This document shows, piece after piece, positions 1-64,000 of a stretch of 64,000 bases of DNA. Origin of the DNA: Armatimonadota bacterium (GTDB taxonomy: Bacteria; Armatimonadota; Fimbriimonadia; Fimbriimonadales; Fimbriimonadaceae); contig JACRPN010000006.1 of NCBI GenBank assembly GCA_016223145.1, forward strand, positions 1-64,000, given 5' to 3'. The notes below the pieces were generated by a model. The model had not been told where the DNA came from, searched no databases, and worked only from the letters and a program-made list of their open reading frames with translations. Positions within the stretch are counted from its first letter, which is position 1. Every line of letters starts with the position of its first letter. Position numbers and translations under genes: made by a program.

Positions 1-219
1 GGACGAGGACCATAGCCGCAGGTTCCGTGCCTGCGCTAAGGGGACAAAAGGGCAGAGGGACGAGGACCGTAACCGCAGGTTCCGTGCCTGCGACGAAGCT
101 GCGGGACAAAGGGACAAAGGGACAAAGGGACGGGGACCGTAACCGCAGGTTCCGTGCCTGCGCTAAGGGGACAAAGGGGCAGAGGGACGAGGACCGTAGC
201 CGCAGGTTCCGTGCCTGCG
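1..219. repeat. Imperfect tandem repeats of about 35 bp
   Basis: Four copies of a unit containing CCGCAGGTTCCGTGCCTGCG begin near 1, 61, 131 and 188. They are separated by purine-rich linkers built from GGGACAAA-like heptamers. The unit contains a small palindrome (CGCAGG..CCTGCG). Spacing is irregular (about 57-70 bp) and the array may extend left of the window. I see no protein-coding gene here. Confidence 0.75.
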
Positions 220-269
220 ACAAAGCCGCCCGAAACCCATGTGCCCAGCATGGACAAGGTGGAAACTGG

Positions 270-342
270 CGCGCTCGAGAGGACTCGAACCTCCGACCTA
301 CAGGTCCGCAACCTGTTGCTCTATCCACTGAGCTACGAGCGC
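270..342 (-). tRNA. tRNA-Arg (anticodon GCG)
   Basis: A full cloverleaf reads on the minus strand: acceptor GCGCTCG pairs with CGAGCGC, D-stem GCTC/GAGC, anticodon stem ACAGG/CCTGT around loop TTGCGGA, a five-base variable loop and T-stem GGAGG/CCTCT around TTCGAGT. The discriminator is G and no CCA is encoded. The loop gives anticodon GCG, reading CGC and CGU. Most bacteria instead read these with an A34 (inosine) tRNA-Arg(ACG), so the identity deserves notice. Confidence 0.93.
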
Positions 343-540
343 GCGGGAAGGGTCGTATTATACCGGACGCGGTTGGGGGCGATGAGTCGGGGAGGGGAGA
401 GTGGGTGAGGGGATGAGGAGATCAAGGGATGGATGTTCCCGACTCATCATCCCCTAATCCCATCATCCCATCACTCCGGCTCTCATCACCGTCTCACCGA
501 CTCATACCCTCCCGGTCTCGCCGTCTAGGCCCCTCACGCC
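343..540. other. Intergenic, low-complexity sequence
   Basis: No gene seen. The stretch is GGTGAG/GATGAG-rich and then CATC/CACT-rich. It resembles the GGTGAGACGGTGAAAC-like low-complexity run near 14160-14225 and may belong to the same class of degenerate intergenic repeat. Confidence 0.4.
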
Positions 541-924
541 CTAGGGTCGCCAGACCTTTGGAGGTACGCCGATCTTGCTTTCTCCAAGCTCGTTCTCGAG
601 CCTCTCGATGGCCTGCTCGATCATCTTGTCGCTGGGCCTCAGATTGTGCACGTCGCGCGCCACATTCAGAGCTTCCCGCGCGCGCCCAAGCTTGTCCAGG
701 CACTGGAACAGCTTGCGCCCCGCCTCCCAATAGTGGGGCTCCAAGGCGACGGCGCGCTGAAACTGGTCGGCCGCGCGCTCAAAGAGGTGGTTTCGTTCGT
801 AACAGAGCCCGAGGTAGGCGTGTCCCTGAGGGTTCTCGGGGTGGTTGAAAGTGAAGCTGACGAGGGCCGTCTCGGCCTCGTCCCATTTGCCCTGTTCCAT
901 CAGGGCTTCGATATCGCTGATCAT
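541..924 (-). CDS. Small TPR-repeat protein
   Basis: This 127-residue soluble protein is built almost entirely of helix-turn-helix TPR units, for example around residues 34-66 (AYLGLCYERNHLFERAADQF, then A..LEP) and 68-98. There is no signal peptide or membrane segment. The ATG at 924 is preceded by an AGGA-type ribosome site. Its first 20 residues (MISDIEALMEQGKWDEAE) closely match those of the next gene at 1064-1495, so the two are probably diverged tandem paralogues. TPR proteins are scaffolds for protein-protein contacts; the partner is unknown. It lies on the strand opposite flhA. Confidence 0.8.
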   Translation of the reverse strand: MISDIEALMEQGKWDEAETALVSFTFNHPENPQGHAYLGLCYERNHLFERAADQFQRAVALEPHYWEAGRKLFQCLDKLGRAREALNVARDVHNLRPSDKMIEQAIERLENELGESKIGVPPKVWRP

Positions 925-1063
925 TTCCGTCCTCCGTCCGACAAAGCGCCGGACTTTCGGCTATCGCCGCCATCAGGGAGGACTTCCCGCCCGTGAAGGC
1001 GGTCTATCCACATTGTACTCGCGAATACGCCGTTTCAAGCAGGGCTAAGGACCCTTTCCTGTC

Positions 1064-1495
1064 CTATTCGTCATCTTCAGGGCCTTTGAGATCGATCATC
1101 CACCAGCTTTGTTTCAGGGATACCTGCCAACCTTCCAAGTCGCGCTCAGGGACTTGGCGCCTTAACCCGCGCACCAGCCCCAGAATCTCCTGATCGCTGG
1201 GCCGCTCTTTGGAGACTTGCTCGGCTGCCTCCAGGGCCTCTTCGTATCGGCCCTGGCAATCCAGGCTCCTGGCCAGCGCGGCCCCAGCCTGCCAGAACCG
1301 GGGGTCGAGCGCGAACGCCCGGCCAAAGCTCTCGGAAGCCTCTGCCATTCGCCCCTGGTGCGCCAGGCAGATCCCGTGCAGATAGTGCGCTCGAGGGATA
1401 GCGGGCTGAGCCTGCACGAGCCGTTCCGCGGCTAGGCCGGCCTCTTCCCAGAGGCCGCTTGCGATGAGCGCTTCGATGTCCGCGATCTTCGACAT
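1064..1495 (-). CDS. Small TPR-repeat protein, paralogue of the 541-924 gene
   Basis: 143 residues when started at the internal ATG at 1495. A longer reading from 1588 exists, but 1495 has an AAGGTGG ribosome site and aligns with the start of the paralogue downstream (MSKIADIEALIASGLWEEAG against MISDIEALMEQGKWDEAE). It contains about three TPR units, such as the one at residues 36-68 with ARAHYLHGICLAHQG-like spacing. No export signal is visible. The gene is divergent from flhA, with about 170 bp between the starts. Function is unknown beyond probable protein-protein interaction. Confidence 0.8.
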   Translation of the reverse strand: MSKIADIEALIASGLWEEAGLAAERLVQAQPAIPRAHYLHGICLAHQGRMAEASESFGRAFALDPRFWQAGAALARSLDCQGRYEEALEAAEQVSKERPSDQEILGLVRGLRRQVPERDLEGWQVSLKQSWWMIDLKGPEDDE

Positions 1496-1664
1496 GAGCC
1501 ACCTTAGATTCTGCCTGAACTCGGGGAGCTCTGTCCGGGCCAGATTCAGCCAAGAAGGAAACTTGCCTTGGCCGATGGCCTGGCTCAAACTGGCTCCACC
1601 GACCTTCAGAACCCGGCAACTTTGCCGACACTACCAATAAGGCCCAACTGCGGCTCAGCAGACC

Positions 1665-3743
1665 ATGAACAGCGTCCAGAGGCTCCTTAAGCACACCGAC
1701 CTCCTCCTGGGTGTGGGGCTCGTCATGGTCGTGGGCATGCTCATCCTGCCGCTGCCCCACTGGGGGCTCGATTTCGGCCTCGTCATCGCGCTTGCCTCTG
1801 CGGTGATGATCCTCTTGTCAGCGGTGAACGTCACCGACCCCTTGCAGTTCAGCGTGTTCCCGAGCCTGCTGCTCATCACGACGCTCTTCCGGCTGGCCCT
1901 GAGCATCGCCGCGACCAAACTCATTCTGGGAACCGGGCAGGCCGGACAGGTCATCGAGACCTTTGGCAACTTCGTCATGGGCGGCGACTTCGTGGTCGGG
2001 TTCGTCGCGTTCCTGATCTTGGTCATCGTCCAGTTCGTGGTTATCACAAACGGCGCAGGCCGCGTCTCCGAGGTCGTCGCCAGGTTTACCTTGGACGCCA
2101 TGCCCGGCAAGCAGATGGCCATCGACGCCGATCTTGCCGCCGGTCTCATCGACGAGCAGGAAGCTAAGGCCCGGCGTAAGCAGATCAAGCAGGAAGCCGA
2201 CTTCTATGGCGCGATGGACGGCGCCTCCAAGTTTGTCAAGGGTGATGCGATCGCGGCTGTGCTCATCATTGTGGTGAACATCATCGGCGGGTTCGCTGTG
2301 GGGTTCATGCGCGGGCAGGGCGACGCGATGACGATCCTGAAGACCTACGCGGTTCTATCGGTTGGCGAGGGCCTGGTTTCGCAGCTTCCGGCACTGCTTA
2401 TCAGCACGGCGAGCGGCTTGATGGTCACCCGCGCCGGACAAGAGCGCAGCATGGGAGTCGAGGTTGCCGGACAGCTCCTGGGGCAACCCAAGGCACTCGG
2501 ATTCTCAGCTGGAGCGCTTGCGGCCATGGCCCTGGTGCCCGGGTTCCCCGCGACGATCTTCTTGACCATTTCAGGCGTGCTCTTTGCGCTGTACCAGTTC
2601 ATGAAGGCGAACCCGAACGCGCTGGCCCCAGCCTCCGAAGTCATGAGAGCAGAAGCGGCGGTAAAGGCGGCTGCCAAGGAGGCAGCGCCCTCCGGCCCAG
2701 AGGCGGTGATGGCGCTGCTGACCGTTGATCCGCTTGAAATCGAGATCGGATACGGCCTGACAAAGCTGGCCGACACCCGCGTCGGGGGCGATCTTCCGGA
2801 GCGTGTGAGCGCCACTCGACGTCAGTTGGCTTCTGAGATGGGCTTCGTCATGCCGACGGTGCGCATCCGCGACAGCATCCACCTCAAAGCCAACGAATAC
2901 ATCATCAAAGTGCGCGGGGAAGAGGTCGCCCGCGCGGAGCTTTATACGGATCGGGTCTTGGCGGTTGACGGCGGGGCGGTCATCTACCCTATCGCCGGCG
3001 AGCACACCAAGGACCCGGTCTTTAGCCTCGACGCCTACTGGATCGATTCGGCCCAATCGGAGCAGGCCGAGCGTGGGGGCTACACGGTCATCGAGCCGAG
3101 CGCCGTGCTCTCGACCCACCTGTGCGAGGTCGCCAAGACGCATGCCGCAGAGCTGCTCACACGCCAAGACGTCCAGGTCCTGCTCGACAACGCCAAACTA
3201 ACAAACGAGGCCGCGGTCAGCGAGCTGGTGCCCAACGTGCTCCAGATCGGCGACATCCAGAAGGTGCTCCAGCACCTCTTGCGCGAGCGCGTACCGATCC
3301 GCGACATGGTGACGATTCTGGAGACGATGGCGGACTTTGGCACGCGGGTCAAGGACCCCGACCAGCTTGGCGAATTGGTGCGCGCAAGCGTGGGCCGCAC
3401 GATCACGCGGCAGTTCCTGGATACCAACAACCGGCTCTACTGCATCACCTTTGAACCGGCTCTGGAGCGGGAGCTCGCCGAGAAGGTGCACGTGACCAAC
3501 TTCGGGTCCTCGCTGGTTCTCGACCCCGACATGCAGCGCCAAGTCATCGACGGAATCCAGTCAGAGTCCGATCGCGCGGTGGCAAAGGGGCTTCAGCCGG
3601 TCCTGATCTGTGGCGCACAGTTACGGCTACCGATGCGGCGGCTCTTGGAGAAACATGTGTCCAACGTGCCCGTGATCAGTTACAACGAGGTTTCGGCCAA
3701 AGCGGAGGTCGAATTCGTCGGCCAGGTGCGGGCGGCGGCTTGA
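1665..3743 (+). CDS. flhA: Flagellar export apparatus protein FlhA
   Basis: 692 residues, the normal length for FlhA, the inner-membrane gate of the flagellar type III export apparatus. The N-terminal half (about 15-315) has the multiple membrane segments of the family. The cytoplasmic FHIPEP-family loop is at about 139-165 (ARFTLDAMPGKQMAIDAD), followed by EADFYGAMDGASKFVKGDA. Residues about 345-692 are the soluble substrate-binding domain. The EADFYGAMDGASKFV segment favours FlhA over the virulence homologue SctV. No other flagellar gene lies in the window, and the ribosome site before ATG 1665 is poor. The gene appears intact. Confidence 0.93.
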   Translation: MNSVQRLLKHTDLLLGVGLVMVVGMLILPLPHWGLDFGLVIALASAVMILLSAVNVTDPLQFSVFPSLLLITTLFRLALSIAATKLILGTGQAGQVIETFGNFVMGGDFVVGFVAFLILVIVQFVVITNGAGRVSEVVARFTLDAMPGKQMAIDADLAAGLIDEQEAKARRKQIKQEADFYGAMDGASKFVKGDAIAAVLIIVVNIIGGFAVGFMRGQGDAMTILKTYAVLSVGEGLVSQLPALLISTASGLMVTRAGQERSMGVEVAGQLLGQPKALGFSAGALAAMALVPGFPATIFLTISGVLFALYQFMKANPNALAPASEVMRAEAAVKAAAKEAAPSGPEAVMALLTVDPLEIEIGYGLTKLADTRVGGDLPERVSATRRQLASEMGFVMPTVRIRDSIHLKANEYIIKVRGEEVARAELYTDRVLAVDGGAVIYPIAGEHTKDPVFSLDAYWIDSAQSEQAERGGYTVIEPSAVLSTHLCEVAKTHAAELLTRQDVQVLLDNAKLTNEAAVSELVPNVLQIGDIQKVLQHLLRERVPIRDMVTILETMADFGTRVKDPDQLGELVRASVGRTITRQFLDTNNRLYCITFEPALERELAEKVHVTNFGSSLVLDPDMQRQVIDGIQSESDRAVAKGLQPVLICGAQLRLPMRRLLEKHVSNVPVISYNEVSAKAEVEFVGQVRAAA

Positions 3744-3801
3744 GACTCTGCAGCCGCAAATGGCTTTCCGGAAAGGCCACCGATCATAATCTCGCGAAGC
3801 A

Positions 3802-5391
3802 ATGGCGCTGACTTTTGACATGGACGTCCTTCCTGGCGGAGCCTTCCTCTATAGACCTCCTGAGAAGATCTTCACGGTCGAGGATTTCTCCTCCGACGAT
3901 CGCCTGATGATCGAGACGGCGGAGCAGTTCAGCCGCAAAGAGGTGCTGTCGGCGGTCGACCGGCTGCAGGTGCAGGAAGAGGGCCTAATGCCCTCGCTCA
4001 TCCGTCAGGCCGGCGAACTGGGCCTTCTCGGTACAAATGCGCCCGAGAAGTATGGTGGCCTGGGTCTTGGCAAAAACCTCAGCGCCAGGATTTTGGAGTT
4101 TCTGAGTCTGGACGCTTCGTTCAGCGTTACCGCCGGCGTGACCAGCGGAATCGGCGTGTTTGGACTCTCATGGTTTGGAACCGACGCACAGAAAGCCCAG
4201 TATCTGCCACCCGTCGTCTCCGGCGAGTGGTTGAGTGCCTATTGCCTGAGCGAGCCCAATAGCGGAAGCGACGCTCTGGCCGCCAGCACCCGTGCCGACG
4301 AGCGCGGAGGGAAGTGGATTCTCAACGGAACCAAGGCCTGGGTCTCGAACGCCAAGTGGGCGAACCTGTTCTTGGTGATGGCGAAGATTGACGGCGAACG
4401 GTTTAGCGCGTTCCTCGTGGAGCGCAACTTTCCCGGTGTTCACATCGAAAGGGAAGAGCTCAAGATGGGACTGAAGGGCTCTTCGACGGCCAGGGTCACT
4501 CTCGACAACGCCGAGGTTCCGATCGAGAGTTTGCTCTATGAACCTGGACAGGGGCATCGGGTCGCCCTCAACGCTTTGAACCTGGGCCGATTCAAGCTCT
4601 CCGCGATGTCGCTTGGGCCCGCGCGACAGGCCATGCGCGAGGCGGCGGCCTATGCCCTGGATCGGAAGCAGTTTGGCAGCCCGATTTCCGAGTTCGGCCT
4701 GATTCAGCAGAAGTTCGCGACGATGGCAGCGCTCTTCTACGTGGCGGAGTCCATGATCTATCGAACTGGAGCCTCGATCGACGCCGCCTTCGAGGCACAT
4801 CCCGATACTCCCGAAGGCAACCGCAAGGCCGCCGAGGAGTACGCCATCGAATGCAGCGCCTGCAAAGTTTTCGCCACCGAGGCCGAGTCGTGGATCGTGG
4901 ATGAGGCGTTCCAGGTGTTCGGCGGATATGGGTTCACTGAGGAGTTCCCGATCGCCAGGCACTACCGCGATGCGCGCGTGAGCCGCATCTACGAGGGGAC
5001 GAACGAGATCAACCGGGTGTTCATTGCTTCGCGCCTCCACAAACTGGCCGAAGGAGGGAGAGCGTCATTGGAGGCTGCTGGGGACTCGTTCATCTCCAAA
5101 CTTGCAGGCAAAGCCATGGCGCAGCCCCCTCGCGATCAGATTGCCCTTGGCGCTCAATCGGACCTCGTTCTGCTTGCTTACGCGGAGCAGTCGGCGCGCC
5201 TCAGGGCGAGGCAGTCCGGCGCTTGGGCGGAAGAGCTGTTCAAGGTGGCCGTGCCGGTCCTTAACCAGCGGGCAGCGGCGGCGTTTCAGCGGGTCACGGG
5301 AGAAGCGGTGTTGTTGCCGCAACCTGAGGTCAACGACCTTGCCGAGATTGCGGGAAGGGTCTATGAGTTTGGCGGCCCGTTGGGCACATAG
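3802..5391 (+). CDS. Acyl-CoA dehydrogenase with C-terminal extension
   Basis: FAD-dependent enzyme of fatty-acid beta-oxidation (acyl-CoA to trans-2-enoyl-CoA). Visible signatures are YCLSEPNSGSD at 147-157, KAWVSNA at about 178-184, RKQFGSPI near 288-295, and YGFTEEFPIARHYRDARVSRIYEGT, whose Glu398 is the expected catalytic base. At 529 residues it is longer than short-chain members (about 380). The extra residues after about 411 form a helical tail, as in VLCAD/ACAD9-like enzymes. Chain-length preference cannot be read from the sequence. The start at 3802 has a weak ribosome site; an ATG at 3820 is an alternative. It lies 58 bp after flhA on the same strand. Confidence 0.9.
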   Translation: MALTFDMDVLPGGAFLYRPPEKIFTVEDFSSDDRLMIETAEQFSRKEVLSAVDRLQVQEEGLMPSLIRQAGELGLLGTNAPEKYGGLGLGKNLSARILEFLSLDASFSVTAGVTSGIGVFGLSWFGTDAQKAQYLPPVVSGEWLSAYCLSEPNSGSDALAASTRADERGGKWILNGTKAWVSNAKWANLFLVMAKIDGERFSAFLVERNFPGVHIEREELKMGLKGSSTARVTLDNAEVPIESLLYEPGQGHRVALNALNLGRFKLSAMSLGPARQAMREAAAYALDRKQFGSPISEFGLIQQKFATMAALFYVAESMIYRTGASIDAAFEAHPDTPEGNRKAAEEYAIECSACKVFATEAESWIVDEAFQVFGGYGFTEEFPIARHYRDARVSRIYEGTNEINRVFIASRLHKLAEGGRASLEAAGDSFISKLAGKAMAQPPRDQIALGAQSDLVLLAYAEQSARLRARQSGAWAEELFKVAVPVLNQRAAAAFQRVTGEAVLLPQPEVNDLAEIAGRVYEFGGPLGT

Positions 5392-5489
5392 GCGAGTCTG
5401 AACGGCCGTAGGTTGGAGGACATCGGCCACAGACGTCTGCAGTGGGTGTTTCCTCGCGGCTCTAGGGTAACCGAGGGACCTTGCGGCTG

Positions 5490-6221
5490 TCACAACACCA
5501 ACTTGAAGAGCTTCTGATCGACTTCCACGTTAACCTTAAGGTCTACTTCCCAGAGGCTGGTGACGTTGAACCTCTGGCCGCCGAGGTCGAGGGTCTGCTC
5601 GATCACGTAGCGCATGAGGTCGCCCTCTTTGCCGATCAGCATCTGAAATCTTCCGGATGGGTGATCGGCGTCACCATATTCCTTCCATTGGCCCGAGATT
5701 GAGTACGCCTCGACGTCCCGGACTTTGGTCACGCCGTCCACCCTTACGGTGTACCACTGGCCGCGAAGATACTGCAGGTCTTCGGTTCGGCTGATGGCGA
5801 TATCCAGGGGCGCCGACCGATCACCGATGCCTCCAACCACCCCGGAGTAGATGTCGCGGAGGCCCAAAACCTTGCCCGAAGCCAGGTTGATCGGCTCGGC
5901 CAGGCGCTTAGAGTCTTGACCGATCACCTGCGGCGCGGGATAGGAGAAGTGCTTTCCATCGGAGGTGACCAGCCATACCTTTCTGTCGCCATAGTCCTTC
6001 TGCTGGCGGATATAGAGCTTTGCAGGGTGCTCGTACTGAATCTGGGTGGTCAGAGTCGCAGACTCAGTGGCGGTCCCCTGGCGGAGCACAATCGTGCCTT
6101 TGAGGGTCTTGGCCGAGTTGTACTTGGCGATCATCTTTGAGATCAGCTCCGATGCGCTTGGAGCGTCCTGCTGCGCCGCTCCCGCGAGCAATGCCGATGC
6201 CAAAAACAATGCTTGTATCAC
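5490..6221 (-). CDS. LolA-like secreted outer-membrane lipoprotein carrier-type protein
   Basis: 243 residues. The start is placed at GTG 6221 because it has a GGAGG site about 10 bp upstream and overlaps the upstream stop as GTGA; a longer reading from GTG 6245 lacks a ribosome site. The N-terminus is a signal peptide (IQALFLASALLAGAAQ). The mature part resembles the LolA/DUF2092 half-barrel: an early helix (ASELISKMIAKYNSAKTLKG), strands with Y..PAKLYIR, and DGKHFSYPAPQ. Such proteins carry lipoproteins or lipids across the periplasm; the cargo here is unknown. It is the last gene of a three-gene overlapping set. Confidence 0.7.
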   Translation of the reverse strand: MIQALFLASALLAGAAQQDAPSASELISKMIAKYNSAKTLKGTIVLRQGTATESATLTTQIQYEHPAKLYIRQQKDYGDRKVWLVTSDGKHFSYPAPQVIGQDSKRLAEPINLASGKVLGLRDIYSGVVGGIGDRSAPLDIAISRTEDLQYLRGQWYTVRVDGVTKVRDVEAYSISGQWKEYGDADHPSGRFQMLIGKEGDLMRYVIEQTLDLGGQRFNVTSLWEVDLKVNVEVDQKLFKLVL

Positions 6222-6793
6222 GATTCGCTTGCCTCCGAGACCCACTTTACGTCTTCGACGCCATCAACATGGTTGGCCGTTCGCGCCGCCACGAAAAGCC
6301 AGTCCGACAGCCGATTCAGAAACTGAAGAACGACCGGTCTGGCGCCTCCAGCGTTTGCGATGGCAACGACCGAGCGCTCTGCCCTGCGGCAAACGGCCCT
6401 TGCCGTGTGCAGCCGCGCCGCCAGTTCCGTGCCCCCGGGCAGGATGAAACTCCTGAGCGGCGAAAGCGCCTCAGACAGTCTGTCGATCGAGCCTTCCAAG
6501 TATTGGACGTGCGAATCGGAAAGGGTTTCATTGACGAACCTGCTTTCTTGCGGGGTCGCCAGTTCCGCGCCGATCTCGAACAAGAGGTTCTGGACCACCT
6601 GAAGGTCTTTGTTCAGCTCGGAGATCGTGCTTGCGGTTCGGCAGGCTCCGATCCAGGCATTGAGTTCATCGACGTCTCCAATGGCCTCAAGCAGGGCGCT
6701 CTGTTTGGAGATGCGCTGGCCGCCTACCAGCCCGCTCTCCCCCAAGTCGCCGGTTTTGGTGTAGATCTTTATCGGCTTCGGAGCACTAGCCAT
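6218..6793 (-). CDS. Cob(I)alamin adenosyltransferase, PduO type
   Basis: 191 residues when started at ATG 6793, which has a GAGG site 7 bp upstream. The enzyme transfers the 5'-deoxyadenosyl group of ATP to cob(I)alamin, giving adenosylcobalamin. Family marks are the ATP-binding N-terminus (KIYTKTGDLGESGLVGG), DVDELNAWIG, the R..ERSVV signature in ARAVCRRAERSVVAI, and LNRLSDWLFVAAR near the C-terminus. It overlaps the upstream glycosyltransferase gene by 25 bp and the LolA-like gene by 4 bp, so translation is probably coupled, although the three functions are not obviously related. Confidence 0.92.
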   Translation of the reverse strand: MASAPKPIKIYTKTGDLGESGLVGGQRISKQSALLEAIGDVDELNAWIGACRTASTISELNKDLQVVQNLLFEIGAELATPQESRFVNETLSDSHVQYLEGSIDRLSEALSPLRSFILPGGTELAARLHTARAVCRRAERSVVAIANAGGARPVVLQFLNRLSDWLFVAARTANHVDGVEDVKWVSEASES

Positions 6794-7521
6794 GCAAACC
6801 TCGGGAGGGCAAGAGCCTTGCGCCATTTTCGCGGGTTCATCACCGTTCGCCAGAGCCATTCCAGCGAGAGCTTCTGAATGAGCTTCGGCGCTCGGCGCGT
6901 TTTGCCGCTGAAGACGTCGAAGGAACCGCCTACGCCGATGGCGACTGGCGCGCCGATGATCGGAATGGTGCGCTTAATGAACTTCTCCTGGCGCGGGATC
7001 CCCATAGCAACGAAAAGCACGTCGGGTTTGAACTCGGCAACTTCAGCTGCGACGATGTCGTCGCTGTCACCGGGAAAATAGCCGTGACGGGTGCCCACGA
7101 TGTTGCATCCCGGATACTTCAGGCGGAGCTTTTCGGCCGCCATTTCGGCGACGCCAGGCTCCGCGCCAAGGAAATAGAGCCTCCAGCCTTTGTCGGCGCT
7201 CTTGGCGCAAATCCGATCCAGGAGGTCGACGCCGCTCACGCGTTCGGGAAGCACCTTGCCCTTTCGCCTTGCCGCCCAGAGGATTCCAATGCTGTCCGGG
7301 GTCACCAGATCGGCGCCTTCCAAGATGCTCCTGAATTCCGGATCGGTCTGAGCCTGAACGATGCCGCTGGAGTCGGCGGTGACCACCATTTGGGGCTGCT
7401 TCGACGCGACGAAACCGGCAATGCGCTCCATGGCCTGCTCCATCGACACTCGATCGACGGGCATGCCCAGAATCTCGACGGTCTCTCGAACCTGCCCCGT
7501 AGCCTGTGTTTGAACGGCCAT
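6769..7521 (-). CDS. WecG/TagA/CpsF-family (GT26) glycosyltransferase
   Basis: 250 residues from ATG 7521; a longer reading from 7593 adds a non-conserved basic tail. Members add a sugar (for example ManNAcA or ManNAc) to a polyprenyl-linked intermediate in surface polysaccharide or teichoic-acid synthesis. Recognisable segments are ILGMPVDRVSMEQAMERI, VTPDSIGILWAAR, FLGAEPGVAEMAAEKLRLKYPG, FVAMGIPRQEKFI and the C-terminal GVGGSFDVFSGKTRRAP. There is no clear membrane segment. It is the first gene of the overlapping minus-strand set with the cobalamin adenosyltransferase and LolA-like genes. Confidence 0.9.
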   Translation of the reverse strand: MAVQTQATGQVRETVEILGMPVDRVSMEQAMERIAGFVASKQPQMVVTADSSGIVQAQTDPEFRSILEGADLVTPDSIGILWAARRKGKVLPERVSGVDLLDRICAKSADKGWRLYFLGAEPGVAEMAAEKLRLKYPGCNIVGTRHGYFPGDSDDIVAAEVAEFKPDVLFVAMGIPRQEKFIKRTIPIIGAPVAIGVGGSFDVFSGKTRRAPKLIQKLSLEWLWRTVMNPRKWRKALALPRFAWLVLRSR

Positions 7522-7738
7522 CTTGCGCGCCAAAGTGTACCTACATGGCCCCGCCCCCGCACGCCTTTTGACTGCCGCTGACGAGCCCAGCAAAAATGAC
7601 GTTTGATGCTAGCGACAGAGATCGCCAAGATAAGCCAAACTTCATGGAATCCACGGGTGTCGAAGCGTCAGAGGAGGGCTTTTGCCGTGCACAGCGCAAT
7701 AAAGGCATCACGTGGTGGCCAACGGAGGTCATTGAAAC

Positions 7739-8572
7739 GTGAAAAAAGCCTTTACCCTGATCGAGCTGCTTGTCGTGATAGCCATCATCGCGATCCTTGC
7801 AGCGATTCTCTTCCCTGTGTTCGCCCAGGCCAAAGAGGCCGCGAAGAAGGCTACTTGCATCAGCAACCAGAAGCAGTGCGCCATCAGCACCATCCTGTAC
7901 GCCTCGGATTACGACGACTATTTCCCGATGAGCGCCTACATCCTGGCGCCTCTGCCGCCCGATCCTCGGCTCCGCGTGTTCTCGGTCTATGATGCCGTCG
8001 AGCCCTACATGAAGAACAACGGCGTCTTCAACTGCGCGAGCTATTCGCCGGGCATCGACTGGAAAAATCGGGTCGAGACCGCTCCCCCACTTCCCGGCGC
8101 CCTGACGACGGCAGGGTCCTTCCAATATGCCGGCTACGTGCCAAACCTCGGGGTCTTTGGAGAGAGCTTCTGCGCGCTGCCCATCGCCTCCTTGCGGGTC
8201 TACACGCCTACGACGACCGTCACCGCGATGCCCATCCCGGCGGAGACCATCATGTTCTTCGACGGCTACATGCGCAAGGCCGCACGGCTGAACTACTACA
8301 ACTTCCCGGGCATGGCACGCCATGCGGAGGGCCTCGTGGTGAACTTCACCGACGGGCACGCCAAGTGGTACAAGTACTCCGGCATCCCGACAGGTGGCTC
8401 GACGGCGGGCGTCGCGACCGCGCTTCGGCCAACCTACTACTCGTGGAACACCGGCCCGCTCCTGAAGAACGAGGCCGATCTTGAGATGTGGCCGGCGAAC
8501 ACGGTCTATAACGACCTTCACGGCATTCCGGGAACGGCCATCACCGACTCGGAAGACTACGCCTGTCCGTAA
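7739..8572 (+). CDS. DUF1559-type pseudopilin (prepilin cleavage signal)
   Basis: 277 residues starting at GTG 7739, with a GGAGG site at about 7725. The N-terminus ([20 protein letters not shown]) is a class III prepilin signal, cut before Phe5 by a prepilin peptidase; the helix then anchors the protein in an inner-membrane or pseudopilus fibre. The rest is the DUF1559-like extracytoplasmic domain with the late H-x-DG motif ([17 protein letters not shown]). Such orphan pseudopilins are abundant in Armatimonadota and Planctomycetes; their role is unknown. A strong hairpin terminator follows. The gene stands alone and is not in a secretion operon. Confidence 0.9.
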
Positions 8573-8588
8573 GGGTCGTAAGTCCTGA

Positions 8589-8622
8589 CGAGCCGCGCCC
8601 GCTGCACAGCGGGCGCGGCTCG
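8589..8622 (+). terminator. Rho-independent-like terminator after the pseudopilin gene
   Basis: A perfect 14-bp GC-rich stem (8589-8602 with 8609-8622, core GAGCCGCGCCCGC) closes a 6-base loop TGCACA and is followed by the T-rich TTGGTTTCTTGG. It starts 17 bp after the pseudopilin stop codon. Confidence 0.8.
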
Positions 8623-8662
8623 TTGGTTTCTTGGTTGGCGATGCTGGGACCGCGTCTGCCCG

Positions 8663-8668
8663 TATAAT
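8663..8668 (+). promoter_or_regulatory. Possible -10 box (TATAAT) for the DsbD-N-like/kdsA operon
   Basis: A consensus TATAAT lies 35 bp before the ATG at 8703 and just after the terminator of the previous gene. No convincing -35 is visible at 17 bp spacing; TTGGCG at 8635-8640 is too far at 22 bp. Tentative. Confidence 0.4.
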
Positions 8669-8702
8669 AGATGTGCCCGCCTGGCGCGGACGGAGAACGC
8701 TC

Positions 8703-9179
8703 ATGATGACTGCCCTTCTTGGCTTTGTGCACTTGGCCGCCGCATTGATCTCACCAGCCGTCCCAGCGCTTCAAGAGCCATCTGTAACCTTCAAGCTGGT
8801 GCCGAACGTGGTGGCGCCTGGCGCCAAGGTCACCGGACAGGTCGTGGTGAAGTTCGCTGAGGGGATGCACGGGTACCAGAATCCGCCGACCAAGGACTAT
8901 ATGATCCCCGTAACGGTCGCGAGCGCCACTCCCGGCGTTTCGGCCAAGCCAAGGTATCCGGAAGGCGTTATGCGCACGTTGATGGGCGAGGAAGCCGCCG
9001 TCTATGAGGGCGAAGTCACGATCCCAGTGATTATCACCGCCCCCAAGAAACCCGGCAAGGTCAGCGTCAAGGTCAAAGTTGGCTATCAGCAGTGCAATGA
9101 GACTTCTTGTTTCCCGCCGCAGTCGGTGACGCTCGGAATGACCCTCACGGTCAAGGCAAAGGCCTCGTCCCCGAAATGA
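8703..9179 (+). CDS. Secreted DsbD N-terminal-domain-like protein
   Basis: 158 residues from ATG 8703 (a second ATG follows at once), with GGAG about 10 bp upstream. The N-terminus is a signal peptide ending near ISPAVPALQ. The body is an immunoglobulin-like fold related to the periplasmic alpha domain of DsbD/ScsB, with a typical [13 protein letters not shown] motif whose two cysteines would pass electrons from a membrane partner to periplasmic thiol proteins. The membrane and gamma domains of full DsbD are missing, so it must work with a separate transporter or simply be a domain relative. It overlaps kdsA by 4 bp (ATGA). Confidence 0.8.
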
Positions 9180-9988
9180 ACGTCGGCCCTTTCCAGATCG
9201 GCCCGAACAAGTTGACCTTGCTCGGCGGCCCCTGCCTTGCCGAGTCCCTCGACATGTGCCTTCAGGTGGCAGAATCGCTGAAGACCACCTGCGAGAAGCT
9301 GGGCGTCAACTACATCTTTAAGGCCTCGTTCGATAAAGCCAACCGTACGTCGGCTGGGGCGGGCCGAGGCGCGGGAATGGAAGCTGGGCTCGGGATTCTG
9401 GCGGCTGTGAAGGAAACGCTCGGGATCTCGGCCACCACGGACGTCCACCTCCCAGAGCAAGCGGCTCCCGTGGCCGAAGTGGCAGACCTGCTCCAGGTCC
9501 CCGCATTTCTCTGCCGGCAGTCGGACCTGCTGGAAGCCTGCGCAAAGTCTGGGAGGCCCGTAAACGTGAAGAAGGGCCAGTTCCTTTCGCCTTGGGACAC
9601 TCAGTACATCGTCAAGAAGCTGCAGGCCTTCGGCGCAAACGGGATCATGCTGACCGAACGGGGCACCACCTTTGGCTATAACACGCTCGTGGTGGATATG
9701 CCGGGCCTTGAGGTGATGCGGTCGTTCGGTGTGCCGGTGTGCTTCGATGCGACGCATTCAGCCCAGCGCCCCGGCGCGGCGCAGGGGGCGTCCGGAGGAA
9801 ATCGGGACTCCATCCCGGCGATGGCGCGCGCGGCAGCGGCAGTGGGGATCGACGCGCTCTTTATGGAAGTGCACCCAGACCCGGCTAACGCTCTGAGCGA
9901 CAAAGAGACCCAGTGGCCGCTGGCCGACGCGGAGAGGCTGCTGGCTGAGGTCCACCGAATCTGGCAGGCGAGACGCGAATTATCCTGA
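9176..9988 (+). CDS. kdsA: 3-deoxy-8-phosphooctulonate (KDO-8-P) synthase
   Basis: 270 residues from ATG 9176, overlapping the previous stop as ATGA. It condenses phosphoenolpyruvate with arabinose 5-phosphate to give KDO-8-phosphate, the precursor of the LPS inner-core sugar, so a Gram-negative type outer membrane is implied. Signatures include [52 protein letters not shown] and [13 protein letters not shown]. The GGPCLAES segment carries the Cys found in metal-dependent enzymes such as that of Aquifex, instead of the Asn of E. coli; His (DATHS), Glu (FMEVH) and Asp (ALSD) metal ligands are also present. Confidence 0.95.
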
Positions 9989-10081
9989 CAAAAGTGTCAC
10001 ATTTCCGGCTCCAGCGGACAACCCTCTCTTGAGCGCGGCAACGCCCTGGGATTGGACTAACCGCCGGCTTGGAAGCACCTT

Positions 10082-10924
10082 GTGAGACATCAGCGCCACC
10101 TTTCGACCGGGAAGCCTTTGACCATCGCCGGCTTGGCCGCTCTCGCCGCCTTGAGTGCCGCCCAGGGGATGACCAACGTCGGGCGGATCGTCATCGATCA
10201 ATACAAGCTGGTGGACGCCAATTTCCCAATCACGGTCGGACCGGGAGCGCGGCTGATCGCCCACTTCGAGCCCAATGAGAACTTCGAGCGCCAGACCTGC
10301 TGTAAGCGCGAGAACCTGAGGTGGATCCAGACCTACTTCGCCGATCCACGTGTGGGAGGCGTTTCGCCGCCATTCCCAGACCAAAACAGGCCGATCATCG
10401 ACCCGCGCAAGGATCAGCGCGTGCCCGGCGCGCCGACCGGAAAGGGCGACGACTTGCCCTTCTACGATCTGACCTACCCCACGTTCAACGACGTGGATCC
10501 CAACACGAACGTCCTGACCAATGGCAGCGGGGTTTATTACCAAGACACGCCGCGCGTGGAGCCGGGGCAGATTCGAGAGAACGTTCGGGTGAGGCTGACC
10601 ACCGCCCTTGTTTGCGTCGAAGAAAGACGGATGTGCGTGCTTGGCGGTTTCCGTTGGGGTTTTGACGTCAAGAACCCCGGGCCGAACACTCTCTTGCCCA
10701 TCGGCCGAATGAGTGAGGCCGAAGTCCGAAACAACCCGTTCACTTCCTTCAACACCGCCCTGCGCGCCGACTTTCCCTCCGATCCCCAGTGGACGATGCT
10801 GGGGGCCTACCGGTGCGGGTGCATGAACTGGATGAATGTGGAGGGCGTACCTGAGCCTTCGAGCCTGCTGGCGCTTGGGGGTATGGCGATCATGGTGGTC
10901 CGGCGCAAGCGGCGTTACCGGTAG
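10082..10924 (+). CDS. PEP-CTERM sorting-domain secreted protein
   Basis: 280 residues from GTG 10082. It has a signal peptide (PLTIAGLAALAALSAAQG), an unrecognised extracytoplasmic region of about 220 residues with a CCKRE dipeptide and several other cysteines, and a C-terminal PEP-CTERM tail: VPEPSSLLALGGMAIMVV followed by RRKRR. That tail is the known sorting signal handled by exosortase systems, which are linked with exopolysaccharide-producing Gram-negatives. No exosortase is encoded here. The 3' end overlaps the convergent yajQ gene by 10 bp. Confidence 0.85.
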   Translation: MRHQRHLSTGKPLTIAGLAALAALSAAQGMTNVGRIVIDQYKLVDANFPITVGPGARLIAHFEPNENFERQTCCKRENLRWIQTYFADPRVGGVSPPFPDQNRPIIDPRKDQRVPGAPTGKGDDLPFYDLTYPTFNDVDPNTNVLTNGSGVYYQDTPRVEPGQIRENVRVRLTTALVCVEERRMCVLGGFRWGFDVKNPGPNTLLPIGRMSEAEVRNNPFTSFNTALRADFPSDPQWTMLGAYRCGCMNWMNVEGVPEPSSLLALGGMAIMVVRRKRRYR

Positions 10925-11409
10925 TTCTCGAAGTTGACTGGGACGGGGAGATCGAGGCCGCGAACGAACGCCATGGTCTTCTGCAGCTCGTCCTTTTCTT
11001 TGCCAGAGACCCGGACCGCGTCGCCCTGAATCTGCGCTTGGACCTTGAAGCCCTTGTCCTTGATCTGTTTGATCAGTGGCCTGGCGTGGTCCTGCGAGAT
11101 TCCTTGCTTCAGGAGAACCTTTTGTCTTATGGAGATGCCCGACCCATGCTCGATCTTGCCGTAGTCCAGTTGGCGCAGGTCGATGCCGCGCTTGACGAGC
11201 TTGCTGATCAGGATGTCCTTGAGCTGGCCCATGCGGAATTCGTCATCGGCCACCAGGGCGATCTCCTCCTTTTCAAGCTCGATGGAGGCCATCGTGCCGC
11301 GGAAATCGTAGCGGTTGGCAAGCTCGCGCTGAGCCTGGTCGACGGCGTTCTTGACCTCCATCATGTCGGCCTTGCTGACGATGTCGAACGAAAACTCCTT
11401 TGCTGCCAT
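10915..11409 (-). CDS. yajQ: YajQ-family nucleotide/cyclic di-GMP-binding protein
   Basis: 164 residues, full length for the family. The opening (FSFDIVSKADMMEVKNAVDQA), RYDFRGT, LEKEEIALVADDEFRMGQLKDIL and the KVQAQIQGDAVRVSGKEKDELQ segment are diagnostic. Homologues bind cyclic di-GMP or other ligands, and in Xanthomonas one alters transcription of virulence genes. The role here is not indicated. No Shine-Dalgarno sequence precedes ATG 11409. The gene is convergent with the PEP-CTERM gene. Confidence 0.93.
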   Translation of the reverse strand: MAAKEFSFDIVSKADMMEVKNAVDQAQRELANRYDFRGTMASIELEKEEIALVADDEFRMGQLKDILISKLVKRGIDLRQLDYGKIEHGSGISIRQKVLLKQGISQDHARPLIKQIKDKGFKVQAQIQGDAVRVSGKEKDELQKTMAFVRGLDLPVPVNFENYR

Positions 11410-11817
11410 GGCGGAGGAGATTGTGACGCAAAATCGGCTGTTGATGGCTGGAGGAGTACGCCAGCCACGATCGCACCCGTTGTCGTCTCTGCAGTTGTGC
11501 CTTTCGCCGCTCGCCGCAAGTCAGGAATCCTCCAAATCCTTGAAATCTCTGGCCACTTCTGGGAAACCAGTACTTTGGGCGGTGCTTTCGGCGATGGATT
11601 TGGGGCGGGCAGGGATGGCCCTCTGATTGAAGGGATTGGGAGAGGAATAGGTCAACCTTGAACTTCTCAGATCGCCCCAAGCTCGCAGACTCGAATGGTG
11701 CGCCACCCAAGCCAGGGGCAACCAGGACACTTGCCAGACCTTCACCCTTCAATTGTCCCACGCGGAGCGCGGCTGGCCGTGACTTCGGGAGCACTGATAC
11801 GAACCGTCTGGCCCAGT
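11410..11817. other. Intergenic region holding repeat copy A
   Basis: No gene seen. Positions 11525-11577 hold the first copy of a 53-bp imperfect direct repeat whose second copy is at 14314-14366. A further matching block (GGGAGAGG..GTCAACCT) lies at about 11638-11657. The rest lies between yajQ and the end of the putative immunity gene. Confidence 0.5.
11525..11577 (+). repeat. 53-bp imperfect direct repeat, copy A
   Basis: It aligns without gaps to 14314-14366 at about 38 of 53 positions. Perfect blocks include TCCTCCAAATCCT, GGCCACTTCT and AGTACTTT. The pair brackets the RHS toxin and immunity genes. Confidence 0.65.
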
Positions 11818-12435
11818 CTATCGAAAGGTATTCTGATCGTCACAAAGGTCGAACAGGCCATCCTCGCCAGTCGTGGTGTAGGCATCGAAGTTCACAATTC
11901 TGCAGGATCTCAGCCGAAAGGACCGTACAGCAGTTACGAAACGATGAGAAAACACTTCCAGCTGAAGGTGCTTAGTGTGCGGCCCGACCCACACATCGCT
12001 TATCTCCGGGTCAAGACCTGTTACGACCGGCAGGCTGTATTCGTACCATTTGCCAAAAGCTGGCTCGCAATGCCGAAAGCAAAGGGAATTGAATTCAAAG
12101 GGAGTAACTACATACCAGTAGGTTAGCACTTCACCTCCTTTTGTTCGGACATCAGCAGGCCGATAGAGAATTCCCTTGACCAGCGCTTCTTCGAACGCAG
12201 CCTTTGCTTTCTGTGACAGCAGAAGTCCCATTGTGATCGGAGGGCACAGGAAGTCCGGGGGAGCCCCCTTTCCGAAGTACTCAAAAGGAGGATCGCCATT
12301 GCAGTTGAGCCAAGACACAGGATACAACCCTCGGCGTTGTCCCGTTTCTATCTCGTAGTCAGATTCAGAGTCGAACAGCTTAGTAACGTTGAATGACGAG
12401 TCACTAACTCCGAAGAAGCAGTGATACCAGTTCAT
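11818..12435 (-). CDS. Putative immunity protein for the RHS toxin
   Basis: 205 residues from ATG 12435, which overlaps the RHS stop as ATGA; the longer reading from 12453 is less likely. It has no signal peptide or membrane segment, so it is cytoplasmic. The composition is rich in aromatic residues and cysteine (MNWYHCFFGVSD, SWLNCNGD, FLCPP, LCFRHCEPAFGKWYEYS). I do not recognise the family with confidence; the LLLSQKAKAAFEEA..G..YRP segment recalls DUF1629/Imm11-like immunity proteins. The main argument is position: small, soluble, translationally coupled downstream of a polymorphic toxin. GC is low (43-52% in two hand-counted lines), consistent with horizontal transfer. Confidence 0.6.
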   Translation of the reverse strand: MNWYHCFFGVSDSSFNVTKLFDSESDYEIETGQRRGLYPVSWLNCNGDPPFEYFGKGAPPDFLCPPITMGLLLSQKAKAAFEEALVKGILYRPADVRTKGGEVLTYWYVVTPFEFNSLCFRHCEPAFGKWYEYSLPVVTGLDPEISDVWVGPHTKHLQLEVFSHRFVTAVRSFRLRSCRIVNFDAYTTTGEDGLFDLCDDQNTFR

Positions 12436-14030
12436 GACCCACCACCTCCGCACATAGCTCGCGCAAGATCATAGGCGTAGTCAAAGAAGTCCTTGAAGTC
12501 CGCCTTTGGATGATCTCGGAACCAATCCACGAGCCTTTGGCGATAGGCAACACTGAGCCTGCTATGTCGAGCCGGATCGACCCACATGCCATTGCACGGA
12601 TTTCGGAGAAATTCAATAAGCGCAGCCTCGCCTCCAGGAAATCCCCTAGCGAATCTTTCAATAACTGTCTCAGCCAACGAGACGGGGATGATATGGTGCG
12701 CAACTTCTCTTGCCTTTGAGGCCACGACTTTCCCCGATCGAGAGTTGAAACCGCCTCTCAAGATGTTGACTAGTTCATATCCTCGCTTGCCAACATACTT
12801 AGAGCCAGCCTTCGCGGCGCGAGCCACCCAAGATCCCGGAACGGCTGGCACGAGGATAGAAGCGCCACTCCAAAGAACATAGATACCGTTCATCAATGAG
12901 GGGCTCCTCGCAAACTCGGCAAGATCGTAGAAGAGACCAAGAATGTCGAGAGCTGTCTCGAACCAGTAGCCGCGTGGATCCACACGAACCAGTGGATTAT
13001 TCTGACAATAGGAATACCAGTTCCTGCCTTCTTTCGTCGGATCCCTTGTCAAAAACCTCCCGATACTGGAATCGTAATACCGGTGCCCCAGGAGCTTCAG
13101 GCCGGAGTCGTTGTCATCTTGGTAGCCGAAGGGGCCGCCGTAGCTGAAAGGTCCAACCCATGAACCAGAAGATGAGGTCAGATTGCCAAAGGCGTCGTAC
13201 TGTTTCGAGCTTGATACCGTCTGATTCGAAGCGGTTTGCCGCGTGTTGCTCTTGATACCGGCGTGCTGGTAAGTAGAGGTTCCCGACGAGCGCACCGAAG
13301 CCCCTGGCGTGAAGTTGCTGTTTCCGTCGCTGAGCAAGGGCGCCGTAACCCCTGCGCCATCGCGCTTGTACGTCCAAGGCTGAAGGTAACGATCCACCCT
13401 TCCAACTCTCGTATCGAGTCCATTGTAGGTAAAGGTGTTCGTGCCTCCACTGGGTATCTGCACCAGGGTCAGGCGATCCTCATAATCGTATGTCAACCAT
13501 GAGGTCCCCGAAGGCGTGGTCACACTCGTCATCCTGCCCGCTGCGTCGTAGCCGTAGTTCTTGTAGCCGCCGTTCCAGGTGACCGAGGTTAGCTTGTCGC
13601 CGGGGTCGTTCGAGTACGTTTCCACCAGACCGTTCACCGTCCTCGACGTTCGGTTTCCGTTGGCATCATAGGTATAGGACGCCGAATAGCCCGTCCTTGT
13701 CTCGGAGGTGAGCTGGTCGATATTGTCGTAGCCGTAGGTGGTCGAGACCCCGTCCTGCGTGTGGTTGGTTACGTTCGAGGCATTGTCGTAGGTATAGCTT
13801 TGGCTGGAGAGGGTGCTTCCGCCCGAGTTCTTGAGGAGGATCGAGTTCGGACGATTGCGGCTGTCGTAGCCGAAGGTCTCATAGGTACCGTTGCCGAAAT
13901 CCTTGCGCGAGAGCCTCTGCGAGGTGTCCCGCGTGAGCTGCGTGACCTCGCTGTAGGGGTTCGTGATCGTCACCTTGCGAAGGGCGTCGTTGTAGGCGTA
14001 GGTGGTGCTCCCCACCCCGATCTCGGTCAT
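12432..14030 (-). CDS. Short orphan RHS/YD-repeat protein with AHH-type nuclease tip
   Basis: 532 residues. About residues 1-330 are YD repeats (YTYDNASNVTNHTQDG, YTYDANGNRTSRTVNG, YGYDAAGRMTSVTTPSG). The RHS core ends with RFLTRDPTKEGRNWYSYCQNNPLVRVDPRGY near 335-365, after which the tip diverges. The tip contains EVAHHIIPVSLAE near 445, matching the AHH/HNH-like nuclease motif of polymorphic toxins. No secretion domain, PAAR or N-terminal RHS shell is present, so it is far shorter than intact RHS effectors. The codons just before the ATG still read AAGRRTS, as expected inside a YD repeat, before stops appear, suggesting a truncated 5' end near 14050. An overlapping immunity-like gene follows. 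Confidence 0.82.
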   Translation of the reverse strand: MTEIGVGSTTYAYNDALRKVTITNPYSEVTQLTRDTSQRLSRKDFGNGTYETFGYDSRNRPNSILLKNSGGSTLSSQSYTYDNASNVTNHTQDGVSTTYGYDNIDQLTSETRTGYSASYTYDANGNRTSRTVNGLVETYSNDPGDKLTSVTWNGGYKNYGYDAAGRMTSVTTPSGTSWLTYDYEDRLTLVQIPSGGTNTFTYNGLDTRVGRVDRYLQPWTYKRDGAGVTAPLLSDGNSNFTPGASVRSSGTSTYQHAGIKSNTRQTASNQTVSSSKQYDAFGNLTSSSGSWVGPFSYGGPFGYQDDNDSGLKLLGHRYYDSSIGRFLTRDPTKEGRNWYSYCQNNPLVRVDPRGYWFETALDILGLFYDLAEFARSPSLMNGIYVLWSGASILVPAVPGSWVARAAKAGSKYVGKRGYELVNILRGGFNSRSGKVVASKAREVAHHIIPVSLAETVIERFARGFPGGEAALIEFLRNPCNGMWVDPARHSRLSVAYRQRLVDWFRDHPKADFKDFFDYAYDLARAMCGGGGS

Positions 14031-14159
14031 CGAGGTCCTGCGCCCCGCAGCTCGACCGCGCCATCGCCGACCTCTTGGACAAGCTCAAGAAGAACCCGGT
14101 CAAACGCCCCACCCAACCGCCCGACCCCGTGAAGATCCCGCCTGGGAAGAGAGACGGTG

Positions 14160-14225
14160 ATTGGGTGAGTCGGTGAAAGGGTGAGACAGTGAGACGGTGA
14201 AACGGTGAGATGGTGAGATGGGGAG
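14160..14225 (+). repeat. Degenerate GGTGA-type simple repeat
   Basis: The stretch repeats GGTGAGNCGGTGAAA-like units (GGGTGAG, GGTGAAA, GGTGAGAC, GGTGAGATGG) with about a 7-8 bp period. It resembles 365-400 and lies upstream of the truncated RHS gene. Confidence 0.5.
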
Positions 14226-14313
14226 CAGACATCCTTGCCTGGCTCTAGCCGGGGCGAGACTGCTTGCTCTTTAGCTCGCGCCAGGGGTGATTCAAATAGG
14301 AAGCGCCCCGCCG

Positions 14314-14366
14314 GAGTCCTCCAAATCCTCCGAATCCTTGGCCACTTCTCCATTTTGAGTACTTTT
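14314..14366 (+). repeat. 53-bp imperfect direct repeat, copy B
   Basis: Partner of 11525-11577, gap-free and in the same orientation. A GGGAGAGG...GTCAACCT block recurs about 60 bp beyond each copy (about 14430-14455 here), so the related segment is about 130 bp long. Confidence 0.65.
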
Positions 14367-14801
14367 GAACTGCAGTTCCTTGGGCTATTGTGCCGTTATC
14401 GATGTCCTAATCCGAGACCCATGCCATAGGGCTGGGAGAGGGTGCATCGCGTCAACCTGTTTGGGGACCGATTGTGGATGCTCGACGAAGGGCCTTGGGA
14501 CTCAACACTGATGATTGGGCTAGTCACGCGACAAGTGAACTATGGGCAGTCTGGGCTCACGGAAGGAGGCAAAGCAGTGGCCCGCTGAAGATCTGAAGTG
14601 CGTGCCCGTATCTGGTTGATCGCCAGCTTAGGGGTTCAGGCGAATTCAACGGCATGGGACAGGAACAGGACTTGAACAGGAAGAAGGAATCTGTTTCACT
14701 GTTCTTGAATCTGCAATCAGCTTAGGAGGCAGGCTGCGCGCCGGGATGGAACATACTGCGGCCGAGCCCTTTTGCTGTGACCAGAAGATAGGAGGAGATC
14801 T
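14367..14801. other. Intergenic region upstream of a TTG-started secreted protein gene
   Basis: No gene seen. The first 90 bp continue the similarity to the segment after repeat copy A. A strong GGAGGAG ribosome site at 14791-14797 sets the TTG start of the next gene. Confidence 0.45.
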
Positions 14802-15755
14802 TTGAAATCGTTCAGGAACACCAATCGGTCCCTTTCGCCTCGACTCAGGGCCATCACTGTCCTTGCCGCCCTTTGGGCGACGTGCGCCGCAACTCCGCCA
14901 GAAACCTTGGCGGTCCACGATCTTGAGTTGATTATCGGTGTGTCCAATCCTACAAATAGTCCTGTCAGTATCACTCTTGGACCCACGCAGACGTTCATTA
15001 ACACGCCAAACGACGACTTCGAAGTGGGTTACTACACAAAAGCCCATTTACGACTTGGGACGATCTCGAAGATCTCAGACATCTCTGGAATGACGATCCG
15101 AGTTCATGGCTCGGACGCCGTCACGATTAACTACCTGAAGCTCTATGTGAATGGTTGCTCAGACCTGTATTATCACCCCACCACATTCGCCCCAATCGTA
15201 GTTGCAGGCAATGGATCGGTGTCGTTCTCGGCCGCGCAACTTAGGGCAAACGCAGCATGGATCGCCTACACCGGAACGACTTGGCGCAGGACACCTTGGC
15301 CTCTTGTGCAGCTTAAGCAGGTTGCCTACACGATGGCGGGCCACGCCATGGCATCGCCAAGTCCACTTAGTTGGAAGACTTCCACCGGCGCGAGCGCGCT
15401 ATCCCATGTGATTGACGAACATGGAGTCTGTGTCAAGCAGACTTTGGCGTTAGTGCAGAAGGTCACTGACTCGACCACCAAAACCTATGAGGTGCGATTT
15501 ACGATGCACTATGGCATTTCCTGCTCCTCGGGCTCATTTTGGCGGTATGTGCTTCGGAATCCCTATAGCCGCACTGTACTTCTCAACGGAGCCACGGTAT
15601 CGAGCAGCAACGTGCCCTACGCGGTTGAAACCGCTTCCAAGAATTTCTTCGCCTACTTCAAAGAACTCCTAGAGGAGCCAAGGCGTAACGGCGCCAAAAC
15701 CGCGGAGATCATCTCCGATGCGAGCGACGCAAACCCCATTCGATTTACTTTCTAG
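14802..15755 (+). CDS. Secreted protein of unknown function
   Basis: 317 residues from TTG 14802, chosen for the GGAGGAG site 5 bp upstream. The N-terminus is basic then hydrophobic (RLRAITVLAALWATCAATPPETLA), a likely signal peptide. The mature region looks beta-rich, with many Thr/Ser/Val and four cysteines (NGCSD, GVCVK, ISCSS) that may form disulfides. The C-terminus ends in Phe (NPIRFTF). No family recognised. GC is somewhat lower than in neighbouring housekeeping genes and it sits beside the RHS cassette, so it may be part of the same transferred region. A weak 7-bp hairpin follows at 15766-15784. Confidence 0.65.
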   Translation: MKSFRNTNRSLSPRLRAITVLAALWATCAATPPETLAVHDLELIIGVSNPTNSPVSITLGPTQTFINTPNDDFEVGYYTKAHLRLGTISKISDISGMTIRVHGSDAVTINYLKLYVNGCSDLYYHPTTFAPIVVAGNGSVSFSAAQLRANAAWIAYTGTTWRRTPWPLVQLKQVAYTMAGHAMASPSPLSWKTSTGASALSHVIDEHGVCVKQTLALVQKVTDSTTKTYEVRFTMHYGISCSSGSFWRYVLRNPYSRTVLLNGATVSSSNVPYAVETASKNFFAYFKELLEEPRRNGAKTAEIISDASDANPIRFTF

Positions 15756-16384
15756 ACGTCTGCCCCGACTCAAATTGTGAGTCGTTGAGAAAGAACTCGA
15801 CGAGGCGGGTGGGCCCGCTCTGCCTGCCCCCTCGTTCATCACCTGCCTTCGTGTGACCGCTTTCTGTGCGCCGCCCCAATCCTCTGGGTCGGGTAAACGT
15901 CATGGCGTTGTGCTCCGGGCCAAGCATCCGCTCTGAAGCAAGGTTGGCTCGCCCGTTAGGACTACTGGCGCCGACCTCCGGCCCGCGGATGGTCCTTTCC
16001 CAGAATTCCCAGGGCTGGCGCCCTGGGCTGATCACGGTTGGCCCTCCGGGCCTGCGGGGTGCGTAAATGTGTGGTGAGAGGTTGGTGGTTAGTGGTTGGT
16101 GAGTGATGTCCGTCCGGACCCCGGACATCTGGCCTACCCCGTACCTCAGTCTCTACACCCCCAGGACCCCGGACCCCCTCACCCCCGTTCGCTGCGCTCA
16201 CGGTCCCTCTCCCCAGGGGGAGAGGTGGTTTGCCGGAATCCAGACCCTGCACCCCAGACCCCAGACCCCCTCACCCCCGTTCGCTGCGCTCACGGTCCCT
16301 CTCCCCAGGGGGAGAGGTGGTTTGCCGGAATCCAGACCCTGCACCCCAGACCCCGGGCCCACAGCATGCGCCCGAAGACCTCCC
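15756..16384. other. Intergenic region with hairpin and tandem duplication
   Basis: No credible gene. A CGACTCA/TGAGTCG hairpin at 15766-15784 follows the secreted-protein gene. G/T-rich sequence runs near 16065-16110, and the 92-bp tandem duplication is listed separately. Confidence 0.5.
16172..16354. repeat. 92-bp tandem duplication with internal palindrome
   Basis: Two nearly identical 92-bp units start at 16172 and 16264. Each contains CCCCCGTTCGCTGCGCTCACGG followed by the palindromic CCTCTCCCCAGGGGGAGAGG. The palindrome resembles widespread REP-like intergenic repeats, and a related form occurs near 33490 (CCTCTTCCCTCGTGGGGGAGG). Confidence 0.85.
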
Positions 16385-17212
16385 TCACCCCTCTTTCAAT
16401 CCACTACTTGCCAGGCTTTCGACGATTTGCCGCTGGAACACGAAGAACACCACCAGCACCGGCAGGATCGAGATCAGCGCGCCTGCCATCTGGATGTTCT
16501 CATTGCCCGGGAAGCGGCCCTGCAGCATCGCGACCACCAAGGGCAGCGTGTACTTCTTCTCGTCTAGCAGGAAGATCAGCGGCCCCATAAAGCTGTTCCA
16601 GGAGCCAAGGAACGTCAGAATTGCCAGCGTCGCCAGAAGGGGCTTGCTGAGGGGCACGATGATCGAGCGGAAGATGCCCCACTCGCTGCAGCCCTCCAGC
16701 TTGGCGCACTCGATCAGGCTGTCGGGGATCTTGCCCACGAACTGTCTGGCCAAGAACACCCCGAACGCCCCCGCTAAGCCCGGCACGATCAGCGGCGTCC
16801 AGCTATCCAGCCATCCCAAATCGCGATAGAGCAGGAACGAGGGGATCAGGAGCACCGAACCCGGGATCATCATCGTCGAGAGGAGCATCAGGAAGATGCC
16901 GTTGCGCCCAGGGAAGCGGTGTTTGGCGAACGCATAGCCCGCCAATAGACAGAAAAACATGCTGCCGAACGTGAGCGGCAGGGCAATAAGGAAGCTGTTC
17001 CACGTGGCCTGGAGCACCAGTCCCGCGTCGAGCAGGTCGGTGTAGGGCTTGACGGTGGGCTGCTTGACGAACAGGCTGACTACGGGCTCGGCGGCCTCTG
17101 TATTCGACTTCAGCGAGGTCACCACCATGTAATAGAAGGGCAAGGCCATCATCAGCCGGCCGAGGGTCAGGAAGAGGTAGCTGAACACACGTTCGGCGCG
17201 GCTCTTTCTCAT
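16385..17212 (-). CDS. Carbohydrate ABC transporter permease, MalG type
   Basis: 275 residues from ATG 17212, with a GGAG site; a longer reading from 17305 adds repeat-derived sequence. It is an inner-membrane subunit of a CUT1-type ABC importer with about six membrane segments (first LGRLMMALPFYYMVVTSLK). The cytoplasmic EAA loop is visible as LIECAKLEGCSEWGIFRSIIVPLSKPLL, which contacts the ATPase. It lies downstream of the fused binding protein/permease gene and should pair with it. No ATPase (MalK) gene is nearby; such transporters often share one encoded elsewhere. The substrate is not predictable. Confidence 0.9.
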   Translation of the reverse strand: MRKSRAERVFSYLFLTLGRLMMALPFYYMVVTSLKSNTEAAEPVVSLFVKQPTVKPYTDLLDAGLVLQATWNSFLIALPLTFGSMFFCLLAGYAFAKHRFPGRNGIFLMLLSTMMIPGSVLLIPSFLLYRDLGWLDSWTPLIVPGLAGAFGVFLARQFVGKIPDSLIECAKLEGCSEWGIFRSIIVPLSKPLLATLAILTFLGSWNSFMGPLIFLLDEKKYTLPLVVAMLQGRFPGNENIQMAGALISILPVLVVFFVFQRQIVESLASSGLKEG

Positions 17213-17396
17213 CGTGTAGCTCCGGTGGAATCGTTCTGCGACCCCTTCGGGGACGGGTAATTGGGAATGTGGCTCGTAGCCCGGGGTCTCGCTTCGCTCG
17301 ACCACCGGCTATCGTTCTTCGACCCCTCCGGGGTCTCAAGACGAGCGATTCCGAGGCACGGGAGGAATCCGACTCTCGATCTGGCTTGGCTCGGCC
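17213..17396. repeat. Short palindromic GACCCC..GGGGTC repeats between permease genes
   Basis: The stretch contains GACCCCTTCGGGG near 17239 and the perfect palindrome GACCCCTCCGGGGTC near 17320, each preceded by CGTTCT, plus GGGGTCTCGCTTCGCTCGACC. These look like dispersed short palindromic elements inserted in the operon. Confidence 0.55.
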
Positions 17397-19904
17397 TCAT
17401 TCCCCCTCTCCCCCTCTGCGTCGGTAGACCCGGAACTGAACCGCCGTGAGCACCAGGATCATGGCGAACATCACATAGGCGATCGCCGCCGACTTGCCCA
17501 TCTCGTAGGTCTCAAAGCCGTTGTGGTAAATCAGCGGAACCAGGGTGAGCGCGGAGTCGTTCGGGCCGAACCGCGCTCCGGCGTCGCCGCTCTTGTTGGC
17601 CATCATGTAGATCGGTTCGAACACCTGGAAAGCCCCGATGAGCCCCAGTACGCTGATGAAGAACACCTGAGGCCGGATCCCCGGCAACGCGATGTTCCAG
17701 AATCGGCGAACCGCACCCGCCCCATCGACCTCGGCGGCCTCGAAGAGTTGAGCCGGAATCTGCTGAAGCCCCGCCACGAAGATGAGCACATTGAACGCCA
17801 GCCCGTGCCAGATCGCGAGCACGATCACGCACTGAAGGAAGGTCTTCTCGCTTTGAAGGAACGGAGCGGGGTCCTTAAGTACGCCCAGGTTCATCAGCGC
17901 CGCGTTCAGCCAGCCCTGGGGCCCGCTAAGGAAGAGCTGTGAGAAGATGAGCGCGATGCTGACCACGCTGGTCACCAAGGGAGAGAAGTAAAGGAACCGC
18001 CAGAACTTCTCGCCCCTCGGCTTGCCGTAGAGCAGATAGGCGAAGAAAAGCGAGATCATGATGCCGATCGGCACGGTTAGAAGCGCATAGTAAGCGCTGC
18101 GGAAGGTCGCCGAACCCAGGTCGCCGCTCTCTTTGGCCTGAACGTAGTTGTGCGCTCCAGTCCAGCTCGCGGTCGAGAGCGGCAGCACAGGGTGGTACTC
18201 GGTGAAGGAGAGGTAAAGAGCTGTGACCGCCGGCACGAACACGAACACCACCGCCAGCACCACCGGTGCCGCGATGAAGAGGTAGCTCCATCCGTGCTTC
18301 CTAAGGCGTGGCGCGAGCCCGACCATGAACAGCGCAACCCCAAGCAGCCCCACCGCCGACCACTTCACGACGTCGAGCACGCTGGACCGCCGCTCGTAAT
18401 CAGGGAGGTCGCGCACCACATTTCCGAAGCGGGTCTCATACCGGGCCGTTTCCTTTTCGACGATGGCTTTTGCCTTCGGTGCGATGTCTCTGTAGCTTGA
18501 TTCGAGCTTGGAACGAATCGCGTTGTCGAGCGCCTGCCGCTCCTTGGCGTATCTCCCGGCGCCCATAGCCTCGATCATCTTGGTGCGCGTGGTGCCGAGC
18601 CTCGCAGCCAGGGCATCTTGCCGGTCGCGGATGAAGGTCTGCATCTGGTCGAGCAGGTTGGCTTCGAGCCGGTTGGCCTCAGCAGCGCCGTTGATGCTCG
18701 GCGCCGTGTCAAACGAGGCATAGGTCTTGCGCAGCACCTCGATCAGCCTTTGGCTGCCTTTGAACTCGGCGCGCCGCCAAAAGGCGGCATTGGAGGGCCC
18801 CCAGAACTCCCGCAGCGGTGAGATCGCCATGTTGCTTTGCTCCCCGCGGCTCATCCGGTCCAGCGTCATCGCCTGCTGAGCCTCCATGGAGTTCATGTAT
18901 TCCAGCCATCGCATGGCCTGGCGCTTCTTGGCGGATTTGCGAAAGACGACGTAGGCCGTCCCGCCCATGATGTTGAACGCCTTGCCATCATCGGCCCGGG
19001 GCCAGGGCGCGATGTCCCACTTGCCTGCGACTTCGGGTGCGGTGAGCCTGATGCTGTCGAAGTTCGTATGCAGTTCAAAGAAAAGCGGGACCGCAAGGCT
19101 CCGGTCGTTGGAGCGGAACATCCCGATGACGCGGCTGCTGAGGTCCTTGCCCGGCGAGTTGTGGGTGTGCCATAGGCGCATCGCCTGGTGGACGCCGTCG
19201 AGGTACCTCGGTTGGGTCCAGTTGACCTTCAGTGTGCCATCCGTTTCGAGTTTGAAGCCGGTGAGCCCATAGGGCTGGGTGTAGAGCCCGATCGCCCACT
19301 GGGCATACGCTGGGAAGCCGAAATAATAGCGGTACCGGTTCGCCTCCAGGACGTCGATGACGCGGTTCAGTTCGGACCACGTCGCAGGAGGCTGCAGACC
19401 CAACCGGCGGAACACGTCCGTCCGGTAGAACATGATCATCGTCGAGAGGTCGTGCGGTATGCCGTAGAGCCGCTCGCCGGCGGCAAAGATCGTCAGCAGT
19501 CCGGGCGGGAACTTGGCTTCGAGGCGTTTCGTCTCTTCGGGAAACTCCGTCCTCAGGTCCACGACGCCGCCGACAGCGCCGTAATCGAACGGCCCTCCCA
19601 GGTTGGTCACACCTATGTCCGGCGGAAGCCCGGCCGCCATCGCTGCGAAGTACTTGGTGGCAAAGCTCCCCCAGGCGAGAGGCGTCACGTTGACGTGGAT
19701 GCCGGTCTTCGCTTCAAACCTGTCGGCGAGTCCCCGATACATCCGCACGTCGAGCACGCTGCCCGTCACGGCCCAGAAGTTGATGGACTCCTTTGCCGGG
19801 CCGGCTAATCCCAATGCGCTCAGCCCCAAGAGCAGCGCGACAATCCAAGCGCGCACCTTCGGCGCCCTTGTTACCCGCTGAGTTGGGTCTGGCCAGTGCC
19901 CCAC
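17397..19904 (-). CDS. Fused solute-binding protein and MalF-type permease
   Basis: 835 residues from GTG 19904. After a signal-anchor (VRAWIVALLLGLSALGLAG), residues about 35-380 are a family-1 extracellular solute-binding protein (VLDVRMYRGLADRFEAKTGI, MAAGLPPDIGVTN, GIPHDLSTMIMFYRTDVF). A helical region with LDQMQTFIRDRQDALAARLG spans about 420-515. Membrane segments start near 520 (DVVKWSAVGLLGVALFMVG) and continue as a MalF/UgpA-type permease with an EAA loop EAAEVDGAGAVRRFWNIALPGIRP. Binding proteins and permeases are normally separate. The reading frame is continuous through the junction. It lies 184 bp upstream of the MalG-type gene. Confidence 0.88.
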   Translation of the reverse strand: MGHWPDPTQRVTRAPKVRAWIVALLLGLSALGLAGPAKESINFWAVTGSVLDVRMYRGLADRFEAKTGIHVNVTPLAWGSFATKYFAAMAAGLPPDIGVTNLGGPFDYGAVGGVVDLRTEFPEETKRLEAKFPPGLLTIFAAGERLYGIPHDLSTMIMFYRTDVFRRLGLQPPATWSELNRVIDVLEANRYRYYFGFPAYAQWAIGLYTQPYGLTGFKLETDGTLKVNWTQPRYLDGVHQAMRLWHTHNSPGKDLSSRVIGMFRSNDRSLAVPLFFELHTNFDSIRLTAPEVAGKWDIAPWPRADDGKAFNIMGGTAYVVFRKSAKKRQAMRWLEYMNSMEAQQAMTLDRMSRGEQSNMAISPLREFWGPSNAAFWRRAEFKGSQRLIEVLRKTYASFDTAPSINGAAEANRLEANLLDQMQTFIRDRQDALAARLGTTRTKMIEAMGAGRYAKERQALDNAIRSKLESSYRDIAPKAKAIVEKETARYETRFGNVVRDLPDYERRSSVLDVVKWSAVGLLGVALFMVGLAPRLRKHGWSYLFIAAPVVLAVVFVFVPAVTALYLSFTEYHPVLPLSTASWTGAHNYVQAKESGDLGSATFRSAYYALLTVPIGIMISLFFAYLLYGKPRGEKFWRFLYFSPLVTSVVSIALIFSQLFLSGPQGWLNAALMNLGVLKDPAPFLQSEKTFLQCVIVLAIWHGLAFNVLIFVAGLQQIPAQLFEAAEVDGAGAVRRFWNIALPGIRPQVFFISVLGLIGAFQVFEPIYMMANKSGDAGARFGPNDSALTLVPLIYHNGFETYEMGKSAAIAYVMFAMILVLTAVQFRVYRRRGGEGE

Positions 19905-19946
19905 GAGGATAAGTTCTCCATCTGTCGAACCTGTCCCTTCTCAATG

Positions 19947-19983
19947 CAAAAGGCCCGGCCGGTCTTTTGAACCAGCCGGACCC
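19947..19983 (-). terminator. Terminator of the 20009-20590 PEP-CTERM gene
   Basis: On the minus strand, GGTCCGGCTGG pairs with CCGGCCGGGCC (G-U pairs allowed) around TTCAAAAGA and is followed by TTTTGC. It starts 26 bp after the stop codon. Confidence 0.7.
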
Positions 19984-20008
19984 AACAGGATCCGAAGAAG
20001 ATCGGATT

Positions 20009-20590
20009 CTATTTGCGGCGTCGGACCACGGCCAAGAGACCGAGGCCGAGGACGGCCATCGAAGCAGGCTCGGGCACCGGGTGTATGAGCATGTTGGGAC
20101 CCCACCAGCCATCGCCGCCGGCCGTTCCGCCGCCGCCCGTCGGGGCAACGAGGGTCGCGCTGGCACTGTAGGCGTCGGTCACGAAGGCGATGTTCGGGTC
20201 CGTGTAGAAGCCCGACGTGGCCCACGTGTAGTTGTCGATACCCGTCGTCGAAGCGATCATGTATCGGCCGGCGGCCAGATACAGCGGGGTGATCGAGGCA
20301 TACCGGAAGTGGCCCAAGAGCGTGTCGCTGCTGGTCACCGTGGTGGAGGCCAACAGATTGCTGCTCATGTCAAAGATTCCCACGTCCTGGGAGCCCGACA
20401 GGAAGCCGTCGCCGTTATCGTCGTACGAACCGAGCGCATAGACGCTGACCGGATTCAAGACGTCGAACTGGCAGCCGAGGCTCCAGTAGCCGTTCGTGTA
20501 GTTGATGCTGATGCCGCTGAACTCCCAAGCCTGCCCAAAGGCGCTGGAAGCTGCAACAGCTGCAAGGCTAATCAAAGCGAGTTTCTTCAT
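20009..20590 (-). CDS. PEP-CTERM secreted protein
   Basis: 193 residues from ATG 20590, preceded by AGGAAAGGA; longer readings are unlikely. It has a signal peptide (KLALISLAAVAASSAFG), a beta-rich domain and a C-terminal PEP-CTERM signal VPEPASMAVLGLGLLAVV then RRRK. The middle (YALGSYDDNGDGFLSGSQDVGIFDM) resembles other PEP-CTERM exoproteins with a short DxDGDGF-like, possibly Ca-binding, loop. It is the second such protein in the window. It is monocistronic, with its own terminator. Function unknown; probably exported to the surface or extracellular matrix. Confidence 0.88.
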   Translation of the reverse strand: MKKLALISLAAVAASSAFGQAWEFSGISINYTNGYWSLGCQFDVLNPVSVYALGSYDDNGDGFLSGSQDVGIFDMSSNLLASTTVTSSDTLLGHFRYASITPLYLAAGRYMIASTTGIDNYTWATSGFYTDPNIAFVTDAYSASATLVAPTGGGGTAGGDGWWGPNMLIHPVPEPASMAVLGLGLLAVVRRRK

Positions 20591-20793
20591 AGTCCTTTCC
20601 TGTTCCGAATGCACTGGCGGAGCCGCAAGATGCGGATCCGTGCAAGCGTAACGGAATATCAAGGAATGGCCCAATGAAAGGGCGTAGCGCAAAATCAGGT
20701 TTCAATACTGTCGGTATTTGACCTGGCAGGCAAATGTGTTGGCCTGATGGTAGAGGCCAACTCGTTAGCAAGTAATAGTCACAGTTTGGAGCG

Positions 20794-21798
20794 TTACTTG
20801 CTCATGGATGGGGCAAACGTCTCAAGCACCTTGATGTAATTGGCGCGGACGAACGCAGCGGGATCTGCGGACTTGCTTTGGCTCATGGAGCCCTTCATCT
20901 GTGCGACAGAGGAATACCCTTTAGTCTCCATCCATTCCGTGAGGCCGTTGACGATGGCCTCGATGTGGCCGGCCCCATTTCGGAGTAGGGAAGAGGTCGT
21001 CATCACGGCATCGGACCCGGCCAAAAGGTACTTGGCGGCTTCGACGTGGCTTCGCACTCCCGTGGTGGCGGCAAGGGAGCAGTCGAGTCTGCCGTGGAGC
21101 ACACCGGTCCATAGAAGGGGCAGCCGAATTTCGGTGGGCTCGCTGAGTTGGAGCTGCGGCTGGACCCGCATGGTTTCCAGATCGAAGTCCGGCTGGTAAA
21201 AGCGGTTGAAGAGGACCAATCCGTTGGCGCCGGCTTGGACGAGCTTGGCGGCCATGTCCGCCACGGCGCTGAAATAGGGGTGCATCTTGACCGCGATTGG
21301 GATCGTGATGGCCTTTCTGACGGTCTTGACGATGTCCAGGTAGCGCTCCTCCACTTCTTGCCCCGATTGATCGAAGGAAGTCGGCAGCGTGAAGATATTG
21401 AGCTCTATCGCGTCGGCGCCGGCTTGCTGGAAAAGCTCGGCATACTCCGACCAACCGGCATCTGATAGGCCGTTCAGGCTGGCGATAATCGGGATCTCCG
21501 TTGCTTCTTTGGCTTTTCGAATCAGGTCTAGATAGCCGTCCGGACCGATACGGAAGTCGCCGATCTCTGGGAAGTAGCTTCCGACCTCGTGAAAGCTCTC
21601 CTGGCCCTCGGCGGAAAGGTGCTCCAGGGCCTCGTTTTCGAGCCTGATCTGCTCTTCAAAGAGCGAGAACAGCACGATCGCGGAAGCGCCCGAGTCCTCA
21701 AGCTTTAGGATGCCATCGAGGCTCTTGGAGAGAGGCGAAGATGAGGCAACGATCGGGTGCTTGAGCGTGATTCCAAGATAGGGGGTAGTTAGGTTCAT
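20794..21798 (-). CDS. Dihydroorotate dehydrogenase-like flavoprotein
   Basis: 334 residues from ATG 21798, 7 bp after the nifJ stop and with a GAGG site. It is a TIM-barrel FMN enzyme of the DHOD family: LKHPIVASSSPLSKSLDGI at the N-terminus, IPIIASLNGLSDAGW, ADAIELNIF, IPIAVKMHPYFSAVADMA and GSDAVMTTSSLLRNG at the phosphate site. Proteins of this subfamily often sit beside pyruvate:ferredoxin oxidoreductase genes, as here. Whether it makes orotate or acts on another substrate with electrons from ferredoxin is unknown. Confidence 0.85.
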   Translation of the reverse strand: MNLTTPYLGITLKHPIVASSSPLSKSLDGILKLEDSGASAIVLFSLFEEQIRLENEALEHLSAEGQESFHEVGSYFPEIGDFRIGPDGYLDLIRKAKEATEIPIIASLNGLSDAGWSEYAELFQQAGADAIELNIFTLPTSFDQSGQEVEERYLDIVKTVRKAITIPIAVKMHPYFSAVADMAAKLVQAGANGLVLFNRFYQPDFDLETMRVQPQLQLSEPTEIRLPLLWTGVLHGRLDCSLAATTGVRSHVEAAKYLLAGSDAVMTTSSLLRNGAGHIEAIVNGLTEWMETKGYSSVAQMKGSMSQSKSADPAAFVRANYIKVLETFAPSMSK

Positions 21799-21805
21799 TG
21801 TTTCG

Positions 21806-24800
21806 TTACCTCGAAGCCATTTCCTCATAGAGGCTCCAGCGTTGGTCGACCAGCTTTTGCGCCTTCTCCATCATCTCGTCTGCGTGGCCAGGGTTGGTGA
21901 TGCGGAGCATCCGGTAGCGCAGTTCTTGATCTGTATATTGCGGGAGTTTTAGCGTCGGGCGCTGGGAGTCCAGATTGAACGGATTCAGGCCCTCTTGCCT
22001 GAGCGCAGGGTTGTAGCGAACCAGGGGCCAATACCCGCTATGGACGGCCCGGAACTGCTGATCGAGGCCCTTCTCCATGGTGATGCCGTGGGCGATGCAG
22101 TGGCTGTAGGCAAGCACGAGCGAGGGGCCCTTATAGGCCTCGGCTTCACGCAACGCCAGAAGTGTCTGCTGCGGGTTTGCGCCGAACGCCACGCGCGCCA
22201 CATACACGTTGCCATAGGAAATCGCCTGAAGGGCGAGGTCCTTTTTGCCGACTTGCTTTCCTGCGTTGGCAAACTTGGCGACCGCCGCAAGCGGCGTGGC
22301 CTTGCTCGCTTGGCCGCCGGTGTTGGAATAGACCTCGGTGTCCATGACCAGCACGTTGACGTCTCGGCCGCTGGCGAGCACATGGTCGAGGCCGCCAGAA
22401 CCGATGTCATAGGCCCAACCGTCGCCACCCACGATCCAGACGGAACGCCGAACCATGTGGTCGGCGACCGCAAGCAGCGCCTTGGCTGCATCGCCCTTGG
22501 GACCGCCGGAATGGGCGGCCTGAAGCTCGGCAAGCTTGGCTTTGAGGATCGAGACCCTCTCCCTTTGAAGCCGGATGTCGGACTCCACAAGCTGAGGCGC
22601 ATGCAGCAGCTCGTCGACCAGGTCCTCGCCGAGATCGGCCGCAAGGGTTCCCAGGAGCCGCTCTGCGGCATCGAAATGACGATCTGCCGCGAGCCTCATT
22701 CCCAATCCGAACTCGGCGTTGTCCTCGAATAGGGAGTTGGACCACGCTGGTCCGCGACCCTCCGAATTCTTGGCCCAGGGGGTGGTGGGCAGGTTTCCGC
22801 CGTAGATTGAGGAGCATCCCGTGGCGTTCGCCACCAGCATGCGGTCGCCGAAGAGCTGGGAGAGAAGCCTCAGGTAGGGCGTTTCGCCACAGCCGGCGCA
22901 AGCACCCGAGAACTCCATCAGCGGCTCGAGGAACTGTACACCGCGCACGTTGGAGAAGTCCACCCGCGAGCGTTCGTTGACCGGGAGCGTCTCAAAGTAG
23001 GCCAGGTTGGACTTGGTTCGGTCGAGCACGTCGGCCTTCGGCGCCATGTTGATAGCCTTGACGTTGGTGGCTTCCTTGCTGAGCGCAGGACATGCTTCCA
23101 CGCAGATCCCGCATCCGGTGCAGTCTTCGGCGTAGATCTGAAGCGCGTACCGGGTCTCCGGGAACCCTTTGGCGTCGATCGGCGCAGAAGGGAAGTCCTT
23201 CGGGGCGTCGGAAAGATAGTCCTGATGGAAGAGCTTGGCCCGGATCGCGGCATGGGGGCACACGAAGCTGCAGTTGCCACACTGGATGCAAAGCTCGGGC
23301 TCCCAGACCGGAACGCTGAGAGCGATGTCGCGCTTCTCCCACTTTGAGGTGCCCGTCGGGTAGGTGCCGTCGATCGGGAGCGCGCTCACTGGGAGCGTGT
23401 CGCCGAGGCCGGCGATCATCTTGGCGGTCACGTTCCTGACGAACTCCGGAGCGCCGTCGGCCACCGGGGGCCGCATGGCGACCTTCGAGTCGGTGCGATT
23501 GGGCGGGGTTACTTCTTCGATGTGGGCGATGGTGTGGTCCACCGCGCGGAAGTTCTTCTGAACGACCTCTTCGCCCTTTCGGCCATAGGTCTTTGCGATG
23601 GATTTCTTGATCCTGGCGATCGCCTCATCCTTCGGCAGCACGCCAGAGATCGCAAAGAAGCAGGTCTGCATGATCGTGTTGGTCAGCTTGCCCATGCCCG
23701 TCTCGTTGGCGACCTTTTGGGCGTCGATCACAAAGAACTTGAGCTTGCGCTCGAGGATGGTCTCCTGCATTTTCTTGGGCAGGTAGTCCCAGACCTCGGC
23801 GGCGCCATAGGGGCTGTTGAGCAAGAGCGTGGCGCCAGGCAGGGCGTTCTCCAGCACGTCTATGCGGTTCACAAATCCGAACTGATGGCACCCGATAAAG
23901 TGGGCCTTCTGGATGAGGTAGGCGGAACGGATCGGCTTCTTGCCAAATCGGACGTGAGAGGTGGTCTGGGAGCCGGACTTCTTCGAGTCGTAGACAAAGT
24001 AGCCTTGGGCGTAGAACTCGGGGTCTTCGCCGATGATCTTGATCGTGTTCTTGTTGGCGCCGACGGTTCCATCGGCTCCGAGCCCGAAGAAGAGCGCCCG
24101 GTGGACGCCTTCGGGTTCCGTTGAGAAGTCGGGATTGTAGTCCAGATGCGATTGGCAGACGTCGTCGACGATTCCGACGGTGAAGTGGTTCTTGGGCTCC
24201 GGCTTCATGAGTTCGTCAAAGATCGCCTTGACCATTCCAGGTGAGAACTCCTTGGAGCCGAGGCCGTAGCGGCCTCCGATTACAGAAACCGAGGTCCGCT
24301 TGGTCTCATGAAGAGCATTCACGACATCCAAGTACAGCGGCTCGCCCGAAGAACCGGGTTCCTTGGTACGGTCGAGGACTGCAATGGACTTGGTCGTCGC
24401 CGGCAGGGCCGCCACGAACCGATCGACGCTGAACGGCCGGTATAGGCGAACCTGGACCATTCCGATCTTCTCGCCCTGATCGACGAGATGTTCGACGGTC
24501 TCGCGGGTCGTCTCAGCGCCCGAGCCCATCAGAACGATCACGCGCTCGGCGTCGGGCGCTCCGACGTACTCAAACGGCTTGTAGGCGCGGCCGGTCAGCT
24601 CGCCAAAGCGCCTCATCGCGGCTTCGACGTGATCTGGGCACGCCATGACGAACGCGCTGCAGGCTTCTCGCGCCTGGAAATACACGTCCGGGTTCATCGC
24701 CGTGCCGCGCATGAACGGGTTATCAGGGTTCAGCGCTCGCCTCTTGAACGCTAGAACCAACTCCTCGTCGATCAGGGCTCGAATAACGGAATCGGGGATG

Positions 24801-25444
24801 AGCGTGAGCTTGTTGACCTCGTGAGAGGTTCGAAAACCATCAAAGAAGTGAACGAACGGAACCCTGGACGCCAGCGTCGCGGCTTGCGCGACCAGGGCCA
24901 TGTCGTGGGCTTCCTGCACGGAGCTGGAGGCAAGCATCGCGAACCCGGTCTGACGGACCGCCATCACGTCTTGATGGTCGCCGAAAATGGACAGCGACTG
25001 GGTGGCCAGCGCCCGGGCTGCGACGTGCATCACGAACGGCGAAAGCTCGCCTGCGATCCGGAACATGTTCGGGATCATGAGCATTAGGCCCTGGGAGGCC
25101 GTGAACGTGGTCGTCAGAGCTCCCGCCTGCAGAGAGCCATGCACGGCGCCGGCGGCGCCGGCCTCGCTCTGCATTTCGAGCACGTCGGGGATCGCTCCCC
25201 AGATGTTGCGTTTGCCTTCGCTGGCCCATTGGTCCGCGAACTCGGCCATGGCCGAGGACGGGGTGATCGGGTAGATCGCACAGACCTCGTTGACGCGAAA
25301 GGCGACATACGCGCAGGCTTCGTTGCCGTCGAGCGTGACCTGGGTTTCTGCGACAGGCTCGCCCTTGGGGCTATCGCTTTCAGCGGGCGCATTCGCGGTT
25401 GTGCTGGAAGCAGGGGTGGACTTGGTATCGCTGGTGGTTGGCAT
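21806..25444 (-). CDS. nifJ: Pyruvate:ferredoxin (flavodoxin) oxidoreductase
   Basis: 1212 residues, a single-chain enzyme with all family domains: an added low-complexity N-terminus (1-33), pyrimidine-binding domain with YPITPSSAMAEFADQW near 58, CoA and linker domains, two 4Fe-4S clusters (CIQCGNCSFVCP, CTGCGICVEACP), a further CAGCGETPY cluster and the TPP domain (GGDGWAYDIGSGGLDH, DTEVYSNTGGQASKATP). It decarboxylates pyruvate to acetyl-CoA and reduces ferredoxin or flavodoxin, and is oxygen-sensitive. It sits between the GltD-like gene (6-bp gap) and the DHOD-like gene, clearly one operon. Confidence 0.96.
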   Translation of the reverse strand: MPTTSDTKSTPASSTTANAPAESDSPKGEPVAETQVTLDGNEACAYVAFRVNEVCAIYPITPSSAMAEFADQWASEGKRNIWGAIPDVLEMQSEAGAAGAVHGSLQAGALTTTFTASQGLMLMIPNMFRIAGELSPFVMHVAARALATQSLSIFGDHQDVMAVRQTGFAMLASSSVQEAHDMALVAQAATLASRVPFVHFFDGFRTSHEVNKLTLIPDSVIRALIDEELVLAFKRRALNPDNPFMRGTAMNPDVYFQAREACSAFVMACPDHVEAAMRRFGELTGRAYKPFEYVGAPDAERVIVLMGSGAETTRETVEHLVDQGEKIGMVQVRLYRPFSVDRFVAALPATTKSIAVLDRTKEPGSSGEPLYLDVVNALHETKRTSVSVIGGRYGLGSKEFSPGMVKAIFDELMKPEPKNHFTVGIVDDVCQSHLDYNPDFSTEPEGVHRALFFGLGADGTVGANKNTIKIIGEDPEFYAQGYFVYDSKKSGSQTTSHVRFGKKPIRSAYLIQKAHFIGCHQFGFVNRIDVLENALPGATLLLNSPYGAAEVWDYLPKKMQETILERKLKFFVIDAQKVANETGMGKLTNTIMQTCFFAISGVLPKDEAIARIKKSIAKTYGRKGEEVVQKNFRAVDHTIAHIEEVTPPNRTDSKVAMRPPVADGAPEFVRNVTAKMIAGLGDTLPVSALPIDGTYPTGTSKWEKRDIALSVPVWEPELCIQCGNCSFVCPHAAIRAKLFHQDYLSDAPKDFPSAPIDAKGFPETRYALQIYAEDCTGCGICVEACPALSKEATNVKAINMAPKADVLDRTKSNLAYFETLPVNERSRVDFSNVRGVQFLEPLMEFSGACAGCGETPYLRLLSQLFGDRMLVANATGCSSIYGGNLPTTPWAKNSEGRGPAWSNSLFEDNAEFGLGMRLAADRHFDAAERLLGTLAADLGEDLVDELLHAPQLVESDIRLQRERVSILKAKLAELQAAHSGGPKGDAAKALLAVADHMVRRSVWIVGGDGWAYDIGSGGLDHVLASGRDVNVLVMDTEVYSNTGGQASKATPLAAVAKFANAGKQVGKKDLALQAISYGNVYVARVAFGANPQQTLLALREAEAYKGPSLVLAYSHCIAHGITMEKGLDQQFRAVHSGYWPLVRYNPALRQEGLNPFNLDSQRPTLKLPQYTDQELRYRMLRITNPGHADEMMEKAQKLVDQRWSLYEEMASR

Positions 25445-25450
25445 GGTGGT

Positions 25451-27097
25451 TTACACCCCGGCGGTCGCTGGGGCAGGTTCAGGGATCATGGAAATCGCAT
25501 AGCAGGGGCATTGATCGAAGCACGTCGCGCAGCCCGTGCAGAGTTCGTACTTCACTTCGTAGCCCTTGCCCTTGCCGAGCCTTACGATGGCGTCTTCTGG
25601 GCATGCGCCGAAGCAGCCGTCGCATTCGAAACAGTTGCCGCACGAGAGACAGCGCTTGGCCTCGAAGATCGCTCCTTTCTGGTCGAGGCCCTTGAGGACT
25701 TCGTCGAACGTCTCCCGGCGTTTCTTCATCTCCAGGTGTTCCTGAAGCTGCTTGTCGGCCTCTGTGTAGAACCAAAGCCGCAGCTTGTCGAAGGAGGCCA
25801 GGTCCTTCTTGGTGGCCTTTGCGTAGGTCCCGGCTGAGAGGAAAGCGTCGATGTTGCGCGCGGCCTTCTTGCCGTGCCCGACGGCGATGGTTACCGAGCG
25901 CTCGCTGGGGATCATGTCGCCTCCGGCGAACACGCCAGGACATCCCGTCATCATCTGGCCGTTGACTTCCACGGTTCCATCGGCTTGGCGCTTGATACCA
26001 GGGACGTTGTCCAGGAAGGTCGTATCGGTGTCTTGGCCGAGCGCCATGATCAGGTCGTCGGCTTTTAGGGTCTCGAAGCGCCCCGTGGGCTTCGGTTTGC
26101 CGTTTTCGTCAATCTCCATCTCTTCGACTTGAAACTCGTCGGCCTCGATCGACTTGATGGTGCGCAGCCAGTGGATCTGCACGCCCTCTTCCATGGCTTC
26201 GTCGGCCTCGAAGGGGTGCGCGGGCATGTGGTCGCGGTCACGCCGATAGATGATCAAGGGTTCGACGCCAAGCCGCTTGGCCACACGCGCCGCGTCCATC
26301 GCAGTGTTGCCTCCGCCATAGATGGCGACCCGGCGGCCCAGTTTCGGAGGGTTGCCGAGTTCGACGTCACGTAGGAAGTTGACCGCATCGAGGACCTTGC
26401 CGGCATCGCGAGCGGGAATCTCGGTGCGCTTGCCAAGGCCAGCGCCGACGGCGACGAAGACGGCGTCGAAGCCGCCGGCTTCCTTCTCAGCCATCGCATC
26501 GGTGACCGGGTGGTTCAGGATGATCTTGACGCCCATCCGCTCGATGCGGGCGATTTCGCCCATGAGTACGTTGCGGGGAAGTCGATAAGCCGGAATCCCA
26601 AAGTGCATCATGCCGCCGGGCAAGGGTCCTGCTTCGAGGATCGTCACTTGGTGGCCGAGCAGCGCCAAATGGTGAGCGCAGGAAAGGCCGCTTGGACCGG
26701 CGCCGATGACGAGCACCTTCTTTCCGGTCGCTTTCGCCAAGATCTTGGGGGTCCAGTTTTCGGCCAGTGCCTTGTCCCCTAAGAACCGCTCCACGGCGTG
26801 AATGCTCACGGAACCGTCAAGTTGCTCGCGGTTGCAGGCAAGTTCGCAGGGGTGGTAGCACACCCTGCCGTGCACAGCCGGCATGGGGTTGTCGTTCAGG
26901 ATGGTCTGCCAAGCTTCAAAGAATTTGCCTTCGGTCGCAAGGGAGAGCCAAGCCTGAATGTTTTCGCCTGCCGGACACGCGTTGTTGCAGGGTGGGAGGA
27001 GGTTTAGATAAATGGGCCGCTTCGTTCGAAAGGGCCCGGTGCTCTTTTCGTGAGTCAGGTCGATAGGCTGCGTCAGATCGTTCTTGTTGGCCGTCAA
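25451..27097 (-). CDS. GltD-like NAD(P)H oxidoreductase with C-terminal ferredoxin domain
   Basis: 548 residues from TTG 27097. The N-terminal domain carries CNNACPAGENIQAW and the CYHPCELACNREQ iron-sulfur motif of GltD (dihydropyrimidine-dehydrogenase type). Then come an FAD site (VLVIGAGPSGLSCAHHLALLGHQV), an NAD(P)H site (VAIYGGGNTAMDAARVAKRLG) and GVFAGGDMIPSERSVTIAVGHGKKAA. The C-terminus adds a two-cluster ferredoxin (CLSCGNCFECDGCFGACP, CTGCATCFDQCP). No glutamate synthase large subunit is near. As first gene of the nifJ operon it probably moves electrons between NAD(P)H and the ferredoxin used by the oxidoreductase. Confidence 0.9.
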   Translation of the reverse strand: MTANKNDLTQPIDLTHEKSTGPFRTKRPIYLNLLPPCNNACPAGENIQAWLSLATEGKFFEAWQTILNDNPMPAVHGRVCYHPCELACNREQLDGSVSIHAVERFLGDKALAENWTPKILAKATGKKVLVIGAGPSGLSCAHHLALLGHQVTILEAGPLPGGMMHFGIPAYRLPRNVLMGEIARIERMGVKIILNHPVTDAMAEKEAGGFDAVFVAVGAGLGKRTEIPARDAGKVLDAVNFLRDVELGNPPKLGRRVAIYGGGNTAMDAARVAKRLGVEPLIIYRRDRDHMPAHPFEADEAMEEGVQIHWLRTIKSIEADEFQVEEMEIDENGKPKPTGRFETLKADDLIMALGQDTDTTFLDNVPGIKRQADGTVEVNGQMMTGCPGVFAGGDMIPSERSVTIAVGHGKKAARNIDAFLSAGTYAKATKKDLASFDKLRLWFYTEADKQLQEHLEMKKRRETFDEVLKGLDQKGAIFEAKRCLSCGNCFECDGCFGACPEDAIVRLGKGKGYEVKYELCTGCATCFDQCPCYAISMIPEPAPATAGV

Positions 27098-27197
27098 TGC
27101 GGAACCCCCGTTCTGCCCATAGATAGCTGAGCAGACTCGGAGAGCAACGTCCTAACGTTCGATCGTTGCCGAAGGTTTGTGCCTGGAAAGCATGGCT

Positions 27198-27515
27198 TCA
27201 GTCCTTCGGATGGCCGTCCAGCACTTCGCGCTCGAGGACCTCGATGCGTCGTTGCGCTTCCCGTTCGGAAAGCACGCGAAGGTATTGGACTGCGAGCACG
27301 TTCACCCAGTAGATGGAGTCGCTTCGATGGATGCCGTCGATGGCGTCGTACACGAGCTCGAGGCAGAGCATGTCGTTCTCATGGCCCCGAACGAGGTAGA
27401 CGCACTTTTCGCACTGTCGTTTGGCGAGAGCGTTGGTCGCGGTCCATCGAACTTCCACAAACTGTCCGACAAGGCTCAACTTCGACCGCTCGCAATTGAG
27501 GACGTTGAGCTCCAT
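27198..27515 (-). CDS. Small hypothetical protein
   Basis: 105 residues from ATG 27515; a TTG at 27545 would add ten residues and neither start has a good ribosome site. It is soluble, with a CEKCVYLVRG segment and a charged C-terminal helix (LSEREAQRRIEVLEREVLDG). No family recognised. It lies between the GltD-like gene and a pseudopilin on the same strand; the coding case rests on an open frame and a plausible protein composition. Confidence 0.45.
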   Translation of the reverse strand: MELNVLNCERSKLSLVGQFVEVRWTATNALAKRQCEKCVYLVRGHENDMLCLELVYDAIDGIHRSDSIYWVNVLAVQYLRVLSEREAQRRIEVLEREVLDGHPKD

Positions 27516-27679
27516 GCTTGATAGCATATCCAATCGGAAGGGCAAAGAATCTCTACGAAAGTGTAGTTTATTCCAGGAACATCAGGCGAGGCGGCGGATT
27601 TCGGCGGCACACAGCGCCCAGGCGCGTCGCCGGCACCGACATCCGTCAAGTCGACCTTCAATCGTGCGCGACCTGCGGA

Positions 27680-28477
27680 TCATCGGACGGAAGGGTCGCC
27701 GACACCGTTCCAAAGTCCATTGTCTCGGCTGCCGTTTCCGTCATGATCGTCCATCCGGGAGAGCTTCATCGCCTTTGCATGCGAATCGGCAAAAAGAACC
27801 GCGACGAGTCCCGCGTGGCGTTCGGCGGGGGTCGACCGACATCCCCACACCCCGGGCCCGGCGTTCCCGCTTCCACACTCGGTACCGCTCCCATAGTATC
27901 CGCTGGCGACTCCGCTTCCGCGCAGGCTGGTGAGGGGTGGGTCGATCGTGTACTCTCCCCCTCCGACGGTGCCGTTGTCGCGTCGGACCCCGTTCGTGTC
28001 GGCCACCGCGATCGTTTCGGCTGTCCTCTCGATTGCAGATTCGAATGCGCAGAAGGGCAAGCCCCCGCCCGCCGAACTGCGCGAATTGCCCAGGTACTGG
28101 TAGTTGTAGCCGTAGCCCCCATAGCGCTTGCTGGGATCGTGCGCCCAGGCCTTGCCGAAGATGTCCATGGAGGCATTAGGAGCAACGAAGATCTGTTCGG
28201 CTCGGACGTAGGGGTGGAGTCGATCGGCCCATCGTACTCGCGGATTCCAGCTTGAGGGTGAAGAGGACTGCGGATAGCCCTCACTGTCCGTTACGTAAAG
28301 AGCCAGGGCTGTGCCAATCTGCTTGAGATTGGAGAGGCTGGAAGTCTTCTTAGCCGAGACCTTGGCCTGGGCGAAGACGGGGAAGAGGATCGAGGCCAAC
28401 AGGGCGATAATGGCGATCACGACGAGCAGCTCGATGAGGGTGAAAGCGGCATTCTTCAAAGTGGGCTCCGCGGGCAA
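27680..28477 (-). CDS. DUF1559-type pseudopilin, second copy
   Basis: 265 residues. The prepilin signal ([30 protein letters not shown]) is almost identical to that of the 7739-8572 protein, and [21 protein letters not shown] follows as in the family. The late H..DSH element ([20 protein letters not shown]-like) replaces H-x-DG. A loop rich in Gly/Ser with cysteines ([18 protein letters not shown]) precedes it. It is an exported, membrane-anchored pseudopilin of unknown function. The gene stands alone. Confidence 0.88.
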
Positions 28478-28678
28478 AGTGGCCCGACGATAGTGTCTAC
28501 GGAGAGCTGCGTGGCGCCCTATTGCCTATTGCGTCGAACGCTTGCGGATTCTATCTAAATCAGTAAGTATTGATAGGACCTTCGTGGCAGGTGATCAGGG
28601 CATGGGCTCTACGTCCACGTTCCTGGCGCAAGCCCGCGATAGGCAGGGAAGTGGCAGGTGCCCCAAACTGGAAAATGG

Positions 28679-28751
28679 CTGCCGCTGTTGGACTCGAACC
28701 AACGACCCGCTGATTAACAGTCAGCTGCTCTACCGACTGAGCTAAGCGGCA
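28679..28751 (-). tRNA. tRNA-Asn (anticodon GTT)
   Basis: Cloverleaf on the minus strand: acceptor TGCCGCT/AGCGGCA, D-stem GCTC/GAGC, anticodon stem GCTGA/TCAGC around CTGTTAA, T-stem GTTGG/CCAAC around TTCGAGT, discriminator G, no encoded CCA. Anticodon GTT. Confidence 0.95.
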
Positions 28752-29110
28752 GCGTGGAGGCGATATTCTACCGTATGAGTGTTGGCACGTGAAACCCCGG
28801 TCCCTAGCGGCTGCGAATGGAAGCGGTGGCTCGCGTCATCAGGAACGGCGCCGCATGGGCCTGCTCGCTGGCGGCCACCTGGGTCCCTAGGGCGGCCCTT
28901 CAGGCCTGATGCTTTTCTCGGCGCCAGGTTCCAGGGCTTCTCCCTTCGCTTCAACAGGTCGGCCCGTTGGACTTGCAGCGTACTTCGGGGCTGCCTCAAT
29001 CCCGGGGTCTCGCTGAGCGCGACTCCGGTTACCGGTATTTGACCTCTTCGACGTCATCTTTCGGAAGTCAGTGCACCGGCTTTGCTGAACCCCGTCGACC
29101 GGCCCAGAAC
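28752..29110. other. Intergenic region, no feature recognised
   Basis: GC-rich, with no convincing coding frame, terminator or repeat. It lies between tRNA-Asn and the 3' end of pilT. Confidence 0.4.
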
Positions 29111-30667
29111 CTATCCACCCTTTGCCAATCGGCTGAAGGTGTCCTTATCCACGGCGCGCATTAGGCATTCGTCGTAAGAGCACATCCCGGTCCTGAATAA
29201 GTCGGCAAGCGACCGGTCCATCGTCTGCATCCCGATCTGCTGGTTGGTCTCGATGATCGAGTACATCTGGTGGGTTTTCCCTTCGCGAATCAGGTTCTTG
29301 ATGGCGGGAATGCCGATCATGATCTCAAGCGCCGCAGACCGTCCGCCGCCGAGGCGCGGAAGCAGCTGCTGGGAGATGACGCCTTCCAGCGTATTTCCAA
29401 GCAAGACCCTGATCTGAGCTTGCTGGTCAGACGGGAACACGTCCACCACACGGTCAATCGTGGCGGGTGCGTTGCGAGTGTGAAGCGTCCCGAAGACCAA
29501 GTGGCCCGTTTCGGCAAGGGTCAGCGCAGCTTCGATGGTTTCCAGGTCGCGAAGCTCACCCACCAAGATGATGTCGGGGTCTTCTCGGAGCACCGCGCGG
29601 AGTGCATTGTGGAAGGAATACGTGTCGCTGTGGAGTTCCCTTTGGTTGACGATGCACTTCTTGTGGTTGTGCAGATACTCTATCGGGTCCTCGATGGTCA
29701 TGATGTGGCCCGAGAGTTGGTCGTTGATGTCGTTGAGCATCGTGGCGATGGTCGTCGACTTACCAGAACCCGTGGGACCTGTCACCAGAACCAATCCGGA
29801 AGTTCGATTGCACATGTCCCGGATCACGTTTGGCAGCCCCAAATCCTCGAACGCCGGGATCTTCGTGGGAATGGACCTCAGCGCCGCACCGATGCTTCCT
29901 CGCTGCATATAGACGTTGCAGCGGAACCTGGCCAGGCCCGAAACGCCATAGCTGAAGTCTGCCTCGTGGGTTTGCTCGAACTTCTGAAGCTGTTCATCCG
30001 TGAGGATGTCATAGAGCACACGACGGGTGTCTGCGCCCGTCAGGACGCTGTAGGGAAGGGCCTTCACCTCACCGTCCACACGAACCATCGGCGGCAACCC
30101 GACCGTTAGGTGGATGTCGCTTGCCCTCATCGACATCGCGGCGCGGAGGATATCGTCGAGATGTGCCTCGGAGACGTTGGCCACGTCTTCTTTGGATTCG
30201 TAATAGGACTCGGTCCGATCCTCGGCCCCGATGCCGAACTTGTTCCTGTTGACCTCGATCGAATGGATGTCGTCCGGCAGGGCGGCCGGCTTATAGGTGT
30301 TGGCAACCTTCGCGGCCTCCTCTTGTGCCAAGAGCTCTTCTTGAGAGGCAAATGGAATAGAAGAATCAAGGGGTTCGTCTTGAGAGGCGTGCGCCGCATG
30401 CAGGGGCGGCTCCACGAGGGGCGCCTCTGGATGCGCAATCGGAGCAGCCTGTTCAATGCTCTCGGAGCTCCCTGCTGGGCTTGGGTCTTCGGCCTGGAGC
30501 GCTGCGGTCACGTCATAGACTCGCCTCTCGTCCTCGGGAATCGCGTCGAACGAGGGAGCAGCGGGCTCTTGGGCTTCGATATGAGCCCGTTGTGCGTCAG
30601 ATTGAGAAGCTGCATCAGGCTCTCCTTCCTGCTGCTGAAGTACGCGAGTCCAAAACGGTTCTGCCAT
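29111..30667 (-). CDS. pilT: Twitching motility ATPase PilT with long N-terminal extension
   Basis: 518 residues from ATG 30667, with an AGGAG site. The C-terminal part is a typical PilT hexameric retraction ATPase: ASDIHLTVGLPPMVRVDGE at about 182-200, Walker A GPTGSGKST at 297-305, the Asp box DPDIILVGELRD, GTLHTRNA, and the terminal AIKNLIREGKTHQMYS. Residues 1-165 are extra compared with the usual 340-380-residue protein, acidic and rich in Ala, Glu, Pro and Gln, and look disordered. Type IV pilus retraction is the expected role. It lies downstream of the HDOD and pilB genes. Confidence 0.92.
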   Translation of the reverse strand: MAEPFWTRVLQQQEGEPDAASQSDAQRAHIEAQEPAAPSFDAIPEDERRVYDVTAALQAEDPSPAGSSESIEQAAPIAHPEAPLVEPPLHAAHASQDEPLDSSIPFASQEELLAQEEAAKVANTYKPAALPDDIHSIEVNRNKFGIGAEDRTESYYESKEDVANVSEAHLDDILRAAMSMRASDIHLTVGLPPMVRVDGEVKALPYSVLTGADTRRVLYDILTDEQLQKFEQTHEADFSYGVSGLARFRCNVYMQRGSIGAALRSIPTKIPAFEDLGLPNVIRDMCNRTSGLVLVTGPTGSGKSTTIATMLNDINDQLSGHIMTIEDPIEYLHNHKKCIVNQRELHSDTYSFHNALRAVLREDPDIILVGELRDLETIEAALTLAETGHLVFGTLHTRNAPATIDRVVDVFPSDQQAQIRVLLGNTLEGVISQQLLPRLGGGRSAALEIMIGIPAIKNLIREGKTHQMYSIIETNQQIGMQTMDRSLADLFRTGMCSYDECLMRAVDKDTFSRLAKGG

Positions 30668-30679
30668 AGGGGATTTCTC

Positions 30680-31555
30680 CTAAGATAGGCTCATTGAAGC
30701 GGCTTCCGAGATCGCGGCCGTAGCGCCGCGAAGCAATGTGTCGGTCGTTTCCGAGCCAAGGCCCAGGCTCTGGATGGCCCATCCGGGCAGCATCAAGGCT
30801 TCGTTCTCCGTGTCCGCCTCCTGTGCGCCCTTGATGGCCCAGCTTGCGAGCATGCTGCCAATGCAGGTGCAAGCCCGAATGGCCCCGGCTTCGGGGGTGC
30901 AATCGTCGGGGTCCAGATAGCGAAGTCCGCTGACCAACTGATCAGGAAAGCCCCACTTTGCCGCCGCCGCCGCCGCGACCTGCATGTGGTCGCAGCCATA
31001 AATCTGCTGTTCGGCAACGATGTCGGGAATGCCGGCCTTGACGAGGGCGACCACCGACTCGTAGTCTTTTCCGCCGTAGCGGTCGAGCAGCGTCTTTCCG
31101 ATCAAGTGGATCAAACCGCAGGTGTATGCGTCCTCCGGGTTCAGCCGTTTGCTCTGCCGGGCGATGTAGCGTCCGGCGACGGCGGTGTCCACGGAGTGCC
31201 GCCACCATTGCCTTCGCCTCATTGATTCGTTGTCCGTCTTGCCGATGAACATGTCGTAGAGGCCGACGGTCATCGCGATCTGGCGGATGGACTTGAACCC
31301 GAGGAACAGGATCGCCTCCTTGATGGAGGTGACCTTCTTGGGAAGGGCATAGTAGGCCGAGTTCGAGACGGTCAGCAGCTTGGAGCTGAAGCCTGGATCG
31401 ACGACGATGGCGGTTTCGATCTCCTTGCAGCTCGCCTCATCGTTGCCGGAGATCTCGAGCACCTTGTAGACGACGTGGGGCAGCACGGCAAGCTCACGCA
31501 TTCTGGCGAGCAGTGCGTCGAGATCGGGCGATTCAAACTGAAGTGCGGCAGACAT
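30680..31555 (-). CDS. HDOD-domain signalling protein
   Basis: 291 residues from ATG 31555. The HDOD fold (a degenerate HD hydrolase domain) covers about 10-205: LAVLPHVVYKVLEISGNDEASCKEIETAIVVDPGFSSKLL, LPKKVTSIKEAILFLGFKSIRQIAM and the HSVDTAVAGRYIARQ region. Such proteins link second-messenger or stress signals to motility and pilus functions and usually lack catalytic activity. Being sandwiched between pilB and pilT on the same strand suggests control of pilus dynamics. Confidence 0.88.
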   Translation of the reverse strand: MSAALQFESPDLDALLARMRELAVLPHVVYKVLEISGNDEASCKEIETAIVVDPGFSSKLLTVSNSAYYALPKKVTSIKEAILFLGFKSIRQIAMTVGLYDMFIGKTDNESMRRRQWWRHSVDTAVAGRYIARQSKRLNPEDAYTCGLIHLIGKTLLDRYGGKDYESVVALVKAGIPDIVAEQQIYGCDHMQVAAAAAAKWGFPDQLVSGLRYLDPDDCTPEAGAIRACTCIGSMLASWAIKGAQEADTENEALMLPGWAIQSLGLGSETTDTLLRGATAAISEAASMSLS

Positions 31556-31633
31556 TTTGGGCCCTGGTTCTTTTTGGATTATCGGTCTTTGGGGATGCAA
31601 TCCAAAGGTCGCAACTTGTTGCGGAGAGTTGGC

Positions 31634-33352
31634 CTAGGCATAGATCACCCTGAGCACCTCGTCGACCGACGTGATTCCCATTAGGATCTTTTGGACGGCG
31701 TCCATCTGAAGGGTCTTCATCCCTTCAGAGACGGCAAGATTGCGAAGCGTATGTGCAGGGGATTTGGTCAGGACGAGGTCCTTCAACGGATCCGTCATCA
31801 CCATCAGTTCGTGAACTCCCGTTCGGCCCTTGTGTCCCGTGCCCTTGCAGAAGTCGCATCCCTTTCCGCGAAAGAGTGTCAGTTCGCCGCCGGTGTCCGC
31901 GCCGATCTCTTCGGGCACGGGGAAGCCGTAGCGCAGGAGGCTTTCGCGCGAGCCGACATAGGCTTCTTTGCACTTCGGGCAGATTTGGCGGACCAGGCGC
32001 TGGGCAAGCACGCAGACGATCGAAGATGAGATCAAGAACGGCTCGACCCCCATATCGATAAGTCGCGTTGGCGCTGAAGGGGCGTCGTTGGTGTGGAGAG
32101 TCGAGAGGACGAGGTGGCCCGTAAGGGCCGCTTCCATCGCGATGGTGGCCGTCTCCGTGTCGCGCATTTCGCCGACCATGATGATGTCGGGGTCCTGGCG
32201 CAGCATGGCGCGAAGGCCTGCCGAGAAAGTCATGCCGGCGCGAACGTGGACTGCGCACTGGTTGATCCCGGCGAGCTCGTATTCGACCGGGTCCTCGATG
32301 GTGATGATGTTCTGATCACCGGTATTGATCTTGTTCAGGATCGAATAGAGCGTTGTGGACTTGCCGGAGCCCGTGGGTCCGGTCACCAGGATGATCCCGA
32401 ACATCTTCTGGCCCATTTCCTCGAGCGTCTTCAGGTTCTGCGGCAGGAAGCCCAGCTTGTTGAGGCCGACCTTGATCCCGCCCTTATCCAGGATTCGGCA
32501 GACGATCTTCTCACCCGTAACAAGGGGGAGGGTCGAAACACGAAGGTCGTATTCTTTTCCGCCAACCACCACTCCGATGCGGTTGTCCTGCGGGACTCGC
32601 TTCTCGGCGATGTCCATGTTCGCCATGATCTTGAAGCGGGAGGTGAGCGGCGCCAAGATCTTCCTTGGCAGGTGCATCCCCTCGATCATCACGCCGTCAA
32701 TTCGGTACCGGACGAGCACGCCGTCCTTCAGTGGCTCGATGTGGATGTCAGAAGCGCGGTCATTCACGCCCTGGGCGATGATGAGGTTGGCCAATCGGAT
32801 GACCGGCGCATCTTCACTCATCTCGCGGAGTTCAGCTTCGCTCAGCTCGTCGTCGTTGACAATGGGGACCTCGATCGTGCCATCGAAGTCCTTCATCACG
32901 CCGGCCAGAGCGTCGTGGACGTTGACGTCGATCTTGTAGAGCGAGCCAATGGCGCCGTTGATGTCCTCTTCCACGGCGATGTAAGGCTCAATCTCGTGCC
33001 CCGTCAGCATCCGCAGCTCGTCAATGGCGAAAACGTCGAGCGGGTTCGCCATGGCGACGGCGAGCCTGGTCTCGCGCAGTTCGAGTGGAACGGACTTGAA
33101 GCGCTTGGCGATCTGGGGCGAGATGAGCTGCAGGACTTCGGCGGTCGGCGCAACTTCGGCAAGTTCGACAAAGGGGATGCCCCACACCTTGCCGAGGCAG
33201 CGGACGCGGTCCTTCTCTTCGATGAGGCCCATGCTCACGAGCACACGGGCGATGGGTTCTGCCCCGCCCAGCTCGCGTTGCTTCTCGACGGCAACCAAGA
33301 GCTGCTCTTCGCTGATCAATCCCTCTTCAACAAATACGTCGCCCGTCAGCAT
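31634..33352 (-). CDS. pilB: Type IV pilus assembly ATPase PilB (GspE family)
   Basis: 572 residues. The N-terminal MshEN/GspE-N domain is at about 1-150 (GDVFVEEGLISEEQLLVAVEKQ). ASDIHIEP near 200 precedes Walker A GPTGSGKST at 325-333, an Asp box with DPDIIMVGEMRD, LSTLHTNDAPSAPTRL, and a zinc site made by CPKC and CDFC pairs (QICPKCKEAYV, GCDFCKGTG). It drives pilin polymerisation at the inner membrane. GspE of type II secretion is the alternative; the pilT neighbour favours PilB, although it could serve the gsp operon at the right end. Confidence 0.92.
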   Translation of the reverse strand: MLTGDVFVEEGLISEEQLLVAVEKQRELGGAEPIARVLVSMGLIEEKDRVRCLGKVWGIPFVELAEVAPTAEVLQLISPQIAKRFKSVPLELRETRLAVAMANPLDVFAIDELRMLTGHEIEPYIAVEEDINGAIGSLYKIDVNVHDALAGVMKDFDGTIEVPIVNDDELSEAELREMSEDAPVIRLANLIIAQGVNDRASDIHIEPLKDGVLVRYRIDGVMIEGMHLPRKILAPLTSRFKIMANMDIAEKRVPQDNRIGVVVGGKEYDLRVSTLPLVTGEKIVCRILDKGGIKVGLNKLGFLPQNLKTLEEMGQKMFGIILVTGPTGSGKSTTLYSILNKINTGDQNIITIEDPVEYELAGINQCAVHVRAGMTFSAGLRAMLRQDPDIIMVGEMRDTETATIAMEAALTGHLVLSTLHTNDAPSAPTRLIDMGVEPFLISSSIVCVLAQRLVRQICPKCKEAYVGSRESLLRYGFPVPEEIGADTGGELTLFRGKGCDFCKGTGHKGRTGVHELMVMTDPLKDLVLTKSPAHTLRNLAVSEGMKTLQMDAVQKILMGITSVDEVLRVIYA

Positions 33353-33569
33353 AGTCAGCCCATATGGCCCGGACCTCCCGCCTGCGCAGAAGGGATCGCC
33401 AAGGGTGTGATTCCATCACGAGGCCATGCCGCATCCAGGTAGGTTTGACTGGAGATGCCGGTTTTCGAGCTTGGCGTTGAGGCCACCTCTTCCCTCGTGG
33501 GGGAGGTCGGTGAACTCAGTGAACCGGGTGAGGGGGCGGCGAGCCCCAAAACCGGGTGAATCAGCCCCA

Positions 33570-34340
33570 CTACCCCCGCATATCCATCCCGCCATCGACC
33601 GTGATTGTGCTACCTGTGATGAAGGAGGCGAGATCGGAGAGAAGAAAGCAGGTCGCGCCTGCTATGTCCTCGGGCAGGCCAATCCGTCCCAGCGGAAAGC
33701 CCTCGATGATCTTGTCCCGGCCAAGCGACTCGAAGCTGGGGGCGGCCATGTCGGTGTCCGTCCAGGCTGGGGCAATGCAGTTGACTCGAATCTGGTCTGG
33801 AGCAAGCTCTTTGGCCATCGAGCGCATAAAAAGAATCTGCGCGCCCTTCGAGGTGGCGTAGGCCGAATACTCTGCCGATCCGCGCTGTCCGGCGGTGGAA
33901 GTGTAGATCACGATGCTTCCGCCCTTCCCGCCTGCACGCATGGACTTGACTGCCGCCTTGACGCAGAGGAACGTGCCGCGGACGTTTATAGCCATCGTGC
34001 GGTCCCAGAACTCGGTGTCCATTTCTTGGAGGAATCTCCCTTCGAAGATGCCTGCAGAGACCACAAGTCCATTGAGAGGCCCGAAGGATCGGGATGCCTG
34101 TTCCACAGCCGCTTCAACTTGCGCCTCTTCTGAGATCTCGGCTTGGAAGGCAAACGCCCGGCCTCCTTCTTGCCGGATTCCGGCGACCACTCGGTCAGCC
34201 GCCTCTTGATTGCTCTGGTAGACAATGCTGACTCTGGCGCCCGCTTTGGCAGATATCCTGGCCGCAGCGGCACCGATGCCCCGGCTTCCGCCGAAGACGA
34301 GGATGTGGTGTCCGGTGAGGTCGATGAGGGGACTAGTCAT
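33570..34340 (-). CDS. SDR-family oxidoreductase (FabG-like)
   Basis: 256 residues. Classical short-chain dehydrogenase with the Rossmann motif VFGGSRGIGAAAARI near 14-28, NVRGTFLC, the catalytic Ser region STAGQRGSAEYSAYATSK including the Tyr-x-x-x-Lys pair, and the C-terminal GSTITVDGGMDMRG. It uses NAD(P)H to reduce or oxidise a keto/hydroxy substrate; the substrate is unknown. It overlaps the upstream dioxygenase gene by 8 bp, so the two probably act in one catabolic or modification pathway. Confidence 0.9.
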   Translation of the reverse strand: MTSPLIDLTGHHILVFGGSRGIGAAAARISAKAGARVSIVYQSNQEAADRVVAGIRQEGGRAFAFQAEISEEAQVEAAVEQASRSFGPLNGLVVSAGIFEGRFLQEMDTEFWDRTMAINVRGTFLCVKAAVKSMRAGGKGGSIVIYTSTAGQRGSAEYSAYATSKGAQILFMRSMAKELAPDQIRVNCIAPAWTDTDMAAPSFESLGRDKIIEGFPLGRIGLPEDIAGATCFLLSDLASFITGSTITVDGGMDMRG

Positions 34341-35130
34341 ACGCCCCCTGACGATGGTTGCCTAGAAGCCTGAGCTGTCGCTCATTGCACGCCGCCAGCA
34401 CCTCAGGGTTGAACTGCCAGGAGATATAAGGCGAGAACTGCTGGGCGATAAAGCGGTGCGAATAGTGCACCTGGAGCAGGTATCTCGTTCGGTCCTTGGA
34501 CTTGTTAAGACTCCCTGTATGCCAGAGGTCGCTTCGAAAGAACAGGACGTCGCCCGCCTTGCATAGCACCGGCTCCAAGGTGCGGCCCTCCCACTTCGGT
34601 TCGGGCTCCTTGCCCCAATGCAGCGACTGTCCGGACTTGTGGCTGCCAGGAATCACATAGGTCGGGCAAAGGTCTTCGTCGATATCGGAAAGGTAGTAGT
34701 GTGCGGTGCAAAGGTAGATCGGGACCTGGACCTTCGGTGCGACGTCCTCGGGAAGCTCGAAGAACACCCGGTCGGTATGGGGCGACCATCCGTTGTGCCC
34801 TGGATGGCTGCGCCAGGCGGTCTCTCCGATAATGTGGCATTCGGCACCCATGGTGGCCTCAGCGAGGTCGATGACGCCTGGCCAATCGATGAACTGGAGC
34901 CAGAACGGGTCGCGGTTGAAGACGCATTTGTAGTGGTCGGTCAGGCCCTGGGCGTCGAATCCGAAGGGCTGAAGGCCATCGATCTTGCGGCATGCCTCCT
35001 CGACCAGCTCTGGCTTGAGTACATTGGGGATCAGCGCGAAGCCGTCGGCGTGCATCGCCTGCGCCATCGCATCGGTTTCGTCGGGTCGGAAGGTTCTTTG
35101 TAGGTAGTGGAAGGGTTCGAGCTTGGCCAT
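34333..35130 (-). CDS. Phytanoyl-CoA dioxygenase (PhyH) family protein
   Basis: 265 residues. An Fe(II)/2-oxoglutarate oxygenase with a double-stranded beta helix; the iron ligands are the His and Asp of SPHTDRVF and the distal His of LWHTGSLN, with an Arg soon after (DRTRYLLQVHYSHR) for 2-oxoglutarate. YVIPGSHKSGQ is typical of the family. It hydroxylates an unknown substrate. The downstream SDR overlaps by 8 bp and could oxidise the hydroxyl product. Confidence 0.88.
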   Translation of the reverse strand: MAKLEPFHYLQRTFRPDETDAMAQAMHADGFALIPNVLKPELVEEACRKIDGLQPFGFDAQGLTDHYKCVFNRDPFWLQFIDWPGVIDLAEATMGAECHIIGETAWRSHPGHNGWSPHTDRVFFELPEDVAPKVQVPIYLCTAHYYLSDIDEDLCPTYVIPGSHKSGQSLHWGKEPEPKWEGRTLEPVLCKAGDVLFFRSDLWHTGSLNKSKDRTRYLLQVHYSHRFIAQQFSPYISWQFNPEVLAACNERQLRLLGNHRQGAYD

Positions 35131-35575
35131 GGCAAGTGGAGTCAGATTTCGACGCCGCAGTCGGGGGTGTCCTTCTGGAGCTATAGGCCCTGCTCAGGAC
35201 TGCATCTTCGTCCGTCGTGTCCACACCACCACGATTGGCACAAAAAACACTCAACTTGGCTAGCAGGAACGACCGATATGGGCAGTACGACTTGTCAGCC
35301 GGGGCATGTCCTGCTCCTCGCTTCGAAGTTCGAAAGCGAGCTCCTGAACGTCATGCAGCCTGAGTCCATAGCATGGGGTGCCTCTCATGACGCGGCCGCC
35401 CGACCTTGAGCCGTCCTCGGTCAGGCGAAGCTCGCTCTGTGTCTGTAGTCCTCCGTGTCAACACTGGAGGACTCTTTGAGAAGGCCCTCCTGTTCAGGAG
35501 TAGGACAGGATCAGCCCCCTCCCTCGTCACGGGTTTCGCGATCTATCTTGGATTCGGCAAGCACCATTGAGAGTC
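35131..35575. other. Intergenic region, no feature recognised
   Basis: No coding frame with support, no tRNA and no strong hairpin seen. It lies between the PhyH gene start and the 3' end of the FN3 protein gene. Confidence 0.4.
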
Positions 35576-38500
35576 CTAGTCTGGGACTGTAACTGGGCCA
35601 GAGGACGCTGCCTCCGAAACGTTGCCCGAAGCGTCGACCGCATAAATCCGATAGACATACACGGCGCCAGGAAGTAGCAAAGCATCGGTTAGCGTGGCAG
35701 TAGCGCCTGTTGCCGACGTCGTCGTGATCCTGATCCATCCTGCGGTTCCGCCTTGTTTCTGGCGCTCGAGGATCAGCGACTGTGTTCCTCCAGGCACCGT
35801 GCAGGTGATCTTCACGCGCGCGCCGCTGGCATCAAACGAGGCAGCCACATTCGTAACGGGCCTGGCCGACATCCGAATGGGAGATCCTTCGACCATCGCA
35901 GTTGATTCCGACTTCAGTCCCGCGGAGTTGGTCGCAACGACGCTGTACCGGTAGGACTCGCCGAGGTTCGTCCCATTGTCTTCCAACAAGACTTGCCCGG
36001 CATCGTTCGTGCTCCGAACGACTTGGATCGCCGCCGGCAAGGTGTGCTGGGGTAACCGGAAAGATGGCGGCCTGCCAGCGCCTCCGGGCCCCCCGGAACT
36101 CACCGGTGGCGCCTGTATGGTTGTCCGGTAGACCTCATAGGTCACGACTTCCTCTTCGACCCGCCCTGGATCGAGCTTCAGAACGATCTTGCCGTCTGAG
36201 GTCGGGGAGACTGCTCGGAGCACCGGGATGCTGGGGGGCATGCTCGGCTTAATTTTGACCTTGCCGACGGCCGAGGCGCCCGCATAGCCCCAGCGATTCA
36301 CGGCAACGATCTTGTAGTAGTAGACGGCTGCCTGGCCACGTGTTGTGAGGTCGACAAAGCTCGTTGCGCCGGGACTTGTTTCGCCAAGCAGCACAAAGTC
36401 GTCGTCTGGCGGCAGATTGTCCATTCTGAATTCCCTGGCAAGTCCTCCAATTCGCACCGGGGCTCGCTGCGCGGATCGCGCGCCCGGACGTATTTGACCT
36501 GGACCCGGACGAGATTGACCGGATGCAAAGGAGAGAGCAGGGCTTGAGGTCAGGCTCGAAGTTAAGGTCCCGCCTCCGCCAGACGAAGCGACGAGACCTG
36601 ACCCGATTGCGCGGAGTACGCGATAAGTGAGTTTCGAGGTGAACGAAGGCTCGTTCCAGGTAAGCGTGACCTTTCTACCGTAATTTGTTGGAGCCGCGGT
36701 CAGGTTCAACCGTGCGTTAGGGTTTGACCTCTTCAGCCGGCGGTTGACAATTTCATTTGCCTTGCTCGCTTTGGAAGACGCTCCGACGAGTGACCCTCTT
36801 GAGCCGAAAACCCCTGCCTCAGGCTGCATACGGATGGCGTTCGAGTACGGTCCCTTCATGATGTTGTCGAACTGTGCCGTTGTCTCCGGTGCTTCCTCGT
36901 CGACGAGCTTGATCGCCGTTACGGAGCTTGGTACAACCTGGGTCGGTACGCCGATTGGCTCACTTTCAAAGGGCACCCCCGATCTCGAGTTGCTTCTTAA
37001 CACGGGTGTGATCCGATAGCGAACGTATCGATCCAGCGGTGCATCCTTGTCGACGAGGTTCCAGATTGCTGCAGGCATGGGCGGCTGCTTGAGAGCGCCC
37101 GTTCGGCCTTGGAAGTCGCTTGGCCCATGCGTTGGAGAACCCGCCAGTTCTTGAGATTCCCCCCTACCGATAGTGGCCAACCATGCTGCCAGATCCTTGT
37201 CCAAAGTGGCCTTGTATTGCTCTTCGCCGACGAATGCGCGTACGAAGCGGTCCCATTCCGGCCTTAGGGCGCAAAGGTCGGAGACCTTAAGGCCAGCGAA
37301 GGTGCGGTTGCCGACAGGAACAGCCGCGACCGGCGTCCAGGGCGCGTTTTGGGCCTCAGCATCTTGACGCTCTATCGTGTAAGAGAAGCTAATGTGGGAG
37401 GTGGGCGCCCCGTCCGAGATTCCGAGGGGCGGCGCCCACATCACATTGACTTCTGGCCTCGCGACTTTGGGGTCGACCAGGCGTGCGATCACAGTGCCGT
37501 CAGCCGAGGGTGTCGCGATGTTCTTCGTTTCGATGTCAACGTCTACGGGATCGCTCATCCGCTCGAACAGATCCACGGATTGGACGCGGTAAACGACTTT
37601 TGCGTCCACGGGTGCGCCACCGTCTGTGTAGCTGATCAGATTGGCGGCCAACTTCCCATCTTTGGTTTCCGATGCGGTCAAGACGACAAGTCGATTCCTG
37701 TTCAGCTGCTCGAAAGGACCGTCTCCGACTTTCCGCGATACCAGGAACCGTAGGGGCCCCTTCTTCGTTTCGTCGTAGCCAGCCGGCAGATCGATGTGCA
37801 GGTCGATCTTTGCCTGAAGCAGGATGGAGCCTCCCGGAGTGGCGCCCGGTTTGGGCAGTCGCGCTCTCTGGCCGGTCTGGACCGGTTTGCTGACCACGGG
37901 TGCATCGACTTTGGGGTCGGAGCCGACGGTTACCGAGGCTGAACCGACTGAAACCTCTTGGCCATTGAGCATGCCTCGGACCTCATATTGGTAGGTTTTG
38001 CCGATCTGTACGGCCGTATCCATGTACGTGAGACCAAGATCGGCGGCGGCTCCCGGGCTGAGGCTGGCGACCATCATCATTTCGTCGCGAGCATCCCGCG
38101 TGGCCTCATCTTCGTCCTTGGCTTTCTTTTGGGCGGCGCCACCCGCAGGAAGCTTGCCCTCCTTGATTCGCCCGAAATACCCCGCCAAAGTTGGATTTGC
38201 CAGAGAAGCCCTCATCATTCGGGTTTCTACCGGTCCCCTTTGGTCGGCAATCGCCTGCCGGGAAACCGCCTCCAAAGCGGCAAATTCGGCTTTCGAACTA
38301 AGCCGCTGCCTTGGGGCAACGGCGGGTTCAATCCGGATTGGCCGAAAGGCCGTGGGGGTGCTGTTGCGGACTTTCGCCGACGCCACGACTTCTTGTCGGC
38401 TGACGCGGGCAAAGGGCTGGCTACCCTCCTGGCGGTAGATTCGGAAGCCACCATCGGGCATCGAACCGCTCTCAACGAACCAACGAAGCTGAACGCGCGG

Positions 38501-38641
38501 CTTGTCGCCCACAAACGAGGCTGCGAACACCGTTCCCTGTGGCGCCAGAACAGGGCGCAGGTCGATTCCGATGACTCGCCAGGCGATAGCCAGCGAGGCG
38601 ATGCTCGCAAGACCGATCAACGTGAGATAGCGTCTATTCAT
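35576..38641 (-). CDS. Large secreted fibronectin type III-like protein
   Basis: 1021 residues from ATG 38641, with a GGAG site; the longer reading from 38680 overlaps the previous stop. A signal peptide (YLTLIGLASIASLAIAWRV) leads to a wholly extracytoplasmic chain. At least four FN3-like units are visible by their Y-x-Y/V endings and T.TWNEP starts, for example VTLTWNEPSFTSKLTYRVLR, YYKIVAVNRWGYAG, SYRYSVVATNSAGLKSES and VYVYRIYAVDASGNVSEAA. The first 400 residues are less clear. No catalytic motif is seen. It is probably a surface or matrix protein. It follows the 1118-residue beta-rich gene by 35 bp and is co-transcribed from the promoter carrying the 42105-42132 element. Confidence 0.8.
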   Translation of the reverse strand: MNRRYLTLIGLASIASLAIAWRVIGIDLRPVLAPQGTVFAASFVGDKPRVQLRWFVESGSMPDGGFRIYRQEGSQPFARVSRQEVVASAKVRNSTPTAFRPIRIEPAVAPRQRLSSKAEFAALEAVSRQAIADQRGPVETRMMRASLANPTLAGYFGRIKEGKLPAGGAAQKKAKDEDEATRDARDEMMMVASLSPGAAADLGLTYMDTAVQIGKTYQYEVRGMLNGQEVSVGSASVTVGSDPKVDAPVVSKPVQTGQRARLPKPGATPGGSILLQAKIDLHIDLPAGYDETKKGPLRFLVSRKVGDGPFEQLNRNRLVVLTASETKDGKLAANLISYTDGGAPVDAKVVYRVQSVDLFERMSDPVDVDIETKNIATPSADGTVIARLVDPKVARPEVNVMWAPPLGISDGAPTSHISFSYTIERQDAEAQNAPWTPVAAVPVGNRTFAGLKVSDLCALRPEWDRFVRAFVGEEQYKATLDKDLAAWLATIGRGESQELAGSPTHGPSDFQGRTGALKQPPMPAAIWNLVDKDAPLDRYVRYRITPVLRSNSRSGVPFESEPIGVPTQVVPSSVTAIKLVDEEAPETTAQFDNIMKGPYSNAIRMQPEAGVFGSRGSLVGASSKASKANEIVNRRLKRSNPNARLNLTAAPTNYGRKVTLTWNEPSFTSKLTYRVLRAIGSGLVASSGGGGTLTSSLTSSPALSFASGQSRPGPGQIRPGARSAQRAPVRIGGLAREFRMDNLPPDDDFVLLGETSPGATSFVDLTTRGQAAVYYYKIVAVNRWGYAGASAVGKVKIKPSMPPSIPVLRAVSPTSDGKIVLKLDPGRVEEEVVTYEVYRTTIQAPPVSSGGPGGAGRPPSFRLPQHTLPAAIQVVRSTNDAGQVLLEDNGTNLGESYRYSVVATNSAGLKSESTAMVEGSPIRMSARPVTNVAASFDASGARVKITCTVPGGTQSLILERQKQGGTAGWIRITTTSATGATATLTDALLLPGAVYVYRIYAVDASGNVSEAASSGPVTVPD

Positions 38642-38676
38642 GAGTTTCTCCAGGTCGTGTTTGGAGGCTAGACAAG

Positions 38677-41600
38677 TCAATACACTCCGGGGGTCCCAAC
38701 CTCGAAGTCAGCGTGGAGAGAGAAGTCTTTTCGGCCAACGGAAAGCCACGCATCGGCGCGGCCCTTGGCGGCGAAACCCACGCCCTCCACGTATTTGGCG
38801 CCTACGACCGCGGCGACTCCACCGCTAACGTCGACGTTTATGGGGCCAAGCGTTCCTGTGAAACTTGCCGCAGCGCTGAAGCCGAGTGCACCCGATAGCG
38901 AGGTTCCACTTGATTTCTTCGAGACGTAGAGCCCACACCAAGCCGTGATGTCAGCGCTTGCGGCGACATTGAGCTTTTCCCAGCCGAATTCCGCGCCAAA
39001 GTGCATCCCGACGATCATTCCGAACTTGAGGTCGAAGGAAGATCCCACGAGCTTGTGGTCCGTATCGGGGCCGTATTTGAGAAGAACATCCATTCCCAAC
39101 TGGCCATAGGCCTGGCCGACTGGCGTCGTGACAGTGACCGACACGGGGTTTGTGAAGGATGGCTGGCCGAAGTCCGGTACGCTCAAGGCGTCGCCCGCCT
39201 GGAAGTGAATCTGCCTTTCATCGATCTGAAGGCGGAACGTGCCGTTCGCGGCGATGACTGGGTTTGCCTTGGTGGGGAAGTTCAGGTCCGCGCTTAGGCT
39301 GGCAAGAAACTCCTTCAAGGCCGCATCGTAATGGATGTTCCCGTGAATCAACCGGTCCTGGGCAGGCGGGTTTGCCGCCGTCAGGAGATAGCACTTGCCG
39401 TCGAGGTCGATCCAAAATCCGTTGCCGAAGGAGGCCGTTAGGACGAGCTCGCCCCAGAGGGTGTACTGGTCAAGGGTTCGAACCCCGACCCCCGCGCTCA
39501 CAATCCATGCGTCGGGCTGGTTCATTCCAGGTGGGCGAGGCACGATGTCGTAGTCTTTTGCCGGAACGCCAATCTGGGCCACAGTCGTGTCCTTGGGAAG
39601 GATGTTCTTCGCAATCGCCCCCATGAATTTGTGAAGTTCGAGGCCCGTGTTGCCGAGCTTGATTGCCGTCGAAATGGAGGCCGTGCCTCCCACGTACCAG
39701 CCATCCTTCGAAGCAAGGAAGTCGATGCCTATGCCTGCGCCAGCGGGCCCAAAACAGTTAAGGAAAAGGTCGACCTTTCCCTTGATCATGTTGACCGGCT
39801 GATTTCCGGCACTGTTGAAGTAGGTGGTCCAAGGTTGGTTTTTAGCGACCCAGCCCGTTGTTGACGTGATGGTCTCTGAATTCAGTGAGCCGGAGATCCT
39901 CCCAACCTTCGGTACGTCGATATCGACCGTCAGCCCGTTCAGGCTCACCGTTGGAGTTCCTGAGCCGCCATTGATCTCTAGCCCGTCAAAGCCAATGCCG
40001 CCTGAAACCGGCAGGCTGGCGATTGACACGCCGCCCGTCAGAGTCACGCTGGGTCCTGCACCTAGTGCAAACTTGTCGACCAGGATGGCGACTGGTCCGA
40101 ACCTTATGGTCTTTGGCGTCGGGAGGTCGACACCAATCTGGCCGCCGACCCAGTCCCCATTGGTGTCGATACCTACGTCCTGAAACGTGACCACGAAACC
40201 CTTGAGCTGTTTGAGAGCGGCGAAGTTTGTGTTGTCCGGCACTCCAAGAGTTCCTGTGATCAGGAACGTCGCCACTTGATTCGTGTACTGAATACTGCCT
40301 TTATCGATTTGAAGCTGGAGGCCAAGCTGCTGGATCGTTACGGGATCGGTAGGGTCTACCGTCAAGAAGTACGTGCCGGTATTCGTCAGGCCGGCGCTCA
40401 GGTTGAGTTTCGTATTGCTCAGGTTGGTGAGAGTGATGTATCCGTCGGCCCGGAAGTCTGTGATGGCGTTCTTGAGAAAGGAAATGGAGACGCTCGTGAC
40501 TCCGGTGTTCTGAGAGTTCAACCCAGGCAGTTTGAGGGTCGTTGGGTTGCCTTGCAACGACACAGACCCGCTGATCCCGGCCGAATCGAGCACGCAGTTG
40601 TCGAACCCAATGGTTCCGATTTGGTCTGGCAATTCCAGCGTGGCTTTCTTGATATAGAGGCCCATCCAGCTTGGTGTGGCAATGAAGTCGAGGCCCTTTC
40701 CAGTGGGTGGATCGAACGCCTTGGCGTTTGGGTCGAGGTCGAGGGCGACGTTGGGCCCGCTGCCACTGGCTGGCGCGGGAATACTGAGATGGAACTTCTT
40801 CCAATAGACGTCGATGGCCGAAGCCTGTGGTGGGAAGGTAATGGTAACGTTCGGCTTCCCGATGGAAGGCTGCGAAGTATTGACGGGCGCCGAAAGAGTG
40901 ACCGTGATATCGCTGATCTTGACTCTGCCTCTGTTCGGGTCGCCTTCGGGTTTCGTGCCGAAAGCTACCGGCAGCACCCAGTCGAGATTGATGGTTCCGG
41001 TAACGAGGCCATTGGTGATCTTGCCGGTCGCACCCTTGATCTCGACGCCGAAGTTCGACGGGTTGAGGCAATCACGCAGCTTCCTCGCCGGAGCGAGATT
41101 GAAAAGTCCCGTTGAGGCATAGAGGACGCTGTCGTTGTTAAGGCTGAGCGAGAAGTTTGCGCACGATGGTTGCCCTTCCTCATCGATCGAGAAGCCGCTT
41201 GCAGTCACCCAGAGCTCATCACCCTTCTTGAGAGCAAGATCGCCAAGCGGAATCGCTACGGTAACTTGTGCGTTGGCACCATCGACCGAGAACTTTGAAG
41301 TCGGCGTGTTGTTCTGGACGCTGCGCTCGAAGCTTGCGGTGAAGGACCCATCGACGATTCGAATTCCATAGAGCAGCTGGACGTCCTTGGCCTGGAATCC
41401 CACGGCCGTCTTGAAGGTGCCCCCCTCTTCAATGTCCAGAGTCTTGATGAGAGCCTTGACCTGTCCAGGCTTCGCCGGATCGTCGGACGACATGTTCAGG
41501 GCGACTTCCAGGCCGCCAGATGCCACCGAATTGGCGGTTGTTTCCTCAAATCTCAGGTACCTCACGTCCGTCTGCTGCACTTTGCGCAGCATCACAGACA

Positions 41601-42033
41601 GCACCGTATCTTTCTTGATCGTAAAGCCGACGGACCCAGGCAGGATTCCCTTTATGGGTTGAGTGTCGGCAGTGAATTTGTAGGTACCGCCGGTGACTTT
41701 GATGGGGCTCTGCGCCTGAGAGCTGTGAAGGAGCTGGGAATAGTTGATGCGGCCAACCTTCTTCTCCTTTTGAAACGCACGAACATAGATGTCCCCGCTT
41801 CCGCTGGAGTACTTGGAGCCGGAGTCTGGGCCAGCCATGCTGGTTCGATCCGTCGTCTTGATGTAGACGTCGAAGCCTTTAGGGGAGGAATAGTCGCCCA
41901 GCAGCATCAGCACCTCTTCCCCTTGCCTGCCCGTGGCGTGAGCGGCGCAAAGGAGAATGGCAACCACAGACAAAACTCCAACTCCCCGGAGTTTTGAACG
42001 CGAAAGCGTAAGCAAGCTGAGATTCAGGTTCAT
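38677..42033 (-). CDS. Very large secreted beta-rich protein of unknown family
   Basis: 1118 residues from ATG 42033, with an AGAGGAACG ribosome site. Signal peptide RGVGVLSVVAILLCAAHATG. The mature chain consists of repeated amphipathic beta strands with alternating hydrophobic residues (LPDQIGTIGFDNCVLDSAGI, GLTVDIDVPKVGRISGSLNS, GKCYLLTAANP), with hardly any long helices and few cysteines. The C-terminal 200 residues (LVGSSFDLKFGMIVGMHFGA, SADITAWCGLYVSKK, SLHADFEVGTPGVY) look like barrel or beta-sheet repeats. I do not recognise the family. It heads an operon with the FN3 protein and is divergent from the AAA/WD40 gene. Confidence 0.75.
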   Translation of the reverse strand: MNLNLSLLTLSRSKLRGVGVLSVVAILLCAAHATGRQGEEVLMLLGDYSSPKGFDVYIKTTDRTSMAGPDSGSKYSSGSGDIYVRAFQKEKKVGRINYSQLLHSSQAQSPIKVTGGTYKFTADTQPIKGILPGSVGFTIKKDTVLSVMLRKVQQTDVRYLRFEETTANSVASGGLEVALNMSSDDPAKPGQVKALIKTLDIEEGGTFKTAVGFQAKDVQLLYGIRIVDGSFTASFERSVQNNTPTSKFSVDGANAQVTVAIPLGDLALKKGDELWVTASGFSIDEEGQPSCANFSLSLNNDSVLYASTGLFNLAPARKLRDCLNPSNFGVEIKGATGKITNGLVTGTINLDWVLPVAFGTKPEGDPNRGRVKISDITVTLSAPVNTSQPSIGKPNVTITFPPQASAIDVYWKKFHLSIPAPASGSGPNVALDLDPNAKAFDPPTGKGLDFIATPSWMGLYIKKATLELPDQIGTIGFDNCVLDSAGISGSVSLQGNPTTLKLPGLNSQNTGVTSVSISFLKNAITDFRADGYITLTNLSNTKLNLSAGLTNTGTYFLTVDPTDPVTIQQLGLQLQIDKGSIQYTNQVATFLITGTLGVPDNTNFAALKQLKGFVVTFQDVGIDTNGDWVGGQIGVDLPTPKTIRFGPVAILVDKFALGAGPSVTLTGGVSIASLPVSGGIGFDGLEINGGSGTPTVSLNGLTVDIDVPKVGRISGSLNSETITSTTGWVAKNQPWTTYFNSAGNQPVNMIKGKVDLFLNCFGPAGAGIGIDFLASKDGWYVGGTASISTAIKLGNTGLELHKFMGAIAKNILPKDTTVAQIGVPAKDYDIVPRPPGMNQPDAWIVSAGVGVRTLDQYTLWGELVLTASFGNGFWIDLDGKCYLLTAANPPAQDRLIHGNIHYDAALKEFLASLSADLNFPTKANPVIAANGTFRLQIDERQIHFQAGDALSVPDFGQPSFTNPVSVTVTTPVGQAYGQLGMDVLLKYGPDTDHKLVGSSFDLKFGMIVGMHFGAEFGWEKLNVAASADITAWCGLYVSKKSSGTSLSGALGFSAAASFTGTLGPINVDVSGGVAAVVGAKYVEGVGFAAKGRADAWLSVGRKDFSLHADFEVGTPGVY

Positions 42034-42104
42034 GTGCGTTCCTCTGCGGCAACCCGTTCAGCGTTGCCTGCTTGGCGATTACCCGTCAGCTTGCGCCAAG
42101 GAGT

Positions 42105-42132
42105 GTGACCAAACCGTGACGAATGTCGTCAC
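42105..42132 (-). promoter_or_regulatory. Three-half-site operator-like element, site 1
   Basis: Half-sites GTGAC lie at 42105-42109 and 42116-42120 and GTCAC at 42128-42132; the last two are part of a perfect 10-bp inverted repeat (AACCGTGACG and CGTCACGGTT, 5-bp spacer). Read toward the 42033 gene the order is GTGAC, GTCAC, GTCAC with offsets 12 and 11 bp, followed by ACTCC. The proximal half-site is 71 nt from the ATG. The same geometry recurs at 48030-48057. It also lies 25 nt from the divergent 42158 start. Confidence 0.7.
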
Positions 42133-42157
42133 GGTTGCTCTAGTAACATGACCTCAG

Positions 42158-45100
42158 ATGGATCAGGAGGGACCTTACTTTCGGCCCGGTGGCACGCTAG
42201 ATCCAGCTTCGCCAAGCTACATCGAGCGGGCAGCAGACCGCCAGTTGCTGTCGGCGCTACTAGCGCACGAGTACGTCTACCTCCTCGACTCACGCCAAAA
42301 GGGAAAGTCGTCGCTGGTTGCAAGGACGATCGAGAAGCTGCAGGAAGCAGGCGTGACGACCATCAAGCTCGATCTCCAGCGGATTGGCGCGAACGTCACA
42401 CCTGACCAGTGGTATGCAGGCATCCTGGTCAGCGTGGGACAACAGCTGGGAAACTCGAAAGAACTCTTTGATTACTGGCAAGCGCACCAAATGGTCGGAC
42501 CCCTTGCGCGATTCATCGGTACTCTCCACGAGGTCTTGTTAGCGAATACAAGCGGCCCAATTGTCTTCTTTATCGACGAAATTGACTTTGTGCGCGCATT
42601 GCCCTTTTCGACCGACGAGTTTTTTGCTGGCATCCGCGACTGCTACAACCGTCGTTCGGAATCCGAATCCTTCCAACGATTGACTTTCTGTCTGGTCGGC
42701 GTCGCAACACCCGGTCAACTCATCCGCAATCCGGAAGTAACCCCCTTTAACGTAGGGCAACGCATTGAACTCTCGGACTTTGGGCTCGAGGAAATCCGCA
42801 GCTATGGGGCAGAGCTCGAGACTCCGGAGAGGGATGGTGCCCAGCTCATCGCGAGGGTCCATTATTGGCTGAACGGGCACCCTTACCTCACTCAGGTCCT
42901 CTGCAGCCACATCGCGGCAGACAAGTCAATCCGGTCCCCTGGAGCAGTAGACCGTTTGGTGCGAGCAGTCTTCTTATCACCCGAATCAAGGCAGAGTGAG
43001 CCCAATTTCGCCGATGTGGAGCGACGAATTCTCGAGCCGAACCTGCCAGACCTTGCTCCTGATGAAAGTCGTGCACAGGTGCTTGATCTGTACGGCAAAC
43101 TCCTACGAAACAAAAGCGTTGAGAAGTCGGCAGAGAACCCAATCGTGGCCACTCTGCGACTCGCTGGAGTTGGTCTTGAAGATAGACACACACTGGTTGT
43201 ACGAAATCGGCTCTATCGAATCGTCTTCAACGAGAAGTGGCGGCGTCAAAGCCTGCCAGACGCCGAATCACGACGTGTTCGAGGTGCGGCGAGGCTTGCG
43301 GTTTTACGGACCGCCTTGGTCGCTGGGGCAATCGTGATCGGCACATCAAGTGTTGCTGTCGCGATGTGGAGGCTATCGCGCGACAAGTCAAGGGCGAACA
43401 TTGCCCTGAGTCAGCAAAGCAGGGAACTTGAGCGGGCTGCCGGAGAAAGAGAACAAGCCCTTAAGGACCTCAAACTCAGGAACACCGAGCTTACGGAGAT
43501 ATCAGACGAGCGCCAGCGTGCCTTGAGCAGGCTGGAAACTCAAACCCGTGAACTGCTGCGTCTCTCGCAAGAGAAGGAAGAGGCGCTTGTAAGCCTCCGG
43601 AAGAAGACTGAGGACCTGACCTATTCCGACTATATCGGGAAGATCGCCGCTGCCGAAAGTGAACTCCAGATCAATCGGTGGACCGAGCTTCCAAGCATCA
43701 TTAAGGAAACCGAGAACAACCCGAATCGTGGTTGGGAATGGGGGCATTTCGCGCTAGCGGTGCACTACGGTACGCGGGAAGACGCATTCACCAAGTGGAG
43801 CGTCATCGAGTCCCGGGCCAATGGAGACCCTTCGGTCGTCACGCAAGTCGGCGTCTATGAAATCCGGTCTGGCCGATACGTTCGAACTCTCTCTTTCCCT
43901 ATCAGCCGTCCAGTAACACCACAGTTCCGCAGTGGCAACTATCGCGTGATGTGCGTCGAATCGACGCGGGGCAGCGCCATTTTTGATGCGAAGACCAACA
44001 AACAACTGACAAAGGATCGAGCTTATTCTACGATCTTCGACTTGGAACCTCGTCGACGACTCTATCTCATCTCTGAGCCGGAGACGAGTGACGCTGTTCA
44101 GCTTCGTACGATTGACGGGGACAAGCTGATTTGCGCCTATGCTGGACCCGTAGAGGCGCGAGCAGCCCGGATCCTTCCCGACGGCTCCATCATCGGGATT
44201 TTCGCGACCGAAAAGGACAACGTCGGCGAAGTTCGACATTGGGATCGTGCCGGCAAACTCCTGGATTCAGCTCCTTCCGATCAGCAATGGGCGAACTACG
44301 GGAATGGCCTAACGGTGAGCTCCGACGGCAAGATGTACGCAGCCTGGGGACACAACGTCAAGGTCGAAATACGAGCAGTTCAGGGGCACCGTAGGATTTG
44401 CGCTCTGCCTGACTTTCAGCGCACCGTAACGGACCTGCGGTTCTCTGATGATGGCAGGAGAGTCTTGGTGGGATGTGAAGACGGGATCGTGTACCTGTTT
44501 GAGGTTGAGACCGGAAAGATAGTGTCACGATTGTACGGAAGCCACGCGGCGATCAGGAGTATTGCCTTTCTGAACTCAGGCACGGGATATGCGGCACTGG
44601 ACGGCAGAGGATTCCTAAGAACCTGGAATGCCGTTCCGGAAGAAGGAACCAAGTCCTACTTGGAACCTGGAACACGTGCGACGCAGGCCACTGTCGATGC
44701 AAAAGGGAGGGCGCTGTTGACGGTTCTCGACGATCGTAGGTTGGCCACCAGGGATCTCTTGACCGGCGACTCAAAGGTGGTGCCGATCGCCAACCCAGAG
44801 CAGGTTGCCGTGATATCGCTGGCCCAAGGCTGCGACCAGTACTTCCTTGCTCGGAACAACGGAACCATCGAGCGGGTCTCTGGACTCACTCTAAAGCAGG
44901 CCGCTCGGAACCGGATCTTCTCTTCAAAGCCGACACGCATCGATTTCTTGCGCGGGGCAAAGCGGCTATTCGTCGCCACAGAGGATCGCAGGTTTGCGCT
45001 TCTGGATTCGACGTCACTCAGTTTGGTCGCCCGCATTGAACCACGAGCGATCCACAAACCAGAGGACTCGAACGGCGTCGACCTCAATGACACGTTCGCC

Positions 45101-45727
45101 TTCGACCAGGAAACCCCACAGTTCGCAACCTATGTCGCGACCGTCGGGAAGGTCCAGATCTACTCCTCTCAAACCGGAAAGCTCATCAACGAGTGGGATC
45201 CAGGTCGGCCAGTGTTGTGCATGACCTTTGTGAATGGCGGCAAGCAACTTGTGGCCTCCCTCGCTTCGGCCTGGTGGGTCAGAGACGGGCAAACCGTGAT
45301 TTTCGACGTTCGAACTGGACGCCGCTCATTTGAATTCAAGCACCCAGCGCAGACCGTAAATCTCCTCGAATACGCTCCAAAGACAAGGCGCCTTGCAGGC
45401 AAGACAAGCGATCAAAGGGAAGGCGACCGGGTGGTTTACGTCTGGAATTTCGACACACGACGGCTGATTGGCGAGCTTTCCACCCCATTCTTCATCACAA
45501 AGCTATCCTTCTCGCCGGATGGCGATCGGATTCTTACTCATTCTGCAAACAACGCGACTCGCCTTTGGGACAGTGGCACGGGTCAAGAGTTGTTCAGGCT
45601 GCCCGTGAACGGCTTTGCGCAGTTTTCGGTTGATGGTCGACGCATCATTCAGTTGCAGCCCGACGGCGGAGTGCGAGTGTGGAACAGCCTGCCATGGCGG
45701 ACCTCACAGAAGCGTGGTTCGAAGTAG
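42158..45727 (+). CDS. Membrane AAA-like ATPase with coiled coil and WD40-like repeats
   Basis: 1189 residues. Residues 1-300 form an AAA-like NTPase of the type common in cyanobacterial signalling proteins: P-loop DSRQKGKSS at 44-52, Walker B FFIDEID at 137-143, and TPFNVGQRIELSDF. A single membrane segment lies at about 380-402 (TALVAGAIVIGTSSVAVAMW), then a coiled coil about 405-500 (RELERAAGEREQALKDLKLR, ELLRLSQEKEEALVSLRKK). From about 540 to the end are WD40-type repeats (TDLRFSDDGRRVLVGCEDG, ITKLSFSPDGDRILTHSAN). A cytoplasmic sensor or scaffold attached to the inner membrane is likely. It overlaps the convergent SARP-type gene by 24 bp at the 3' end and shares its ATPase type. Confidence 0.85.
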   Translation: MDQEGPYFRPGGTLDPASPSYIERAADRQLLSALLAHEYVYLLDSRQKGKSSLVARTIEKLQEAGVTTIKLDLQRIGANVTPDQWYAGILVSVGQQLGNSKELFDYWQAHQMVGPLARFIGTLHEVLLANTSGPIVFFIDEIDFVRALPFSTDEFFAGIRDCYNRRSESESFQRLTFCLVGVATPGQLIRNPEVTPFNVGQRIELSDFGLEEIRSYGAELETPERDGAQLIARVHYWLNGHPYLTQVLCSHIAADKSIRSPGAVDRLVRAVFLSPESRQSEPNFADVERRILEPNLPDLAPDESRAQVLDLYGKLLRNKSVEKSAENPIVATLRLAGVGLEDRHTLVVRNRLYRIVFNEKWRRQSLPDAESRRVRGAARLAVLRTALVAGAIVIGTSSVAVAMWRLSRDKSRANIALSQQSRELERAAGEREQALKDLKLRNTELTEISDERQRALSRLETQTRELLRLSQEKEEALVSLRKKTEDLTYSDYIGKIAAAESELQINRWTELPSIIKETENNPNRGWEWGHFALAVHYGTREDAFTKWSVIESRANGDPSVVTQVGVYEIRSGRYVRTLSFPISRPVTPQFRSGNYRVMCVESTRGSAIFDAKTNKQLTKDRAYSTIFDLEPRRRLYLISEPETSDAVQLRTIDGDKLICAYAGPVEARAARILPDGSIIGIFATEKDNVGEVRHWDRAGKLLDSAPSDQQWANYGNGLTVSSDGKMYAAWGHNVKVEIRAVQGHRRICALPDFQRTVTDLRFSDDGRRVLVGCEDGIVYLFEVETGKIVSRLYGSHAAIRSIAFLNSGTGYAALDGRGFLRTWNAVPEEGTKSYLEPGTRATQATVDAKGRALLTVLDDRRLATRDLLTGDSKVVPIANPEQVAVISLAQGCDQYFLARNNGTIERVSGLTLKQAARNRIFSSKPTRIDFLRGAKRLFVATEDRRFALLDSTSLSLVARIEPRAIHKPEDSNGVDLNDTFAFDQETPQFATYVATVGKVQIYSSQTGKLINEWDPGRPVLCMTFVNGGKQLVASLASAWWVRDGQTVIFDVRTGRRSFEFKHPAQTVNLLEYAPKTRRLAGKTSDQREGDRVVYVWNFDTRRLIGELSTPFFITKLSFSPDGDRILTHSANNATRLWDSGTGQELFRLPVNGFAQFSVDGRRIIQLQPDGGVRVWNSLPWRTSQKRGSK

Positions 45728-47467
45728 CGTCTCGTATGCTGGAACTCGGAATTCCACGCGTCCATCTCTTGCCAGCGATACGAGGCCAGCCGACCAGAGT
45801 CGCAACCGAGTTGTCTTCGAAGCGAACTCCTCTCCTTGAAGTAGCCTTCTCACCTCGTCCTCGGTGTCCTTGTCTCGCGTTGCCTCGGCTAGGATTCTGT
45901 GGAGGTGGTCGCTAAAGGGTCCATCCTCCCAAGCTATGTTGCTGCGAAGCTCATCAATCGATCCACCTTGGTGCAGGAACGAAAACACCTTGCGAGCAAG
46001 ATAAGGATGGCCCTTAGTGAGCTCAAAAACATAGGGTGAGAGATGGCTGACAGGTGCCCCGTACTTGGCGCCAAGTTCTCTGACCTCGTCTTCAGTGAAA
46101 TCGCGCAAGCTGACCCTTGTTCCCACATTGAATGGCGATTGATTGATGTCTTTGATGAACAAGTGGGCCTCGTTGGCGTAGCTGATCAGTATTGACATTC
46201 GTTTCCAAGGTCCCTCGGGCTCCAGCAAGCGCCGGTTGTGCCAGCTCCTTACGAGGCCGAAGAAATCGTCAGCGTAGTCCGTCGCAAAAACGCGGTCCAC
46301 TTCGTCCATGGCCCAGCACACGCGTCCATCCGTTTGACGCAGGCAATTGTCAATCTGCTGATCCAAGTTCGAGTTTGGCCCGACCCATTCGTTCCAAGAA
46401 GGATCATAGGTCAATCCCAGTTGAGTCGCAAACGAGTGGATAAGCGTTCGATAGAAGGCTGGAGCCCGGGCAATTTCCGTCTTGCCGAGCGTTTGAAAGT
46501 CTGTGACGACAACTTTCACGCCCCTCTCGCGGAGCCGTCCGGAAGATCTCGCAATAAGCGAGGTCTTGCCGACTTGGCGTGGACCAAAAACCAACACCAC
46601 GGGCTCTCCCGCAGCCAGGGAGGCATTTGTGACTTGGTCTGCTCTTCGTTCCACATAGAACCGCGATTCCGCCGATAGGTGATCGACTGACTCGGGGCGC
46701 AATGTCTCGATACCAGTAGATGACGTGTAGAACTTATCCGGTCTAGTCATCCCTTGGGCCTCGATGGCCTCCAGCGAAGCAATCGATGGCGTCTGTCCGA
46801 AGTTGTCGTCCAGCATCTTCTCCAGAGCCTCATATTGCTTCAGGGCCATGGCCTGGTTATCAATAGCGGCATAGCTTCGGATAGAAGCTCGAAACACCTC
46901 CTCACGTTGGGGTGCCAAGACGATGGCCGCGTTAGCAATGCGGACGGCTTCGACGCCTTGTCCACTGCCAGCCAGACTCAAACACAAACTCTCAACAGTC
47001 TTGCAGAAGACTTCCTCAAGTTGACGGCGGTATGGATAGACCCAATCGGCTTCGATTGGCAAGAGGAGTGGCCCGCCATAGAGAGCAATCGCTTCTGTGG
47101 CGCGCAGGTTCTCGCTTTGATCCGGATGGCCACCTTCAAGTAACGACAGGAATCTCTCCACATCAGTTTCGAAAGCGCTCGTAGAGAGTATCGTCTTCGA
47201 TAGCGCCGTGCTCATGTATGCTCCGCGCTCGACTCCGACTTCGATGGCATCTCTCACGTCGGCGATGGCTCTTCTCAAGCATTGAGCCTGACGGTCACCA
47301 TCCGAGTCGGGCCAGAGCAGGTCTCGCAGAGTGGCGTTCGCGATCTCTCGTCCTTTGTTCAGAGCCAGCAAAGCCAGCAATGCGGCAGCCTTTCGCGAAC
47401 GAAACGAGGCTTGCACTGCATCAGGCGATAACACTTCGAATCGCCCCAGCATTCGTATCTGCCACAT
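45704..47467 (-). CDS. SARP-type transcriptional regulator with AAA-like ATPase domain
   Basis: 587 residues from ATG 47467, with an AAGG site; 42 extra residues are possible from 47593. N-terminal winged helix (MWQIRMLGRFEV, FRSRKAAALLALLAL, LRDLLWP, LRRAIADVR) at about 1-95 and a BTAD helical domain about 99-230 match the AfsR/SARP activators. Residues about 265-500 are an AAA-like ATPase with P-loop GPRQVGKTS at 295-303 and Walker B CWAMDEVD; INQSPFNVGTRVSLRDF matches SPFNVG/TPFNVG in the 42158 protein. SARP proteins bind direct repeats spaced one helical turn, which fits the 11-bp repeat in both nearby promoters. A regulator of the flanking operons is proposed. Confidence 0.85.
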   Translation of the reverse strand: MWQIRMLGRFEVLSPDAVQASFRSRKAAALLALLALNKGREIANATLRDLLWPDSDGDRQAQCLRRAIADVRDAIEVGVERGAYMSTALSKTILSTSAFETDVERFLSLLEGGHPDQSENLRATEAIALYGGPLLLPIEADWVYPYRRQLEEVFCKTVESLCLSLAGSGQGVEAVRIANAAIVLAPQREEVFRASIRSYAAIDNQAMALKQYEALEKMLDDNFGQTPSIASLEAIEAQGMTRPDKFYTSSTGIETLRPESVDHLSAESRFYVERRADQVTNASLAAGEPVVLVFGPRQVGKTSLIARSSGRLRERGVKVVVTDFQTLGKTEIARAPAFYRTLIHSFATQLGLTYDPSWNEWVGPNSNLDQQIDNCLRQTDGRVCWAMDEVDRVFATDYADDFFGLVRSWHNRRLLEPEGPWKRMSILISYANEAHLFIKDINQSPFNVGTRVSLRDFTEDEVRELGAKYGAPVSHLSPYVFELTKGHPYLARKVFSFLHQGGSIDELRSNIAWEDGPFSDHLHRILAEATRDKDTEDEVRRLLQGEEFASKTTRLRLWSAGLVSLARDGRVEFRVPAYETLLRTTLL

Positions 47468-48029
47468 GCCGATGCCTTTTACCCGATGCGTTCGGGTTTG
47501 ATTGCCCGACCGGTCGACATCCGAGGTATCGAAGGCCCGACCATGAAGCCCCACCATGGAGAGAACCGGGTTCGTAGAGGCCAGGTTCGACACAGCAGCG
47601 AATGGGAGCTCTCACCTTAGCCAACCTCATCGCCATAGCTGTTGGTCGACGTTGCTCTGCCGCATCCTTTGGGGCAACAGTTTTTTTGCCAATCTTTCAA
47701 CTCGCGCTCAATGAGGGGGAGAACAGAGTCCTACGTCAGGACCTCGTTGATCGCTGCTAGGTCTATCTTGCGTGGGCGGAACCCCTGAGTTCATCGACCT
47801 TCGGCCACGGTAGGTTCGTTTACACCGCCTAGGTGAATGGCGTCCAAAACCTTCTGGGCCCCCAAATGAACTCCACTCAGTCTCCAAACCGTGGCACCGT
47901 GGGCCTGAAACACCGATTCACGACGCATCCCATGCGCTTCGGCCCCCGGTTCTCGTTTGCGGGTCTGTGAACGGGCGTATCGGCGATTCTCACAAACCGG
48001 ATTGAATGGGTCGTTTCACTTCCTGCTGC
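47468..48029. other. Divergent intergenic region between the regulator and the SGNH operon
   Basis: No gene seen. The part nearest the regulator encodes its possible alternative N-terminus to 47593. No clear promoter box was identified for either side apart from the element at 48030-48057. Confidence 0.45.
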
Positions 48030-48057
48030 GTGACGGACTTCGTCACGTTTCCGTCAC
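48030..48057 (+). promoter_or_regulatory. Three-half-site operator-like element, site 2
   Basis: Half-sites are GTGAC 48030-48034, GTCAC 48042-48046 and GTCAC 48053-48057, offsets 12 and 11 bp, followed by GCTCC. The first two lie in the inverted repeat CGTGACG/CGTCACG with a 5-bp spacer, as in site 1. The proximal half-site is 73 nt from ATG 48131 (64 nt from ATG 48122), against 71 nt for site 1. Confidence 0.7.
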
Positions 48058-48130
48058 GCTCCCAATGTTAGGCTACGAAATGCAGATTCCAGGAACTCCC
48101 TGAATCCAAGCTGATCTGCTGATGACGCCT

Positions 48131-51100
48131 ATGAGAAACACTGAATGCAGGAATGTCGAATCTAGAAGAACTGGCAGCAATAGGGCACGCGTCAGGCCAA
48201 GTCTCGTCTCGACATGGGTCTCAGTAGCCTTCATCTTCGCCGCCACTCCGACAAGCGCACTTCTTGTGGGCCACCAGCGCGCCATTGGAGGATCGGGTTC
48301 CCAGCTCCGTCCGCGCAATGACCAAGCTTCTCTTCGCCAGGCTCCCTTGTCCAAAGAGCGCCAACGGCTTGCACAACGAACCGCTGTTCTGCGCCTTGTC
48401 GGAGTTGACGATCTTAGTCAACTGGGCTCGTTGAACCTCGGAGCCCTTTCTCAAAGCGCTAGGGGGTTGACGACAATCCTGGCGGAGGGCGGGCTGGCAA
48501 TCCCATCTGCAAGGTCTGGCGGCAAGGCGGCACCGTATGCTCGAGCGAAGCAGCGAGTCGGCACGGTTTGGCAGTCTCTTAGCGGGACCGGAACGTCGCT
48601 AGAGGTCATTACGCCCCAACAGCTTCAAACAAGGCTCGGGCAGTTCAAGCAATCCCAGCAAGGCAACACGGCTCAGGGTCTGACGATCGACCTGAACGCT
48701 GCCTATTGGGTTGCGCATGAGATAAACATCCCAGACAACTACACCGTCGTACTCAAGTACCCACATGAACGGCTGGTATTGATCGCAGACAAGATCACCT
48801 TTGGCCAAAACGTGCAGTTCACCTATGAACGAACGCCTGTGACACCGTTGGTCAAGCCCTCGCCAACCCCATCCGCACCAGGTGCTCAGATTGACGAAAA
48901 TACACTTGAGAAGGGCGGCACCGGAAAGCCGGGCTTTGCTGGAGGCGCCGGCCAATCGGGCCTGCACACCCCCGACAAATTCAAGAATGATCCCGGACCC
49001 GAATATGAGTTCTGGACCCTTGATGCCGAAGGACCCAATCCAATCATCGACGCCGGCGGTGAGGATGGCCAAGACGGCGGCCCCGGAGGTGACGGTGGCC
49101 CGGGAGGCAAAGGCGGAAAGGGCCTTAACGCCAAGCGGCTCGCAAACAACGGATTCGACGGCGGAACAGGTGGAAAGGGAGGGCGCGCCGGCGACGGAGG
49201 GAACGGCGGCACCGGCGGTAACGGCGGCCGAGTTCGGATCTTTGCGCCACCATCCGAAATCCTCCAAATCGGTGGCAAGGGCTACACTTTCGAGGTTTCC
49301 GGAGGCAAAGGCGGTGCCGGTGGTCCCCAGGGCAGCGCGGGCGCCGGAGGCGAGGGGGGTGATGGTGGCGACGGCATTAGCGGTGTTACCAATAAGAGCC
49401 CAGGTCGAAAGGGTGCTGGCGGCCCGCAGGGCGACCCGGGCAATCCAGGTGCCGCTGGGCAGGCTGGCACGGTCGCGGGCACCGATGCGGTTCAGTTGAT
49501 TCCAATCTCGCCAAATGACTATGCCGGAGAGCTCTGGAAGCCCCTCATCGGGCAAGTATCCGGCAGCAATCAGGTTTCGTACGAGGTCAGGAAGGGGGAT
49601 CAGGTCACGCTTACTGGCAAGAACTTCGCTCCTGGGGACACCGTTTACATTCGATGCAACGGGCAGATGGCGCCTTGTCAGACGGTGTTCATCTCAGGGG
49701 GCAACAATCCGCTGGACGACAGTCTCCTCACTTTCATGGTCCCAGCTTCCGATGGGGCAAAGGCTCCGATCCAAGTTGTGCGTAACAGCGGCGTGAAATC
49801 TTCAACGGCAACACCGCTCTACGTGTTGCCGGTCTTGGACCCATCTCTTAACGGTCTACGCGCCAAACCCAACGACACGATTACGCTGACGGGCAGTGGT
49901 TTCACACCAACGATGTCTGTGTTCGCCTTTTGGGAAGGTCAATCCGCCGATGTTTCGCTAGACGAAAACAACGCCAATAGCCTAACGTATGTCAATGCCA
50001 CCCAAGTCAAGTGGCGCGTGGTTAGGCCAGCAAACAAAGCTTGTGGCGACCAGGCAAGAGAGCCGGTCAAGCTTGAGGTGAGATCGATCCCAGAAAACAA
50101 ACGAAGCAACCAGATTTCGGCAAACTATGACAACTATGTTATGCTGGTTGTCGGTGACTCGATGGCTTGGGGAACCGGCCTTGCCGACTCCCAAAAGCAC
50201 CACTACTTGCTGGCAGAGCACATTAAGAACACCGTCCTCAGCCAAAACAACCCTGGCCGAATGCAACTCAGTCGTGTCGTGGTTGCTCACACAGGCGCCA
50301 TCCTCGGTTGGGACAGTCAGCAAAGTCAGGAGCAGGCTGCAATCGATGGCGAGGTGCCGACGAAGTTCCCTTCGATCAAGAAGCAATTGTCTGATCACGA
50401 AGGCGAGCTCGCTCCGTACATCGACCTTGTCGTCATGTTCGCAGGAATCAATGACTTTGGAATGACCAACATCTTTAACCCAGGCACATCCTTCTCGACA
50501 ATAGAGTCGAAGGCCGACCTGTACCTTGGAACTCACCTTACCGCATGCCTCAAGCTTGCACTCCAGAAGATGCCTACCTCCAAAATCGTGGTCTGTGCCT
50601 ATCATCGGCCGGTAAGTGTGGATACGGATTGGGGAAAGCTGAAGCAGTTTGAACTCCTCGACTGGTACCTGCAGAAGGAGATGTGGAAGGGATTCGCCGG
50701 TGGCGCACCTTATAACGACACGAATCGTGACACTGTGGTAAAGAACGCCGAAAAGTGGCACGAATACTCCTCGCAAAGGATCGCGCAAACGATATCCAGT
50801 GTCAACGTTGGCCTGGCATCGCCTCGCGCATTCTTTGCCAATCCTTACCCGGTCACTACCGCTGAGCAAGAGAAATACGTGAACAGCATTGCCATGTGGA
50901 CGGGCAAGAATCGACACGTTTGGAGTCCAGAACCGTCGCTTCACAAGAAGTGTGGCCACAACCACAATAACTCTCTCAACTTCGCCCATGATCCAGATGA
51001 AATTGACCAAGTGATCTCCGCACGCATCGACGCGGTGAACACCCACTCTTTGAGAATCAACGAGGACACAGATGATGACCGTAAGCGGGTTGGCTACTCG

Positions 51101-51175
51101 AGCGCGTCTTGTCATCCTAACGCAAAGGGTGCTTACGACTACTTCGAAGCAATGCGAGTGGCTCTTGGTTTATAA
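48131..51175 (+). CDS. Secreted collagen-like/IPT/SGNH-hydrolase protein
   Basis: 1014 residues from ATG 48131 (48122 is an in-frame alternative adding three residues; neither has a clear ribosome site). A long n-region leads to the signal TWVSVAFIFAATPTSALL. Residues about 255-450 are a Gly-rich region with GGx triplets (GGPGGDGGPGGKGGKG, GGTGGNGGR) including collagen-like GPQGDPGNPGAAGQAG. Then follow two IPT/TIG-like units (GDQVTLTGKNFAPGDTVY and NDTITLTGSGFTPTMSVF). From about 670 is an SGNH/GDSL hydrolase: GDSMAWG with the nucleophile Ser, GIND, and SCHPNAKGA with the catalytic His. It may deacylate a surface polymer. It is first gene of the tpr-barrel/csgG-like operon. Confidence 0.85.
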   Translation: MRNTECRNVESRRTGSNRARVRPSLVSTWVSVAFIFAATPTSALLVGHQRAIGGSGSQLRPRNDQASLRQAPLSKERQRLAQRTAVLRLVGVDDLSQLGSLNLGALSQSARGLTTILAEGGLAIPSARSGGKAAPYARAKQRVGTVWQSLSGTGTSLEVITPQQLQTRLGQFKQSQQGNTAQGLTIDLNAAYWVAHEINIPDNYTVVLKYPHERLVLIADKITFGQNVQFTYERTPVTPLVKPSPTPSAPGAQIDENTLEKGGTGKPGFAGGAGQSGLHTPDKFKNDPGPEYEFWTLDAEGPNPIIDAGGEDGQDGGPGGDGGPGGKGGKGLNAKRLANNGFDGGTGGKGGRAGDGGNGGTGGNGGRVRIFAPPSEILQIGGKGYTFEVSGGKGGAGGPQGSAGAGGEGGDGGDGISGVTNKSPGRKGAGGPQGDPGNPGAAGQAGTVAGTDAVQLIPISPNDYAGELWKPLIGQVSGSNQVSYEVRKGDQVTLTGKNFAPGDTVYIRCNGQMAPCQTVFISGGNNPLDDSLLTFMVPASDGAKAPIQVVRNSGVKSSTATPLYVLPVLDPSLNGLRAKPNDTITLTGSGFTPTMSVFAFWEGQSADVSLDENNANSLTYVNATQVKWRVVRPANKACGDQAREPVKLEVRSIPENKRSNQISANYDNYVMLVVGDSMAWGTGLADSQKHHYLLAEHIKNTVLSQNNPGRMQLSRVVVAHTGAILGWDSQQSQEQAAIDGEVPTKFPSIKKQLSDHEGELAPYIDLVVMFAGINDFGMTNIFNPGTSFSTIESKADLYLGTHLTACLKLALQKMPTSKIVVCAYHRPVSVDTDWGKLKQFELLDWYLQKEMWKGFAGGAPYNDTNRDTVVKNAEKWHEYSSQRIAQTISSVNVGLASPRAFFANPYPVTTAEQEKYVNSIAMWTGKNRHVWSPEPSLHKKCGHNHNNSLNFAHDPDEIDQVISARIDAVNTHSLRINEDTDDDRKRVGYSSASCHPNAKGAYDYFEAMRVALGL

Positions 51176-51214
51176 GCCGCGGGATAAGCGGGCGTTTCCG
51201 ATGGAAGGGCAACT

Positions 51215-53182
51215 ATGAGTAAGCGAGTACGAAAGCATGCCTGTGTCGGAGCCTGGAGTCTTGCGGCACTGGCACTCGGCCAACAAAACATCAAACCCCT
51301 TCGGATGGAGGGAACAGATGCGGGAAAGCTCAATAACGAGGGCATCGAACTATCTCTTAAAGGCAAGTTTCGAGAGGCTGTCACCAAGATCGACCTGGCT
51401 AGTGTGAATGACCTAACTAGTCCGATCCCTTGGATCAACGGATCCTGGCTTCAGCTTGAGCTTGGAAGGCACGCGGCGGCGTTCACTGCTATCAGGCAAG
51501 CACAGCTGATGGGTGATGCTTCTCTTAGGAGGCTTACACTGGACATTGAGGTCGAAACCGCTCGGGGACAGCTTGACAAGGCATGGAGCGGCGTTCGCCA
51601 GGCGGAGTTTCAGAGGCCTGAAGAGCCCTATGTCCATATGGCAAGGGCCAAATGGGCTGACTCGGCTTCGCGGTCAAGAGTTGCTGAGAGATCTCGCTGG
51701 CAAGCCTATCGGTTTGGGCGCGAAGTTGTCGTCGATTCCAAGCCCTTCAGCACATCGGATCTGCAAGGGGACTTGGGTCCAAAGGGGGCAGGTGTAGTGG
51801 AAGGAAACGTGCAGTCCTTTGGAGGCTCGGGCGCGGTTGCGGCGAGCGGAAAGTGGGTCTCGGAGACGCTTGGCGGGCAGGTCGAAGCAAAGAACACGGC
51901 CGTCCAGGCGCAGCTATCGGCCGATGGCGCTTTGGGCACCCTTTATGGAAACTACCGGACGCTAGACAGTGAGCGTCCTGGGCCGCCGAACACCCTCTTC
52001 GTGTCAACCCCGGGGGCGGCGCTTCGCTACGAGGATTGGATGCTGGGATGGCAGCGGCGCTTTGGCGACTTTACGCTGAATCTCAACCGGCGCGAGGCCA
52101 TAGCGGATCTGCGGCCCGCTGCGGGAAGTCTCTTCGTCCCCAACATCGAGCAGCGGCAATGGATGGCGGAGGGGCGTTGGGACCGCGGACCGTGGACCCT
52201 TGGCGGAGGAACAAGCGTGGTTGATCGCTGGTCTGTGTTGAGCCCCGCGATCGAGCCGTTCGAGGACGTGTTTCCCAAGGGAAGCACGAGAATCTCCCAT
52301 GGCTATTTCGTCTATCGAGCAGACCTATCTCAACGAAGCCGCTTGATCCTCGGAGGAACGGTGGAGGAAATCGGGGGTCACACGCATGGACTGCTTTCGG
52401 GGGAGCTTGCCCTCAAGATTTCGGGTGAAAAGTACTTCAGGATTGGCACAAAGCCCACAATGAATCGAGCCGGGACTGTCCTCTACCCTGAAGATCTTCG
52501 TGCAAGACCTCTTGGCGATAACACGATCGACCGCGTTCTCAACTCTGCCCTAACGGTCAACCGCACGACGAGCGTCTTCTCGGCTTTTGAAAAGCAAGAT
52601 GAGGTGTTCGCGAACTTGGATCTCATAGCTTCCGAAGGGAAGTCCCTTCGAATCGGTGGCTTCAGGAAGCAGTTTTCAAGCGGGTTGTTCATGACAGGTG
52701 ACCCTCAGCAGCAAGCGTCGCTCGATCTGTTTCCAATGGCTCAAGGCCGTGTGCAAGGTGTCGAAGCGACATACGCTCACACGGTGTCCTCCAAAGTTGA
52801 GTTGGGTGCCTATTTTGTTGCGCAAGAGAGTGAGGGAACGATCGGGACTGGAGGTGGCGGATTCAGGACGCGATTGTCCAACACGTCAGATCGCCTGGGG
52901 GGAATCACCCTCGACTTCGCCGCCGGATCGACGTCAATCGCAGTGTTCTGGTCCTACATGGGACCTCAAACCCAATACTCTTATCGGTTGAATGAGGCCA
53001 CCATGACCAAGGAACTGCACCTCGAAAGAGTCGGATCCTTATCGAGCGTTAACGTCGTCGTCAAGACTCCGCTCAAGCGAGGCAGCCTCGAGTTCGCCGC
53101 CCTAAATCTCACGGGCAGCTCCTTCTACAAGGGCTATGGCGCTTCCCCATACTTCGCTGTCGGATACTCCTCGAGGTTCTAG
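51215..53182 (+). CDS. TPR-domain outer-membrane beta-barrel protein
   Basis: 655 residues from ATG 51215 with GGAAGGG upstream, 39 bp after the SGNH gene. After a signal peptide (WSLAALALG), residues about 30-160 are TPR-like helices (NNEGIELSLKGKFREAVTKI, ASLRRLTLDIEVETARGQLDKAW). From about 200 the chain consists of alternating beta strands and turns (GQVEAKNTAVQAQLSADGAL, SLRIGGFRKQFSSGLF) and ends YFAVGYSSRF, the terminal Phe typical of barrels inserted by BamA. This layout resembles secretion or surface-export porins such as PgaA/BcsC-type TPR-barrels, though no sequence identity to those is claimed. It is 6 bp from the csgG-like gene. Confidence 0.75.
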   Translation: MSKRVRKHACVGAWSLAALALGQQNIKPLRMEGTDAGKLNNEGIELSLKGKFREAVTKIDLASVNDLTSPIPWINGSWLQLELGRHAAAFTAIRQAQLMGDASLRRLTLDIEVETARGQLDKAWSGVRQAEFQRPEEPYVHMARAKWADSASRSRVAERSRWQAYRFGREVVVDSKPFSTSDLQGDLGPKGAGVVEGNVQSFGGSGAVAASGKWVSETLGGQVEAKNTAVQAQLSADGALGTLYGNYRTLDSERPGPPNTLFVSTPGAALRYEDWMLGWQRRFGDFTLNLNRREAIADLRPAAGSLFVPNIEQRQWMAEGRWDRGPWTLGGGTSVVDRWSVLSPAIEPFEDVFPKGSTRISHGYFVYRADLSQRSRLILGGTVEEIGGHTHGLLSGELALKISGEKYFRIGTKPTMNRAGTVLYPEDLRARPLGDNTIDRVLNSALTVNRTTSVFSAFEKQDEVFANLDLIASEGKSLRIGGFRKQFSSGLFMTGDPQQQASLDLFPMAQGRVQGVEATYAHTVSSKVELGAYFVAQESEGTIGTGGGGFRTRLSNTSDRLGGITLDFAAGSTSIAVFWSYMGPQTQYSYRLNEATMTKELHLERVGSLSSVNVVVKTPLKRGSLEFAALNLTGSSFYKGYGASPYFAVGYSSRF

Positions 53183-53188
53183 CCAGAA

Positions 53189-54181
53189 ATGATCCTATTG
53201 CTGCCTGCTGCCGCCCTACTTCTTCAACAAGGAAGCGCGCCCGCCAAGCTGCCCGATTTCACTGGGCCGAAGAAGAGGGCTGTTGTCGCCAGCTTCAAGC
53301 TGGCCATCGACAAGTGGACCATTACAGCCACGGCGCCCTCCGGGGGGACAACCGACACACAGGTGACGATTACCCAGACCGATACTCTGGGCGCCGGCGT
53401 GGCGGACATGTTGGTGACGGAACTCATCGCGTCGAAGCGTTTCCTCGTCTATGAAAAGAAGGACGACGAAGACCTCGCTAAGGCCATTGGAGCACGGGGC
53501 GGAGCCGGAACAGAAAGTCAAGGAGAAGCGCCACAAGCCAAAGCGCTAGGTGCGCAAGTCCTCTTGAAAGGTTCAATTACCGAACTATCCTTCAGGAAGA
53601 AGCTCAGCAGCATTGCCATCCCGGACCTTGCAGATGTTGTGGGTGGCGCGGCGAATTTCGTGGCCACCGTGGGCATCGACCTGAAAGTCATCGACATCGA
53701 ATCGGGCTTGATCCTCGATTCGGTTCAGGCAATCGGAAAGGTCGGCGCCAAGTCGAGCACCCTTGGCTTTAAGCTCGAAGGAATCGACTTCAAGCAAACG
53801 ACCTTTGAGGACAGTCCGATCGCCAAGGCGATGAGGGCTGCTGTGCGTGATGGAGTCCAGAAGGTCTGTGCCAGGCTCGACCGTGTTCCGTGGGAGTCAC
53901 GGGTTGCGCTCGTGTCCGAGACTGAAGAAGCGAAGCTGCTGTACCTTGCATTCGGATCGGAATCAAACATTCCGGTAGGCACCGTCTTGGAGGTGTTCCG
54001 TCCTGGCCGCCCCATCGTCGACCCTCAATCGGGCGAAGTGTTAGGCCAAGAAACTGCAAAAATCCTAGGCAAGTGCCGAGTGCAGACGCTGAACCCCAAG
54101 TTCTCCATTGCCGCCATCCTGGAAGGCTCCGACTTCCAAGCTGGAGATGCCGTGAGGCTCCCGCCCAAATCAGGAAGCTGA
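53189..54181 (+). CDS. CsgG-family outer-membrane secretion protein
   Basis: 330 residues. The core matches CsgG/HfaB: KRAVVASFKL, TLGAGVADMLVTELIASKRFLVYEK, ALGAQVLLKGSITELSF, VGIDLKVIDIESGLILDSVQAIGKV, and DSPIAKAMRAAVRDGVQKV. CsgG forms the nonameric channel that exports curli subunits. The C-terminal 100 residues (NIPVGTVLEVFRPGRPIVDPQSGEVLGQE) are an SH3-like extension found in many non-curli relatives. Unusually, the short signal (MILLLPAAALLLQQGS) has no lipobox cysteine, so it would not be a lipoprotein as CsgG is. No CsgA/B/E/F is near. It is the last gene of the SGNH operon. Confidence 0.8.
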   Translation: MILLLPAAALLLQQGSAPAKLPDFTGPKKRAVVASFKLAIDKWTITATAPSGGTTDTQVTITQTDTLGAGVADMLVTELIASKRFLVYEKKDDEDLAKAIGARGGAGTESQGEAPQAKALGAQVLLKGSITELSFRKKLSSIAIPDLADVVGGAANFVATVGIDLKVIDIESGLILDSVQAIGKVGAKSSTLGFKLEGIDFKQTTFEDSPIAKAMRAAVRDGVQKVCARLDRVPWESRVALVSETEEAKLLYLAFGSESNIPVGTVLEVFRPGRPIVDPQSGEVLGQETAKILGKCRVQTLNPKFSIAAILEGSDFQAGDAVRLPPKSGS

Positions 54182-54272
54182 ATGCTCTTCGATCAGCCAA
54201 TCCTAACGGAAGGGGAAAACTGGTCGTTCACCGTGAAGTGGAGAGCTCGACGCCTCCTTAGGGGAGTTCAAC

Positions 54273-54551
54273 GTGTGGGGCCACCTCGTCCGTCACATCT
54301 CAACCCTCTGCCGCTTGGGCCAGCAGGAGGCGGCTTCGTCGGCGGTGAGCTCCTCAGCTGTCGACGTCACTCCAGAAAACAAGCGCCTGCTGAGGATCAG
54401 GGAAGTGTCTGAGAGGATCGGCTTGAGCCGCACGGTTACCTACAAGTTGATCCATGGAGGGCAGATTTCGGCCACCCGCATTGGCCACCCTACGCGCTTC
54501 CCAGCCAAATCCTCGGAAGAGTGGATTAGGCCTCTGGAAGGCGTATCCTGA
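54273..54551 (+). CDS. Excisionase-family HTH DNA-binding protein
   Basis: 92 residues from GTG 54273, with a GGGGAG site. Residues about 38-88 form a MerR/HTH_17-type helix-turn-helix with wing: LLRIREVSERIGLSRTVTYK, LIHGGQISATRIG, FPAKSSEEWI. Such small proteins act as excisionases or promoter regulators of mobile elements. It ends about 90 bp from the 3' end of tRNA-Thr, the usual integration site of islands, but no integrase is present in the window. It follows the csgG-like gene by 90 bp. Confidence 0.75.
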   Translation: MWGHLVRHISTLCRLGQQEAASSAVSSSAVDVTPENKRLLRIREVSERIGLSRTVTYKLIHGGQISATRIGHPTRFPAKSSEEWIRPLEGVS

Positions 54552-54639
54552 AGCACTCCGCACACTATACGCACACATCCCAGAAGCAACATCCCTCTGC
54601 ACTGTGCGGAAAGTGGGTCATTTAGGTTCAAAAAACTGG

Positions 54640-54711
54640 AGCCGACGACCGGATTCGAACCGGTGACCTGCTGTTTACGAAACAGCTGCTCTACCACTGA
54701 GCTACGTCGGC
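54640..54711 (-). tRNA. tRNA-Thr (anticodon CGT)
   Basis: Cloverleaf on the minus strand: acceptor GCCGACG/CGTCGGC, D-stem GCTC/GAGC, anticodon stem GCTGT/ACAGC around TTCGTAA, T-stem CCGGT/CCGGT-complement pairing around TTCGAAT, discriminator T, no CCA. Anticodon CGT. Confidence 0.94.
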
Positions 54712-54951
54712 TTTTTCTGGCCTAAACATATACGATGCGGATGACCCTCTTAAGTCTGCACCCCTGAGTTCACGTCCCGAGAAACCGCCATATTCATTTT
54801 GGCAGCTCTCAGGGACTTGCATAGGCCGCGGCGCCACTGAATCGATTGCCTGTGCGCCGGATGTCGCGGCACGGCAGGTAGCTCGATTCACAAGCTCGCA
54901 AATGGTACCCCAGAGCCATCTTCGGTTCAAGACCATGCTGGCGGCCGGAAC

Positions 54952-56967
54952 TTGAAAAGTAGTATCCTTGCGTATACCTATCAGGTTCTTATGGGCGAGA
55001 GAGCTTTCCGCGTTGGGTGGCTGGGGCTGGCCGCGTCAATACTATCTTCCTTGGCGAGCGCGCAGGCGGCAAAGACGATGCCTGCCGTTCAGTTGGCCAC
55101 GCCACCAACCATCGACGGAACGCTGAGTTCAGGGGAGTGGTCAAAGGCAGCCAGAGGAGATGGCTTCTGGGACCCCTTCAGCGGCAAACCCGCCGAAGAC
55201 GCGACCGAGGTGTATGTCGGCTACGACAAGTCCGCGCTCTACATCGCGTTCTATTGTCACGATCGAAACCCAGAGCAGATCATCGCGCGCGAGATCAGGC
55301 CTGGCGCGAGCCTCGACGGCGAGGACTCGGTGGTGGTACGCATCGACCCGTTCTTCACTCGCCAGAGCGAGAGCGTCGACCGCTTCCTGGTGAATGCCAT
55401 TGGGACTCGCTCGGAGGACATCTCGTCAGGGAGAGCCGCAAAGCGAGAATGGAGAGGGGAGTGGGATGCAAAAGTCGGCCGCGTAGCCGATGGCTGGACG
55501 GCCGAAATCAGAATCCCCTGGACCGTCCTAACGTATCCCTCCGACGCCTCGAAGATGTCGATCAACTTCGTTCGGTTCTATGGCAGGGGCCGCAACCGGG
55601 AAATCTGGAGCAACATGGGCCCCAACTTCCGGGGCGAGTATGAGGGCATTTGGGAAGGAGTTCAACCTCCTAAGCCTCCGGCACCGAAGCCGCTGTTTTT
55701 GGGCTACGCGCTCGGCCAGGCAGACAAGGATTCCAAGACCGTCAAGGGCGACATCGGCCTCGACATCAAGTATCAGCCGAGCCCGCAGATGACGATCATC
55801 GGGACCCTCAATCCGGATTTCAAAAACGTCGAACAGCAGGTCGAGCGCGCGCAGTTCACGCGATCCGAGCGGTATCTCGAAGACTCCAGACCGTTCTTCG
55901 CGGAGGGGTCCGGGCAATTCTATTTGTCCGAGCAGTATGGCGTCGGGCGGCTTTTCTATAGTCGGCGCATCCGCGACTTCGACGCCGGCGCCAAAGTCTA
56001 CGGGAGGCTAAACCCCAAGATCAGCCTTTCCGCTCTGGCCACGACGGGAGTTGGCGGGGAGCAGAACGCCGTCTTCAACCTTAGGCACGTTCTGCCGAAC
56101 GGTGGTGACGCCGGCATCTTTGGAACCGTCCACAAAGGCGGTGGCAGGGATGATACGGTGCTTGGAGGAAGCTTCAATCGGAGATTCGGCAACTACGAGT
56201 TGAACTTCGAATCGATGCGCGAGACCGATACTGAAGCGGGCGGTTCGGCGGGGTCCTATGGCATTGGCTACACGGTCCCGAAGTTCTTTCTCGGCTTGCG
56301 CAGGGTGACGATCACCGAGAACTTCGATCCAGCGCTAAGCTACATCCAGTTTGGCGACAAGAAAGGCAACTGGCTCTATACCGAGTACCGCTACTCGTGG
56401 AACGGCCAATGGCTGAAGGAAGTCGAGGTTTCCTTCTTCGCAGATGACTTCGACCGGTATTCAACCGGGAAGTCACTGATGAAAGGCTATGACTTCTTCG
56501 GCACGTTGACCACGAGGGATAAGAACCAGCTCGAGTTCTCCGTTGAGAACCGGTCCTATGAAGGAATCTCGGACAAAGTCAGCGGCCTCTACTTTGCGTT
56601 TGACCCCGAGAACCGGTTTCGCAATGCTTCGATAGGCCAAACCTGGGGCACACGTGGAGGCAAGGCCTATCGTTACTATTCGCTTGATGTCACGAGGCGC
56701 CTGGTCGGCAAACTTGACGCGGGTCTCTCGGTGGGCATCGAGGACTTTACGGAAGGGAGCCGGCAGTATATCGGGACAATCGGTTGGGAGTTCGATGCCA
56801 AGCGCGCGATCACTGGCCGTTGGGTCCAAACGGATGGAAAGTCGAACGGCTATGTCGCCTATCGAAGCAGCGGATTTGCAGGCAACGAGTGGTTCGTGAT
56901 ACTCGGCGACCCGAATGCTGCGAAATTCAAGCCTACGCTCACTCTGAAGTTTGTTTGGCCGTTCTAG
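54952..56967 (+). CDS. DUF5916-type outer-membrane protein with CBM9-like domain
   Basis: 671 residues from TTG 54952; ATG 54991 is a good alternative and keeps the signal peptide (GLAASILSSLASAQA). Residues about 40-230 form a carbohydrate-binding family 9-like sandwich (PPTIDGTLSSGEWSKA, VYVGYDKSALYIAFYCHD, GWTAEIRIPW). The DUF5916 portion follows with the hallmark TLNPDFKNVEQQ and ERYLEDSRPFFAEGS. The C-terminal half is beta-rich and ends LTLKFVWPF, fitting an outer-membrane barrel. Family members are often near peptidases or sugar-utilisation genes; function is unproven. It is monocistronic, with a bidirectional terminator after it. Confidence 0.88.
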   Translation: MKSSILAYTYQVLMGERAFRVGWLGLAASILSSLASAQAAKTMPAVQLATPPTIDGTLSSGEWSKAARGDGFWDPFSGKPAEDATEVYVGYDKSALYIAFYCHDRNPEQIIAREIRPGASLDGEDSVVVRIDPFFTRQSESVDRFLVNAIGTRSEDISSGRAAKREWRGEWDAKVGRVADGWTAEIRIPWTVLTYPSDASKMSINFVRFYGRGRNREIWSNMGPNFRGEYEGIWEGVQPPKPPAPKPLFLGYALGQADKDSKTVKGDIGLDIKYQPSPQMTIIGTLNPDFKNVEQQVERAQFTRSERYLEDSRPFFAEGSGQFYLSEQYGVGRLFYSRRIRDFDAGAKVYGRLNPKISLSALATTGVGGEQNAVFNLRHVLPNGGDAGIFGTVHKGGGRDDTVLGGSFNRRFGNYELNFESMRETDTEAGGSAGSYGIGYTVPKFFLGLRRVTITENFDPALSYIQFGDKKGNWLYTEYRYSWNGQWLKEVEVSFFADDFDRYSTGKSLMKGYDFFGTLTTRDKNQLEFSVENRSYEGISDKVSGLYFAFDPENRFRNASIGQTWGTRGGKAYRYYSLDVTRRLVGKLDAGLSVGIEDFTEGSRQYIGTIGWEFDAKRAITGRWVQTDGKSNGYVAYRSSGFAGNEWFVILGDPNAAKFKPTLTLKFVWPF

Positions 56968-56981
56968 CTTCCCAAATGCAA

Positions 56982-57013
56982 GAACTCCCTGCTTCTTGTG
57001 AAGCAGGGAGTTC
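56982..57013. terminator. Bidirectional terminator between convergent genes
   Basis: A perfect 14-bp stem (GAACTCCCTGCTTC with its complement) around TTGT lies between the stops of the DUF5916 gene (56967) and the Spy-like gene (57035). Confidence 0.85.
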
Positions 57014-57034
57014 AGAGAGTCTGTGGAGTTGGAC

Positions 57035-57778
57035 TTAGCGTCCGCCGCCGCCCTGTGGGGGATCGGCCTTGAACTCCTTGCCACCCATTTCCTTCAGCTT
57101 GGCCGCTTGCTCAGGGGTGAGCAGCTTCCCAAACTCGGTGTTTAGGGCTTCATTGTTCTTTTGCATCGCCGCCATCATCTCTTCGCGGCCCAGGCCCTCT
57201 TGCCGAAGCGACATATTCGCCTCGCGCTGCTTTTGCTGCAGGTCGGCGATCTTGGTCTTCTGGGCCTCCGTGACGCCGAGGTCCTTGGCGACGTCCGCGT
57301 GGGTGATCGCGCCGTTCTTGGCGAGCTGGATACGAATCTCCTTGAGGCGCTTCATTTGGTTCGCATCGAGGATCTTGCCGAGCTTGTCAAGGATTTCGGC
57401 GTTGCGTTTGGCCATGGCTTCGCGCATGGCTGCCTGGTCGAAGTTGCCCTGGCCGCCACCGCCGCCAACGCCTCCTCCTCCTCCGCCACCGCCACGGTTA
57501 CCGCCGCCGCCAGCGCCAAATCCGCCTCCGCGCATCTCCTGCTGCAGAGCTGTAATCTTGTCTTTCTGCTCAGCCGTTACTGCGACGTCGCGTTGTACGT
57601 CCGCACGTCCGAGAAGCTGCAATCCCGTCTGATCGTTTCCTCCACCAAAGCCCCTCTGCCCAAAACCGCCCCCGCGGCCTTGGCCGCCTCCGCCCCCGCC
57701 TTGGGCGGCTGCGAACGCCGCGCAGGCCACAACGGCGATTGCCGCAACGAGCTTGGTCGTTACCATGATCCTGTTCAT
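57035..57778 (-). CDS. Gly-rich Spy/LTxxQ-like periplasmic protein
   Basis: 247 residues from ATG 57778, with a GGAGGAG site. Signal peptide TKLVAAIAVVACAAFAAAQ. The mature protein alternates Gly-rich stretches (GGGGGGQGRGGGFGQRGFGG, NRGGGGGGGG) with amphipathic helices carrying LTxxQ-like motifs (VTAEQKDKITALQQEM, VTEAQKTKIADLQQKQ, LTPEQAAKLKEMG), as in Spy/CpxP. Such proteins are periplasmic chaperones or metal-stress sensors. The long Gly tracts are unusual for that family. It is convergent with the DUF5916 gene and probably transcribed alone. Confidence 0.8.
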   Translation of the reverse strand: MNRIMVTTKLVAAIAVVACAAFAAAQGGGGGGQGRGGGFGQRGFGGGNDQTGLQLLGRADVQRDVAVTAEQKDKITALQQEMRGGGFGAGGGGNRGGGGGGGGVGGGGGQGNFDQAAMREAMAKRNAEILDKLGKILDANQMKRLKEIRIQLAKNGAITHADVAKDLGVTEAQKTKIADLQQKQREANMSLRQEGLGREEMMAAMQKNNEALNTEFGKLLTPEQAAKLKEMGGKEFKADPPQGGGGR

Positions 57779-57920
57779 ATGGTGTTTTCTCCTCCGGCCT
57801 CGCCATGCCGCCCGATTCGCCACTTGTGCAAACGCGACAGGCAGTTGCCTAGCAAAAGGACTTGACGAACCGTTCTTGGACCCGTTCAGCAAACTTCAGC
57901 CAATTTCGACAAGTCGGCCG

Positions 57921-57954
57921 AAAAAGAACGGGGCCTTCCGATAGGGAAGACCCC
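57921..57954 (-). terminator. Terminator of the type II secretion operon
   Basis: On the minus strand GGGGTCTTCC pairs with GGAAGGCCCC, with one mismatch, around CTATC, followed by GTTCTTTTTC. It lies 28 bp after the gspD stop. Confidence 0.8.
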
Positions 57955-57981
57955 GCCCCAGCAAGGCTCTGCACCGTGAAA

Positions 57982-60570
57982 CTAGCCTCCGGAGCCGTTT
58001 CCGCCGCCACCGGTCTGCTTGTTTTCGGTGGGTGGGGGCACGTGCTTTTTCACCTGGCCCATCGTAGGCGCAGAAAGCTGCTTTTCATGCTCTTCTCGAA
58101 GCTTGCGGGCCTCGTTCTCGTCTCGCACCACGCGCGGGCTCAGGAAGACCATGAGTTCGGTCTTGGTGTTTTCCTTGCTCGTGCTCTTGAAGAGTTCGCC
58201 AAGGATCGGAATCTGGCCGATCAGCGGGACCCGTTTGACGGTCGACTTGACCGTGTTGCGGATGATTCCGCCGAGGATCACCGTCTCACCATCCTTAACC
58301 GAAACCGTCGTGTCCGCCTCGCGGGTATTGATGATCGGCGCATTGAAGGACGTGAAGCCCTGGAGGTCGTTGGCCGTCTGCGTGATGTCCATCGTTACGT
58401 AGCCATTGCTTGTAATGCGCGGAGTCACCGTCAGTACAATTCCGACGTCTTGGAACGCGTAGGTGAAGGTCAGGTTCCCGTTCTGGTCTTCGCGCGTGCT
58501 GAGGACGTAGGGGACCCGCTGGCTGATGTTGATCGTGGCTTCCGAGTTGTTGCTCGTGAAGATGCGCGGCGTGGACAGCACCTGAAACTTGTCGTCGGTC
58601 TGAATGGCGTTCAGGAAAGCGGTCAGCGCTCCCCCGGAAAGCGTGTAGCGGAATCCCTCGGCGGGCACGGTCTGGTTTTGGAGCGAGAAATTGGTGTTGC
58701 CGTTGCCCTGGGTGCCGGGGGTGCCGAAGGGCCGTGTCTGCGAGTAGCTCCATTCGACGCCAAACTTCTGCGAGGCATCGATGTTGGCCTCGACGATGAT
58801 GGTCTGAATCAAGACCTGTTCCGGGATGCGATCAAGCGAGGCCAGGATTTGCCGGATGAGGTCCATGTTTTCCGGCGAGGCTACGATGATCAGGCTGTTG
58901 GTGTTCTGGTCGGGGATAACGGAGATTTGGCCGGCGAGGTCGCGAGCGTTCACGATCCGGCCCTGGGCATCTCGAATCTGCTGGACGGCGGCCGAACCCT
59001 GCGTGTTGCGGTTTTGCTGTTGTCCACCACCGCCGCCGAAGATCTGGAAGCCGCCCTGAGCGACGTTGATGGCGGTCATCAGCTCGCCGTAGTTGGCTTC
59101 CGAATCTTCAAGCGCGAGGTCCAGCTCGGCGTTGGGGTTCGCCGGGTCATAGGAGGCGGAGGGCTCAGGCTCCCCGCCTCCAAGACCGCCACCAGTACCG
59201 TTGTTACGGTTCTGGTTGTTGCGATTCTGATTGTTCCTGTTCTGCGTGTTGGTGCGGTTCTGGTTGTTCTGGCCCATGCGCTGGCCGTTGACCTGACGCT
59301 GACCGAACGCTTGTCCCATGATCGTCGCGACGTCCTGGGCGCGCGCATTCTCGAGCGAGAACACCTGGACCATCGGCTCAAACTTGACTTCCACGTCGAG
59401 CTGTTTGATGACTTGATCCACCAGCTTGTGGTTTTCTTCGGTGCACGTCACCACGAGGGTGTTCGTGCGGTCGTCGCTGACAACGGAACCGAACGCGGCG
59501 TTCGCGTTGCCACCCATGCGGAAGGCTTGTTGAATGCGCTGCTCGAACGGCACGTTCTGGTTGCCGGCGGAGCCCCGGCCCTTGGGCGCGTTGGAGATCA
59601 GCACGTTCTGGACTGCAGGAAGCACGTCGTCCGCGATGGAGTACTGGAGCTTGTACACCTTGGGAGTCTGCGGCGTGTCGGTCTCCTTGTCGATCTGCTT
59701 AATCAGGCCCTCGACCTGGCTCTGCATGTTGCGCGGGGCGTTGACGATGACGGTGTTGCTATAGTCGTCGGAGGACGCTCGAACTGAAGCGGTGCTGGCC
59801 CTGCCAAAGTTCATGCCGCCAAAGCCTCCGCCTCCGAAGCCTCCACGGCCGCCAAAGCCGCCGGTATTGCCGCCGAATCCGCCTCGGCCCTGGTTGTTGC
59901 CGCCGAAACCTCCGCGTCCGCCGGTGTTGCCGCCAAAACCGCCTGGCTGTCGGCCGCCCATCGTGGGCATCGAGCCCATGTTGATGCCGCCGCCCATTGA
60001 GCCCATGGTCATCATGTTGATCATGTCTTGGATGGGGTCGCCAAACGCGAAGACCTCATTGACGACGCGGGCGATCTGCGAGGCCGCAGCGTACTTGATG
60101 GGATAGACCTTGAGGTCGTTCCTCGAGTTCTCCATCATGTCCTGCATGGCCTTCATTGCGTTCGCGTCAAGTACGCCGCCACCCTGGCCGCGATCGCCGC
60201 GGTTCTGCTTATTGCGGACAACCATCAGATTGCCTTCCTTCCTCAGCTCGAAGTTCCTCAGGCTGAGGGTGGTGTTCAGAATCTGAAAGGCGTCGTCGAG
60301 CGAGATCGGCGAGGCGCTGGTGAGCGTGAAGGCGCCCGTCAAAGCCGGGTCCTTGATGATCGTGATGCCTGAAGCCCGGGTAAACGTTGCCAGCACGGCG
60401 TCCACGCTGGCGTTGCGGAAGTCCAGCTTGATCCGAGTTTTCGGATTCAGCTTGAACTGCTTCCAGGCGGATTCGGACCCGCCTCCCACGTCGTTGCCCC
60501 ACGTGAACTGCGCGCCCGCGATCACGGGGATCAGGGCGATGATGATGAGAATGCCAAGCTTAATTCGCAT
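57982..60570 (-). CDS. gspD: Type II secretion/type IV pilus secretin (GspD/PilQ family)
   Basis: 862 residues from ATG 60570 with AGGAGCC; longer readings overlap the upstream gene. Signal peptide LGILIIIALIPVIAGA. An STN-like N0 domain (IKLDFRNASVDAVLATFTRASGITI) and N1-N3 repeats (NTVIVNAPRNMQSQVEGLIKQID, NTLVVTCTEENHKLVDQVIKQLD, NSLIIVASPENMDLIRQIL) lead to the secretin core (VLIQTIIVEANIDASQKFGVEW, TPRIFTSNNSEATINISQRV, PLIGQIPILGELFKS). It forms the outer-membrane export ring. Two long Gly/Asn-rich inserts (about residues 190-265 and 430-470, such as NRNNQNRNNQNRNN) are unusual. It is last in the gsp operon. Confidence 0.92.
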   Translation of the reverse strand: MRIKLGILIIIALIPVIAGAQFTWGNDVGGGSESAWKQFKLNPKTRIKLDFRNASVDAVLATFTRASGITIIKDPALTGAFTLTSASPISLDDAFQILNTTLSLRNFELRKEGNLMVVRNKQNRGDRGQGGGVLDANAMKAMQDMMENSRNDLKVYPIKYAAASQIARVVNEVFAFGDPIQDMINMMTMGSMGGGINMGSMPTMGGRQPGGFGGNTGGRGGFGGNNQGRGGFGGNTGGFGGRGGFGGGGFGGMNFGRASTASVRASSDDYSNTVIVNAPRNMQSQVEGLIKQIDKETDTPQTPKVYKLQYSIADDVLPAVQNVLISNAPKGRGSAGNQNVPFEQRIQQAFRMGGNANAAFGSVVSDDRTNTLVVTCTEENHKLVDQVIKQLDVEVKFEPMVQVFSLENARAQDVATIMGQAFGQRQVNGQRMGQNNQNRTNTQNRNNQNRNNQNRNNGTGGGLGGGEPEPSASYDPANPNAELDLALEDSEANYGELMTAINVAQGGFQIFGGGGGQQQNRNTQGSAAVQQIRDAQGRIVNARDLAGQISVIPDQNTNSLIIVASPENMDLIRQILASLDRIPEQVLIQTIIVEANIDASQKFGVEWSYSQTRPFGTPGTQGNGNTNFSLQNQTVPAEGFRYTLSGGALTAFLNAIQTDDKFQVLSTPRIFTSNNSEATINISQRVPYVLSTREDQNGNLTFTYAFQDVGIVLTVTPRITSNGYVTMDITQTANDLQGFTSFNAPIINTREADTTVSVKDGETVILGGIIRNTVKSTVKRVPLIGQIPILGELFKSTSKENTKTELMVFLSPRVVRDENEARKLREEHEKQLSAPTMGQVKKHVPPPTENKQTGGGGNGSGG

Positions 60571-61201
60571 TGGTTGGCTCCTGAGTGCTGCGTGATTGCG
60601 CCGAAGCGCCAGTCCCTTCCGGCCGGATGGCGACGCCGCGGCCAATAGGTCCGCTAAGCGCCGGATTCACCGGCTGATTTCCTCCGGCGCCCCCGGCCGA
60701 CGCCATTTGCTGAAATTCGTCGATGAGCCGAAGCTCTACGCGGCGCCCGGTGCGCCCGATGAGGGTGATCTTGCCTTCCTCGATTTGATGAACGGTACAG
60801 TTCTTCCAACGTTGGCCCAAGGGCACGAATTCGCTCTCGAACGAGACTTTGTTCTCAAGGAGCGCGCTGGCGTGGCCATCGATCTCAGAAGTGCCCGTGA
60901 AGACCCAGTTGGGGTCGCCGGCTGCAAAGTCTACGGGAACCACGTCGGGACCCATCAGGTCTTGGCTTCCAGACCGGGCCACGAGCGGAGTGAAGGAGTC
61001 CTTTACGCCCTTGTCCAAGCGCGCAAAGTGCGCGCTGTAGTCTTCTTTGGTGAAGAGCTCCGCTTTCTGCTTCTTGCTCACCCGGTTCAACGGCTTAAGG
61101 TTGGAACCGCTCTTCTTGCCGGGCCCACCCATGGTGGTATAGGCGGACACTCCGGCCGCGAGCACCAACATGTAGAGGACGGGGCGACTGACTTTAGCCA
61201 T
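60560..61201 (-). CDS. GspC/PilP-like inner-membrane-anchored periplasmic protein
   Basis: 213 residues. One N-terminal membrane segment (RPVLYMLVLAAGVSAYTTMG), then a periplasmic region with a compact beta domain around residues 95-165 (PNWVFTGTSEIDGHASALLE, ITLIGRTGRRVELRLID) resembling the HR/PilP fold that contacts the secretin, and a disordered tail. The start codon overlap with gspD (11 bp) and the operon order support a GspC/PilP role: linking the inner-membrane platform to the secretin. Sequence similarity alone would not be decisive. Confidence 0.7.
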   Translation of the reverse strand: MAKVSRPVLYMLVLAAGVSAYTTMGGPGKKSGSNLKPLNRVSKKQKAELFTKEDYSAHFARLDKGVKDSFTPLVARSGSQDLMGPDVVPVDFAAGDPNWVFTGTSEIDGHASALLENKVSFESEFVPLGQRWKNCTVHQIEEGKITLIGRTGRRVELRLIDEFQQMASAGGAGGNQPVNPALSGPIGRGVAIRPEGTGASAQSRSTQEPTNAN

Positions 61202-61289
61202 GGGATTCCTGAAGGGTAGAAACGTGTTCTCTAGTCAATTGTTTACTGTTCTTTAGTTCAGATCAGCGCGAATGGGACCCTTTTCCCGG

Positions 61290-61907
61290 TCATAGGTCCG
61301 TGGGCCGTACGGAAGTCTCCGTTTTTGGCCCGTTCGTCGGCGCTTTCCGGTCGGGAACGGCCGGGTCCTTCTTTGCCGCATTCTTGGTCTCGATCTTCTG
61401 GAAAGCGATTAACCCCAGGCTGGCGGCCACGTGGTTGGTTTTTCCGTCCGATGCCGAGATCTGCACCAGCCTTACGGCCAATCGGTTGGCGGGAGTTTCC
61501 AGGTCCTGCAGGAACTTTGCGACGTCCGTGAACGAGCCTTCGAGGCTGACCGAAAAAGGCAGCCTTCGCAGGCCCGAATCCTCCGTGCTTTTCTGCGGGC
61601 GAAAGGCCCCCAGGCCCACTTCGTGGCTCTTGGCGATCCGCGTCACCATGGCCATCGCCTCGGCCTCCGCCCTCTTAGCGTCCCCCGGCCAGAAGTACTT
61701 TGCCGAGAGCTCCTCATCCTTTACGGCCTGGGCCCTCGCTTTCTTGATGTCGGAACGCGTGTTGGCAAGCTCGATTTTCTTTCGTGTCGAGGTCTTCTTG
61801 GGCCTGGGCGAGGGATAGAACTGGGCAAAGGCCAGCGAGCCGATCATGACGGCAACGGAGGCCCAAAGGACTGCGTTCCAAGTGGAGAGCTGCGAGGGGT
61901 TCTTCAT
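61290..61907 (-). CDS. GspM/PilO-like assembly protein
   Basis: 205 residues with one N-terminal membrane segment (NAVLWASVAVMIGSLAFAQF), a helical coiled region (RKKIELANTRSDIKKARAQA) and a ferredoxin-like beta-alpha domain (LPFSVSLEGSFTDVAKFLQDLETPANRL), the usual PilO/GspM plan. The tail is charged and disordered. It overlaps the upstream gspL/pilMN-like gene by 4 bp. It should sit in the inner membrane with that protein. An 88-bp gap with AT-rich sequence separates it from the next gene. Confidence 0.82.
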   Translation of the reverse strand: MKNPSQLSTWNAVLWASVAVMIGSLAFAQFYPSPRPKKTSTRKKIELANTRSDIKKARAQAVKDEELSAKYFWPGDAKRAEAEAMAMVTRIAKSHEVGLGAFRPQKSTEDSGLRRLPFSVSLEGSFTDVAKFLQDLETPANRLAVRLVQISASDGKTNHVAASLGLIAFQKIETKNAAKKDPAVPDRKAPTNGPKTETSVRPTDL

Positions 61908-63202
61908 TTCTTTGCGGCCTTGCCCTCAACGATCGGCACGTTGCCGACGGGGAAGAGCTGAATGGAGAAGTTCACGATGGCGGCGTTCTCGATCTTGCCG
62001 TTGTTGGCAAAAGCGATCTTGACCTCACGGAAACGCGCCGCGCCGGTCTCCGGATCGCTCAAGGCAGTCAAGGCATCCAGGTATTCGACCACAGCCTCGT
62101 TCCGAACGGCGGACCCCCTGACAAAAGAAAGCTTGCCGCGATCGAAGGAAAAGCCCGTGATCCAAACGTCCTTCGGCACCGAGTTCGCCACGAGCCGAAG
62201 CACTTCGGATGGGTATTGGGCCGGTTCAAACGCCGACTTCAGGACTGCGGCGGTCTGTCCATGCTTGCGGCCCGACGAAATGGCCGCCGACTTTTCCAGG
62301 TTCAGCTTTTTGAGTTGCGTTGCATAAGCCGAGTCTGACTGCTGAACCCTTCGAACCTTGTTCATGCGCCCGGTCACCGCCACCGCGAGGCAAACCACCG
62401 CCGCCACCAGGGCCAGCATCGAAAGCCTGGACTTGCGGGCAGTCTGAGCTTGCGACTTGCGGGCCGCGATTTCGGGAAGCTCAAGGTGTACGCCCACCTT
62501 CGTGGCTCCACCGGCAGCCAGAAACCCGAGAGGGCTCGCGGCCAGAGAGCGGTCCGCGCCCTCAAGCAGAAGCCCATTGCACGCCACAATCGGTCCGCAC
62601 TTGATCCCGGCGACGGTGAAGGTCCGGCAGACTTCGCCCTTGATCTCCTCGGGATCCGAAGTGTCGGGAATGACCCGGGTCGCGCGGAGTTCTCCACCAG
62701 AAACGATGTCGATGGCGATGCCTTCCTGGGTGCGCTCGACAATGGCGCAATCGGAAAGGCCCTCCGAAGCGGCGATCTGTGCCGAACCGAACGCGGTAGG
62801 CACGGCCAAGCTGTGGTGGAGCCCTACGTCGGCAAGCTCGGCGCGCGCCTTCTCCAGGATTTCGGTGGCACATGCGGCGACAATCGCGAGCCGGCCCTCG
62901 GCGGTCACATCCGAGGTCAGTCGAAAGGCAAACGTGAGATTTTTGCCCGCTAGGGGAAAAAGCTGGCCGATCTGGAGCCCGATCGCTCGCTGAACTTCGT
63001 CCGCCGAGGCGTTGGGAACCCTCAGCGGCCGAATGAACGCCGCTCGCCGAGAGAGAGCCAAGACCACCATTCCCGACTGGGGCAAGCCTGCAAGGGCTCC
63101 GACCGACTTCCCAGAGGTTACAGAGGACGCTCCGCCGGCGAAACGGGCGCCGAGTGGAGACCACTCGACGACGGGTTGTTGGAGGTAGGGGTTGCGGCTC
63201 AT
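61904..63202 (-). CDS. GspL-like protein (PilM-like plus PilN-like regions)
   Basis: 432 residues. Residues about 1-250 form an actin-like cytoplasmic domain as in PilM/GspL (VVLALSRRAAFIRPLRVPNA, ADEVQRAIGLQIGQLFPL, CAIVERTQEGIAIDIVSGGELRATRVI). A membrane segment lies at about 262-282 (LSMLALVAAVVCLAVAVTG), then a periplasmic PilN-like ferredoxin domain (LRLVANSVPKDVWITGFSFDRGKLSFVRGSA). This single-chain plan is that of GspL; in type IV pilus systems the two halves are separate. It overlaps gspK by 4 bp (ATGA) at its start and the gspM-like gene at its end. Confidence 0.82.
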   Translation of the reverse strand: MSRNPYLQQPVVEWSPLGARFAGGASSVTSGKSVGALAGLPQSGMVVLALSRRAAFIRPLRVPNASADEVQRAIGLQIGQLFPLAGKNLTFAFRLTSDVTAEGRLAIVAACATEILEKARAELADVGLHHSLAVPTAFGSAQIAASEGLSDCAIVERTQEGIAIDIVSGGELRATRVIPDTSDPEEIKGEVCRTFTVAGIKCGPIVACNGLLLEGADRSLAASPLGFLAAGGATKVGVHLELPEIAARKSQAQTARKSRLSMLALVAAVVCLAVAVTGRMNKVRRVQQSDSAYATQLKKLNLEKSAAISSGRKHGQTAAVLKSAFEPAQYPSEVLRLVANSVPKDVWITGFSFDRGKLSFVRGSAVRNEAVVEYLDALTALSDPETGAARFREVKIAFANNGKIENAAIVNFSIQLFPVGNVPIVEGKAAKK

Positions 63203-64000
63203 AAGGAGGTCCTAAGGTCGATATCGCTGACGGGTTCCAGGCTCCAATTCCAGAAGCTCCTTGGGTCGGCAAAGGCGGGCCGATTGCGCTGAATGAGGGC
63301 CACAGTGCCCTCGGCCACGGAGACCAGTGCCTCGATGGCGGTGCTCGTCCTGCCGGAGGGGCCGATGACGCGCACCAGAAAGGTCTGGGTCGTTGTCGTG
63401 AGGATGTCGGCGCATTGGGCGAGCAGTTGCATGGTCACCCCCGGCTGGCTTGCGAATTGGCCGAGGGAGGTGAGCCCCGTTTGTTGCGCCGAAAGCACAC
63501 CTTGGGTCACGTCCGGCGTGAATCCGGGAATGGTGTTCAGCACCGCTTCGGAAGCCGTGTTGAGGTTGATCTTGCCGTCGCGTGTCGGGTTCGCACCGAA
63601 CTGGAAGTTATCGAGGAGGATGGTTGCCGTGTTGACGTCGATGCCGGGCACGTTGAAGGCGTCTCCAAGCTTCTGGAACCCCCCACGAGCGTTTTGAATG
63701 GCAAGGGCTTGGCCCTGGGGAACGCCGAGCTGCACCAGCTGGACAGCCGTTGCCGTGGCGATGTCGGCTTTTGCGGCGCCGGCGCCGCCAAGTTCCGGCG
63801 CCGTGGAAAGCACCGTGACCAGCTGGGCCAGAACGGGCTGCAGCTCCTGCTGGGTGCCCGCCAGGTACTGCGTGTTCACTTGTTCGGTCGGCTGCCGGTA
63901 GAGCGTGGGACCCGTGAAACCCTTGATCAGGAGCAGCTCATCTACTGTCTGAAGGTTCGTAAGTGCGGCGTTATAGGGCTCGTAGAGCTGATTGTAGTAC
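63199..64000 (-). CDS. gspK: GspK-like minor pseudopilin (5' end outside the window)
   Basis: The reading frame is open to the right edge, so the N-terminal prepilin signal is not seen. At least 266 residues are present. The edge-proximal segment reads YYNQLYEPYNAALTNL then TVDELLLIKGFTGPTLY, characteristic of GspK, and GKINLNTASEAVLNTIPGF with the GspK alpha-helical domain follows. GspK caps the type II secretion pseudopilus with GspI and GspJ, which should lie to the right. It overlaps the GspL-like gene by 4 bp. Confidence 0.85.
   Translation of the reverse strand, partial: YYNQLYEPYNAALTNLQTVDELLLIKGFTGPTLYRQPTEQVNTQYLAGTQQELQPVLAQLVTVLSTAPELGGAGAAKADIATATAVQLVQLGVPQGQALAIQNARGGFQKLGDAFNVPGIDVNTATILLDNFQFGANPTRDGKINLNTASEAVLNTIPGFTPDVTQGVLSAQQTGLTSLGQFASQPGVTMQLLAQCADILTTTTQTFLVRVIGPSGRTSTAIEALVSVAEGTVALIQRNRPAFADPRSFWNWSLEPVSDIDLRTSL

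Follow-up and report, generated by a model that had tools for sequence, protein, structure and literature searches.

Does the frame at 17397-19904 encode a solute-binding protein (SBP) and an ABC permease as a genuine single chain and, if so, how would such a chain take part in import when its own locus holds no ATPase gene? The window (the whole 64,000-nucleotide stretch of DNA analysed) was compared with related loci at the level of domains, predicted structure and phylogeny.

A receptor and a permease in one reading frame

The frame lies on the minus strand, where it runs uninterrupted for 835 residues and encodes an SBP followed by a permease of the UgpA/MalF type that has an EAA loop. Over the same interval of the plus strand, the frame read contains stops. 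The sequence-only reading had described one continuous SBP-permease frame without stating its strand, and with the strand assigned this description holds. The features of the locus, all on the minus strand, are as follows.

17397-19904, minus strand: SBP-MalF fusion gene, 835 aa, GTG start at 19904, stop codon 17397-17399
19794-19904, minus strand: residues 1-37, an N-terminal signal sequence or possibly an anchor left uncleaved, with a hydrophobic segment at residue 19
18450-19793, minus strand: extracytoplasmic solute-binding domain, residues 38 to about 485 (SBP_bac_1 / SBP_bac_8), from Pfam and structure comparison
18381-18449, minus strand: short link, residues about 486-508 (end of a long helix, 453-498, plus a turn), from the model and the end of the SBP alignments
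18312-18380, minus strand: extra membrane helix, residues about 509-531, then a basic loop (PRLRKH), from the model and hydrophobicity
17400-18311, minus strand: MalF/UgpA-type permease domain, residues 532-835, six hydrophobic segments, from BPD_transp_1 and the UgpA model
17670-17741, minus strand: EAA loop, residues 722-745, expected contact site for a MalK ATPase, from invariant residues
17213-17396, minus strand: spacer of 184 nt between the fusion and malG; the genes touch or overlap in most orthologous loci
16385-17212, minus strand: partner permease of the MalG/UgpE type, 275 aa counted from the ATG at 17212 (listed ORF, 16385-17305)

A Pfam search of the translation, the check proposed with the sequence-only reading, found in one chain and in order SBP_bac_1 from residue 58 (E 1.2e-25, above the curated cut-off), SBP_bac_8 at 59-347 and BPD_transp_1 at 614-829 (E 1.8e-15). 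Of the NCBIfam models, UgpA comes closest to the permease part (E 6.9e-36, under the curated cut-off of that model), and the SBP part weakly resembles UgpB. The EAA loop, which in MalFGK2 forms the contact with the ATPase, is present as had been claimed; its residues E722, A723, A724, D727, G728, A729 and P741 are invariant in 13/13 aligned sequences. The choice of start codon is uncertain, and the N-termini of the orthologues differ. Weak promoter-like and terminator-like matches occur around 19951-20035.

The junction and its predicted topology

A structure model of the fusion built from 13 sequences (mean pLDDT 68, pTM 0.61) has a largely well predicted SBP and a poorly predicted permease, with residues 629-693 and 763-802 under 50 pLDDT. 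In structure alignments of this model the SBP fold begins at about residue 37 and ends at about 483-493. Hence, the helical linker of the sequence-only reading is mostly made of the C-terminal helices of the SBP itself, and gives way to a short link (about 486-508) and an added membrane helix.

This added helix recurs across the phylum. One hydrophobic segment separates SBP and permease in 53 of the 58 fused frames scanned, that of the window included, and the count rises to 55 once two late signal sequences past the cut-off are discounted; the other three have no extra segment above threshold. The loop that follows carries a net charge of +2 to +6 in all 55 fused frames that could be measured. 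A UgpA-type permease begins at the cytoplasmic side. With the end of the SBP outside and the start of the permease inside, an extra membrane helix is needed, and the helix at 509-531 would return the chain to the cytoplasmic side. The tethering of the receptor on the outer face, as originally suggested, is thus supported as a predicted topology. In the proposed sequence of events the N-terminal signal would export the chain and the SBP domain would fold on the outer face of the inner membrane, after which the short link and the added helix would bring the chain inside, ahead of the six-helix MalF-type domain.

It could be argued that the chain is cut between SBP and permease after synthesis, leaving the receptor free or anchored by its signal, so that fusion would serve equal synthesis and not tethering. 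The N-terminus is indeed signal-like, and mean identity is lower at the junction (41% for residues 401-508, 31% for the extra helix) than in the SBP (54% for 38-400) or the permease (66%). Against this, the membrane segment and the positive inner loop are kept in 55/58 fused frames, including groups that lie apart on the trees, and none of 17 unfused SBP ORFs has such a C-terminal segment. We therefore consider cleavage improbable and retain the tethered receptor as the preferred reading.

Two further ideas about the junction were rejected. An origin of the extra helix in an anchor at the C-terminus of the SBP is not borne out, the same 17 unfused ORFs having no such anchor, and a linker of constant length acting as a rigid stalk is not distinctive, since 568 of 690 stretches of the same size show no length changes either across the 13 sequences.

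Partner permease, ATPase and ligand

The ATG at 17212 is the likely start of malG, seven other aligned orthologues beginning near the equivalent point. The encoded MalG is conserved at 65-76% identity to its orthologues. The sequence-only reading had a MalG partner following the fusion; the gene is found at 16385-17212 and lies 3' of the fusion in all 12 named full-length loci (L087-L098). Two minor observations concern the flanks of malG. A 20-base piece of the 17213-17396 spacer has only two other occurrences in the genome, with two mismatches each. Just after malG, at 16160-16343 of the window, are two tandem 92-nt copies (97% identical), each with a GC-rich self-complementary stretch.

No ATPase gene is present beside the fusion or malG, so the earlier statement that an ATPase is missing is correct for the locus. 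It does not extend to the genome, which contains one OB_MalK match, a 388-residue ATPase on contig 5 (C5:194071), away from the fusion locus. Exactly one such match per genome is found in 37/37 genomes of family group f1, to which the window's genome belongs, one of the 37 (G035) falling under the curated cut-off. The window's genome has 11 MalF-like matches, four of them in fused frames. On these counts, the single MalK-type ATPase is presumably common to the CUT1 systems of the genome.

The CUT1 assignment is based on an SBP_bac_1 receptor, two different BPD_transp_1 permeases with EAA loops, and an OB-domain MalK encoded in the genome. We regard it as highly likely that the fusion forms a CUT1-type importer, with its receptor tethered to MalF, paired with MalG and served by the genome's MalK for the uptake of an oligosaccharide-like solute. 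In such a complex the fusion would pair with MalG, and both EAA loops would recruit the cell's single MalK-type ATPase. The tethered SBP would bind ligand and dock on its own MalF and on MalG, with MalK powering transport. The one-to-one receptor:transporter stoichiometry would follow from the single chain. Because a tethered receptor cannot diffuse away, one receptor per transporter should suffice and no excess would be needed; the cost of the tether would be the lack of a soluble receptor pool.

Since no ATPase is encoded alongside, the receptor-permease might instead have a signalling role or have lost transport altogether, and the 184-nt spacer ahead of malG in the window's genome points the same way. 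However, the EAA loop of the fusion is intact, MalG is conserved and one MalK-type ATPase is present in every one of the 37 f1 genomes. A signalling or defunct system accordingly appears somewhat less probable even than cleavage, and an active importer using a distant MalK remains the reading we prefer.

With regard to the ligand, the best structural match of the SBP fold is 5ysb, a beta-1,2-glucooligosaccharide receptor (Z 30.0, rmsd 3.5, 380 aligned residues). Many other sugar receptors lie within a few Z units of it, so the fold match picks no one ligand. The structure search did not show the permease fold, its match list being taken up by the SBP domain. An oligosaccharide or similar glycoside is most likely, as judged from the structure matches. 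No sugar pathway was found among the genes adjoining the fusion, where ORFs read as pyruvate:ferredoxin oxidoreductase-like, FlhA-like and pilus genes. An RHS/YD-repeat-like ORF, again by reading of the ORF, lies at 12432-14030 on the minus strand of the window.

Distribution and repeated joining or splitting

Full-length fused orthologues number 15, in 13 of 291 Armatimonadota genomes (a count for which about three matches were scored per genome), with open frames of 818-1083 residues and no internal stop. Three further genomes hold only pieces of the fusion, those of G161 being spread over two contigs. In named genomes 16 loci were detected, comprising 12 full-length fusions, two partial ones and two loci from other phyla. 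Records of the full-length and partial loci are titled Fimbriimonadaceae, Fimbriimonas, Armatimonadetes or Chthonomonas, and NCBI taxonomy places Fimbriimonadaceae within Armatimonadota. The permease part is 59-73% identical to that of 12 orthologues. An assembly or frame error joining two genes is so improbable that we take it as ruled out, because full-length fused orthologues occur in 13 genomes and 12 of the full-length fusions are in named records. The sequence-only reading had made its case depend on there being no frameshift at the junction and on homologues not always being split there, and these orthologues uphold it on both counts.

In the two loci from outside Armatimonadota (Paenibacillus, L101, and a betaproteobacterial MAG, L102), the orthologous region has separate SBP and permease genes. 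None of 2446 plasmid records with a match covers 80% of the query in one place. Among the matches listed, 25 plasmid rows were inspected: most name receptor and permease separately, some carry no feature and one has a receptor only.

Within the phylum, SBP_bac_1 and BPD_transp_1 were both detected in 58/58 long frames scanned; as these frames were chosen for length, the figure confirms their identity and not how common fusions are. Fused frames occur in nine family groups (f1, f2, f3, f10, f11, f12, f13, f16 and f34). Two more SBP-MalF fusions were seen in the window's genome, at L009:5755-8247 and L011:5895-8426, with no adjacent MalG among the listed ORFs. A 764-residue ORF of the same genome (L012) was rejected as an SBP fusion, being an over-long ORF in which the real SBP starts internally with a lipoprotein-like signal.

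A permease tree was built from 78 rows, omitting matches under 85 bits as well as L122 and L131, which repeat L141 and L142. The window's group of seven joins four unfused permeases (100/91), apart from the main fused groups. The fused label needs five changes on this tree, of which starred branches force three. For the AU test 36 of the 78 rows were selected manually; the omitted rows include those with long branches, L137, L015, L101, L011 and L057 (first ORF). On the 36-row tree four changes of the label are needed, two of them forced by starred branches, and placing all fused rows in one clade costs 33.8 log units (AU p 0.003). Furthermore, starred branches force three changes on an SBP tree of 41 rows, from which L102 was dropped and in which fused rows were picked by locus; this tree has long branches and a weak root. 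Rejection of a single fused clade implies more than one event of joining or splitting between receptor and permease, be it by fusion, fission or both, and the change counts do not separate gain from loss.

A receptor-MalF fusion as such is already published, the protein reportedly originating from Bdellovibrio bacteriovorus. According to the passage of the review PMC7756565 that cites Licht et al. 2019 (Res Microbiol 170:1-12, doi 10.1016/j.resmic.2018.08.006), it is a maltose transporter in which MalF carries one fused MalE domain. The present fusion resembles that protein, as described there, in having a single solute-binding domain fused to MalF in a CUT1-type importer, and differs in lineage (Armatimonadota) and in that the published protein is a maltose/maltodextrin transporter. 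It shares with MalEFGK2 and UgpABCE a family 1 SBP, UgpA- and UgpE-like permeases, EAA loops and an OB-domain MalK; unlike those systems, it carries the receptor in the permease chain and an extra helix before the permease, and its ATPase gene is far off. In importers of the OpuA and GlnPQ type the receptor, an OpuAC or SBP_bac_3 domain, is likewise covalently part of the membrane subunit. The fusion here has only SBP_bac_1/SBP_bac_8 by Pfam, and its separate MalG implies one receptor per complex, compared with two or four in the OpuA/GlnPQ type.

Literature searches, with most subscription journals outside their scope, found no paper on the fusion in Armatimonadota, and the available sections of the F. 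ginsengisoli genome paper (PMC4072686) and of PMC4959169 make no mention of it. The breadth of the fusion in Armatimonadota and its repeated origin were thus not found in print. The fusion is ordinary in mechanism and moderately interesting in its distribution. Its occurrence suggests that many systems of one phylum can do without the surplus of receptor that CUT1 importers usually have. Structural and single-molecule studies would gain natural one-to-one receptor-transporter chains that hold the complex together, and with fusion or fission repeated inside a single phylum, the selection behind tethering becomes a question that can be addressed. More tentatively, and with the balance somewhat against it, tethered CUT1 importers may have arisen repeatedly in Armatimonadota, each gaining the extra helix, and have become a main sugar-import design of Fimbriimonadaceae with one common ATPase; in the other large fused group, a large outer domain inserted in MalG may dock the tethered receptor.

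In that other group (L013:8006-9736, L051:5608-7332 and similar), the ORF of the partner MalG is long, often about 520-600 aa. It has additional hydrophobic stretches at its N-terminus, and an insert follows the first permease helix; Pfam gave no named domain for these parts in the two members scanned. MalG ORFs of at least 450 aa occur in 25 of 40 loci fetched, where starts are unrefined and some ORFs over-long. The window's genome also has a lone 522-aa MalG (L014:5781-7349) whose insert, some 200 residues long, is a different one and shows a faint likeness to glycoside hydrolase 42 (E 0.04, under the cut-off).

Follow-up and report, generated by a model that had tools for sequence, protein, structure and literature searches.

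A SARP-associated gene cluster of Armatimonadota encoding a TPR-barrel, a CsgG-like protein and exported proteins with a hydrolase

Gene content of the locus

The window analyzed here, a stretch of 64,000 nucleotides from an Armatimonadota bacterium of the family Fimbriimonadaceae (contig JACRPN010000006.1 of assembly GCA_016223145.1), contains an 18.6-kb block at positions 35,576–54,181. All seven open reading frames that a preliminary description had reported from the sequence alone were found there (Table 1). The genes form two structural operons, one encoding the 1118-residue exported protein named BIG and an FN3-like protein, and the other encoding an SGNH protein, a TPR-barrel, and a CsgG-like protein. 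The gene for the SARP-AAA regulator is located between them. The small HTH_17 reading frame near the tRNA-Thr gene is a possible trace of an integrative element; a search for attachment repeats beside the tRNA gene did not find any.

Table 1. Positions of genes and other features in the window.
Feature	Position	Strand	Basis or remark
FN3-like exported protein, 1021 aa	35576..38641	-	ORF list; second gene of the BIG operon
BIG, exported beta-rich protein, 1118 aa	38677..42033	-	distant relative of DUF6603-annotated proteins
SARP-type promoter box (putative), BIG operon	42100..42133	-	66 bp from start codon
AAA_35 + transmembrane/coiled coil + WD40 protein	42158..45727	+	Pfam; partner of SARP-AAA regulator
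SARP (BTAD) + AAA_35 regulator	45704..47593	-	Pfam
SARP-type promoter box (putative), SGNH-barrel-CsgG operon	48029..48062	+	59 bp from start codon
Exported SGNH/GDSL esterase of 1017 aa; Gly-rich region, TIG domain	48122..51175	+	Pfam, motifs
TPR-barrel, 655 aa: N-terminal TPR + outer-membrane barrel	51215..53182	+	AlphaFold model
CsgG-like protein of 330 aa without lipobox; putative FlgT/TsaP-like C-terminal domain	53189..54181	+	Pfam, profiles
Small HTH_17 (excisionase/AlpA-like) reading frame	54384..54551	+	Pfam; between system and tRNA-Thr
tRNA-Thr(CGT)	54637..54711	-	directly downstream of system

Common regulation and co-occurrence of the two operons

The two structural operons have a 34-bp promoter box in common, which is identical at 27 of 34 positions. 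This agreement was reached by none of 1000 shuffles and none of 973 random window pairs, and the box has only these two sites in the 3.87-Mb genome when up to two mismatches are allowed. The shared promoter element of the preliminary description is therefore real. The convergent pair of genes encoding the SARP-AAA regulator and the AAA-WD40 protein occurs in three copies in this genome, and the SARP-AAA paralogues in the two further cassettes are 42–44% identical. All five boxes located at the cassettes follow the pattern GTGA-N9-TCAC-N7-TCAC-N12-A-N3-T, with the TCAC repeats 11 bp apart and the -10-like A-N3-T at a fixed distance in five promoters from three cassettes. The arrangement agrees with that of published SARP promoters, which contain direct repeats with 11-bp spacing (PMC10936776). 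Judged by their sequence, the boxes are SARP-type promoters, to which the SARP-AAA regulator presumably binds.

The BTAD domain of the regulator was matched with 60.1 bits (Pfam cut-off 22.1), and the OmpR-type DNA-binding domain Trans_reg_C with 18.3 bits, which is below the cut-off of 26.2. The partner protein contains AAA_35 and WD40 domains according to Pfam, and had previously been counted as a part of the surface structure. Since it pairs with SARP-AAA in three cassettes with a common box, it is probably regulatory and forms a switch with SARP-AAA. Similar to AfsR and PimR, the regulator combines BTAD with an ATPase-type domain, and the direct repeats with 11-bp spacing are located upstream of a -10-like element. 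In contrast to AfsR and PimR, the ATPase-type domain is AAA_35, the regulator has a membrane AAA_35-WD40 protein as its partner, and its putative targets are operons of exported proteins rather than antibiotic genes. The locus thus provides a clear candidate for a SARP-type regulon outside Actinobacteria, under the control of a duplicated SARP-AAA/AAA-WD40 cassette.

Homologues of the TPR-barrel are followed within a few bp by a CsgG-like gene in all eight genomes that encode them; barrel-profile matches in the phylum beyond these eight were generic TPR matches and were discarded, and a partial, weaker match in G209 was excluded from the counts. BIG is present in 11 of 291 Armatimonadota genomes, and the FN3-like gene adjoins it in each of the 12 loci examined in the phylum. 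The barrel and BIG occur together in five of the 291 genomes, with 0.3 expected (P 1e-6), and the CsgG clade co-occurs with BIG with a P of 2e-7. Genomes G015 and G017 contain a single operon with the order barrel, CsgG-like, BIG, FN3-like, and zinc-PLC, and the CsgG, BIG, and FN3 genes are contiguous in G129, from another family of the phylum. The two operons thus do co-occur elsewhere.

In G012 and G025, where BIG was not detected, the barrel and CsgG pair is followed by small exported "SQPG" proteins, with six small exported paralogues encoded after CsgG. The pair accompanies a lipase and a PLC in G013, where BIG was also not detected, whereas BIG and FN3 occur without the barrel in G023, G028, and G235. 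Thus, the pair and BIG can be separated, and the system is not strictly tied to a single cargo. Integrases are encoded near the system genes in G012 and G017. The separability could be taken to mean that the two operons are mere neighbors with no common function. This very improbable reading is largely refuted by their contiguity in two genomes, the co-occurrence, and the confinement of the promoter box to these two operons genome-wide. The co-function and common regulation of the two operons are well supported, and we read them, from sequence comparisons, as one undescribed envelope system, as had been proposed in the preliminary description.

BIG, the FN3-like protein, and interchangeable hydrolases

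A tblastn search with BIG matched a DUF6603-annotated protein of Mycetohabitans (E 4e-6), and the BIG family profile matched an M. rhizoxinica homologue, which is close to the DUF6603-annotated protein, with 185 bits over about 660 columns. The Pfam DUF6603 model did not match BIG; of 11 homologues, a single one gave a match (E 0.025). Profile similarity thus indicates that BIG is a distant relative of DUF6603, a family for which we know of no function, and on which our literature search found no paper. The homology to the DUF6603-annotated proteins covers about 660 positions, and the Mycetohabitans copy is likewise accompanied by a phospholipase and an FN3-like protein. The Armatimonadota proteins differ in their apparent export by Sec, their shorter length, and their association with a CsgG-like protein and a barrel. 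The Proteobacterial relatives, some of which are encoded on plasmids, have no obvious signal peptide, and export of BIG is thus not necessarily universal. The AlphaFold model of BIG, computed from only three usable sequences, had a pLDDT of 35 and was unusable, and a search of PDB sequences with the BIG profile gave no match up to E 1. The envelope beta-protein family T2SSN matched two of 11 BIG members at E 0.02 or weaker, which is a lead to a lipid-groove fold and not evidence for it.

The earlier assignment of the 1021-residue protein as FN3-like is weakly supported by weak NCBIfam matches to FN3-containing proteins, and no Pfam family matched. The profile match of the FN3-like proteins to the Proteobacterial partner is weak, with 15 bits in one case and less than 7 bits in the others. 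The N-terminal motif RW...GF.(L/V)YR belongs to FN3 sequences in general and was not accepted as proof of homology to this partner.

The SGNH protein contains the catalytic motifs GDS, GIND, and HPN, a GDSL lipase match of 28.4 bits, just below the Pfam cut-off of 32.9, and a TIG domain (24.1 bits, cut-off 20.9). Of the collagen-like component of its initial annotation, only a region with 33% glycine was recovered, as the domain search did not match any collagen family. No close homologue of the protein was found in 84 other genomes of the family. Its slot, directly upstream of the barrel, is occupied by a PGAP1-type lipase in G002, G013, and G017, and such a lipase is fused to BIG in the second copy of G015 (residues 171–681, E 9e-27). 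A zinc-PLC is encoded at the operon end in G013, G015, and G017. On plasmids of Mycetohabitans, a PLD is encoded between BIG and an FN3-like protein. The hydrolases that travel with BIG thus belong to four unrelated families. Rather than an enzyme modifying a matrix, as initially proposed, the SGNH protein is better read, from this gene context, as a lipid/ester hydrolase from a set of interchangeable enzymes that are associated with BIG.

The lipase, phospholipase, and PLD partners, the lipase-BIG fusion, the plasmid-borne Proteobacterial copies, and the integrases in two genomes would fit an offensive or defensive complex in which BIG and FN3 deliver the enzymes against other cells. We consider this improbable, as no immunity-type gene was recognized, the block contains no known delivery machine, and the constant barrel and CsgG pair suggests an apparatus of the producer cell envelope.

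The TPR-barrel and the CsgG-like protein

The AlphaFold2 model of the TPR-barrel (pLDDT 73, pTM 0.79) confirmed the original assignment and contains eight TPR helices, corresponding to about four repeats, followed by about 22 barrel strands. Its best fold matches are the 22-strand TonB-dependent receptors BtuB and FhuA (Foldseek E 1.9e-13), and BtuB could be superimposed with a Z-score of 17.9 and an rmsd of 3.5 Å over 391 residues. PelB-type barrels were not among the fold-search matches listed, an absence that carries no weight. The TPR helices end at residue 172 and the first strand begins at residue 193; the approximately 20 residues in between leave no room for a plug, and no Pfam plug domain was matched. 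As modeled, the protein is a plug-less barrel of the TonB-receptor type with an N-terminal TPR domain. It has the fold and strand number of BtuB and FhuA, but the TPR domain takes the place of the plug, and the gene is paired with that of a CsgG-like protein. The TonB-receptor barrel has apparently been reused without its plug.

The importer fold, the hydrolases of several unrelated families, and the sporadic distribution expected for an accessory nutrient system would be compatible with nutrient acquisition, in which surface lipases or esterases bound to BIG and FN3 free acyl compounds for uptake through the barrel. However, the missing plug makes the usual TonB-gated import impossible, no gene for TonB or for a transporter of the inner membrane was recognized in the block, and known import systems do not involve a protein like the CsgG-like partner, so this explanation is rather unlikely.

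The CsgG family PF03783 matched the CsgG-like protein with 64.5 bits (cut-off 20.8) at profile positions 28–208 of 210, in agreement with the family call of the preliminary description. FlgT_M was matched with 15.8 bits, below the Pfam cut-off of 31.2, and a paralogue elsewhere in the genome reached 27.2 bits for FlgT_C (cut-off 27). The family profile matches the structures of CsgG and TsaP, the C-terminus matching TsaP with 27.5 bits. A lipobox cysteine is absent from the protein and from eight homologues, and therefore the protein may not insert into the outer membrane. Our literature search found no paper on CsgG in Armatimonadota.

The CsgG-family domain spanning the whole protein, the TPR-barrel and ring anatomy resembling PelBC (PMC12141448), and the six small exported paralogues of G012 and G025, which could be subunits, speak for a reading in line with the preliminary description, in which a CsgG-like channel and the barrel would export a curli-like fiber or exopolysaccharide matrix and the SGNH enzyme would modify it. 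We regard this as unlikely. Curlin repeats (PF07012) had no match in the genome, while the E. coli control was positive; the nine CsgG-like proteins lack a lipobox; the barrel has about 22 strands and not the 16 of the Pel/PGA type; none of the seven block proteins was identified by Pfam as a polysaccharide synthase; and the hydrolase partners are lipases and phospholipases.

Proposed function and relation to known systems

As the set recurs in related bacteria and is accompanied by one dedicated switch, it is probably one machine for the surface display or export of such enzymes. We estimate a probability of about 50% that the locus encodes a regulated outer-membrane apparatus exporting or displaying a BIG-FN3 scaffold with a lipid/ester hydrolase. 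In this mechanism, the SARP-AAA regulator, probably gated by its membrane AAA-WD40 partner, would control both operons and switch them on through the common 11-bp-repeat box. The TPR-barrel would form an open 22-strand barrel in the outer membrane, with its periplasmic TPR domain recruiting the cargo, and the CsgG/FlgT-like protein may be a periplasmic ring or adaptor beside it. Both components together may serve to export or anchor BIG and the FN3-like protein, themselves exported by Sec, and the resulting surface scaffold would carry the hydrolase, in this genome the SGNH protein. On the cell surface, the substrates of the enzyme could be lipids, polyesters, or polymers linked to lipids.

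A more specific and tentative proposal is a new kind of apparatus of the outer membrane. In it, the plug of a TonB-receptor barrel would have been swapped for a TPR domain, and this barrel would, with a CsgG/FlgT-like adaptor, display a DUF6603-type beta scaffold holding lipid as the substrate of exchangeable lipases and phospholipases. If so, BIG-FN3 would be an ancient lipid-processing module that is also present in Proteobacteria. The FN3-like partner and the hydrolases of four families provide a testable functional context for the giant DUF6603-type proteins.

Curli (type VIII) and the holdfast anchor HfaABD also encode a CsgG-family protein together with exported surface proteins. The system described here differs in its added TPR-barrel, the putative FlgT/TsaP-like C-terminal domain, and the lack of a lipobox and of curlin repeats. 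The last two features exclude an identity with curli, as had been stated previously, and Pfam assigned none of the seven proteins encoded in the block to CsgE or CsgF. The working analogy is the Pel complex of Pseudomonas aeruginosa, in which the TPR-barrel PelB is combined with a ring of PelC, and the hydrolase PelA binds to the TPR region (PMC12141448). In both systems, one protein joins a periplasmic TPR domain to a barrel of the outer membrane, the neighboring gene encodes a small partner, and the operon includes a hydrolase gene. Identity with Pel is ruled out by the TonB-receptor-type barrel of about 22 strands, compared to the 16 of Pel, and by the CsgG/FlgT-like partner without a lipobox, compared to the lipoprotein PelC. 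Pel involves a polysaccharide synthase, for which no gene was identified within the block, and the cargo of the system described here apparently consists of giant proteins and lipid/ester hydrolases.

Conservation of the block and its variants

All seven large open reading frames named in the preliminary description were found in their places. Among the block proteins, Pfam identifies CsgG, TIG, BTAD with AAA_35, and AAA_35 with WD40, as well as a GDSL/SGNH esterase domain below threshold. BIG, the 1118-residue exported beta-rich protein, the FN3-like protein, and the TPR-barrel have no significant Pfam match; the FN3-like protein owes its label to weak matches with proteins that contain FN3. 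The SGNH domain contains the GDS, GIND, and HPN motifs, and the stretch of the same protein described as collagen-like is a region with 33% glycine.

Coordinates of the block genes and related features
Feature	Locus	Coordinates (strand)
FN3-like	window	35576-38641 (-)
BIG	window	38677-42033 (-)
AAA-WD40	window	42158-45727 (+)
SARP-AAA	window	45704-47593 (-)
SGNH	window	48122-51175 (+)
TPR-barrel	window	51215-53182 (+)
CsgG-like	window	53189-54181 (+)
HTH_17/AlpA-like frame and tRNA-Thr	window	54384-54711
SARP-AAA/AAA-WD40 pair	window	42158-47593
SARP-AAA/AAA-WD40 pair	own genome G000 C12, L127	7917-13402
SARP-AAA/AAA-WD40 pair	own genome G000 C14, L126	11458-16775
Second CsgG + FlgT_C protein	G000:C14:166021-166515, L128	8737-9741
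Tyrosine integrase	G012, L017	16230-17351
Tyrosine integrase	G017, L016	2846-4042
Small exported paralogues	G012, L017	4689-7890
Small exported paralogue	G025, L018	12805-13440
Invasin/HEAT-repeat arrangement	G130, L118	9124-14903
BIG relative (1572 aa), then large protein	Azospirillum oryzae plasmid, L132	11533-21873
BIG relative (2621 aa), then large protein	Paracoccus aminophilus pAMI4, L133	229-11440

BIG and barrel homologues are rare among 85 genomes of the same family, yet lie side by side in G015 and G017, where the barrel, CsgG-like, BIG, FN3-like, and zinc phospholipase C genes form one co-directional run, headed in G017 by a PGAP1-type lipase. Of 291 Armatimonadota genomes, 8 have a full-length barrel, 11 have BIG, and 17, among them every barrel genome, have a member of the close CsgG-like clade. 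The two operons, which had been proposed to form one system, do recur together: the barrel and BIG are both present in five genomes versus 0.3 expected (P 1.5e-6), and the CsgG clade and BIG in seven (P 1.7e-7; n=291 for both), values that are optimistic because the counts ignore shared ancestry. Restriction to the same family gives P = 6e-4. The barrel is followed by the CsgG-like gene in 8/8 genomes, and BIG adjoins the FN3-like gene at 12 loci. In G129, which belongs to a different family of the phylum, the CsgG-like, BIG, and FN3-like genes are contiguous without a barrel. We consider it highly likely, with a probability of about 85%, that the parts of the block work together.

The CsgG-like gene is followed directly by a small HTH_17/AlpA-like frame and tRNA-Thr. 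In G012 and G017, tyrosine integrases are located near the system, and in G017 a tRNA-Asn lies on the far side. A mobile origin is possible; attachment repeats of such an element were sought and none was found. In G012 and G025, the barrel and CsgG pair is followed by small exported paralogues, with five copies and one copy, respectively. They have about 200 residues, with an SQPG motif past the signal sequence and an FW-rich end, both conserved, and precede a pair of membrane proteins. The SQPG proteins are likely an alternative cargo. G130 has a further arrangement around the same CsgG clade, with a 942-residue invasin/Big_1-type protein and a 629-residue HEAT-repeat protein, which matches Vitellogenin_N (E 1e-11), ahead of the CsgG-like gene.

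Promoter boxes and SARP cassettes

The promoter element reported to be common to both operons is a 34-bp box, identical at 27 of 34 positions, located 66 bp before the start codon of BIG and 59 bp before that of SGNH. None of 1000 dinucleotide shuffles and none of 973 random window pairs shows a likeness as high. With up to two mismatches, the 29-bp core occurs only at these two sites in the 3.87-Mb genome, a uniqueness that is descriptive only, because the pattern was built from the sites themselves. With a looser pattern, one more site is found; it lies 81 bp ahead of an M43 protease reading frame next to a paralogous SARP cassette. The genome contains three such cassettes, convergent SARP-AAA and AAA-WD40 pairs, and at each the same box precedes a divergent gene for an exported protein: an M43 protease, a PD40-repeat protein, or BIG. 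The two cassettes outside the window are independent tests of the box; there it lies between the AAA-WD40 gene and the divergent one, and scores above all of about 480-500 random windows. The five promoters have in common GTGA-N9-TCAC-N7-TCAC-N12-A-N3-T, in which the two TCAC repeats are 11 bp apart and the A-N3-T element lies 10 bp past the second seven-base repeat. In published SARP targets, the repeats are spaced at 11 or 22 bp, with a -10 element close by (PMC10936776). The AAA-WD40 protein had been assigned to the surface structure; given its pairing with SARP-AAA and the same box at three cassettes, it is instead best read as a component of the switch.

Proposed outer-membrane parts and associated hydrolases

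The barrel model (pLDDT 73, pTM 0.79) comprises about four TPRs (residues 38-172) and then about 22 strands, with no space left for a plug. TonB-dependent receptors resemble it most closely in structure (BtuB Z 17.9, Foldseek E 1.9e-13), at a sequence identity of about 12%. The CsgG-like protein covers the whole CsgG domain, and its C-terminal domain is related to TsaP/FlgT. It may form a pore: according to the alignment, its hairpins have lengths like those of CsgG, but faces that are not clearly hydrophobic. A lipobox is absent in 9/9 CsgG-like proteins checked. Relatives of the CsgG-like family at E 1e-25 are present in 55/291 genomes of the phylum. The genome that contains the window also encodes a second CsgG and FlgT_C protein, next to a prolyl oligopeptidase.

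The slot of SGNH, directly before the barrel, is occupied by a PGAP1/DUF676-type alpha/beta hydrolase in G002, G013, and G017, and zinc phospholipase C closes the run in G013, G015, and G017. The second BIG protein of G015 (1836 residues) is a lipase-BIG fusion, with the same PGAP1-type lipase at residues 171-681 (E 9e-27). Outside the phylum, BIG matches DUF6603-annotated proteins on Mycetohabitans plasmids, where the operon order is FN3-like (weak match), phospholipase D, and BIG; the Mycetohabitans BIG scores 185 bits against the BIG family profile, across about 660 columns. BIG relatives, each followed by a large protein, are encoded on plasmids of Azospirillum and Paracoccus as well, and those of A. 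oryzae and P. aminophilus pAMI4 have no obvious signal peptide. Because four unrelated hydrolase families accompany BIG, an ester/lipid role is the best lead for the system; more tentatively, its substrate may be a lipid or ester.

Relation to known systems

We propose that the block encodes a regulated apparatus of the outer membrane: the TPR-barrel, together with the CsgG-like protein, would export a surface scaffold of BIG and the FN3-like protein, or anchor it, and this scaffold may carry an ester/lipid hydrolase. We assign moderate confidence to the role in export or display. A search of the literature found no description of such a system. Curli were rejected, since neither of the two defining features tested was found, and Pel was rejected on its barrel type and lipoprotein, both of which differ. 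HfaB, a CsgG-family protein, is required to place surface anchors (PMC6707917). As a working analogue, PelB-PelC together with the hydrolase PelA comes closest to the barrel and CsgG-like pair (PMC12141448). The outer-membrane parts all reuse known folds, and the function is one that we infer; for these reasons, we classify the block as an outer-membrane export/display system of a known general kind in variant form, and not as categorically new.
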